Shown: piece by piece, positions 1 through 64,000 of the stretch | How positions within the stretch are numbered: the stretch's first letter is position 1 | Layout: every line of letters begins with the position of its first letter | Assembly: GCF_000003605.2 (NCBI RefSeq) | Contig: NW_003125956.1 | Span: 67,171 to 131,170, forward strand | Direction of reading: 5' to 3' | Source of the DNA: Saccoglossus kowalevskii | Taxonomy: Eukaryota > Hemichordata > Enteropneusta > Harrimaniidae | Length of the DNA stretch: 64,000 nt | Program-made: the position numbers and the translations under genes | Notes under the pieces: generated by a model | What the model saw: only the letters and a program-made list of their open reading frames with translations | What the model was told of the DNA's origin: nothing | The model's database searches: none

Positions 1-1972
1 TGACCAACACTAGGGTTTATTAATAGGCATACACTGACCAACACTAGTGTGTATTAATAGGCATACACTGACCAACACTAGTGTGTATTAATAGGCATAC
101 ACTGACCAACACTAGTGTTTATTAATAGGCATACACTGACCAACACTAGGGTTTATTAATAGGCATATACTGACCAACGCTAGGGTTTATTAATAGCCAT
201 ACACTGACCAACACTAGGGTTTATTAATAGGCACACACTGACCAACACTAGGGTTTATTTATAGGCATACACTGACCAACACTAGGGTTTATTAATAGGC
301 ATACACTGACCAACACTAGGGTTTATTAATAGGCAGACACTGACCAACACTAGTGTCTATTAATAGGCAGACACTGACCAACACTAGGGTTTATTAATAG
401 GCATACACTGACAAACACTAGGGTTTATTAATAGGCACACACTGACCTATACTATGGTTTATTAATAGACAGACACTGACCAACACTAGGGTTTATTAAT
501 AGGCATACATTGACCAACACTAGAGTTTATTAATAGGCATACAGTGACCAACACTAGGGTGTATTAATTGGCAGACACTGACCAACACTAGGGTTTATTA
601 ATAGGCATACACTGACCAACACTAGGGTGTATTAATAGGCATACACTGACCTACACTAGGGTTTATTAATAGGCATACTCTGACCAACACTAGGGTTTAT
701 TAATAGGCATACACTGACCAACACTAGGGTGTATTAATAGGCATACACTGACCTACACTAGGGTTTATTAATAGGCATACACTGACCAACACTAGGGTTT
801 ATTAATAGGCATACACTGACCAACACTAGGGTTTATTAATAGGCAGACACTGACCTATACTAGGGTTTATTAATAGGCATACGCTGACCAACACTAGGCT
901 TTATTAATAGGCATACACTGACCAACACTAGGGTTTATTAATAGGCATACACTGACCAACACTAGGGTTTATTAATAGGCACACACTGACCATCACTAGG
1001 GTTTATTAATAGGCATACACTGACCAACACTAGGGTTTATTAATAGGCATACACTGACCAACACTAGTGTGTATTAATATGCATACACTGACCAACACTA
1101 GTGTTTATTAATAGGCATACACTGACCAACACTAGGGTTTATTAATAGGCATACACTGACCAACGCTAGGGTTTATTAATAGCCATACACTGACCAACAC
1201 TAGGGTTTATTAATAGGCACACACTGACCAACACTAGGGTTTATTAATAGGCATACCCTGACCAACACTAGGGTTTATTAATAGGCATACACTGACCAAC
1301 ACTAGGGTTTATTAATAGGCAGACACTGACCAACACTAGGGTTTATTAATAGGCAGACACTGACCAACACTAGGGTTTATTAATAGGCATACACTGACAA
1401 ACACTAGTGTCTTTTAATAGGCAGACACTGACCTATACTAGGGTTTATTAATAGGCACACACTGACCAACACTAGGGTTTATTAATAGGCACACACTGAC
1501 CAACACTAGGGTTTATTAATAGGCATACACTGACCAACAATAGGGTTTATTAATAGACATACACTGACCAACACTAGTTTTTATTAATAGGCATACACTG
1601 ACCAACACTAGTGTCTATCAATAGGCAGACACTGACCTATACTAGGGTTTATTAATAGGCACAAACTGACCAACACTAGGGTTTATTAATAGGCACAAAC
1701 TGACCAACACTAGGGTTTATTAATAGGCATACACTGACCAACACTAGGGTTTATTTATAGGCATACACTGACAAACACTAGCGTTTATTAATAGGCATAC
1801 ACTGACCAACACTAGTGTCTATTAATAGGCAGACACTGACCAACACTAGGGTTTATTAATAGACAGACACTGACCAATACTAGTGTTTATTAATAGGCAT
1901 ACACTGATCAACACTAGGGTTTATTAATAGACATAGACTGACCAACACTAGGGTTTATTAATATGCATACAC

Positions 1973-1996
1973 TAGTTTCTATTAATAGGCAGACAC
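1973..1996 (+). repeat. 24-bp deletion monomer, copy 1
   Basis: The unit starts directly at TAGTTTCT after ATGCATACAC; the ten bases TGACCAACAC are missing. Upstream units read AATAGACATAGACTGACC and then AATATGCATACAC; downstream units carry GCAGAC and then GCACAC. All ten copies in the window share this breakpoint. Confidence 0.95.
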
Positions 1997-3549
1997 TGAC
2001 CAACACTAGGGTTTATTAATAGGCACACACTGACCAACACTAGGGTTTATTAATAGGCACACACTGACCAACACTAGGGTTTATTAATAGGCATACACTG
2101 ACCAACACTAGGGTTTATTAATAGGCAGACACTGACGTATACTAGGGTTTATTAATAGACAGACACTGACCAACACTAGGGTTTATTAATAGGCATACAT
2201 TGACCAACACTAGGGTTTATTAATAGGCATACACTGATCAACACTAGGGTCTATTAATAGGCAGACACTGACCAACACTAGGGTTTATTAATAGGCATAC
2301 ACTGACCAACACTAGGGTTTATTAATAGGCATACACTGACCAACACTAGGGTTTATTAATAGGCAGACACTGACCAACACTAGGGTTTATTAATAGGCAG
2401 ACACTGACCAACACTAGGGTTAATTAATAGGCATACACTGACCAACACTAGGGTTTATTAATAGGCATACACTGACCAACACTAGTGTCTATCAATAGGC
2501 ATACACTGACCAACACTAGTGTTTATTAATAGGCATACACTGACCAACACTAGGGTTTATTAATAGGCATACACTGACCAACACTAGGGTTTATTAATAG
2601 GCATACACTGACCAACAATAGGGTTTATTAATAGGCACAAACTGACCAACACTAGGGTTTATTAATATGCATACACTGACCAACACTAGGGTTTATTAAT
2701 AGGCATACATTGACCAACACTAGTTTTTATTAATAGGCATACACTGACCAACACTAGGGTTTATTAATAGGCAGACACTGACCAACACGAGGGTTTATTA
2801 ATAGACATACACTGACCAACACTAGTTTTTATTAATAGGCATACACTGACCAACACTAGTGTCTTTTAATAGGCAGACACTGACCTATACTAGGGTTTAT
2901 TAATAGGCACAAACTGACCAACACTAGGGTTTATTAATAGGCATACACTGACCAACACTAGGGTTTATTAATAGGCATACACTGACCGAAACTAGGGTTA
3001 ATTAATAGGCATACACTGACCAACACTAGGGTTTATTAATAGGCATACACTGACCAACACTAGTGTGTATTAATAGATATACACTGACCAACACTAGTGT
3101 GTATTAATAGGCATACACTGACCAACACTAGTGTTTATTAATAGGCATACACTGACCAACACTAGGGTTTATTAATAGGCATATACTGACCAACGCTAGG
3201 GTTTATTAATAGCCATACACTGACCAACACTAGGGTTTATTAATAGGCACACACTGACCAACACTAGGGTTTATTAATAGGCATACACTGACCAACACTA
3301 GGGTTTATTAATAGGCATACACTGACCAACACTAGGGTTTATTAATAGGCAGACACTGACCTATACTAGGGTTTATTAATAGGCATACACTGACCAACAC
3401 TAGGGTTTATTAATAGGCAGACACTGATGTATACTTGGGTTTATTAATAGGCATACACTGACCAACACTAGTTCTTATTAATAGGCATACACTGACAAAT
3501 ACTAGTGTCTATTAATAGGCAGACACTGACCTATACTAGGGTTTATTAA

Positions 3550-5630
3550 TAGGCACAAACTGACCAACACTAGGGTTTATTAATAGGCATACACTGACCA
3601 ACACTAGCGTTTATTAATAGGCATACACTGACCAACACTAGCGTTTATTAATAGGCATAAACTGACCAACACTAGTGTCTATTAATAGGCATACACTGAC
3701 CAACACTAGGGTTTATTAATAGGCATACACTGACCAACACTAGGGTTAATTAATAGGCATACACTGACCAACACTAGGGTTTATTAATAGGCATACACTG
3801 ACCAACACTAGTGTCTATCAATAGGCATACACTGACCAACACTAGTGTTTATTAATAGGCATACACTGACCAACACTAGGGTTTATTAATAGGCATACAC
3901 TGACCAACACTAGGGTTTATTAATAGGCATACACTGACCAACAATAGGGTTTATTAATAGGCACAAACTGACCAACACTAGGGTTTATTAATAGGCATAC
4001 ACTGACCAACACTAGGGTTTTTTAATAGGCATACACTGACCAACACTAGGGTTTATTAATAGGCAGACACTGACCAACACTAGTGTCGATTAATAGGGAG
4101 ACACTGACCAACACAAGGGTTTATTAATAGGCATACACTGACCAACACTAGGGTTTATTAATAGGCAGACACTGACCTATACTAGGGTTTATTAATAGAC
4201 AGACACTGACCAACACTAGGGTTTATTAATAGGCATACATTGACCAACACTAGGGTTTATTAATAGGCATACACTGATCAACACTAGGGTCTATTAATAG
4301 GCAGACACTGACCACAACTAGGGTTTATTAATAGGCATACACTGACCAACACTAGGGTTTATTAATAGGCATACACTGACCAACACTAGAGTTTATTAAT
4401 AGGCATACACTGACCAACACAAGGGTTTATTAATAGGCAGACACTGACCTATACTACGGTTTATCAATAGGCATACACTGACCAACACTAGGGTTTATTA
4501 ATAGGCAGACACTGATGTATACTTGGGTTTATTAATAGGCATACATTGACCAACACTAGTTTTTATTAATAGGCATACACTGACCAACACTAGGGTTTAT
4601 TAATAGGCAGACACTGACCAACACGAGGGTTTATTAATAGACATACACTGACCAACACTAGTTTTTATTAATAGGCATACACTGACCAACACTAGTGTCT
4701 TTTAATAGGCATACACTAACCTATACTAGGGTTTATTAATAGGCACAAACTGACCAACACTAGGGTTTATTAATAGGCATACACTGACCAACACTAGGGT
4801 TTATTAATAGGCATACACTGACCGAAACTAGGATTAATTAATAGGCATACACTGACCAACACTAGGGTTTATTAATAGGCATACACTGACCAACACTAGT
4901 GTGTATTAATAGGCATACACTGACCAACACTAGGGTTTATTAATAGGCATACACTGACAAACACTAGGGTTTATTAATAGGCACACACTGACCTATACTA
5001 GGGTTTATTAATAGACAGACACTGACCAACACTAGGGTTTATTAATAGGCATACATTGAGCAACACTAGAGTTTATTAATAGGCATACACTGACCAACAC
5101 TAGGGTCTATTAATTGGCAGACACTGACCAACACTAGGGTTTATTAATAGGCATACACTGACCAACACTAGGGTGTATTAATAGGCATACACTGGCCTAA
5201 ACTAGGGTTTATTAATAGGCATACACTGACCAACACTAGGGTTTATTAATAGGCATACACTGACCAACACTAGGGTTTATTAATAGGCAGACACTGACCT
5301 ATACTAGGGTTTATTAATAGGCATACACTGACCAACACTAGGCTTTATTAATAGGCATACACTGACCAACACTAGGGTTTATTAATAGGCATACACTGAC
5401 CAACACTAGGGTTTATTAATAGGCACACACTGACCAACACTAGGGTTTATTAATAGGCAGACACTGACCAACACTAGTGTCTATTAATAGGCAGACACTG
5501 ACCAACACTAGGGTTTATTAATAGGCATACACTGACAAACACTAGGGTTTATTAATAGGCACACACTGACCTATACTAGGGTTTATTAATAGACAGACAC
5601 TGACCAACACTAGGGTTTATTAATAGGCAT
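3550..5630 (+). repeat. Long block B, copy 1
   Basis: About 61 monomers that recur at 42,650-44,730 with an offset of 39,104 bp. Diagnostic in order: AATAAGCATAAAC, GGTTAATTAATAGG, CTATCAATAGG, AACAATAGGG, GGTTTTTTAATAGG, ATAGGGAGAC, GACCACAACTAG (4,311), GATGTATAC (4,514), CACGAGGG, CTTTTAATAGG, CCGAAACTAGGATT, CATTGAGCAAC (5,055) and CACTGGCCTAAAC (5,191). CATTGAGCAAC and CTGGCCTAAAC were seen only in these two copies. Confidence 0.92.
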
Positions 5631-6429
5631 ACATTGACCAACACTAGGGTTTGTTAATAGGCATACACTGATCAACACTAGGGTCTATTAATAGGCAGAC
5701 ACTGACCAACACTAGGGTTTATTAATAGGCATACACTGACCAACACTAGGGTTTATTAATAGGCATACACTGACCTACACTAGAGTTTATTAATAGGCAT
5801 ACACTGACCAACACTAGGGTTTATTAATAGGCATACACTGACCAACACTAGGGTTTATTAATAGGCAGACACTGACCTATACTAGGGTTTATTAATAGGC
5901 ATACACTGACCAACACTAGGGTTTATTAATAGGCAGACACTGATGTATACTTGGGTTTATTAATAGGCATACACTGACCAACACTAGTTTTTATTAATAG
6001 GCATACACTGACCAACACTAGGGTTTATTAATAGGCACAAACTGACCAACACTAGGGTTTATTAATAGGCATACACTGACCAACACTAGCGTTTATTAAT
6101 AGGCATACACTGACCAACACTAGCGTTTATTAATAAGCATAAACTGACCAAAACTAGTGTCTATTAATAGGCATACACTGACCAACACTAGGGTTTATTA
6201 ATAGGCATACTCTGACCAACACTAGGGTTAATTAATAGGCATACACTGACCAACACTAGGGTTTATTAATAGGCATACACTGACCAACACTAGTGTCTAT
6301 CAATAGGCATACACTGACCAACACTAGTGTTCATTAATAGGCATACACTGACCAACACTAGGGTTTATTAATAGGCATACACTGACCAACACTAGGGTTT
6401 ATTAATAGGCATACACTGACCAACAATAG

Positions 6430-8580
6430 GGTTTATTAATAGGCACAAACTGACCAACACTAGGGTTTATTAATAGGCATACACTGACCAACACTAGGGT
6501 TTTTTAATAGGCATACACTGACCAACACTAGTGTCTATTAATAGGGAGACACTGACCAACACTAGGGTTTATTAATAGGCATACACTGACCAACACTAGG
6601 GTTTATTAATAGGCAGACACTGACCTATACTAGGGTTTATTAATAGACAGACACTGACCAACACTAGGGTTTATTAATAGGCATACATTGACCAACACTA
6701 GGGTTTATTAATAGGCATACACTGATCAACACTAGGGTCTATTAATAGGCAGACACTGACCAACACTAAGGTTTATTAATAGGCATACACTGACTAACAC
6801 TAGGGTTTATTAATAGGCATACACTGACCTACACTAGAGTTTATTAATAGGCATACACTGACCAACACTAGGGTTTATTAATAGGCATACACTGACCAAC
6901 ACAAGGGTTTATTAATAGGCAGACACTGACCTATACTAGGGTTTACTAATAGGCATACACTGACCAACACTATGGTTTATTAATAGGCAGACACTGATGT
7001 ATACTTGGGTTTATTAATAGGCATACATTGACCAACACTAGTATTTATTAATAGGCATACACTGACCAACACTAGGGTTTATTAATAGGCAGACACTGAC
7101 CAACACGAGGGTTTATTAATAGACATACACTGACCAACACTAGTTTTTATTAATAGGCATACACTGACCAACACTAGTGTCTTTTAATAGGCAGACACTG
7201 ACCTATACTAGGGTTTATTAATAGGCACAAACTGACCAACACTAGGGTTTATTAATTGGCATACACTGACCGAAATTAGGGTTAATTAATAGGCATACAC
7301 TGACCAACACTAGGGTTTATTAATAGGCATACACTGACCAACACTAGTGTGTATTAATAGGCATACACTGACCAACACTAGTGTTTATTAATAGGCATAC
7401 ACTGACCAACACTAGGGTTTATTAATAGGCATACACTGACCAACGCTAGGGTTTATTAATAGCCATACACTGACCAACACTAGGGTTTATTAATAGGCAC
7501 ACACTGACCAACACTAGGGTTTATTAATAGGCATACACTGACCAACACTAGGGTTTATTAATAGGCATACACTGACCAACACTAGGGTTTATTAATAGGC
7601 AGACACTGACCAACACTATTGTCTATTAATAGGCAGAAACTGACCAACACTAGGGTTTATTTATAGGCATACACTGACAAACACTAGGGTTTATTAATAG
7701 GCACACACTGACCTATACTAGGGTTTATTAATAGACAGACACTGACCAACACTAGGGTTTATTAATAGGCATACATTTACCAACACTAGAGTTTATTAAT
7801 AGGCATACACTGACCAACACAAGGGTTTATTAATAGGCAGACACTGACCTATACTAGGGTTTACTAATAGGCATACACTGACCAACACTAGGGTTTATTA
7901 ATAGGCATACATTGACCAACACTAGAGTTTATTAATAGGCATACACTGACCAACACAAGGGTTTATTAATAGGCAGACACTGACCTATACTAGGGTTTAC
8001 TAATAGGCGTACACTGACCAACACTAGGGTTTATTAATAGGCAGACACTGATGTATACTTGGGTTTATTAATAGGCATACATTGACCAACACTAGTGTTT
8101 ATTAATAGGCATACACTGACCAACACTAGGGTTTATTAATAGGCAGACGCTGACCAACACGAGGGTTTATTAATAGACATACACTGACCAACACTAGTTT
8201 TTATTAATAGGCATACACTGACCAACACTAGTGTCTTTTAATAGGCAGACACTGACCTATACTAGGGTTTATTAATAGGCACAAACTGACCAACACTAGG
8301 GTTTATTAATAGGCATACACTGACCAACACTAGGGTTTATTAATAGGCATACACTGACCGAAACTAGGGTTAATTAATAGGCATACACTGACCAACACTA
8401 GGGTTTACTAATAGGCATACACTGACCAACACTAGCGTGTATTAATAGGCATACACTGACCAACACTAGTGTTTATTAATAGGCATACACTGACCAACAC
8501 TAGGGTTTATTAATAGGCATACACTGACCAACGCTAGGGTTTATTAATAGCCATACACTGACCAACACTAGGGTTTATTA
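6430..8580 (+). repeat. Long block A, copy 1
   Basis: About 63 monomers that recur at 61,250-63,398 with a constant offset of 54,820 bp. Rare markers in common include GGTTTTTTAATAGG with ATAGGGAGAC, CACTATGG beside the GATGTATAC unit, TAGTATTT, AATTGGCATAC followed by CCGAAATTAGG, CATACATTTACC, AATAGGCGTAC, GCAGACGC and TAGCGTGT. About a dozen differences were seen by eye, among them private changes here near 7,619-7,671. No gene content. Confidence 0.93.
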
Positions 8581-9283
8581 ATAGGCACACACTGACCAAC
8601 ACTAGGGTTTATTAATAGGCAGACACTGACCAACACTAGTGTCTATTAATAGGCAGACACTGACCAACACTAGGGTTTATTAATAGGCATACACTGACAA
8701 ACACTAGGGTTTATTAATAGGCACACACTGACCTATACTAGGGTTTATTAATAGACAGACACTGACCAACACTAGGGTTTATTAATAGGCATACATTGAC
8801 CAACACTAGAGTTTATTAATAGGCATACACTGACCAACACTAGGGTCTATTAATTGGCAGACACTGACCAACACTAGGGTTTATTAATAGGCATACACTG
8901 ACCAACACTAGGGTGTATTAATAGGCATACACTGACCTACACTAGGGTTTATTAATAGGCATACACTGACCAACACTAGGGTTTATTAATAGGCATACAC
9001 TGACCAACACAAGGGTTTATTAATAGGCAGACACTGACCTATACTAGGGTTTACTAATAGGCATACACTGACCAACACTAGGGTTTATTAATAGGCAGAC
9101 ACTGATGTATACTTGGGTTTATTAATAGGCATACATTGACCAACACTAGTTTTTATTAATAGGCATACACTGACCAACACTAGGGTTTATTAATAGGCAG
9201 ACACTGACCAACACGAGGGTTTATTAATAGACATACACTGACCAACACTAGTTTTTATTAATAGGCATACACTGACCAACACT

Positions 9284-9691
9284 AGTGTCTTTTAATAGGC
9301 AGACACTGACCTATACTAGGGTTTATTAATAGGCACACACTGACCAACACTAGGGTTTATTAATAGGCACACACTGACCAACACTAGGGTTTATTAATAG
9401 GCATACACTGACCAACAATAGGGTTTATTAATAGGCATACACTGACCAACGCTAGGGTTTATTAATAGCCATACACTGACCAACACTAGGGTTTATTAAT
9501 AGGCACACACTGACCAATACTAGGGTTTATTAATAGGCATACACTGACCAACACTAGGGTTTATTAATAGGCATACACTGACCAACACTAGGGTTTATTA
9601 ATAGGCAGACACTGACCAACACTAGTGTCTATTAATAGGCAGACACTGACCAACACTAGGGTTTATTAATAGGCATACACTGACAAACACT
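9284..9691 (+). repeat. Twelve-monomer tandem duplication, first unit
   Basis: A 408-bp unit from CTTTTAATAGG through two GCACACAC units, AACAATAGGG, the ACGCTAG/AGCCATAC pair and TAGTGTCT to GACAAACAC. The ACGCTAG marks at 9,449 and 9,857 give the period. Confidence 0.9.
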
Positions 9692-10099
9692 AGTGTCTTT
9701 TAATAGGCAGACACTGACCTATACTAGGGTTTATTAATAGGCACACACTGACCAACACTAGGGTTTATTAATAGGCACACACTGACCAACACTAGGGTTT
9801 ATTAATAGGCATACACTGACCAACAATAGGGTTTATTAATAGGCATACACTGACCAACGCTAGGGTTTATTAATAGCCATACACTGACCAACACTAGGGT
9901 TTATTAATAGGCACACACTGACCAACACCAGGGTTTATTAATAGGCATACACTTACCAACACTAGGGTTTATTAATAGGCATACACTGACCAACACTAGG
10001 GTTTATTAATAGGCAGACACTGACCACCACTAGTGTCTATTAATAGGCAGACACTGACCAACACTAGGGTTTATTAAGAGGCATACACTGACAAACACT
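9692..10099 (+). repeat. Twelve-monomer tandem duplication, second unit
   Basis: Repeats the preceding 408 bp with a few private changes (CACCAGGG, CACTTACC, GACCACCAC, TTAAGAGG). After the GACAAACAC unit it continues with TAGGGTTT instead of TAGTGTCTTTTAATAGG, so the duplication ends there. Confidence 0.9.
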
Positions 10100-12672
10100 A
10101 GGGTTTATTAATAGGCACACACTGACCTATACTAGGGTTTATTAATAGACAGACACTGACCAACACTAGGGTTTATTAATAGGCATACATTGACCAACAC
10201 TAGAGTTTATTAATAGGCATACACTGACCAACACAAGGGTTTATTAATAGGCAGACACTGACCTATACTAGGGTTTATCAATAGGCATACACTGACCAAC
10301 ACTAGGGTTTATTAATAGGCAGACACTGATGTATACTTGGGTTTATTAATAGGCATACATTGACCAACACTAGTTTTTATTAATAGGCATACACTGACCA
10401 ACACTAGGGATTATTAATAGGCAGACACTGACCAACACGAGGGTTTATTAATAGACATACACTGACCAACACTAGTTTTTATTAATAGGCATACACTGAC
10501 CAACACTAGTGTCTTTTAATAGGCAGACATTGACCTATACTAGGGTTTATTAATAGGCACAAACTGACCAACACTAGGGTTTATTAATAGGCATACACTG
10601 ACCAACACTAGGGTTTATTAATAGGCATACACTGACCGAAACTAGGGTTAAATAATAGGCATACACTGACCAACACTAGGGTTTATTAATAGGCATACAC
10701 TGACCAACACTAGTGTGTATTAATAGGCATACACTGACCAACACTAGTGTTTATTAATAGGCATACACTGACCAACACTAGGGTTTATTAATAGGCATAC
10801 ACTGACCAACGCTAGGGTTTATTAATAGCCATACACTGACCAACACTAGGGTTTATTAATAGGCACACACTGACCAACACTAGGGTTTATTAATAGGCAT
10901 ACACTGACCAACACTAGGGTTTATTAATAGGCATACACTGACCAACACTAGGGTTTATTAATAGGCAGACACTGACCAACACTAGTGTCTATTAATAGGC
11001 AGACACTGACCAACACTAGGGTTTATTAATAGGCATACACTGACCAACACTAGGGTTTATTAATAGGCACACACTGACCTATACTAGGGTTTATTAATAG
11101 ACAGACACTGACCAACACTAGGGTTTATTAATAGGCATACATTGACCAACACTAGAGTTTATTAATAGGCATACACTGACCAACACTAGGGTCTATTAAT
11201 TGGCAGACACTGACCAACACTAGGGTTTATTAATAGGCATACACTGACCAACACTAGGGTGTATTAATAGGCATACACTGACCTACACTAGGGTTTATTA
11301 ATAGGCATACACTGACCAACACTAGGGTTTATTATTAGGCATACACTGACCAACACTAGGGTTTATTAATAGGCAGACACTGACCTATACTAGGGTTTAT
11401 TAATAGGCATACACTGACCAACACTAGGCTTTATTAATAGGCATACACTGACCAACACTAGGGTTTATTAATAGGCATACACTGACCAACACTAGGGTTT
11501 ATTAATAAGCACACACTGACCAACACTAGGGTTAATTAATAGGCATACACTGACCAACACTAGTGTCTATTAATAAGCATACACTGACCAACACTAGTGT
11601 TTATTAATAGGCATACACTGACCAACACTAGGGTTTATTAATAGGCATACACTGACCAACACTAGGGTTTATTAATAGCCATACACTGACCAACACTAGG
11701 GTTTATTAATAGGCACACACTGACCAACACTAGGGTTTATTAATAGGCATACACTGACCAACACTAGGGTTTATTAATAGGCATACACTGACCAAAACTA
11801 GGGTTTATTAATAGGCAGACACTGACCAACACTAGTGTCTATTAATAGGCAGACACTGACCAACACTAGGGTTTATTAATAGGCATACACTGACAAACAC
11901 TAGGGTTTATTAATAGGCACACACTGACCTATACTAGGGTTTATTAATAGACAGACACTGACCAACACTAGGGTTTATTAATTGGCATACACTGACCAAC
12001 ACTAGCGTTTATTAATAGGCATACACTGACCAACACTAGCGTTTATTAATAGGCATACACTGACCTACACTAGGGTTTATTAATAGGCATACACTGACCA
12101 ACACTAGGCATTATTAATAGGAATACACTGACCTTCACTAGTGTTTATTAATAGGCAGACACTAACCTATACTAGCTTTTATTAATAGGCATACACTGAC
12201 CAACACTAGGGTTTATTAATAGGCAGACACTGACCTATACTAGGGATTATTAATAGGCATACACTGACCAACACTAGTTTTTCTTAATAGGCATACACTG
12301 ACCAACACAAGGGTATATTAATAGGCAGAAACTGACCAACACTAGGGTTTATTAATAGACATACACTGACCAACATTAGTTTTTATTAATAGGCATACAC
12401 TGACCAACACTAGTGTCTATCAATAGGCAGACACTGACCTATACTAGGGTTTATTAATAGGCACAAACTGACCAACACTAGGGTTTATTAATAGGCAGAC
12501 ACTGACCAACACTAGGGTTTATTAATAGGCATACACTGACCAACACTAGGGTTTATTTATAGGCATACACTGACAAACACTAGGGTTTATTAATAGACAG
12601 ACACTGATCAACACTAGGGTTTATTAATAGACATAGACTTACCAACACTAGGGTTTATTAATATGCATACAC

Positions 12673-12696
12673 TAGTTTCTATTAATAGGCAGACAC
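12673..12696 (+). repeat. 24-bp deletion monomer, copy 2
   Basis: Same ten-base loss and same flanks as copy 1. Here the upstream unit carries a private ATAGACTTACC change (near 12,630), and the usual CCAATACTAGTG unit two places upstream is absent, so this copy comes from a shortened version of the block. Confidence 0.95.
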
Positions 12697-13037
12697 TGAC
12701 CAACACTAGGGTTTATTAATAGGCACACACTGACCAACACTAGGGTTTGTTAATAGGCACACACTGACCAACACTAGGGTTTATTAATAGGCAGACACTG
12801 ACCTATACTAGGGTTTATTAATAGACAGACACTGACCAACACTAGGGTTTATTAATAGGCATACATTGACCAACACTAGGGTTAATTAATAGGCATACAC
12901 TGACCAACACTAGGGTTTATTAATAGGCATACACTGACCAACACTAGGGTTTATTAATAGGCAGACACTGACCTATACTAGGGTTTATTAATAGGCATAC
13001 ACTGACCAACACTAGGGTTTATTAATAGGCAGACACT

Positions 13038-13343
13038 GATGTATACTTGGGTTTATTAATAGGCATACACTGACCAACACTAGTTCTTATTAATAGGCAT
13101 ACACTGACAAACACTAGTGTCTATTAATAGGCAGACACTGACCTATACTAGGGTTTATTAATAGGCACAAACTGACCAACACTAGGGTTTATTAATAGGC
13201 ATACACTGACCAACACTAGCGTTTATTAATAGGCATACACTGACCAACACTAGCGTTTATTAATAGGCATAAACTGACCAACACTAGTGTCTATTAATAG
13301 GCATACACTGACCAACACTAGGGTTTATTAATAGGCATACACT
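13038..13343 (+). repeat. Nine-monomer tandem duplication, first unit
   Basis: A 306-bp unit: GATGTATACTTGGG, TAGTTCTT, GACAAAC with TAGTGTCT, CCTATAC, GCACAAAC, two TAGCGTTT units, GCATAAAC and a consensus unit. TAGTTCTT was otherwise noticed only near 3,470. Confidence 0.9.
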
Positions 13344-13615
13344 GATGTATACTTGGGTTTATTAATAGGCATACACTGACCAACACTAGTTCTTATTAAT
13401 AGGCATACACTGACAAACACTAGTGTCTATTAATAGGCAGACACTGACCTATACTAGGGTTTATTAATAGGCACAAACTGACCAACACTAGGGTTTATTA
13501 ATAGGCATACACTGACCAACACTAGCGTTTATTAATAGGCATAAACTGACCAACACTAGTGTCTATTAATAGGCATACACTGACCAACACTAGGGTGTAT
13601 TAATAGGCATACACT
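13344..13615 (+). repeat. Nine-monomer tandem duplication, second unit
   Basis: Same order as the unit before it, but with one TAGCGTTT monomer fewer. The leading GATGTATAC unit is preceded by GCATACACT rather than the usual GCAGACACT, which marks the crossover point between the two copies. Confidence 0.9.
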
Positions 13616-15649
13616 GACCAACACTAGGGTTAATTAATAGGCATACACTGACCAACACTAGGGTTAATTAATAGGCATACACTGACCAACACTAGGGTTT
13701 ATTAATAGGCATACACTGACCAACACTAGTGTCTATCAATAGGCATACACTGACCAACACTAGTGTTCATTAATAGGCATACACTGACCAACACTAGGGT
13801 TTATTAATAGGCATACACTGACCAACACTAGGGTTTATTAATAGGCATACAGTGACCAACAATAGGGTTTATTAATAGGCACAAACTGACCAACACTAGG
13901 GTTTATTAATAGGCATACACTGACCAACACTAGGGTTTATTAATAGGCATACACTGACCAACAATAGGGTTTATTAATAGGCACAAACTGACCAACACTA
14001 GGGTTTATTAATAGGCATACACTGACCAACACTAGGGTTTTTTAATAGGCATACACTGACCAACACTAGGGTTTATTAATAGGCAGACACTGACCAACAC
14101 TAGTGTCTATTAATAGGGAGACACTGACCAACACTAGGGTTTATTAATAGACATACACTGACCAACACTAGGGTTTATTAATAGGCAGACACTGACCAAC
14201 ACTAGGGATATTTAATAGGCATACACTGACCAACACTAGGGTTTATTAATAGGCATACATTGACCATCACTAGGGTTTATTAATAGGCATACACTGACCA
14301 ACACTAGGGTCTATTAATAGGCAGACACTGACCAACACTAGGGTTTATTAATAGGCATACACTGACTAACACTAGGGTTTATTAATAGGCATACACTGAC
14401 CTACACTAGAGTTTATTAATAGGCATACACTGACAAACACTAGTGTCTATTAATAGGCAGACACTGACCTATACTAGGGTTTATTAATAGGCAGACACTG
14501 ACCTATATTAGGGTTTACTAATAGGCATACACTGACCAACACTAGGGTTTATTAATAGGCAGACACTGATGTATACTTGGGTTTATTAATAGGCATACAT
14601 TGACCAACACTAGTTTTTATTAATAGGCATACACTGACCAACACTAGGGTTTATTAATAGGCAGACACTGACCAACACGAGGGTTTATTAATAGACATAC
14701 ACTGACCAACACTAGTTTTTATTAATAGGCATACACTGACCAACACTAGTGTCTTTTAATAGGCAGACACTGACCTATACTAGGGTTTATTAATAGGCAC
14801 AAACTGACCAACACTAGGGTTTATTAATAGGCATACACTGACCGAAACTAGGGTTAATTAATAGGCATACACTGACCAACACTAGGGTTTATTAATAGGC
14901 ATACACTGACCAACACTAGTGTGTATTAATATGCATACACTGACCAACACTAGTGTTTATTAATAGGCATACACTGACCAACACTAGGGTTTATTAATAG
15001 GCATACACTGACCAACGCTAGGGTTTATTAATAGCCATACACTGACCAACACTAGGGTTTATTAATAGGCACACACTGACCAACACTAGGGTTTATTAAT
15101 AGGCATACCCTGACCAACACTAGGGTTTATTAATAGGCATACACTGACCAACACTAGGGTTTATTAATAGGCAGACACTGACCAACACTAGTGTCTATTA
15201 ATAGGCAGACACTGACCAACACTAGGGTTTATTAATAGGCATACACTGACAAACACTAGGGTTTATTAATAGGCACACACTGACCTATACTAGGGTTTAT
15301 TAATAGACAGACACTGACCAACACTAGGGTTTATTAATAGGCATACATTGGCCAACACTAGAGTTTATTAATAGGCATACACTGACCAACACTAGGGTCT
15401 ATTAATTGGCAGACACTGACCCAACACTAGGGTTTATTAATAGGCATACACTGACCAACACTAGGGTGTATTAATAGCCATACACTGACCAACACTAGGG
15501 TTATTAATAGGCACACACTGACCAACACTAGGGTTTATTAATAGGCATACACTGACCAACACTAGGGTTTATTAATAGGCATACACTGACCAACACTAGG
15601 GTTTATTAATAGGCAGACACTGACCAACACTAGTGTCTATTAATAGGCA

Positions 15650-16985
15650 GACACTGACCAACACTAGGGTTTATTAATAGGCATACACTGACCAACACTA
15701 GGGTTTATTAATAGGCAGACACTGACCTATACTAGGGTTTATTAATAGACAGACACTGACCAACACTAGGGTTTATTAATAGGCATACATTGACCAACAC
15801 TAGGGTTTATTAATAGGCATACACTGATCAACACTAGGGTCTATTAATAGGCAGACACTGACCAACACTAAGGTTTATTAATAGGCATACACTGACTAAC
15901 ACTAGGGTTTATTAATAGGCATACACTGACCTACACTAGAGTTTATTAATAGGCATACACTGACCAACACTAGGGTTTATTAATAGGCATACACTGACCA
16001 ACACAAGGGTTTATTAATAGGCAGACACTGACCTATACTAGGGTTTACTAATAGGCATACACTGACCAACACTAGGGTTTATTAATAGGCAGACACTGAT
16101 GTATACTTGGGTTTATTAATAGGCATACATTGACCAACACTAGTATTTATTAATAGGCATACACTGACCAACACTAGGGTTTATTAATAGGCAGACACTG
16201 ACCAACACGAGGGTTTATTAATAGACATACACTGACCAACACTAGTTTTTATTAATAGGCATGCACTGACCAACACTAGTGTCTTTTAATAGGCAGACAC
16301 TGACCTATACTAGGGTTTATTAATAGGCACAAACTGACCAACACTAGGGTTTATTAATTGGCATACACTGACCGAAATTAGGGTTAATTAATAGGCATAC
16401 ACTGACCAACACTAGGGTTTATTAATAGGCATACATTGACCAACACTAGTGTGTATTAATAGGCATACACTGACCAACACTAGTGTTTATTAATAGGCAT
16501 ACACTGACCAACACTAGGGTTTATTAATAGGCATACACTGACCAACGCTAGGGTTTATTAATAGCCATACACTGACCAACACTAGGGTTTATTAATAGGC
16601 ACACACTGACCAACACTAGGGTTTATTAATAGGCATACACTGACCAACACTAGCGTTTATTAATAGGCATACACTGACCAACACTAGGGTTTATTAATAG
16701 GCAGACACTGACCAACACTAGTGTCTATTAATAGGCAGACACTGACCAACACTAGGGTTTATTAATAGGCATACACTGACAAACACTAGGGTTTATTAAT
16801 AGGCACACACTGACCTATACTAGGGTTTATTAATAGACAGACACTGACCAACACTAGGGTTTATTAATAGGCATACATTTACCAACACTAGAGTTTATTA
16901 ATAGGCATACACTGACCAACACAAGGGTTTATTAATAGGCAGACACTGACCTATACTAGGGTTTACTAATAGGCATACACTGACC
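15650..16985 (+). repeat. Long block A, partial copy 3
   Basis: Matches 6,548-7,883 at an offset of 9,102 bp: CACTAAGG, GACTAACAC, TAGTATTT, AATTGGCATAC with CCGAAATTAGG and CATACATTTACC all recur in order. A private ATGCACTG is near 16,262. Both ends coincide with single-base indels (a 35-bp unit at 15,421 and a 33-bp unit at 15,501 upstream; a 33-bp unit at 16,991 downstream). Confidence 0.88.
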
Positions 16986-17047
16986 AACACTAGGGTTATT
17001 AATAGGCATACACTGACCAACACTAGAGTTTATTAATAGGCATACAC

Positions 17048-17285
17048 TGACCAACACTAGGGTTTATTAATAGGCATACACTGACCAACACTAGGGTTTA
17101 TTAATAGGCATACACTGACCAACACTAGGGTTTATTAATAGGCATACACTGACCAACACTAGGGTTTATTAATAGGCATACACTGACCAACACTAGGGTT
17201 TATTAATAGGCATACACTGACCAACACTAGGGTTTATTAATAGGCATACACTGACCAACACTAGGGTTTATTAATAGGCATACAC
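17048..17285 (+). repeat. Run of seven identical consensus monomers
   Basis: Seven exact consensus monomers are bounded on both sides by units carrying TAGAGTTT (starting at 17,014 and 17,286). The flanking variants being the same suggests that the run grew between two copies of a repeated marker, or that a block with TAGAGTTT at its end was duplicated. A 33-bp unit (TAGGGTTATT, near 16,991) lies just upstream, at the right end of the block 15,650-16,985. Confidence 0.92.
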
Positions 17286-19320
17286 TGACCAACACTAGAG
17301 TTTATTAATAGGCATACACTGACCAACACTAGGGTTTATTAATAGGCATACACTGACCAACACTAGGGTTTATTAATAGGCAGACACTGACCTATACTAG
17401 GGTTTATTAATAGGCATACACTGACCAACACTAGGGTTTATTAATAGGCAGACACTGATGTATACTTGGGTTTATTAATAGGCATACACTGACCAACACT
17501 AGTTTTTATTAATAGGCATACACTGACCAACACTAGGGTTTATTAATAGGCAGACACTGACCAACACTAGGGTTTATTAATAGACATACACTGACCAACA
17601 CTAGTTTTTATTAATAGGCATACACTGACAAACACTAGTGTCTATTAATAGGCAGACACTGACCTACACTAGGGTTAATTAATAGGCACAAACTGACCAA
17701 CACTAGGGTTTATTAATAGGCATACACTGACCAACACTAGCGTTTATTAATAGGCATACACTGACCAACACTAGCGTTTATTAATAAGCATAAACTGACC
17801 AACACTAGTGTCTATTAATAGGCATACACTGACCAACACTAGGGTTTATTAATAGGCATACACTGACCAACACTAGGGTTAATTAATAGGCATACACTGA
17901 CCAACACTAGGGTTTATTAATAGGCATACACTGACCATCACTAGTGTCTATCAATAGGCATACACTGACCAACACTAGTGTTTATTAATAGGCATACACT
18001 GACCAACACTAGGGTTTATTAATAGGCATACACTGACCAACACTAGGGTTTATTAATAGGCATACACTGACCAACAATAGGGTTTATTAATAGGCACAAA
18101 CTGACCAACACTAGGGTTTATTAATAGGCATACACTGACCAACACTAGGGTTTATTAATAGGCATACATTGACCAACACTAGTTTTTATTAATAGGCATA
18201 CACTGACCAACACTAGGGTTTATTAATAGGCAGACACTGACCAACACGAGGGTTTATTAATAGACATACACTGACCAACACTAGTTTTTATTAATAGGCA
18301 TACACTGACCAACACTAGTGTCTTTTAATAGGCAGACACTGACCTATACTAGGGTTTATTAATAGGCACAAACTGACCAACACTAGGGTTTATTAATAGG
18401 CATACACTGACCAACACTAGGGTTTATTAATAGGCATACACTGACCGAAACTAGGGTTAATTAATAGGCATACACTGACCAACACTAGGGTTTATTAATA
18501 GGCATACACTGACCAACACTAGTGTGTATTAATAGGCATACACTGACCAACACTAGTGTGTATTAATAGGCATACACTGACCAACACTAGTGTTTATTAA
18601 TAGGCATACACTGACCAACACTAGGGTTTATTAATAGGCATATACTGACCAACGCTAGGGTTTATTAATAGCCATACACTGACCAACACTAGGGTTTATT
18701 AATAGGCACACACTGACCAACACTAGGGTTTATTAATAGGCATACACTGACCAACACTAGGGTTTATTAATAGGCATACACTGACCAACACTAGGGTTTA
18801 TTAATAGGCAGACACTGACCAACACTAGTGTCTATTAATAGGCAGACACTGACCAACACTAGGGTTTATTAATAGGCATACACTGACCAACACTAGGGTT
18901 TATTAATAGGCACACACTGACCTATACTAGGGTTTATTAATAGACAGACACTGACCAACACTAGGGTTTATTAATAGGCATACATTGACCAACACTAGAG
19001 TTTATTAATAGGCATACTAGTGACCAACACTAGGGTGTATTAATTGGCAGACACTGACCAACACTAGGGTTTATTAATAGGCATACACTGACCAACACTA
19101 GGGTGTATTAATAGGCATAAACTGACCTACACTAGGGTTTATTAATAGGCATACTCTGACCAACACTAGGGTTTATTAATAGGCATACACTGACCAACAC
19201 TAGGGTTTATTAATAGGCAGACACTGACCTATACTAGAGTTTATTAATAGGCATACACTGACCAACACTAGGGTGTATTAATTGGCAGACACTGACCAAC
19301 ACTAGGGTTTATTAATAGGC

Positions 19321-20295
19321 ATACACTGACCAACACTAGGGTGTATTAATAGGCATACACTGACCTACACTAGGGTTTATTAATAGGCATACTCTGACCA
19401 ACACTAGGGTTTATTAATAGGCATACACTGACCAACACTAGGGTTTATTAATAGGCAGACACTGACCTATACTAGGGTTTATTAATAGGCATACACTGAC
19501 CAACACTAGGCTTTATTAATAGGCATACACTGACCAACACTAGGGTTTATTAATAGGCATACACTGACCAACACTAGAGTTTATTAATAGGCACACACTG
19601 ACCAACACTAGGGTTTAATTATAGGCATACACTGACCAACACTAGTGTCTATTAATAGGCATACACTGACCAACACTAGTGTTTATTAATAGGCATACAC
19701 TGACCAATACTAGGGTTTATTAATAGGCATACACTGACCAACACTAGGGTTTATTAATAGCCATACACTGACCAACACTAGGGTTTATTAATAGGCACAC
19801 ACTGACCAACACTAGGGTTTATTAATAGGCATACACTGACCAACACTAGGGTTTATTAATAGGCATACACTGACCAACACTAGGGTTTATTAATAGGCAG
19901 ACACTGACCAACACTAGTGTCTATTAATAGGCAGACACTGACCAACACTAGGGTTTATTAATAGGCATACACTGACAAACACTAGGGTTTATTAATAGGC
20001 ACACACTGACCTATACTAGGGTTTATTAATAGTCAGACACTGACCAACACTAGGGTTTATTAATTGACATACACTGACCAACACTAGCGTTTATTAATAG
20101 GCATACACTGACCAACACTAGCGTTTATTAATAGGCATACACTGACCTACACTAGGGTTTATTAATAGGCATACACTGACCAACACTAGGCATTATTAAT
20201 AGGAATACACTGACCTTCACTAGTGTTTATTAATAGGCAGACACTAACCTATACTAGGGTTTATTAATAGGCATACACTGACCAACACTAGGGTT
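19321..20295 (+). repeat. Long block C, copy 1
   Basis: Markers in order: CATACTCTG, AGGCTTTATT, TAGAGTTT, GGGTTTAATTATAGG (19,611), CCAATACTAGGG, AATAGCCATAC, paired TAGCGTTT units, AGGCATTATTAATAGGAATAC, GACCTTCAC and CACTAACCTATAC. It has private AATAGTCAGAC and AATTGACATAC changes (about 20,031-20,068), which also occur at about 54,795-54,835. Confidence 0.9.
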
Positions 20296-21196
20296 TATTA
20301 ATAGGCAGATACTGACCAACACTAGGGTTTATTAATAAACATACACTGACCAACACTAGTTTTTATTAATAGGCATACACTGACCAACACTAGTGTCTAT
20401 TAATAGGCAGACACTGACCTATACTAGAGTTTATTAATAGGCACAAACTGACCAACACTAGGGTTTATTAATTGGCATACACTGACCAATAGTTGGGTTT
20501 ATTAATAGGCATACACTGACCAACACTAGGGTTTATTAATAGGCATACACTGACCAACACTAGGGTTTATTAATAGGCATACACTGACCAACACTAGGGT
20601 TTATTAATAGGCACACACTGACCAACACTAGGGTTTATTAATAGGCACACACTGAGCAACACTAGGGTTTATTAATAGGCATACACTGACCAACACTGGG
20701 GTTTATTAAAAGGCATACACTGACCAACACTAGGGTTTATTAATAGGCATACACTGACCAACACTAGTGTTCATTAATAGGCATACACTGACCAACACTA
20801 GCGTTTATTAATAGGCATACACTGACCTACACTAGGGTTTATTAATTGGCATACACTGACCAACACTAGCGTTTATTAATAGGCATACACTGACCAACAC
20901 TAGCGTTTATTAATAGGCATACACTGACCTACACTAGGGTTTATTAATAGGCATACACTGACCAACACTAGGCATTATTAATAGGCATACACTGACCTTC
21001 ACTAGGGTTTATTAATAGGCAGACACTAACCTATACTAGGGTTTATTAATAGGCATACACTGACCAACACTAGGGTTTTTTAATAGGCAGACACTGACCT
21101 ATACTAGGGATTATTAATAGGCATACACTGACCAACACTAGTTTTTCTTAATAGGCATACACTGACCTACACTAGGGTATATTAATAGGCAGACAC

Positions 21197-21230
21197 TGAC
21201 CAACACTAGTTTCTATTAATAGGCAGACAC
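21197..21230 (+). repeat. Full-length version of the TAGTTTCT monomer
   Basis: The only place where TAGTTTCT sits in an intact 34-bp unit. The downstream units (GCAGAC, GCACAC, GCATAC, GCAGAC with CCTAT) match the right flank of the deletion monomers, but the left flank belongs to another block type (TTTTTCTTAATAGG, then GGGTATATTAATAGG). It is either the undeleted ancestor or, more likely given the mismatched left flank, a product of recombination that rejoined the short unit to ten normal bases. Confidence 0.85.
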
Positions 21231-23848
21231 TGACCAACACTAGGGTTTATTAATAGGCACACACTGACCAACACTAGGGTTTATTAATAGGCATACACTG
21301 ACCAACACTAGGGTTTATTAATAGGCAGACACTGACCTATACTAGGGTTTATTAATAGACAGACACTGACCAACACTAGGGTTTATTAATAGGCATACAT
21401 TGACCAACACTAGGGTTTATTAATAGGCATACACTGATCAACACTAGGGTCTATTAATAGGCAGACACTGACCAACACTAGGGTTTATTAATAGGCATAC
21501 ACTGACCAACACTAGGGTTTATTAATAGGCATACACTGACAAACACTAGTGTCTATTAATAGGCAGACACTGTTTTACACTAGGGTTAATTAATAGGCAC
21601 AAACTGACCAACACTAGGGTTTATTAATAGGCATACACTGACCAACACTAGCGTTTATTAATAGGCATACACTGACCAACACTAGCGTTTATTAATAAGC
21701 ATAAACTGACCAACACTAGTGTCTATTAATAGGCATACACTGACCAACACTAGGGTTTATTAATCGGCATACACTGACCAACACTAGGGTTAATTAATAG
21801 GCATACACTGACCAACACTAGGGTTTATTAATAGGCATACACTGACCAACACTAGTGTCTATCAATAGGCATACACTGACCAACACTAGTGTTTATTAAT
21901 AGGCATACACTGACCAACACTAGGGTTTATTAATAGGCATACACTGACCAACACTAGGGTTTATTAATAGGCATACACTGACCAACAATAGGGTTTATTA
22001 ATAGGCACAAACTGACCAACACTAGGGTTTATTAATAGGCATACACTGACCAACACTAGGGTTTATTAATAGGCATACATTGACCAACACTAGTTTTTAT
22101 TAATAGGCATACACTGACCAACACTAGGGTTTATTAATAGGCAGACACTGACCAACACGAGGGTTTATTAATAGACATACACTGACCAACACTAGTTTTT
22201 ATTAATAGGCATACACTGACCAACACTAGTGTCTTTTAATAGGCAGACACTGACCTATACTAGGGTTTATTAATAGGCACAAACTGACCAACACTAGGGT
22301 TTATTAATAGGCATACACTGACCAACACTAGGGTTAATTAATAGGCATACACTGACCAACGCTAGGGTTTATTAATAGGCATACACTGACCAACACTAGG
22401 GTTTATTAATAGGCACACACTGACCAACACTAGGGTTTATTAATAGGCATACACTGACCAACACTAGGGTTTATTAATAGGCATACACTGACCAACACTA
22501 GGGTTTATTAATAGGCAGACACTGACCAACACTAGTGTCTATTAATAGGCAGACACTGACCAACACTAGGGTTTATTAATAGGCATACACTGACAAACAC
22601 TAGGGTTTATTAATAGGCACACACTGACCTATACTAGGGTTTATTAATAGACAGACACTGACCAACACTAGGGTTTATTAATAGGCATACATTGACCAAC
22701 ACTAGAGTTTATTAATAGGCATACACTGACCAACACTAGGGTCTATTAATTGGCAGACACTGACCAACACTAGGGTTTATTAATAGGCATAAACTGACCA
22801 ACACTAGGGTGTATTAATAGGCATACACTGACCTACACTAGGGTTTATTAATAGGCATACACTGACCAACACTAGGGTTTATTATTAGGCATACACTGAC
22901 CAACACTAGGGTTTATTAATAGGCAGACACTGACCTATACTAGGGTTTATTAATAGGCATACACTGACCAACACTAGGCTTTATTAATAGGCATACACTG
23001 ACCAACACTAGGGTTTATTAATAGGCATACACTGACCAACACTAGGGTTTATTAATAAGCACACACTGACCAACACTAGGGTTTATTAATAGGCATACAC
23101 TGACCAACACTAGTGTCTATTAATAGGCATACACTGACCAACACTAGTGTTTATTAATAGGCATACACTGACCAACACTAGGGTTTATTAATAGGCATAC
23201 ACTGACCAACACTAGGGTTTATTAATAGCCATACACTGACCAACACTAGGGTTTATTAATAGGCACACACTGACCAACACTAGGGTTTATTAATAGGCAT
23301 ACACTGACCAACACTAGGGTTTATTAATAGGCATACACTGACCAACACTAGGGTTTATTAATAGGCAGACACTGACCAACACTAGTGTCTATTAATAGGC
23401 AGACACTGACCAACACTAGGGTTTATTAATAGGCATACACTGACAAACACTAGGGTTTATTAATAGGCACACACTGACCTATACTAGGGTTTATTAATAG
23501 ACAGACACTGACCAACACTAGGGTTTATTAATTGGCATACACCGACCAACACTAGCGTTTATTAATAGGCAGACACTGACCTATACTAGGGTTTATTAAT
23601 AGGCACAAACTGACCAACACTAGGGTTTATTAATAGGCACAAACTGACCAACACTAGGGTTTATTAATAGGCATACACTGACCAACACTAGGGTTTATTT
23701 ATAGGCATACACTGACAAACACTAGGGTTTATTAATAGACAGACACTGACCAATACTAGTGTTTATTAATAGGCATACACTGATCAACACTAGGGTTTAT
23801 TAATAGACATAGACTGACCAACACTAGGGTTTATTAATATGCATACAC

Positions 23849-23872
23849 TAGTTTCTATTAATAGGCAGACAC
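23849..23872 (+). repeat. 24-bp deletion monomer, copy 3
   Basis: Same breakpoint. The full upstream series is present: TTTATAGG, GACAAACAC, GACAGACACTGACCAATAC, GATCAAC, then ACATAGAC. Downstream is the TTTGTTAATAGGCACACAC unit shared with copies 2, 4, 5, 6 and 7. Confidence 0.95.
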
Positions 23873-26800
23873 TGACCAACACTAGGGTTTATTAATAGGC
23901 ACACACTGACCAACACTAGGGTTTGTTAATAGGCACACACTGACCAACACTAGGGTTTATTAATAGGCATACACTGACCAACACTAGGGTTTATTAATAG
24001 GCAGACACTGACCTATACTAGGGTTTATTAATAGACAGACACTGACCAACACTAGGGTTTATTAATAGGCATACATTGACCAACACTAGGGTTTATGAAT
24101 AGGCATACACTGATCAACACTAGGGTCTATTAATAGGCAGACACTGACCAACACTAGGGTTTATTAATAGGCATACACTGACCAACACTAGGGTTTATTA
24201 ATAGGCATACACTGACCTACACTAGAGTTTATTAATAGGCATACACTGACCAACACTAGGGTTTATTAATAGGCATACACTGACCAACACTAGGGTTTAT
24301 TAATGGGCAGACACTGACCTATACTAGGGTTTATTAATAGGCATACACTGACCAACACTAGGGTTTATTAATAGGCAGACACTGATGTATACTTGGGTTT
24401 ATTAATAGGCATACACTGACCAACACTAGTTTTTATTAATAGGCATACACTGACCAACACTAGGGTTTATTAATAGGCACAAACTGACCAACACTAGGGT
24501 TTATTAATAGGCATACACTGACTAACACTAGCGTTTATTAATAGGCATACACTGACCAACACTAGCGTTTATTAATAAGCATAAACTGACCAAAACTAGT
24601 GTCTATTAATAGGCATACACTGACCAACACTAGGGTTTATTAATAGGCATACTCTGACCAACACTAGGGTTAATTAATAGGCATACACTGACCAACACTA
24701 GGGTTTATTAATAGGCATACACTGACCAACACTAGTGTCTATCAATAGGCATACACTGACCAACACTAGTGTTCATTAATAGGCATACACTGACCAACAC
24801 TAGGGTTTATTAATAGGCATACACTGACCAACACTAGGGTTTATTAATAGGCATACACTGACCAACACTAGTGTGTATTAATAGATATACACTGACCAAC
24901 ACTAGTGTGTATTAATAGGCATACACTGACCAACACTAGTGTTTATTAATAGGCATACACTGACCAACACTAGGGTTTATTAATAGGCATATACTGACCA
25001 ACGCTAGGGTTTATTAATAGCCATACACTGACCAACACTAGGGTTTATTAATAGGCACACACTGACCAACACTAGGGTTTATTAATAGGCATACACTGAC
25101 CAACACTAGGGTTTATTAATAGGCATACACTGACCAACACTAGGGTTTATTAATAGGCACACACTGACCAACACTAGGGATTATTAATAGGCACACACTG
25201 ACCAACACTAGGGTTTATTAATAGGCATACACTGACCAACACTAGGGTTTATTAATAGGCAGACACTGACCTATACTAGGGTTTATTAATAGACAGACAC
25301 TGACCAACACTAGGGTTTATTAATAGGCATACATTGACCAACACTTGGGTTTATTAATAGGCATACACTGATCAACACTAGGGTCTATTAATAGGCAGAC
25401 ACTGACCAACACTAGGGTTTATTAATAGGCATACACTGACCAACACTAGGGTTTATTAATAGGCATACACTGACCTACACTAGAGTTTATTAATAGGCAT
25501 ACACTGACCAACACTAGGGTTTATTAATAGGCATACACTGACCAACACTAGGGTTTATTAATAGGCAGACACTGACCTATACTAGGGTTTATTAATAGGC
25601 ATACACTGACCAACACTAGGGTTTATTAATAGGCAGACACTGATGTATACTTGGGTTTATTAATAGGCATACACTGACCAACACTAGTTTTTATTAATAG
25701 GCATACACTGACCAACACTAGGGTTTATTAATAGGCAGACACTGACCAACACTAGGGTTTATTAATAGACATACACTGACCAACACTAGTTTTCATTAAT
25801 AGGCATACACTGACAAACACTAGTGTCTATTAATAGGCAGACACTGACCTACACTAGGGTTAATTAATAGGCACAAACTGACCAACACTAGGGTTTATTA
25901 ATAGGCATACACTGACCAACACTAGGGTTTATTAATAGGCATACACTGACCAACACTAGGGTTTATTAATAGGCATACACTGACCAACAATAGGGTTTAT
26001 TAATAGGCACAAACTGACCAACACTAGGGTTTATTAATAGGCATACACTGACCAACACTAGGGTTTATTAATAGGCATACATTGACCAACACTAGTTTTT
26101 ATTAATAGGCATACACTGACCAACACTAGGGTTTATTAATAGGCAGACACTGACCAACACGAGGGTTTATTAATAGACATACACTGACCAACACTAGTGT
26201 TTTATTAATAGGCATACACTGACCAACACTAGTGTCTTATTAATAGGCAGACACTGACCTATACTAGGGTTTATTAATAGGCACAAACTGACCAACACTA
26301 GGGTTTATTAATAGGCATACACTGACCAACACTAGTGTGTATTAATAGGCATACACTGACCAACACTAGTGTTTATTAATAGGCATACACTGACCAACAC
26401 TAGGGTTTATTAATAGGCATACACTGACCAACGCTAGGGTTTATTAATAGCCATACACTGACCAACACTAGGGTTTATTAATAGGCACACACTGACCAAC
26501 ACTAGGGTTTATTAATAGGCATACACTGACCAACACTAGGGTTTATTAATAGGCATACACTGACAAACACTAGTGTCTATTAATAGGCAGACACTGACCT
26601 ACACTAGGGTTAATTAATAGGCACAAACTGACCAACACTAGGGTTTATTAATAGGCATACACTGACCAACACTAGCGTTTATTAATAGGCATACACTGAC
26701 CAACACTAGCGTTTATTAATAAGCATAAACTGACCAACACTAGTGTCTATTAATAGGCATACACTGACCAACACTAGGGTTTATTAATAGGCATACACTG

Positions 26801-28158
26801 ACCAACACTAGGGTTAATTAATAGGCATACACTGACCAACACTAGGGTTTATTAATAGGCATACACTGACCAACACTAGTGTCTATCAATAGGCATACAC
26901 TGACCAACACTAGTGTTTATTAATAGGCATACACTGACCAACACTAGGGTTTATTAATAGGCATACACTGACCAACACTAGGGTTTATTAATAGGCATAC
27001 ACTGACCAACAATATGGTTTATTAATAGGCACAAACTGACCAACACTAGGGTTTATTAATAGGCATACACTGACCAACACTAGGAATTATTAATAGGCAT
27101 ACATTGACCAACACTAGTTTTTATTAATAGGCATACACTGACCAACACTAGGGTTTATTAATAGGCAGACACTGACCAACACGAGGGTTTATTAATAGAC
27201 ATACACTGACCAACACTAGTTTTTATTAATAGGCATACACTGACCAACACTAGTGTCTTTTAATAGGCAGACACTGACCTATACTAGGGTTTATTAATAG
27301 GCACAAACTGACCAACACTAGGGTTTATTAATAGGCATACACTGACCAACACTAGGGTTTATTAATAGGCATACACTGACCGAAACTAGGGTTAATTAAT
27401 AGGCATACACTGACCAACACTAGGGTTTATTAATAGGCATACACGGACCAACACTAGTGTGTATTAATAGGCATACACTGACCAACACTAGTGTGTATTA
27501 ATAGGCATACACTGACCAACACTAGTGTTTATTAATAGGCATACACTGACCAAGACTAGGGTTTATTAATAGGCATATACTGACCAACGCTAGTGTTTAT
27601 TAATAGCCATACACTGACCAACACTAGGGTTTATTAATAGGCACACACTGACCAACACTAGGGTTTATTAATAGGCATACACTGACCAACACTAGGGTTT
27701 ATTAATAGGCATACACTGACCAACACTAGGGTTTATTAATAGGCAGACACTGACCAACACTAGTGGCTATTAATAGGCAGACACTGACCAACACTAGGGT
27801 TTATTAATAGGCATACACTGACAAACACTAGGGTTTATTAATAGGCACACACTGACCTATACTAGGGTTTATTAATAGACAGACACTGACCAACACTAGG
27901 GTTTATTAATAGGCATACATTGACCAACACTAGAGTTTATTAATAGGCATACACTGACCAACACTAGGGTCTATTAATTGGCAGACACTGACCAACACTA
28001 GGGTTTATTAATAGGCATACACTGACCAACACTAGGGTTTATTAATAGGCATACACTGACCTACACTAGGGTTTATTAATAGGCATACACTGACCAACAC
28101 TAGGGTTTATTAATAGGCATACACTGACCAACACTAGGGTTTATTAATAGGCAGACAC

Positions 28159-28430
28159 TGACCAACACTAGGGTTTATTAATAGGCATACACTGACCAAC
28201 ACTAGGGTTTATTAATAGGCATACACTGACCAACACTAGGGTTTATTAATAGGCATACACTGACCAACACTAGGGTTTATTAATAGGCATACACTGACCA
28301 ACACTAGGGTTTATTAATAGGCATACACTGACCAACACTAGGGTTTATTAATAGGCATACACTGACCAACACTAGGGTTTATTAATAGGCATACACTGAC
28401 CAACACTAGGGTTTATTAATAGGCATACAC
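28159..28430 (+). repeat. Run of eight identical consensus monomers
   Basis: Eight consecutive monomers are letter-for-letter the consensus, the longest pure run I found. It is preceded by a unit ending in GCAGACAC and followed by one ending in GCACACAC. Elsewhere two or three consensus units in a row is typical before a variant appears. This suggests a recent local expansion by slippage or short unequal exchange. Collapse or over-expansion in assembly would look the same. Confidence 0.93.
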
Positions 28431-31400
28431 TGACCAACACTAGGGTTTATTAATAGGCACACACTGACCAACACTAGGGTTTATTAATAGGCATACCCTG
28501 ACCAACACTAGGGTTTATTAATAGGCATACACTGACCAACACTAGGGTTTATTAATAGGCAGACACTGACCAACACTAGTGTCTATTAATAGGCAGACAC
28601 TGACCAATACTAGGGTTTATTAATAGGCATACACTGACAAACACTAGGGTTTATTAATAGGCACACACTGACCTATACTAGGGTTTATTAATAGACAGAC
28701 ACTGACCAACACTAGGGTTTATTAATAGGCATACACTGACCAACACTAGGGTTTATTAATAGGCACACACTGACCAACACTAGGGTTTATTAATAGACAG
28801 ACACTGACCAACACTAGGGTTTATTAATAGGCATACACTGACCAACACTAGGGTGTATTAATAGGCATACACTGACCTACACTAGGGATAATTAATAGGC
28901 ATACACTGACCAACACTAGGGTGTATTAATAGGCATACACTGACCTACACTAGGGTTTATTAATAGGCATACACTGACCAACACTAGGGTTTATTAATAG
29001 GCATACACTGACCAACACTAGGGTTTATTAATAGGCAGACACTGACCTATACTAGGGTTTATTAATAGGCATACGCTGACCAACACTAGGCTTTATTAAT
29101 AGGCATACACTGACCAACACTAGGGTTTATTAATAGGCATACACTGACCAACACTAGGGTTTATTAATAGGCACACACTGACCATCACTAGGGTTTATTA
29201 ATAGGCATACACTGACCAACACTAGGGTTTATTAATAGGCATACACTGACCAACACTAGTGTGTATTAATATGCATACACTGACCAACACTAGTGTTTAT
29301 TAATAGGCATACACTGACCAACACTAGGGATATTTAATAGGCATACACTGACCAACACTAGGGTTTATTAATAGGCACACACTGACCATCACTAGGGTTT
29401 ATTAATAGGCATACACTGACCAACACTAGGGTTTATTAATAGGCATACACTGACCAACACTAGTGTGTATTAATATGCATACACTGACCAACACTAGTGT
29501 TTATTAATAGGCATACACTGACCAACACTAGGGTTTATTAATAGGCATACACTGACCAACGCTAGGGTTTATTAATAGCCATACACTGACCAACACTAGG
29601 GTTTATTAATAGGCACACACTGACCAACACTAGGGTTTATTAATAGGCATACCCTGACCAACACTAGGGTTTATTAATAGGCATACACTGACCAACACTA
29701 GGGTTTATTAAAAGGCAGACACTGACCAACACTAGTGTCTATTAATAGGCAGACACTGACAAACACTAGGGTTTATTAATAGACACACACTGACCTATAC
29801 TAGGGTTTATTAATAGACAGACACTGACCAACACTAGGGTTTATTAATAGGCATACATTGGCCAACACTAGAGTTTATTAATAGGCATACACTGACCAAC
29901 ACTAGGGTCTATTAATTGGCAGACACTGACCAACACTAGGGTTTATTAATAGGCATACACTGACCAACACTAGGGTGTATTAATTGGCATACACTGACCT
30001 ACACTTGTTTTTATTAATAGGCATACACTGACCAACACTAGGGTTTATTAATAGGCATACACTGACCAACACTAGGGTTTATTAATAGGCATACACTGAC
30101 CAACACTAGGGTTTATTAATAGGCACACACTGACCAACACTAGGGTTTATTAATAGGCATACACTGACCAACACAAGGGTTTATTAATAGGCATACACTG
30201 ACCAACACTAGTGTCTATCAATAGGCATACACTGACCAACACTAGTGTTCATTAATATGCATACACTGACCAACAATAGGGTTTATTAATAGGCACAAAC
30301 TGACCAACACTAGGGTTTATTAATAGGCATACACTGACCAACACTAGGGTTTTTTAATAGGCATACACTGACCAACACTAGGGTTTATTAATAGGCAGAC
30401 ACTGACCAACACTAGGGTTTATTAATAGGCATACATTGACCAACACTAGGGTTTATTAGTAGGCATACACTGATCAACACTAGGGTCTATTAATAGGCAT
30501 ACACTGACCAACACTAGGGTTTATTAATAGACATACACTGACCAACACTAGTTTTTATTAATAGGCATACACTGACCAACACTAGGGTTTATTAATAGGC
30601 AGATACTGACCAACACTAGGGTTTATTAATAAACATACACTGACCAACACTAGTTTTTATTAATAGGCATACACTGACCAACACTAGTGTCTATTAATAG
30701 GCAAACACTGACCTATACTAGAGTTTATTAATAGGCACAAACTGACCAGCACTAGGGTTTATTAATTGGCATACACTGACCAACACTAGCGTTTATTAAT
30801 AGGCATACACTGACCAACACTAGCGTTTATTAATAGGCATACACTGACCTACACTAGGGTTTATTAATTGGCATACACTGACCAACACTAGCGTTTATTA
30901 ATAGGCATACACTGACCAACACTAGCGTTTATTAATAGGCATACACTGACCTACACTAGGGTTTATTAATAGGCATACACTGACCAACACTAGGCATTAT
31001 TAATAGGCATACACTGACCTTCACTAGGGTTTATTAATAGGCAGACACTAACCTATACTAGGGTTTATTAATAGGCATACACTGACCAACACTAGGGTTT
31101 TTTAATAGGCAGACACTGACCTATACTAGGGATTATTAATAGGCATACACTGACCAACACTAGTTTTTCTTAATAGGCATACACTGACCAACACTAGGGT
31201 ATATTAATAGGCAGACACTGACCAACACTAGGGTTTATTAATAGACATACACTGACCAACACTAGTTTTTATTAATAGGCATACACTGACCAACACTAGT
31301 GTCTATCAATAGGCAGACACTGACCTATACTAGGGTTTATTAATAGGCACAAACTGACCAACACTAGGGTTTATTAATAGGCACAAACTGACCAACACTA

Positions 31401-31660
31401 GGGTTTATTAATAGGCATACACTGACCAACACTAGGGTTTATTTATAGGCATACACTGACAAACACTAGCGTTTATTAATAGGCATACACTGACCAACAC
31501 TAGTGTCTATTAATAGGCAGACACTGACCAACACTAGGGTTTATTAATAGACAGACACTGACCAATACTAGTGTTTATTAATAGGTATACACTGATCAAC
31601 ACTATGGTTTATTAATAGACATAGACTGACCAACACTAGGGTTTATTAATATGCATACAC

Positions 31661-31684
31661 TAGTTTCTATTAATAGGCAGACAC
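31661..31684 (+). repeat. 24-bp deletion monomer, copy 4
   Basis: Same breakpoint and flanks. Private changes nearby are AATAGGTATACAC and CACTATGG in the two upstream units (about 31,583-31,605). Confidence 0.95.
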
Positions 31685-32999
31685 TGACCAACACTAGGGT
31701 TTATTAATAGGCACACACTGACCAACACTAGGGTTTGTTAATAGGCACACACTGACCAACACTAGGGTTTATTAATAGGCATACACTGACCAACACTAGG
31801 GTTTATTAATAGGCAGACACTGACCTATACTAGGGTTTATTAATAGACAGACACTGACCAACACTAGGGTTTATTAATAGGCATACATTGACCAACACTA
31901 GGGTTTATTAATAGGCATACACTGATCAACACTAGGGTCTATTAATAGGCAGACACTGACCAACAATAGGGTTTATTAATAGGCATACACTGACCAACAC
32001 AAGGGTTTATTAATAGGCAGACACTGACCTACACTAGAGTTTATTAATAGGCATACACTGACCAACACTAGGGTTTATTAATAGGCATACACTGACCAAC
32101 ACTAGGGTTTATTAATAGGCAGACACTGACCTATACTAGGGTTTATTAATAGGCATACACTGACCAACACTAGGGTTTATTAATAGGCAGACACTGATGT
32201 ATACTTGGGTTCATTAATAGGCATACACTGACCAACACTAGGTTTTATTAATAGGCATACACTGACCAACACTAGGGTTTATTAATAGGCAGACACTGAC
32301 CAACACTAGGGTTTATTAATAGACATACACTGACCAACACTTGTTTTTATTAATAGGCATACACTGACAAACACTAGTGTCTATTAATAGGCAGACACTG
32401 ACCTATACTAGGGTTTATTAATAGGCACAAACTGACCAACACTAGTTTTTATTAATAGGCATACACTGACCAACACTAGCGTTTTATTAATAGGCACAAA
32501 CTGACCAACACTAGGGTTTATTATTAGGCATACACTGACCAACACTAGCGTTTATTAATAGGCATACACTGACCAACACTAGCGTTTATTAATAAGCATA
32601 AACTGACCAAAACTAGTGTCTATTAATAGGCATACACTGACCAACACTAGGGTTTATTAATAGGCATACTCTGACCAACACTAGGGTTAATTAATAGGCA
32701 TACACTGACCAACACTAGGGTTTATTAATAGGCATACACTGACCAACACTAGTGTCTATCAATAGGCATACACTGACCAACACTTGTGTTCATTAATAGG
32801 CATACACTGACCAACACTAGGGTTTATTAATAGGCATACACTGACCAACACTAGGGTTTATTAATAGGCATACACTGACCAACACTAGGGTTTATTAATA
32901 GGCATACACTGACCAACACTAGGGTTTTTTTAATAGGCATACACTGACCAACACTAGGATTTATTAATAGGCAGACACTGACCAACACTAGTGTCTATT

Positions 33000-33540
33000 A
33001 ATAGGGAGACACTGACCAACACTAGGGTTTATTAATAGGCATACACTGACCAACACTAGGGTTTATTAATAGGCAGACACTGACCTATACTAGGGTTTAT
33101 TAATAGACAGACACTGACCAACACTAGGGTTTATTAATAGGCATACATTGACCAACACTAGGGTTTATTAATAGGCATACACTGATCAACACTAGGGTCT
33201 ATAAATAGGCAGACACTGACCAACACTAGGGTTTATTAATAGGCATACACTGACTAACACTAGGGTTTATTAATAGGCATACACTGACCTACACTAGAGT
33301 TTATTAATAGGCATACACTGACCAACACTAGGGTTTATTAATAGGCATACACTGACCAACACAAGGGTTTATTAATAGGCAGACACTGACCTATACTTGG
33401 GTTTACTAATAGGCATACACTGACCAACACTAGGGTTTATTAATAGGCAGACACTGATGTATACTTGGGTTTATTAATAGGCATACATTGACCAACACTA
33501 GTATTTATTAATAGGCATACACTGACCAACACTAGGGTTT
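33000..33540 (+). repeat. Long block A, partial copy 4
   Basis: Matches 6,540-7,080 at an offset of 26,460 bp, from ATAGGGAGAC through GACTAACAC, CCTACACTAGAG, CACAAGGG, TTTACTAATAGG, the GATGTATAC unit (33,456) and TAGTATTT. It then switches to a GACAAACAC block instead of the CACGAGGG unit. Confidence 0.85.
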
Positions 33541-33720
33541 ATTAATAGGCATACACTGACAAACACTAGGGTTTATTAATAGGCACAGACTGACCTATAC
33601 TAGGGTTTATTAATAGACAGACACTGACCAACACTAGGGTTTATTAATAGGCATACATTGACCAACACTAGAGTTTATTAATAGGCATACACTGACCAAC
33701 ACTAGGGTGTATTAATAGGC

Positions 33721-34695
33721 ATACACTGACCTACACTAGGGTGTATTAATAGGCATACACTGACCTACACTAGGGTTTATTAATAGGCATACTCTGACCA
33801 ACACTAGGGTTTATTAATAGGCATACACTGACCAACACTAGGGTTTATTAATAGGCAGACACTGACCTATACTAGGGTTTATTAATAGGCATACACTGAC
33901 CAACACTAGGCTTTATTAATAGGCATACACTGACCAACACTAGGGTTTATTAATAGGCATACACTGACCAACACTAGAGTTTATTAATAGGCACACACTG
34001 ACCAACACTAGGGTTTAATTATAGGCATACACTGACCAACACTAGTGTCTATTAATAGGCATACACTGACCAACACTAGTGTTTATTAATAGGCATACAC
34101 TGACCAATACTAGGGTTTATTAATAGGCATACACTGACCAACACTAGGGTTTATTAATAGCCATACACTGACCAACACTAGGGTTTATTAATAGGCACAC
34201 ACTGACCAACACTAGGGTTTATTAATAGGCATACACTGACCAACACTAGGGTTTATTAATAGGCATACACTGACCAACACTAGGGTTTATTAATAGGCAG
34301 ACACTGACCAACACTAGTGTCTATTAATAGGCAGACACTGAACAACACTAGGGTTTATTAATAGGCATACACTGACAAACACTAGGGTTTATTAATAGGC
34401 ACACACTGACCTATACTAGGGTTTATTAATAGACAGACACTGACCAACACTAGGGTTTATTAATTGGCATACACTGACCAACACTAGCGTTTATTAATAG
34501 GCATACACTGACCAACACTAGCGTTTATTAATAGGCATACACTGACCTACACTAGGGTTTATTAATAGGCATACACTGACCAACACCAGGCATTATTAAT
34601 AGGAATACACTGACCTTCACTAGTGTTTATTAATAGGCAGACACTAACCTATACTAGGGTTTATTAATAGGCATACACTGACCAACACTAGGGAT
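33721..34695 (+). repeat. Long block C, copy 2
   Basis: Offset exactly 14,400 bp from copy 1 (GGGTTTAATT at 34,011). Private changes include GAACAACAC (about 34,339) and CACCAGGC (about 34,585). Further, shorter copies of the same series carry GGGTTTAATT at 36,391 and 41,662, and the right half recurs at about 54,470-55,080. Confidence 0.9.
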
Positions 34696-37019
34696 TATTA
34701 ATAGGCATACACTGACCAACACTAGTTTTTCTTAATAGGCATACACTGACCAACACTAGGGTATATTAATAGGCAGAAACTAACCAACACTAGGGTTTAT
34801 TAATAGACATACACTGACCAACACTAGTTTTTATTAATAGGCATACACTGACAAACACTAGTGTCTATTAATAGGCAGACACTGACCTACACTAGGGTTA
34901 ATTAATAGGCACAAACTGACCAACACTAGGGTTTATTAATAGGCATACACTGACCAACACTAGCGTTTATTAATAGGCATACACTGACCAACACTAGCGT
35001 ATATTAATAAGCATAATCTGACCAAGACTAGTGTCTATTAATAGGCATACACTGACCAACACTAGGGTTTATTAATAGGCATACACTGACCAACACTAGG
35101 GTTAATTAATAGGCATACACTGACCAACACTAGGGTTTATTAATAGGCATACACTGACCAACACTAGTGTCTATCAATAGGCATACACTGACCAACACTA
35201 GTGTTTATTAATAGGCATACACTGACCAACACTAGGGTTTATTAATAGGCATACACTGACCAACACTAGGGTTTATTAATAGGCATACACTGACCAACAA
35301 TAGGGTTTATTAATAGGCACAAACTGACCAACACAAGGGTTTATTAATAGGCAGACACTGACCTATACTAGGGTTTATTAATAGGCACAAACTGACCAAC
35401 ACTAGGGTTTATTAATAGGCATACACTGACCAACACTAGGGTTTATTAATAGGCATACACTGACCGAAACTAGGGTTAATTAATAGGCATACACTGACCA
35501 ACACTAGGGTTTATTAATAGGCATACACTGACCAACACTAGTGTGTATTAATAGATATACACTGACCAACACTAGTGTGTATTAATAGGCATACACTGAC
35601 CAACACTAGTGTTTATTAATAGGCATACACTGACCAACACTAGGGTTTATTAATAGGCATATACTGACCAACGCTAGGGTTTATTAATAGCCATACACTG
35701 ACCAACACTAGGGTTTATTAATAGGCACACACTGACCAACACTAGGGTTTATTAATAGGCATACACTGACCAACACTAGGGTTTATTAATAGGCATACAC
35801 TGACCAACACTAGGGTTTATTAATAGGCAGACACTGACCAACACTAGTGTCTATTAATAGGCAGACACTGACCAACACTAGGGTTTATTAATAGGCATAC
35901 ACTGACAAACACTAGGGTTTATTAATAGGCACACACTGACCTATACTATGGTTTATTAATAGACAGACACTGACCAACACTAGGGTTTATTAATAGGCAT
36001 ACATTGACCAACACTAGAGTTTATTAATAGGCATACAGTGACCAACACTAGGGTGTATTAATTGGCAGACACTGACCAACACTAGGGTTTATTAATAGGC
36101 ATACACTGACCAACACTAGGGTGTATTAATAGGCATACACTGACCTACACTAGGGTTTATTAATAGGCATACTCTGACCAACACTAGGGTTTATTAATAG
36201 GCATACACTGACCAACACTAGGGTTTATTAATAGGCAGACACTGACCTATACTAGGGTTTATTAATAGGCATACACTGACCAACACTAGGCTTTATTAAT
36301 AGGCATACACTGACCAACACTAGGGTTTATTAATAGGCATACACTGACCAACACTAGAGTTTATTAATAGGCACACACTGACCAACACTAGGGTTTAATT
36401 ATAGGCATACACTGACCAACACTAGTGTCTATTAATAGGCATACACTGACCAACATTAGTGTTTATTAATAGGCATACACTGACCAATACTAGGGTTTAT
36501 TAATAGGCATACACTGACCAACACTAGGGTTTATTAATAGCCATACACTGACCAACACTAGGGTTTATTAATAGGCAGACACTGACCAAACACTAGTGTC
36601 TATTAATAGGCAGACACTGACCAACACTAGGGTTTATTAATAGGCATACACTGACAAACACTAGGGTTTATTAATAGGCACACACTGACCTATACTAGGG
36701 TTTATTAATAGACAGACACTGACCAACACTAGGGTTTATTAATTGGCATACACTGACCAACACTAGCGTTTATTAATAGGCATACACTGACCAACACTAG
36801 CGTTTATTAATAGGCATACACTGACCAACACTAGGGTGTATTAATAGGCATACACTAACCAACACTAGGGTTTATTAATAGGCAGACACTGACCTATACT
36901 AGGGTTTATTAATAGGCAGACACTGACCAACACTAGGGTTTATTAATAGGCATACATTGACCAACACTAGGGTTTATTAATAGGCATACACTGATCAACA
37001 CTAGGGTTTATTAATAGGC

Positions 37020-38670
37020 ATACACTGACCAACACTAGCGTTTATTAATAGGCATACACTGACCAACACTAGCGTTTATTAATAAGCATAAACTGACCAA
37101 CACTAGTGTCTATTAATAGGCATACACTGACCAACACTAGGGTTTATTAATAGGCATACACTGACCAACACTAGGGTTAATTAATAGGCATACACTGACC
37201 AACACTAGGGTTTATTAATAGGCATACACTGACCAACACTAGTGTCTATCAATAGGCATACACTGACCAACACTAGTGTTCATTAATATGCATACACTGA
37301 CCAACAATAGGGTTTATTAATAGGCACAAACTGACCAACACTAGGGTTTATTAATAGGCATACACTGACCAACACTAGGGTTTTTTAATAGGCATACACT
37401 GACCAACACTAGGGTTTATTAATAGGCAGACACTGACCAACACTAGTGTCTATTAATAGGGAGACACTGACCAACACTAGGGTTTATTAATAGGCAGACA
37501 CTGACCTATACTAGGGTTTATTAATAGACAGACACTGACCAACACTAGGGATTATTAATAGGCATACATTGACCAACACTAGGGTTTATTAATAGGCATA
37601 CACTGATCAACACTAGGGTCTATTAATAGGCAGACACTGACCACAACTAGGGTTTATTAATAGGCATACACTGACCAACACTAGGGTTTATTAATAGGCA
37701 TACACTGACCAACACTAGAGTTTATTAATAGGCATACACTGACCAACACAAGGGTTTATTAATAGGCAGACACTGAGCTATACTAGGGTTTATCAATAGG
37801 CATACACTGACCAACACTAGGGTTTATTAATAGGCAGACACTGATGTATACTTGGGTTTATTAATAGGCATACATTGACCAACACTAGTTTTTATTAATA
37901 GGCATACACTGACCAACACTAGGGTTTATTAATAGGCAGACACTGACCAACACGAGGGTTTATTAATAGACATACACTGACCAACACTAGTTTTTATTAA
38001 TAGGCATACACTGACCAACACTAGTGTCTTTTAATAGGCAGACACTGACCTATACTAGGGTTTATTAATAGGCACAAACTGACCAACACTAGGGTTTATT
38101 AATAGGCATACACTGACCAACACTAGGGTTTATTAATAGGCATACACTGACCGAAACTAGGATTAATTAATAGGCATACACTGACCAACACTAGGGTTTA
38201 TTAATAGGCATACACTGACCAACACTAGTGTGTATTAATAGGCATACACTGACCAACACTAGGGTTTATTAATAGGCATACACTGACAAACACTAGGGTT
38301 TATTAATAGGCACACACTGACCTATACTAGGGTTTATTAATAGACAGACACTGACCAACACTAGGGTTTATTAATAGGCATACATTGACCAACACTAGAG
38401 TTTATTAATAGGCATACACTGACCAACACTAGGGTCTATTAATTGGCAGACACTGACCAACACTAGGGTTTATTAATAGGCATACACTGACCAACACTAG
38501 GGTGTATTAATAGGCATACACTGACCTACACTAGGGTTTATTAATAGGCATACACTGACCAACACTAGGGTTTATTAATAGGCATACACTGACCAACACT
38601 AGGGTTTATTAATAGGCAGACACTGACCTATACTAGGGTTTATTAATAGGCATACACTGACCAACACTAG
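37020..38670 (+). repeat. Long block B, copy 3
   Basis: Lies about 5,775 bp before copy 2, with the same marker order (AATAAGCATAAAC, CTATCAATAGG, AACAATAGGG, GACCACAACTAG at 37,640, GATGTATAC at 37,844, CCGAAACTAGGATT). It has CATTGACC instead of CATTGAGC, AATATGCATAC instead of AATAGG before the AACAATAGGG unit, and a private CACTGAGCTATAC (about 37,773). It ends near 38,672 with a switch to the CTATCAATAGG series. Confidence 0.85.
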
Positions 38671-39031
38671 GGTTTATTAATAGGCATACACTGACCAACA
38701 CTAGTGTCTATCAATAGGCATACACTGACCAACACTAGTGTTCATTAATATGCATACACTGACCAACAATAGGGTTTATTAATAGGCACAAACTGACCAA
38801 CACTAGGGTTTATTAATAGGCAGACACTGACCAACACTTGGGTTTATTAATAGTCATACACTGACCAACACTAGTTTTTATTAATAGGCATACACTGACC
38901 AACACTAGGGTTTATTAATAGGCAGACACTGACCAACACTAGGGTTTATTAATAGGCATACACTGACCAACACTAGGGTTAATTAATAGGCATACACTGA
39001 CCAACACTAGGGTTTATTAATAGGCATACAC

Positions 39032-40289
39032 TGACCAACACTAGTGTCTATCAATAGGCATACACTGACCAACACTAGTGTTTATTAATAGGCATACACT
39101 GACCAACACTAGGGTTTATTAATAGGCATACACTGACCAACACTAGGGTTTATTAATAGGCATACACTGACCAACAATAGGGTTTATTAATAGGCACAAA
39201 CTGACCAACACTAGGGTTTATTAATAGGCATACACTGACCAACACTAGGGTTTATTAATAGGCATACATTGACCAACACTAGTTTTTATTAATAGGCATA
39301 CACTGACCAACACTAGGGTTTATTAATAGGCAGACACTGACCAACACGAGGGTTTATTAATAGACATACACTGACCAACACTAGTTTTTATTAATAGGCA
39401 TACACTGACCAACACTAGTGTCTTTTAATAGGCAGACACTGACCTATACTAGGGTTTATTAATAGGCACAAACTGACCAACACTAGGGTTTATTAATAGG
39501 CATACACTGACCAACACTAGGGTTTATTAATAGGCATACACTGACCGAAACTAGGGTTAATTAATAGGCATACACTGACCAACACTAGGGTTTATTAATA
39601 GGCATACACTGACCAACACTAGTGTGTATTAATAGGCATACACTGACCAACACTAGTGTGTATTAATAGGCATACACTGACCAACACTAGTGTTTATTAA
39701 TAGGCATACACTGACCAACACTAGGGTTTATTAATAGGCATATACTGACCAACGCTAGGGTTTATTAATAGCCATACACTGACCAACACTAGGGTTTATT
39801 AATAGGCACACACTGACCAACACTAGGGTTTATTAATAGGCATACACTGACCAACACTAGGGTTTATTAATAGGCATACACTGACCAACACTAGGGTTTA
39901 TTAATAGGCAGACACTGACCAACACTAGTGTCTATTAATAGGCAGACACTGACCAACACTAGGGTTTATTAATAGGCATACACTGACAAACACTAGGGTT
40001 TATTAATAGGCACACACTGACCTATACTATGGTTTATTAATAGACAGACACTGACCAACACTAGGGTTTATTAATAGGCATACATTGACCAACACTAGAG
40101 TTTATTAATAGGCATACAGTGACCAACACTAGGGTGTATTAATTGGCAGACACTGACCAACACTAGGGTTTATTAATAGGCATACACTGACCAACACTAG
40201 GGTGTATTAATAGGCATACACTGACCTACACTAGGGTTTATTAATAGGCATACTCTGACCAACACTAGGGTTTATGAATAGGCATACAC
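39032..40289 (+). repeat. 37-monomer tandem duplication, first unit
   Basis: A 1,258-bp unit running from the TAGTGTCTATCAATAGG monomer through CACGAGGG, CCGAAACTAG, the CATATAC/ACGCTAG/AGCCATAC trio, CATACAGTG and CATACTCTG. Direct duplication is shown by matching marker distances, for example CCGAAAC at 39,546 and 40,804. This copy has CACTATGG and CATACAGTG changes shared with 35.9-36.1 kb and with 430-545. Confidence 0.88.
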
Positions 40290-41480
40290 TGACCAACAAC
40301 TAGTGTCTATCAATAGGCATACACTGACCAACACTAGTGTTTATTAATAGGCATACACTGACCAACACTAGGGTTTATAATAGGCATACACTGACCAACA
40401 CTAGGGTTTATTAATAGGCATACACTGACCAACAATAGGGTTTATTAATAGGCACAAACTGACCAACACTAGGGTTTATTAATAGGCATACACTGACCAA
40501 CACTAGGGTTTATTAATAGGCATACATTGACCAACACTAGTTTTTATTATTAGGCATACACTGACCAACACTAGGGTTTATTAATAGGCAGACACTGACC
40601 AACACGAGGGTTTATTAATAGACATACACTGACCAACACTAGTTTTTATTAATAGGCATACACTGACCAACACTAGTGTCTTTTAATAGGCAGACACTGA
40701 CCTATACTAGGGTTTATTAATAGGCACAAACTGACCAACACTAGGGTTTATTAATAGGCATACACTGACCAACACTAGGGTTTATTAATAGGCATACACT
40801 GACCGAAACTAGGGTTAATTAATAGGCATACACTGACCAACACTAGGGTTTATTAATAGGCATACACTGACCAACACTAGTGTGTATTAATAGGCATACA
40901 CTGACCAACACTAGTGTGTATTAATAGGCATACACTGACCAACACTAGTGTTTATTAATAGGCATACACTGACCAACACTAGGGTTTATTAATAGGCATA
41001 TACTGACCAACGCTAGGGTTTATTAATAGGCATACACTGACCAACACTAGGGTTTATTAATAGGCATACACTGACCAACACTAGGGTTTATTAATAGGCA
41101 GACACTGACCAACACTAGTGTCTATTAATAGGCAGACACTGACCAACACTAGGGTTTATTAATAGGCATACACTGACAAACACTAGGGTTTATTAATAGG
41201 CACACACTGACCTATACTAGGGTTTATTAATAGACAGACACTGACCAACACTAGGGTTTATTAATAGGCATACATTGACCAACACTAGAGTTTATTAATA
41301 GGCATACACTGACCAACACTAGGGTGTATTAATTGGCAGACACTGACCAACACTAGGGTTTATTAATAGGCATACACTGACCAACACTAGGGTGTATTAA
41401 TAGGCATACACTGACCTACACTAGGGTTTATTAATAGGCATACTCTGACCAACACTAGGGTTTATTAATAGGCATACACT
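40290..41480 (+). repeat. 37-monomer tandem duplication, second unit
   Basis: Begins at a 35-bp junction monomer (CCAACAACTAGTG) and lacks two monomers after the ACGCTAG unit (near 41,020), where the usual AGCCATAC partner is absent. Downstream of that point the offset to the first unit is 1,190 bp (35 monomers) instead of 1,258. Confidence 0.87.
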
Positions 41481-42589
41481 GACCAACACTAGGGTTTATT
41501 AATAGGCAGACACTGACCTATACTAGGGTTTATTAATAGGCATACACTGACCAACACTAGGCTTTATTAATAGGCATACACTGACCAACACTAGGGTTTA
41601 TTAATAGGCATACACTGACCAACACTAGAGTTTATTAATAGGCACACACTGACCAACACTAGGGTTTAATTATAGGCATACACTGACCAACACTAGTGTC
41701 TATTAATAGGCATACACTGACCAACATTAGTGTTTATTAATAGGCATACACTGACCAATACTAGGGTTTATTAATAGGCATACACTGACCAACACTAGGG
41801 TTTATTAATAGCCATACACTGACCAACACTAGGGTTTATTAATAGGCACACACTGACCAACACTAGGGTTTATTAATAGGCATACACTGACCAACACTAG
41901 GGTTTATTAATAGGCATACACTGACCAACACTAGGGTTTATTAATAGGCAGACACTGACCAACACTAGTGTCTATTAATAGGCAGACACTGACCAACACT
42001 AGGGTTTATTAATAGGCATACACTGACAAACACTAGGGTTTATTAATAGGCACACACTGACCTATACTAGGGTTTATTAATAGACAGACACTGACCAACA
42101 CTAGGGTTTATTAATTGGCATACACTGACCAACACTAGCGTTTATTAATAGGCATACACTGACCAACACTAGCGTTTATTAATAGGCATACACTGACCTA
42201 CACTAGGGTTTATTAATAGGCATACACTGACCAACACTAGGCATTATTAATAGGAATACACTGACCTTCACTAGTGTTTATTAATAGGCAGACACTAACC
42301 TATACTAGGGTTTATTAATAGGCATACACTGACCAACACTAAGGTTTATTAATAGGCAGACACTGACCTATACTAGGGATTATTAATAGGCATACACTGA
42401 CCAACACTAGTTTTTCTTAATAGGCATACACTGACCAACACTAGGGTATATTAATAGGCAGAAACTGACCAACACTAGGGTTTATTAATAGACATACACT
42501 GACCAACACTAGTTTTTATTAATAGGCATAAACTGACCAACACTAGTGTCTATCAATAGGCAGACACTGACCTATACTAGGGTTTATTA

Positions 42590-42795
42590 ATAGCACAAAC
42601 TGACCAACACTAGGGTTTATTAATAGGCACAAACTGACCAACACTAGGGTTATTAATAGCATACACTGACCAACACTAGGGTTTATTTATAAGGCATACA
42701 CTGACGAACACTAGCGTTTATTATAGGCATACACTGACCAACACTAGCGTTTATAATAAGCATAAACTGACCAACACTAGTGTCTATAATAGGCA
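42590..42795. other. Cluster of small indels in the array
   Basis: Seven one-base length changes within six monomers: AATAGCACAAAC, GGGTTATTAATAGCATAC (two losses), TTTATAAGGCATAC (a gain), TTATTATAGGC, TTTATAATAAGC and TCTATAATAGGC, plus a private GACGAACAC. The net change is minus five bases, which accounts exactly for the 5,775-bp distance between block B copies 3 and 2 (170 monomers minus five). Indels are otherwise about one per several kilobases. It is either a local mutation burst at a recombination joint or a poorly polished assembly join. Confidence 0.9.
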
Positions 42796-44730
42796 TACAC
42801 TGACCAACACTAGGGTTTATTAATAGGCATACACTGACCAACACTAGGGTTAATTAATAGGCATACACTGACCAACACTAGGGTTTATTAATAGGCATAC
42901 ACTGACCAACACTAGTGTCTATCAATAGGCATACACTGACCAACACTAGTGTTCATTAATAGGCATACACTGACCAACACTAGGGTTTATTAATAGGCAT
43001 ACACTGACTAACACTAGGGTTTATTAATAGGCATACACTGACCAACAATAGGGTTTATTAATAGGCACAAACTGACCAACACTAGGGTTTATTAATAGGC
43101 ATACACTGACCAACACTAGGGTTTTTTAATAGGCATACACTGACCAACACTAGGGTTTATTAATAGGCAGACACTGACCAACACTAGAGTCTATTAATAG
43201 GGAGACACTGACCAACACTAGGGTTTATTAATAGGCATACACTGACCAACACTAGGGTTTATTAATAGGCAGACACTGACCTATACTAGGGTTTATTAAT
43301 AGACAGACACTGACCAACACTAGGGTTTATTAATAGGCATACATTGACCAACACTAGGGTTTATTAATAGGCATACACTGATCAACACTAGGGTCTATTA
43401 ATAGGCAGACACTGACCACAACTAGGGTTTATTAATAGGCATACACTGACCAACACTAGGGTTTATTAATAGGCATACACTGACCAACACTAGAGTTTAT
43501 TAATAGGCATACACTGACCAACACAAGGGTTTATTAATAGGCAGACACTGACCTATACTAGGGTTTATCAATAGGCATACACTGACCAACACTAGGGTTT
43601 ATTAATAGGCAGACACTGATGTATACTTGGGTTTATTAATAGGCATACATTGACCAACACTAGTTTTTATTAATAGGCATACACTGACCAACACTAGGGT
43701 TTATTAATAGGCAGACACTGACCAACACGAGGGTTTATTAATAGACATACACTGACCAACACTAGTTTTTATTAATAGGCATACACTGACCAACACTAGT
43801 GTCTTTTAATAGGCAGACACTGACCTATACTAGGGTTTATTAATAGGCACAAACTGACCAACACTAGGGTTTATTAATAGGCATACACTGACCAACACTA
43901 GGGTTTATTAATAGGCATACACTGACCGAAACTAGGATTAATTAATAGGCATACACTGACCAACACTAGGGTTTATTAATAGGCATACACTGACCAACAC
44001 TAGTGTGTATTAATAGGCATACACTGACCAACACTAGGGTTTATTAATAGGCATACACTGACAAACACTAGGGTTTATTAATAGGCACACACTGACCTAT
44101 ACTAGGGTTTATTAATAGACAGACACTGACCAACACTAGGGTTTATTAATAGGCATACATTGAGCAACACTAGAGTTTATTAATAGGCATACACTGACCA
44201 ACACTAGGGTCTATTAATTGGCAGACACTGACCAACACTAGGGTTTATTAATAGGCATACACTGACCAACACTAGGGTGTATTAATAGGCATACACTGGC
44301 CTAAACTAGGGTTTATTAATAGGCATACACTGACCAACACTAGGGTTTATTAATAGGCATACACTGACCAACACTAGGGTTTATTAATAGGCAGACACTG
44401 ACCTATACTAGGGTTTATTAATAGGCATACACTGACCAACACTAGGCTTTATTAATAGGCATACACTGACCAACACTAGGGTTTATTAATAGGCATACAC
44501 TGACCAACACTAGGGTTTATTAATAGGCACACACTGACCAACACTAGGGTTTATTAATAGGCAGACACTGACCAACACTAGTGTCTATTAATAGGCAGAC
44601 ACTGACCAACACTAGGGTTTATTAATAGGCATACACTGACAAACACTAGGGTTTATTAATAGGCACACACTGACCTATACTAGGGTTTATTAATAGACAG
44701 ACACTGACCAACACTAGGGTTTATTAATTG
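42650..44730 (+). repeat. Long block B, copy 2
   Basis: Marker positions: GACCACAACTAG at about 43,414, GATGTATAC at 43,618, CATTGAGCAAC at about 44,159 and CTGGCCTAAAC at about 44,296. Its left end overlaps the most indel-rich stretch in the window, 42,590-42,795. It switches type at about 44,727, where AATTGGCATACACTG replaces AATAGGCATACATTG. Confidence 0.92.
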
Positions 44731-45139
44731 GCATACACTGACCAACACTAGCGTTTATTAATAGGCATACACTGACCAACACTAGCGTTTATTAATAGGC
44801 ATACACTGACCTACACTAGGGTTTATTAATAGGCATACACTGACCAACACTAGGCATTATTAATAGGCATACACTGACCTTCACTAGGGTTTATTAATAG
44901 GCAGACACTAACCTATACTAGGGTTTATTAATAGGCATACACTGACCAACACTAGGGTTTATTAATAGGCAGACACTGACCAACACTAGGGTTTATTAAT
45001 AGACATGCACTGACCAACACTAGTTTTTATTAATAGGCATACACTGACCAACACTAGTGTCTATCAATAGGCAGACACTGACCTATACTAGGGTTTATTA
45101 ATAGGCACAAACTGACCAACACTAGGGTTTATTAATAGG

Positions 45140-45625
45140 CACAAACTGACCAACACTAGGGTTTATTAATAGGCATACACTGACCAACACTAGGGTTTAT
45201 TTATAGGCATACACTGACAAACACTAGGGTTTATTAATAGACAGACACTGACCAATACTAGTGTTTATTAATAGGCATACACTGATCAAAACTAGGGTTT
45301 ATTAATAGACATAGACTGACCAACACTAGGGTTTATTAATATGCATACACTAGTTTCTATTAATAGGCAGACACTGACCAACACTAGGGTTTATTAATAG
45401 GCACACACTGACCAACACTAGGGTTTGTTAATAGGCACACACTGACCAACACTAGGGTGTATTAATAGGCATACACTGACCAACACTAGGGTTTATTAAT
45501 AGGCAGACACTGACCTATACTAGGGTTTATTAATAGACAGACACTGACCAACACTAGGGTTTATTAATAGGCATACATTGACCAACACTAGGGTTTATTA
45601 ATAGGCATACACTGATCAACACTAG
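45140..45625 (+). repeat. Deletion-bearing block, local copy 1 of 3
   Basis: About 490 bp: GCACAAAC, TTTATTTATAGG, GACAAACAC, CCAATACTAGTG, GATCAA, ACATAGAC, the 24-bp unit, TTTGTTAATAGG, GGGTGTATT, CCTATAC, CATTGACC and GATCAAC. It is repeated at +874 and +2,156 bp. Confidence 0.87.
45351..45374 (+). repeat. 24-bp deletion monomer, copy 5
   Basis: First of three closely spaced copies. The upstream unit has a private GATCAAAACTAG (near 45,283). The following block carries GGGTGTATTAATAGG after the GTTAATAGGCACAC unit, a combination shared only with copies 6 and 7. Confidence 0.95.
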
Positions 45626-46013
45626 GGTCTATTAATAGGCAGACACTGACCAACACTAGGGTTTATTAATAGGCATACACTGACCAACACTAGGGTTTAT
45701 TAATAGGCATACACTGACCTACACTAGAGTTTATTAATAGGCATACACTGACCAACACTAGGGTTTATTAATAGGCATACACTGACCAACACTAGGGTTT
45801 ATTAATAGGCAGACACTGACCTATACTAGGGTTTATTAATAGGCATACACTGACCAACACTAGGGTTTATTAATAGGCATACACTGACCAACACTAGGGT
45901 TTATTAATAGGCATACACTGACCTACACTAGAGTTTATTAATAGGCATACACTGACCAACACTAGGGTTTATTAATAGGCATACACTGACCAACACTAGG
46001 GTTTATTAATAGG

Positions 46014-46499
46014 CACAAACTGACCAACACTAGGGTTTATTAATAGGCATACACTGACCAACACTAGGGTTTATTTATAGGCATACACTGACAAACACTA
46101 GGGTTTATTAATAGACAGACACTGACCAATACTAGTGTTTATTAATAGGCATACACTGATCAACACTAGGGTTTATTAATAGACATAGACTGACCAACAC
46201 TAGGGTTTATTAATATGCATACACTAGTTTCTATTAATAGGCAGACACTGACCAACACTAGGGTTTATTAATAGGCACACACTGACCAACACTAGGGTTT
46301 GTTAATAGGCACACACTGACCAACACTAGGGTGTATTAATAGGCATACACTGACCAACACTAGGGTTTATTAATAGGCAGACACTGACCTATACTAGGGT
46401 TTATTAATAGACAGACACTGACCAACACTAGGGTTTATTAATAGGCATACATTGACCAACACTAGGGTTTATTAATAGGCATACACTGATCAACACTAG
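46014..46499 (+). repeat. Deletion-bearing block, local copy 2 of 3
   Basis: After the last GATCAAC unit it goes to GGGTTTATT and two TAGCGTTT units, where copies 1 and 3 continue with GGGTCTATT. The switch lies near 46,500. Confidence 0.87.
46225..46248 (+). repeat. 24-bp deletion monomer, copy 6
   Basis: Lies 874 bp after copy 5, which is 26 monomer lengths minus the ten deleted bases, so the two lie in a tandem duplicate. Confidence 0.95.
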
Positions 46500-47295
46500 G
46501 GTTTATTAATAGGCATACACTGACCAACACTAGCGTTTATTAATAGGCATACACTGACCAACACTAGCGTTTATTAATAAGCATAAACTGACCAACACTA
46601 GTGTCTATTAATAGGCATACACTGACCAACACTAGGGTTTATTAATAGGCATACACTGACCAACACTAGGGTTAATTAATAGGCATACACTGACCAACAC
46701 TAGGGTTTATTAATAGGCATACACTGACCAACACTAGTGTCTATCAATAGGCATACACTGACCAACACTAGTGTTCATTAATATGCATACACTGACCAAC
46801 AATAGGGTTTATTAATAGGCACAAACTGACCAACACTAGGGTTTATTAATAGGCATACACTGACCAACACTAGGGTTTTTTAATAGGCATACACTGACCA
46901 ACACTAGGGTTTATTAATAGGCAGACACTGACCAACACTAGTGTCTATTAATAGGGAGACACTGACCAACACTAGGGTTTATTAATAGGCATACACTGAC
47001 CTACACTAGAGTTTATTAATAGGCATACACTGACCAACACTAGGGTTTATTAATAGGCATACACTGACCAACACTAGGGTTTATTAATAGGCAGACACTG
47101 ACCTATACTAGGGTTTATTAATAGGCATACACTGACCAACACTAGGGTTTATTAATAGGCATACACTGACCAACACTAGGGTTTATTAATAGGCATACAC
47201 TGACCTACACTAGAGTTTATTAATAGGCATACACTGACCAACACTAGGGTTTATTAATAGGCATACACTGACCAACACTAGGGTTTATTAATAGG

Positions 47296-47781
47296 CACAA
47301 ACTGACCAACACTAGGGTTTATTAATAGGCATACACTGACCAACACTAGGGTTTATTTATAGGCATACACTGACAAACACTAGGGTTTATTAATAGACAG
47401 ACACTGACCAATACTAGTGTTTATTAATAGGCATACACTGATCAACACTAGGGTTTATTAATAGACATAGACTGACCAACACTAGGGTTTATTAATATGC
47501 ATACACTAGTTTCTATTAATAGGCAGACACTGACCAACACTAGGGTTTATTAATAGGCACACACTGACCAACACTAGGGTTTGTTAATAGGCACACACTG
47601 ACCAACACTAGGGTGTATTAATAGGCATACACTGACCAACACTAGGGTTTATTAATAGGCAGACACTGACCTATACTAGGGTTTATTAATAGACAGACAC
47701 TGACCAACACTAGGGTTTATTAATAGGCATACATTGACCAACACTAGGGTTTATTAATAGGCATACACTGATCAACACTAG
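47296..47781 (+). repeat. Deletion-bearing block, local copy 3 of 3
   Basis: 1,282 bp after copy 2. It continues with GGGTCTATT, a TTTGTTAATAGG unit (about 47,820) and the CCTACACTAGAG series up to the GATGTATAC unit at 48,042. Confidence 0.87.
47507..47530 (+). repeat. 24-bp deletion monomer, copy 7
   Basis: Lies 1,282 bp after copy 6, which is 38 monomer lengths minus ten bases. Flanks match copies 5 and 6. Confidence 0.95.
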
Positions 47782-48309
47782 GGTCTATTAATAGGCAGAC
47801 ACTGACCAACACTAGGGTTTGTTAATAGGCATACACTGACCAACACTAGGGTTTATTAATAGGCATACACTGACCTACACTAGAGTTTATTAATAGGCAT
47901 ACACTGACCAACACTAGGGTTTATTAATAGGCATACACTGACCAACACTAGGGTTTATTAATAGGCAGACACTGACCTATACTAGGGTTTATTAATAGGC
48001 ATACACTGACCAACACTAGGGTTTATTAATAGGCAGACACTGATGTATACTTGGGTTTATTAATAGGCATACACTGACCAACACTAGTTTTTATTAATAG
48101 GCATACACTGACCAACACTAGGGTTTATTAATAGGCAGACACTGACCAACACTAGGGTTTATTAATAGACATACACTGACCAACACTTGTTTTTATTAAT
48201 AGGCATACACTGACAAACACTAGTGTCTATTAATAGGCAGACACTGACCTATACTAGGGTTTATTAATAGGCACAAACTGACCAACACTAGGGTTTATTA
48301 ATAGGCATA

Positions 48310-50240
48310 CACTGACCAACACTAGCGTTTATTAATAGGCATACACTGACCAACACTAGCGTTTATTAATAAGCATAAACTGACCAACACTAGTGTCTAT
48401 TAATAGGCATACACTGACCAACACTAGGGTTTATTAATAGGCATACACTGACCAACACTAGGGTTAATTAATAGGCATACACTGACCAACACTAGGGTTT
48501 ATTAATAGGCATACACTGACCAACACTAGTGTCTATCAATAGGCATACACTGACCAACACTAGTGTTCATTAATAGGCATACACTGACCAACAATAGGGT
48601 TTATTAATAGGCACAAACTGACCAACACTAGGGTTTATTAATAGGCATACACTGACCAACACTAGGGTTTTTTAATAGGCATACACTGACCAACACTAGG
48701 GTTTATTAATAGGCAGACACTGACCAACACTAGTGTCTATTAATAGGGAGACACTGACCAACACTAGGGTTTATTAATAGGCATACACTAACCAACACTA
48801 GGGTTTATTAATAGGCAGACACTGACCTATACTAGGGTTTATTAATAGACAGACACTGACCAACACTAGGGTTTATTAATAGGCATACATTGACCAACAC
48901 TAGGGTTTATTAATAGGCATACACTGATCAACACTAGGGTCTATTAATAGGCAGACACTGACCACAACTAGGGTTTATTAATAGGCATACACTGACCAAC
49001 ACTAGGGTTTATTAATAGGCATACACTGACCAACACTAGAGTTTATTAATAGGCATACACTGACCAACACAAGGGTTTATTAATAGGCAGACACTGACCT
49101 ATACTAGGGTTTATCAATAGGCATACACTGACCAACACTAGGGTTTATTAATAGGCAGACACTGATGTATACTTGGGTTTATTAATGGGCATACATTGAC
49201 CAACACTCGTTTTTATTAATAGGCATACACTGACCAACACTAGGGTTTATTAATAGGCAGACACTGACCAACACGAGGGTTTATTAATAGACATACACTG
49301 ACCAACACTAGTTTTTATTAATAGGCATACACTGACCAACACTAGTGTCTTTTAATAGGCAGACACTGACCTATACTAGGGTTTATTAATAGGCACAAAC
49401 TGACCAACACTAGGGTTTATTAATAGGCATACACTGACCAACACTAGGGTTTATTAATAGGCATACACTGACCGAAACTAGGATTAATTAATAGGCATAC
49501 ACTGACCAACACTAGGGTTTATTAATAGGCATACACTGACCAACACTAGTGTGTATTAATAGGCATACACTGACCAACACTAGGGTTTATTAATAGGCAT
49601 ACACTGACAAACACTAGGGTTTATTAAATAGGCACACACTGACCTATACTAGGGTTTATTAATAGACAGACACTGACCAACACTAGGGTTTATTAATAGG
49701 CATACATTGACCAACACTAGAGTTTATTAATAGGCATACACTGACCAACACTAGGGTCTATTAATTGGCAGACACTGACCAACACTAGGGTTTATTAATA
49801 GGCATACACTGACCAACACTAGGGTGTATTAATAGGCATACACTGACCTACACTAGGGTTTATTAATAGGCATACACTGACCAACACTAGGGTTTATTAA
49901 TAGGCATACACTGACCAACACTAGGGTTTATTAATAGGCAGACACTGACCTATACTAGGGTTTATTAATAGGCATACACTGACCAACACTAGGCTTTATT
50001 AATAGGCATACACTGACCAACACTAGGGTTTATTAATAGGCATACACTGACCAACACTAGGGTTTATTAATAGGCACACACTGACCAACACTAGGGTTTA
50101 TTAATAGGCAGACACTGACCAACACTAGTGTCTATTAATAGGCAGACACTGACCAACACTAGGGTTTATTAATAGGCACATACTGACCTATACTAGGGTT
50201 TATTAATAGACAGACACTGACCAACACTAGGGTTTTTTAA
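48310..50240 (+). repeat. Long block B, copy 4
   Basis: Lies 5,546 bp after copy 2 (GACCACAACTAG at 48,961, GATGTATAC at 49,164). That distance equals 164 monomers less the 30 bases lost in three 24-bp units. Private changes are AATGGGCATAC (about 49,188) and CACTCGTTTTT (about 49,206). A 35-bp unit (TTATTAAATAGG) is near 49,627, and one monomer present in copy 2 is missing near 50,170. Confidence 0.85.
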
Positions 50241-50890
50241 TTGGCATACACTGACCAACACTAGCGTTTATTAATAGGCATACACTGACCAACACTAGCG
50301 TTTATTAATAGGCATACACTGACCTACACTAGGGTTTATTAATAGGCATACACTGACCAACACTAGGCATTATTAATAGGCATACACTGACCTTCACTAG
50401 GGTTTATTAATAGGCAGACACTAACCTATACTAGGGTTTATTAATAGGCATACACTGACCAACACTAGGGTTTATTAATAGGCAGACACTGACCTATACT
50501 AGGGATTATTAATAGGCATACACTGACCAACACTAGTTTTTCTTAATAGGCATACACTGACCAACACTAGGGTATATTAATAGGCAGACACTGACCAACA
50601 CTAGGGTTTATTAATAGACATACACTGACCAACACTAGTTTTTATTAATAGGCATACACTGACCAACACTAGTGTCTATCAATAGGCAGACACTGACCTA
50701 TACTAGGGTTTATTAATAGGCACAAACTGACCAACACTAGGGTTTATTAATAGGCACAAACTGACCAACACTAGGGTTTATTAATAGGCATACACTGACC
50801 AACACTAGGGTTTATTTATAGGCATACACTGACAAACACTAGGGTTTATTAATAGACAGACACTGACCAATACTAGTGTTTATTAATAGG
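49633..50890 (+). repeat. Tandem segmental duplication, first unit
   Basis: Repeats in the next 0.9 kb at an offset of 1,258 bp (37 monomers), rising to 1,292 bp after a monomer missing near 50,170. Shared order: GCACACAC with CCTATAC, GACAGAC, CATTGACC with TAGAGTTT, TCTATTAATTGG, AGGCTTTATT, paired TAGCGTTT, AGGCATTATT, GACCTTCAC and CACTAACC. Confidence 0.85.
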
Positions 50891-51775
50891 CACACACTGA
50901 CCTATACTAGGGTTTATTAATAGACAGACACTGACCAACACTAGGGTTTATTAATAGGCATACATTGACCAACACTAGAGTTTATTAATAGGCATACACT
51001 GACCAACACTAGGGTCTATTAATTGGCAGACACTGACCAACACTAGGGTTTATTAATAGGCATACACTGACCAACACTAGGGTGTATTAATAGGCATACA
51101 CTGACCTACACTAGGGTTTATTAATAGGCATACACTGACCAACACTAGGGTTTATTAATAGGCATACACTGACCAACACTAGGGTTTATTAATAGGCAGA
51201 CACTGACCTATACTAGGGTTTATTAATAGGCATACACTGACCAACACTAGGCTTTATTAATAGGCATACACTGACCAACACTAGGGTTTATTAATAGGCA
51301 TACACTGACCAACACTAGGGTTTATTAATAGGCACACACTGACCAACACTAGGGTTTATTAATAGGCAGACACTGACCAACACTAGTGTCTATTAATAGG
51401 CAGACACTGACCAACACTAGGGTTTATTAATAGGCATACACTGACCAACACTAGGGTTTATTAATAGGCACACACTGACCTATACTAGGGTTTATTAATA
51501 GACAGACACTGACCAACACTAGGGTTTATTAATTGGCATACACTGACCAACACTAGCGTTTATTAATAGGCATACACTGACCAACACTAGCGTTTATTAA
51601 TAGGCATACACTGACCTACACTAGGGTTTATTAATAGGCATACACTGACCAACACTAGGCATTATTAATAGGCATACACTGACCTTCACTAGGGTTTATT
51701 AATAGGCAGACACTAACCTATACTAGGGTTTATTAATAGGCATACACTGACCAACACTAGGGTTTATTAATAGGC
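50891..51775 (+). repeat. Tandem segmental duplication, second unit
   Basis: The join at about 50,888 follows the CCAATACTAGTG unit, which in other blocks leads to the 24-bp deletion monomer; here that series is cut off. The copy ends near 51,774 after CACTAACC, where consensus-like units and then a divergent stretch begin. Confidence 0.85.
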
Positions 51776-53244
51776 ATACACTGACCAACACTAGGGTTTA
51801 TTAATAGGCATACACTGACCAACACTAGGGTTTATTAATAGGCATACACTGACCTACACTAGGGTTTATTAATAGGCATACACTGACCAACACTAGGGTT
51901 TATTAATAGGCATACACTGACCATCACTAGGGTTTATTAATAGGCAGACACTGACCTATACTAGGGTTTATTAATAGGCATACGCTGACCAACACTAGGA
52001 TTTATTAATAGGCAGAAACTGACCTATACTAGGGATTATTAATAGGCATACACTGACCAACACTAGTTTTTATTAATAGGCATACACTGACCTATACTAG
52101 GGTTTATTAATAGACAAACACTGACCAATAGTTGGGTTTATTAATAGGCATACACTGACCAACACTATGGTTTATTAATAGGCATACACTGACAAACACT
52201 AGGGTTTATTAATAGACATACACTGACCAACACTAGTGTCTATCAATAGGCAGACACTGACCTATACTAGGGTTTATTAATAGGCACAAACTGACCAACA
52301 CTAGGGTTTATTAATAGGCATACACTGACCAACACTAGGGTTTATTAATAGGCATACACTGACCAACACTAGGGTTTATTAATCGGCAGACACTGACCAA
52401 CACTAGCGTCTATTAATAGGCAGACACTGACCAACACTAGGGTTTATTAATAGGCATACACTGACCAACACTAGGGTTTATTAATAGGCAGACACTGACC
52501 TATACTAGGGTTTATTAATAGACAGACACTGACCAACACTAGGGTTTATTAATAGGCATACATTGACCAACACTAGGGTTTATTAATAGGCATAGACTGA
52601 TCAACACTAGGGTCTATTAATAGGCATACACTGACCAACACTGGGGTTTATTAATAGGCATACACTGACCAACACTAGGGTTTATTAATAGGCATACACT
52701 GACCAACACTAGGGTTTATTAATAGGCACACACTGACCAACACTAGGGATTATTAATAGGCATACACTGACAAACACTAGCGTTTATTAACAGGCATAAA
52801 CTGACCAACACTAGTGTCTATTAATAGGCAGACACTGACCAACACTAGGGTTTATTAATAGACAGACACTGACCAACACTAGGGTTTATTAATAGGCATA
52901 CACTGACCAACACTAGCGATTATTAATAGGCATACACTGACCAACACTTGTTTTTATTAATAGGCATACACTGACCAACACTAGGGTTTATTAATAGGCA
53001 TACACTGACCAACACTAGGGTTTATTAATAGGCATACACTGACCAACACTAGGGTTTATTAATAGGCACACACTGACCAACACTAGGGTTTATTAATAGG
53101 CATACACTGACCAACACAAGGGTTTATTAATAGGCATACACTGACCAACACTAGGGTTTATTAATAGGCAGACACTGACCAACACTAGTGTCTATTAATA
53201 GGCAGACACTGACCAACACTAGGGTTTATTAATAGGCATACACT

Positions 53245-54530
53245 GACCACCTCACTAGGGTTTATTAATAGGCAGACACTGACCTATACTAGGGTTTATT
53301 AATAGACAGACACTGACCAACACTAGGGTTTATTAATAGGCATACATTGACCAACACTAGGGTTTATTAATAGGCATACACTGATCAACACTAGGGTCTA
53401 TTAATAGGCAGACACTGACCAACACTAAGGTTTATTAATAGGCATACACTGACTAACACTAGGGTTTATTAATAGGCATACACTGACCTACACTAGAGTT
53501 TATTAATAGGCATACACTGACCAACACTAGGGTTTATTAATAGGCATACACTGACCAACACAAGGGTTTATTAATAGGCAGACACTGACCTATACTAGGG
53601 TTTACTAATAGGCATACACTGACCAACACTATGGTTTATTAATAGGCAGACACTGATGTATACTTGGGTTTATTAATAGGCATACATTGACCAACACTAG
53701 TATTTATTAATAGGCATACACTGACCAACACTAGGGTTTATTAATAGGCAGACACTGACCAACACGAGGGTTTATTAATAGACATACACTGACCATCACT
53801 AGTTTTTATTAATAGGCATACACTGACCAACACTAGTGTCTTTTAATAGGCAGACACTGACCTATACTAGGGTTTATTAATAGGCACATACTGACCAACA
53901 CTAGGGTTTATTAATAGGCATACACTGACCAACACTAGCGTTTATTAATAGGCATACACTGACCAACACTAGCGTTTTATTAATAAGGCATAAACTGACA
54001 AACTAGTGTCTATTAATAGGCATACACTGACCTACACTAGGGTTTATTAATAGGCATACTCTGACCAACACTAGGGTTTATTAATAGGCATACACTGACC
54101 AACACTAGGGTTTATTAATAGGCAGACACTGACCAACACTAGTTTTTCTTAATAGGCAGACACTGACCAACACTAGGGTATATTAATAGGCAGACACTGA
54201 CCAACACTAGGGTTTATTAATAGACATGCACTGACCAACACTAGTTTTTATTAATAGGCATACACTGACCAACACTAGTGTCTATCAATAGGCAGACACT
54301 GACCTATACTAGGGTTTATTAATAGGCACAAACTGACCAACACTAGGGTTTATTAATAGGCACAAACTGACCAACACTAGGGTTTATTAATAGGCATACA
54401 CTGACCAACACTAGGGTTTATTTATAGGCATACACTGACAACACTAGGGTTTATTAATAGCATACACTGACCAATACTAGGGTTTATTAATAGGCATACA
54501 CTGACCAACACTAGGGTTTATAATAGCCAT
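53245..54530. other. Scattered indels around block switches
   Basis: Length changes at about 53,250 (GACCACCTCACTAG, plus two), 53,972-54,003 (GCGTTTTATT, AATAAGGCATAAAC, GACAAACTAG), 54,439 (GACAACACTAG), 54,469 (AATAGCATAC) and 54,522 (GTTTATAATAG). They bracket the partial block A copy at 53.27-53.88 kb and the point near 54.45 kb where a TTTATTTATAGG series turns into a CCAATACTAGGG series. Confidence 0.85.
53270..53880 (+). repeat. Long block A, partial copy 5
   Basis: Carries CACTAAGG, GACTAACAC, CACTATGG, the GATGTATAC unit (53,655), TAGTATTT, CACGAGGG and GACCATCAC. Its CACTATGG and GACCATCAC changes link it most closely to the copy at 61.25-63.4 kb. It is bracketed by indel-bearing units at about 53,250 and 53,970-54,005. 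Confidence 0.85.
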
Positions 54531-55758
54531 ACACTGACCAACACTAGGGTTTATTAATAGGCACACACTGACCAACACTAGGGTTTATTAATAGGCATAC
54601 ACTGACCAACACTAGGGTTTATTAATAGGCATACACTGACCAACACTAGGGTTTATTAATAGGCAGACACTGACCAACACTAGGGTTTATTAATAGGCAG
54701 ACACTGACCAACACTAGGGTTTATTAATAGGCATACACTGACAAACACTAGGGTTTATTAATAGGCACACACTGACCTATACTAGGGTTTATTAATAGTC
54801 AGACACTGACCAACACTAGGGTTTATTAATTGACATACACTGACCAACACTAGCGTTTATTAATAGGCATACACTGACCAACACTAGCGTTTATTAATAG
54901 GCATACACTGACCTACACTAGGGTTTATTAATAGGCATACACTGACCAACACTAGGCATTATTAATAGGAATACACTGACCTTCACTAGTGTTTATTAAT
55001 AGGCAGACACTAACCTATACTAGGGTTTATTAATAGGCATACACTGACCAACACTAGGGTTTATTAATAGGCAGACACTGACCTATACTAGGGATTATTA
55101 ATAGGCATACACTGACCAACACTAGTTTTTCTTAATAGGCATACACTGACCAACACTAGGGTATATTAATAGGCAGAAACTGACCAACACTAGGGTTTAT
55201 TAATAGACATACACTGACCAACACTAGTTTTTATTAATAGGCATACACTGACCAACACTAGTGTCTATCAATAGGCAGACACTGACCTATACTAGGGTTT
55301 ATTAATAGGCACAAACTGAACAACACTAGGGTTTATTAATAGGCACAAACTGACCAACACTAGGGTTTATTAATAGGCATACACTGACCAACACTAGGGT
55401 TTATTAATAGACATACACTGACCAACACTAGTTTTTATTAATAGGCATACACTGACCAACACTAGTGTCTATCAATAGGCAGACACTGACCTATACTAGG
55501 GTTTATTAATAGGCACAAACTGACCAACACTAGGGTTTATTAATAGGCACAAACTGACCAACACTAGGGTTTATTAATAGGCATACACTGACCAACACTA
55601 GTGTCTATTAATAGGCAGACACTGACCAACACTAGGGTTTATTAATAGACAGACACTGACCAATACTAGTGTTTATTAATAGGCATACACTGATCAACAC
55701 TAGGGTTTATTAATAGACATAGACTGACCAACACTAGGGTTTATTAATATGCATACAC

Positions 55759-55782
55759 TAGTTTCTATTAATAGGCAGACAC
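55759..55782 (+). repeat. 24-bp deletion monomer, copy 8
   Basis: Same breakpoint. Downstream the TTTGTTAATAGG unit of copies 2-7 is absent and a GCATAC unit follows the GCACAC unit, as in copy 9. Confidence 0.95.
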
Positions 55783-56122
55783 TGACCAACACTAGGGTTT
55801 ATTAATAGGCACACACTGACCAACACTAGGGTTTATTAATAGGCATACACTGACCAACACTAGGGTTTATTAATAGGCATACACTGACCAACACTAGGGT
55901 TTATTTATAGGCATACACTGACAAACACTAGCGTTTATTAATAGGCATACACTGACCAACACTAGTGTCTATTAATAGGCAGACACTGACCAACACTAGG
56001 GTTTATTAATAGACAGACACTGACCAATACTAGTGTTTATTAATAGGCATACACTGATCAACACTAGGGTTTATTAATAGACATAGACTGACCAACACTA
56101 GGGTTTATTAATATGCATACAC

Positions 56123-56146
56123 TAGTTTCTATTAATAGGCAGACAC
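56123..56146 (+). repeat. 24-bp deletion monomer, copy 9
   Basis: Only 364 bp after copy 8 (11 monomer lengths minus ten), the tightest pair. The intervening units repeat, so this is a recent local tandem duplication. Confidence 0.95.
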
Positions 56147-57098
56147 TGACCAACACTAGGGTTTATTAATAGGCACACACTGACCAACACTAGGGTTTAT
56201 TAATAGGCATACACTGACCAACACTAGGGTTTATTAATAGGCATACACTGACCAACACTAGTGTCTATTAATAGGCAGACACTGACCAACACTAGGGTTT
56301 ATTAATAGGCATACACTGACCAACACTAGGGTTTATTAATAGGCATACACTGACCAACACTAGTGTCTATTAATAGGCAGACACTGACCAACACTAGGGT
56401 TTATTAATAGGCATACACTGACAAACACTAGGGTTTATTAATAGGCACACACTGACCTATACTAGGGTTTATTAATAGACAGACACTGACCAACACTAGG
56501 GTCTATTAATAGGCATACATTGACCAACACTAGAGTTTATTAATAGGCATACACTGACCAACACTAGGGTGTATTAATTGGCAGACACTGACCAACACTA
56601 GGGTTTATTAATAGGCATACACTGACCAACACTAGGGTGTATTAATAGGCATACACTGACCTACACTAGGGTTTATTAATAGGCATACTCTGACCAACAC
56701 TAGGGTTTATTAATAGGCATACACTGACCAACACTAGGGTTTATTAATAGGCAGACACTGACCAACACTAGGGTTTATTAATAGACATACACTGACCAAC
56801 ACTAGTTTTTATTAATAGGCATACACTGACCAACACTAGTGTCTATCAATAGGCAGACACTGACCTATACTAGGGTTTATTAATAGGCACAAACTGACCA
56901 ACACTAGGGTTTATTAATAGGCACAAACTGACCAACACTAGGGTTTATTAATAGGCAGACACTGACCAACACCAGGGTTTATTAATAGACAGACACTGAC
57001 CAATACTAGTGTTTATTAATAGGCATACACTTATCAACACTAGGGTTTATTAATAGACATAGACTGACCAACACTAGGGTTTATTAATATGCATACAC

Positions 57099-57122
57099 TA
57101 GTTTCTATTAATAGGCAGACAC
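57099..57122 (+). repeat. 24-bp deletion monomer, copy 10
   Basis: Lies 976 bp after copy 9 (29 monomer lengths minus ten). A private change CACTTATCAACAC is found in the unit two places upstream (near 57,030). Confidence 0.95.
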
Positions 57123-60100
57123 TGACCAACACTAGGGTTTATTAATAGGCACACACTGACCAACACTAGGGATTATTAATAGGCACACACTGACCAACAC
57201 TAGGGTTTATTAATAGGCATACACTGACCAACACTAGGGTTTATTAATAGGCAGACACTGACCTATACTAGGGTTTATTAATAGACAGACACTGACCAAC
57301 ACTAGGGTTTATTAATAGGCATACATTGACCAACACTTGGGTTTATTAATAGGCATACACTGATCAACACTAGGGTCTATTAATAGGCAGACACTGACCA
57401 ACACTAGGGTTTATTAATAGGCATACACTGACCAACACTAGGGTTTATTAATAGGCATACACTGACCTACACTAGAGTTTATTAATAGGCATACACTGAC
57501 CAACACTAGGGTTTATTAATAGGCATACACTGACCAACACTAGGGTTTATTAATAGGCAGACACTGACCTATACTAGGGTTTATTAATAGGCATACACTG
57601 ACCAACACTAGGGTTTATTAATAGGCAGACACTGATGTATACTTGGGTTTATTAATAGTCATACACTGACCAACACTAGTTTTTATTAATAGGCATACAC
57701 TGACCAACACTAGGGTTTATTAATAGGCAGACACTGACCAACACTAGGGTTTATTAATAGGCATACACTGACCAACACTAGGGTTAATTAATAGGCATAC
57801 ACTGACCAACACTAGGGTTTATTAATAGGCATACACTGACCAACACTAGTGTCTATCAATAGGCATACACTGACCAACACTAGTGTTTATTAATAGGCAT
57901 ACACTGACCAACACTAGGGTTTATTAATAGGCATACACTGACCAACACTAGGGTTTATTAATAGGCATACACTGACCAACACTAGGGTTTATTAATAGGC
58001 ATACACTGACCAACATTAGGGTTTATTAATAGGCATACACTGACCAACACTAGGGTTTATTAATAGGCAGACACTGACGTATACTAGGGTTTATTAATAG
58101 ACAGACACTGACCAACACTAGGGTTTATTAATAGGCATACATTGACCAACACTAGGGTTTATTAATAGGCATACACTGATCAACACTAGGGTCTATTAAT
58201 AGGCAGACACTGACCAACACTAGGGTTTATTAATAGGCATACACTGACCAACACTAGGGTTTATTAATAGGCATACACTGACCAACACTAGGGTTTATTA
58301 ATAAGCAGACACTGACCAACACTAGGGTTTATTAATAGGCAGACACTGACCAACACTAGGGTTAATTAATAGGCATACACTGACCAACACTAGGGTTTAT
58401 TAATAGGCATACACTGACCAACACTAGTGTCTATCAATAGGCATACACTGACCAACACTAGTGTTTATTAATAGGCATACACTGACCAACACTAGATTTT
58501 ATTAATAGGCATACACTGACCAACACTAGGGTTTATTAATAGGCATACACTGACCAACAATAAGGTTTATTAATAGGCACAAACTGACCAACACTAGGGT
58601 TTATTAATATGCATACACTGACCAACACTAGGGTTTATTAATAGGCATACATTGACCAACACTAGTTTTTATTAATAGGCATACACTGACCAACACTAGG
58701 GTTTATTAATAGGCAGACACTGACCAACACGAGGGTTTATTAATAGACATACACTGACCAACACTAGTTTTTATTAATAGGCATACACTGACCAACACTA
58801 GTGTCTTTTAATAGGCAGACACTGACCTATACTAGGGTTTATTAATAGGCACAAACTGACCAACACTAGGGTTTATTAATAGGCATACACTGACCAACAC
58901 TAGGGTTTATTAATAGGCATACACTGACCGAAACTAGGGTTAATTAATAGGCATACACTGACCAACACTAGGGTTTATTAATAGGCATACACTGACCAAC
59001 ACTAGTGTGTATTAATAGATATACACTGACCAACACTAGTGTGTATTAATAGGCATACACTGACCAACACTAGTGTTTATTAATAGGCATACACTGACCA
59101 ACACTAGGGTTTATTAATAGGCATATACTGACCAACGCTAGGGTTTATTAATAGCCATACACTGACCAACACTAGGGTTTATTAATAGGCACACACTGAC
59201 CAACACTAGGGTTTATTAATAGGCATACACTGACCAACACTAGGGTTTATTAATAGGCATACACTGACCAACACTAGGGTTTATTAATAGGCAGACACTG
59301 ACCAACACTAGTGTCTATTAATAGGCAGACACTGACCAACACTAGGGTTTATTAATAGACATACACTGACCAACACTAGTTTTTATTAATAGGCATACAC
59401 TGACAAACACTAGTGTCTATTAATAGGCAGACACTGACCTACACTAGGGTTAATTAATAGGCACAAACTGACCAACACTAGGGTTTATTAATAGGCATAC
59501 ACTGACCAACACTAGCGTTTATTAATAGGCATACACTGACCAACACTAGCGTTTATTAATAAGCATAAACTGACCAAGACTAGTGTCTATTAATAGGCAT
59601 ACACTGACCAACACTAGGGTTTATTAATAGGCATACACTGACCAACACTAGGGTTAATTAATAGGCATACACTGACCAACACTAGGGTTTATTAATAGGC
59701 ATACACTGACCAACACTAGTGTCTATCAATAGGCATACACTGACCAACACTAGTGTTTATTAATAGGCATACACTGACCAACACTAGGGTTTATTAATAG
59801 GCATACACTGACCAACACTAGGGTTTATTAATAGGCATACACTGACCAACAATAGGGTTTATTAATAGGCACAAACTGACCAACACAAGGGTTTATTAAT
59901 AGGCATACACTGACCAACACTAGGGTTTATTAATAGGCATACATTGACCAACACTAGTTTTTATTAATAGGCATACACTGACCAACACTAGGGTTTATTA
60001 ATAGGCAGACACTGACCAACACGAGGGTTTATTAATAGACATACACTGACCAACACTAGTTTTTATTAATAGGCATACACTGACCAACACTAGTGTCTTT

Positions 60101-61249
60101 TAATAGGCAGACACTGACCTATACTAGGGTTTATTAATAGGCACAAACTGACCAACACTAGGGTTTATTAATAGGCATACACTGACCAACACTAGTGTGT
60201 ATTAATAGGCATACACTGACCAACACTAGTGTGTATTAATAGGCATACACTGACCAACACTAGTGTTTATTAATAGGCATACACTGACCAACACTAGGGT
60301 TTATTAATAGGCATATACTGACCAACGCTATGGTTTATTTATAGCCATACACTGACCAACACTAGGGTTTATTAATAGGCACACACTGACCAACACTAGG
60401 GTTTATTAATAGGCATACACTGACCAACACTAGGGTTTATTAATAGGCATACACTGACCAACACTAGTGTCTATTAATAGGCAGACACTGACCAACACTA
60501 GGGTTTATTAATAGGCATACACTGACCAACACTAGGGTTTATTAATAGGCATACACTGACCAACACTAGTGTCTATTAATAGGCAGACACTGACCAACAC
60601 TAGGGTTTATTAATAGGCATACACTGACAAACACTAGGGTTTATTAATAGGCACACACTGACCTATACTAGGGTTTATTAATAGACAGACACTGACCAAC
60701 ACTAGGGTCTATTAATAGGCATACATTGACCAACACTAGAGTTTATTAATAGGCATACACTGACCAACACTAGGGTGTATTAATTGGCAGACACTGACCA
60801 ACACTAGCGTTTATTAATAGGCATACACTGACCTACACTAGGGTTTATTAATAGGCATACACTGACCAACACTAGGCATTATTAATAGGCATACACTGAC
60901 CTTCACTAGGGTTTATTAATAGGCAGACACTAACCTATACTAGGGTTTATTAATAGGCATACACTGACCAACACTAGGGTTTTTTAATAGGCAGACACTG
61001 ACCTATACTAGGGATTATTAATAGGCATACACTGACCAACACTAGTTTTTCTTAATAGGCATACACTGACCAACACTAGGGTATATTAATAGGCAGACAC
61101 TGACCAACACTAGGGTTTATTAATAGACATACACTGACCAACACTAGTTTTTATTAATAGGCATACACTGACCAACACTAGTGTCTATCAATTGGCAGAC
61201 ACTGACCTATACTAGGGTTTATTAATAGGCACAAACTGACCAACACTAG

Positions 61250-63398
61250 GGTTTATTAATAGGCACAAACTGACCAACACTAGGGTTTATTAATAGGCAT
61301 ACACTGACCAACACTAGGGTTTTTTAATAGGCATACACTGACCAACACTAGTGTCTATTAATAGGGAGACACTGACCAACACTAGGGTTTATTAATAGGC
61401 ATACACTGACCAACACTAGGGTTTATTAATAGGCAGACACTGACCTATACTAGGGTTTATTAATAGACAGACACTGACCAACACTAGGGTTTATTAATAG
61501 GCATACATTGACCAACACTAGGGTTTATTAATAGGCATACACTGATCAACACTAGGGTCTATTAATAGGCAGACACTGACCAACACTAAGGTTTATTAAT
61601 AGGCATACACTGACTAACACTAGGGTTTATTAATAGCCATACACTGACCTACACTAGAGTTTATTAATAGGCATACACTGACCAACACTAGGGTTTATTA
61701 ATAGGCATACACTGACCAACACAAGGGTTTATTAATAGGCTGACACTGACCTATACTAGGGTTTACTAATAGGCATACACTGACCAACACTATGGTTTAT
61801 TAATAGGCAGACACTGATGTATACTTGGGTTTATTAATAGGCATACATTGACCAACACTAGTATTTATTAATAGGCATACACTGACCAACACTAGGGTTT
61901 ATTAATAGGCAGACACTGACCAACACGAGGGTTTATTAATAGACATACACTGACCATCACTAGTTTTTATTAATAGGCATACACTGACCAACACTAGTGT
62001 CTTTTAATAGGCAGACACTGACCTATACTAGGGTTTATTAATAGGCACAAACTGACCAACACTAGGGTTTATTAATTGGCATACACTGACCGAAATTAGG
62101 GTTAATTAATAGGCATACACTGACCAACACTAGGGTTTATTAATAGGCATACATTGACCAACACTAGTGTGTATTAATAGGCATACACTGACCAACACTA
62201 GTGTTTATTAATAGGCATACACTGACCAACACTAGGGTTTATTAATAGGCATACACTGACCAACGCTAGGGTTTATTAATAGCCATACACTGACCAACAC
62301 TAGGGTTTATTAATAGGCACACACTGACCAACACTAGGGTTTATTAATAGGCATACACTGACCAACACTAGGGTTTATTAATAGGCATACACTGACCAAC
62401 ACTAGGGTTTATTAATAGGCAGACACTGACCAACACTAGTGTCTATTAATAGGCAGACACTGACCAACACTAGGGTTTATTAATAGGCATACACTGACAA
62501 ACACTAGGGTTTATTAATAGGCACACACTGACCTATACTAGGGTTTATTAATAGACAGACACTGACCAACACTAGGGTTTATTAATAGGCATACATTTAC
62601 CAACACTAGAGTTTATTAATAGGCATACACTGACCAACACAAGGGTTTATTAATAGGCAGACACTGACCTATACTAGGGTTTACTAATAGGCATACACTG
62701 ACCAACACTAGGGTTTTTTAATAGGCATACATTGACCAACACTAGAGTTTATTAATAGGCATACACTGACCAACACAAGGGTTTATTAATAGGCAGACAC
62801 TGACCTATACTAGGGTTTACTAATAGGCGTACACTGACCAACACTAGGGTTTATTAATAGGCAGACACTGATGTATACTTGGGTTTATTAATAGGCATAC
62901 ATTGACCAACACTAGTTTTTATTAATAGGCATACACTGACCAACACTAGGGTTTATTAATAGGCAGACGCTGACCAACACGAGGGTTTATTAATAGACAT
63001 ACACTGACCAACACTAGTTTTTATTAATAGGCATACACTGACCAACACTAGTGTCTTTTAATAGGCAGACACTGACCTATACTAGGGTTTATTAATAGGC
63101 ACAAACTGACCAACACTAGGGTTTATTAATAGGCATACACTGACCAACACTAGGGTTTATTAATAGGCATACACTGACCGAAACTAGGGTTAATTAATAG
63201 GCATACACTGACCAACACTAGGGTTTACTAATAGGCATACACTGACCAACACTAGCGTGTATTAATAGGCATACACTGACCAACACTAGTGTTTATTAAT
63301 AGGCATACACTGACCAACACTAGGGTTTATTAATAGGCATACACTGACCAACGCTAGGGTTTATTATAGCCATACACTGACCAACACTAGGGTTTATT
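61250..63398 (+). repeat. Long block A, copy 2
   Basis: Matches copy 1 through the GCAGACGC and TAGCGTGT units. Private changes include GCTGACAC (61,739), AATAGCCAT (about 61,635), GACCATCAC (about 61,947, shared with the partial copy near 53,790) and GGTTTTTTAATAGG (about 62,712). The similarity fades where single-base losses occur at about 63,366 and 63,400. Confidence 0.93.
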
Positions 63399-63430
63399 AT
63401 AGGCATACACTGACCAACACTAGGGTTATT
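63364..63430. other. Indel cluster at the end of block A copy 2
   Basis: Three single-base losses in three neighbouring monomers: TTATTATAGCC, TTATTATAGGC and TAGGGTTATT. They sit at the right limit of the 2.1-kb match to 6.43-8.58 kb, and the sequence to the right belongs to other block types and then to the diverged tail. Confidence 0.88.
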
Positions 63431-63783
63431 AATAGGCATACACTGACCAACACTAGGGTTTATTAATAGGCATACACTGACCAACACTAGGGTTTATTAA
63501 TAGGCATACACTGACCAACACTAGGGTTTATTAATAGGCATACACTGACCAACACTAGTGTTTATTAATAGGCATACACTGACCAACACTAGTGTTCATT
63601 AATAGGCATACACTGACCAACACTAGGGTTTATTAATAGGCATACACTGACCAACACTAGGGTTTATTAATAGGCATACACTGACCAACAATAGGGTTTA
63701 TTAATAGGCACAAACTGACCAACACTAGGGTTTATTAATAGGCATACACTGACCAACACTAGGGTTTTTTAATAGGCATACAC

Positions 63784-64000
63784 TGACCAACACTAGTGTC
63801 TCCACCCCCACACCAATTGACGTCACACTAGATTCTATTAATAGGGAGACGTATGGAGCACAAAAAGGATTATTAATAGGAATACACAGACCAACACTAG
63901 GGTAAATTAATAGTCAAACATTGACAAATTATAGGGTTTAATAATCGGCAAACAGGAATCAACACTAGGATTTATTAATAGGCATACTATGACCAACAGT
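63784..64000 (+). repeat. Diverged satellite monomers at the right end
   Basis: From about 63,802 the repeat decays but holds its register. The monomer at 63,784-63,817 is canonical up to TAGTGTC and then becomes C-rich (CCACCCCCACACC). The next is 36 bp (63,818-63,853). Those starting at 63,854, 63,888, 63,922 and 63,956 are again 34 bp, each with several substitutions, and a partial unit starts at 63,990. The last one and a half units are closer to consensus again. Weak homogenisation of outlying monomers is the usual state at a satellite edge, so the array may end just outside the window, but the partial return to consensus means an internal variant domain is also possible. Confidence 0.9.

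Follow-up and report, generated by a model that had tools for sequence, protein, structure and literature searches.

The rare small indels of the satellite array studied here are mostly changes of one base in short runs, they are clustered and seem to be private, and we consider, with a probability of about 0.7, that they are mostly residual consensus error, i.e., run-length errors of the reads that were left uncorrected. The analyses were performed on one window, a stretch of 64,000 nucleotides from Saccoglossus kowalevskii (contig NW_003125956.1, positions 67,171 to 131,170, forward strand).

The satellite array and its small indels

One 34-bp satellite array fills the whole window (Tandem Repeats Finder row 1–63998, period 34, 1885.3 copies, 90% matches), and its split into monomers gave 1,886 pieces of 257 kinds, 126 of which are singletons. 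The repeat decays from about 63,800 through the last 200 bases of the window (63800–64000; by eye and in the alignment), so that one edge of the array seems to lie inside the window. Blocks within the array are copied freely, with a mean length of about 13 monomers according to the copying model at a switch cost of 2.5, and both substitutions and a 10-bp deletion travel along with the blocks. Satellite arrays evolve by unequal exchange and local duplication, and the array described here resembles such arrays in that its variant series form a mosaic that stays in register and contains repeated blocks. The copying model also revealed long repeated blocks lying far apart, 6417–8558 with 61271–63377 and 3663–5566 with 42667–44670, which comprise about 56–63 monomers and carry 8–11 mismatches each to the template.

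Indels were called in a wrap-around alignment of the window to the 34-bp consensus. Of 62 gap groups, 30 belong to the ten copies of the 10-bp deletion, two are located in the decayed edge (63,822 and 63,851) and were excluded from every count, and 30 are small indels. These 30 events, all before 63.5 kb, fall in 26 monomers and form 14 clusters (Table 1). Alignment of each indel monomer with the clean kind closest to it resolves the events into deletions of one base (17), insertions of one base (12) and a single insertion of two bases. Every indel position listed in the sequence-only reading, an earlier inspection of the letters of the window, was recovered by this alignment within a few bases, together with four indels missing from that list (19,018, 26,198, 26,236 and 36,588). 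The events are unevenly distributed, with a variance/mean ratio of 2.56 per 200 bp, computed on 29 of the 30 positions; none of 5,000 placements drawn at random was as uneven. Small indels are absent from 1–15400, yet this stretch holds 31 of the 141 switches between variant series.

Table 1. Satellite array, clusters of small indels and the first copy of the shared deletion; distances to switches are those of the copying model
Position	Strand	Feature	Basis
1..63800	.	Array of the 34-bp satellite (consensus TGACCAACACTAGGGTTTATTAATAGGCATACAC), a mosaic of variant series	Tandem Repeats Finder, monomer split
1945..1997	.	First of ten 24-bp short units (10-bp deletion)	Tandem Repeats Finder, alignment, copying model
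15417..15518	.	Switch at 15,486 between two run-length indels, an insertion (15,420) and a deletion (15,500)	Alignment, copying model
16981..17013	.	One-base deletion within TTT; switch one monomer away	Alignment, copying model
18986..19020	.	One-base insertion, non-run-length; 7 monomers from switch; not listed earlier	Alignment, copying model
26185..26254	.	Two insertions; switch one monomer away; not listed earlier; flanks linked elsewhere in some model-free settings	
32467..32501	.	Insertion in T run and one substitution; switch one monomer away	
32910..32944	.	Insertion in six-T run; switch one monomer away	
36583..36617	.	Insertion in AA; switch one monomer away; not listed earlier	
40290..40391	.	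One insertion and one deletion; switch one monomer away	
42568..42800	.	Cluster of highest density, straddling a switch: one substitution and seven one-base indels (42,592–42,786, about 195 bases)	
49605..49639	.	Insertion in AA at called switch; flanks linked elsewhere (model-free test)	
53244..53279	.	Two-base insertion, non-run-length; 3–6 monomers from switch	
53960..54027	.	Two monomers holding four one-base events in all; switch two monomers away	
54436..54534	.	Three one-base deletions at switch	
63345..63443	.	Three one-base deletions in three successive monomers, at switch	

The indels affect mainly run length. The deletions fall in runs of at least two bases in 15 of 17 cases (16 if the event at 42,768 is assigned to another, equally good parent), while 16 of the 34 consensus bases lie in runs (p 0.0005), and 10 of 13 insertions repeat the neighbouring base, a figure given without a chance comparison. 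An excess of substitutions beside the clusters was not seen, as monomers with a singleton substitution account for 3/60 within two monomers of a cluster and 101/1,787 elsewhere; the 26 indel monomers themselves carry two further substitutions.

Moreover, the one-base indels are apparently private and not shared between copies. Each of the 26 indel monomers is its own case, whereas for substitutions about 129 kinds are shared and 104 monomers are singletons (p 4e-9, in a comparison of monomers with kinds, which are different units). Among the families of joints present in several copies, none had an indel in two or more copies (0/154, 0/124 and 0/98 for k 3, 4 and 5), and an indel near one copy was found in 8, 6 and 4 families, respectively, which at k 3 corresponds to 8/154 families and 8/591 copies. 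A comparison of private with shared joints (7/93 against an assumed 0/98, p 0.006–0.03) was dropped because those eight shared families do hold one indel copy. Twenty-one pairs of indel monomers share an indel part, and in all of them the flanks differ by at least 1.0 mismatch per monomer; the closest pairs, 16,981 with 63,411 (6 mismatches in 6 monomers) and 42,735 with 54,502, both stand at 1.0. Given such fairly similar flanks, a few equal indels might have a common origin, which leaves some doubt about their privacy. The lack of sharing among copies of a joint would be expected if the indels were absent from the DNA itself or, almost without exception, very young.

Position of the indels relative to template switches

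Switches were called with a copying model in which each monomer is copied from elsewhere in the array and a change of template carries a cost. The indel-bearing monomers were blanked, so that an indel cannot create a switch by itself. At a cost of 2.5, the model called 139–141 switches, and 11 of the 14 clusters are at most one monomer away from a switch, the exceptions being those at 18,986, 53,244 and 53,960. Equally masked random placement gave an expectation of 4.6 ± 1.7 clusters (p 0.0013 with 1,500 placements; p 0.004 in a run of 250), and local shifts of up to 15–40 monomers with the switches held fixed gave p 0.0010 or less. When only distance 0 was counted, 5/14 clusters were found against 2.8 expected (p 0.12–0.14). 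With higher switch costs, the number of close clusters was 10/14 at 3.5 and 8/14 at both 5 and 7; over this range, p was 0.002–0.013 on counts and 0.023–0.055 on mean distance (cost 5: 0.013 for counts and 0.049 for mean distance; cost 7: 0.011 and 0.055).

Monomers with a singleton substitution are likewise enriched near switches (43/104 against 28.5 expected, p 0.017), and part of the tendency is therefore not special to indels; compared with them, the indel clusters lie nearer to switches (11/14 against 43/104, p 0.009). The 10-bp deletion, which leaves a 24-bp unit and occurs in ten copies (1962, 12662, 23838, 31650, 45340, 46214, 47496, 55748, 56112 and 57088), was used as a control for a shared indel; three of its ten copies fall within one monomer of a switch, which is no excess. 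By eye, ACACT direct repeats border this deletion. The two clusters made up solely of non-run indels sit away from switches, an observation made post hoc that does not serve as an independent test.

A test without the model asked, in 16 settings, whether the two flanks of a cluster also occur together elsewhere in the array. Unlinked clusters exceeded the expectation in all 16 settings, e.g., 11/14 against 6.7 (p 0.018) or 10/14 against 3.8 (p 0.0008), with p below 0.05 in seven of the settings and between 0.066 and 0.49 in the other nine. The count of exact monomer words showed no enrichment at k 3, at which an indel monomer lies within one of 9/213 private joint words and of 72/1,868 boundaries, and the results at k 4 and 5 were alike. 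This count assigns each indel monomer to one parent kind, and it is for this reason a weak test, though it still speaks against closeness. The proposal of the sequence-only reading that many of the indels sit where variant series change is supported by the copying model and by the direction of the flank-linkage test, but not by every test. The tendency towards switches is likely real, but its size is uncertain and depends on the method.

Origin of the indels

In the explanation that we prefer, run-length errors of the reads would have remained uncorrected in the assembled sequence, and they would persist at sites whose local succession of monomers has few or no counterparts in the array and where read support is weak or ambiguous. 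Since reads should correct such errors at a real, normally covered joint, weak support has to be assumed, and it is presumably the cause of the residual errors. Misestimated homopolymer length is given as the main error of HiFi reads in PMC7545148. The indels of the array resemble residual homopolymer-length errors in long-read assemblies in being one-base run-length changes that are clustered, apparently private and unaccompanied by extra substitutions. They differ from them in that most of the runs involved are of two or three bases, which is short for typical homopolymer errors, and in their closeness to joins of variant series, which was not found described for such errors in the accessible portions of the literature searched. 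The short runs, the singleton substitutions that also lie near switches and the null exact-word count all count against consensus error. Of the two origins suggested in the sequence-only reading, poor consensus agrees with the run-length character, the apparent privacy, the clustering and the lack of extra substitutions, while error-prone recombination is disfavoured. If the indels are consensus errors, their presence near private joints could point out weak spots in assembled satellite arrays without recourse to reads.

The joints that bear indels may be real but poorly covered. A sub-case of consensus error, possible but doubtful, is that these joints are artificial as well, the consensus crossing there between copies and producing an order present in no real molecule. 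Errors would presumably stay uncorrected if no read crosses such a joint. Against this stands the difference between templates, which amounts to 2.9 mismatches per monomer in random pairs, 2.7 where a joint bears an indel (11 joints) and 2.6 where it does not (130 joints), values that depend on the template chosen; where templates are nearly as different as random pairs, accurate reads should not overlap by mistake, though noisy reads might. The preserved 34-bp register also argues against it, and blunt joining of contigs, with no overlap, was ruled against, as before 63.5 kb the register is kept save for shifts of one or two bases and the shared 10-bp deletion. The suspicion that the block order is partly artificial was not borne out, given this register, the 130 of 141 called joints that have no indel within one monomer and the many joint kinds that occur at least twice. 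Only at the 11 joints that carry indels is the order suspect and to be taken as unproven; the remaining joints are not put in doubt by the indels. It is unlikely that the closeness to switches is a matter of chance or a product of switch calling, the indels being scattered errors or mutations. The exact-word count, the nine of 16 model-free settings that do not fall below p 0.05 and the count at distance 0 (p 0.12–0.14) speak for such scatter; the mask-matched null (p 0.0013), the local-shift null (p 0.001 or less), the identical direction in 16/16 model-free settings and the comparison with singleton substitutions (p 0.009) oppose it. Chance placement is thus disfavoured by the masked and local nulls, but not by the exact-word count.

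Error-prone joints of satellite recombination, at which template-switching repair synthesis, for instance break-induced replication, would leave one-base frameshifts, are a quite improbable source of the indels. The proximity of the clusters to switches, in the copying model and under local shifts, fits such joints, as does the similar one-base, run-biased spectrum of break-induced replication in yeast, where, according to PMC3039667, frameshifts rise up to 2,800-fold, are mostly one-base deletions and lie in runs of at least two bases in 70–100% of cases. The likeness extends to the short runs and to a pathway with template switching, and because break-induced replication gives a similar spectrum, run length was dropped as a deciding test. 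The same paper describes errors that span the whole synthesis path and increases in frameshifts and substitutions that typically correlate. In the array, substitutions are not raised, and the events are single or grouped within less than about 200 bp, whatever synthesis path there may have been. The absence of a substitution excess beside the clusters, the packing of seven indels into about 195 bases and the absence of any joint family in which two copies carry an indel all speak against this origin. Very improbable, finally, is a variant in which new joints would arise by repair synthesis of very low fidelity that makes frameshifts without substitutions within about 100 bases of the joint, the frameshifted units being lost before they spread. 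Were the indels real, they would show where satellite recombination formed joints and with what fidelity.

The search for an exact 27-base match to the satellite in genome_contigs and viral_contigs gave none, and neither did the search for a near match to bases 1–2,500 in plasmids. Six monomer pieces searched in the texts of papers gave, among the matches listed, two papers with a single occurrence of one piece in each. The plant-type telomere repeat is TTTAGGG, and the consensus monomer contains TAGGGTTTA, which is similar to it by eye.
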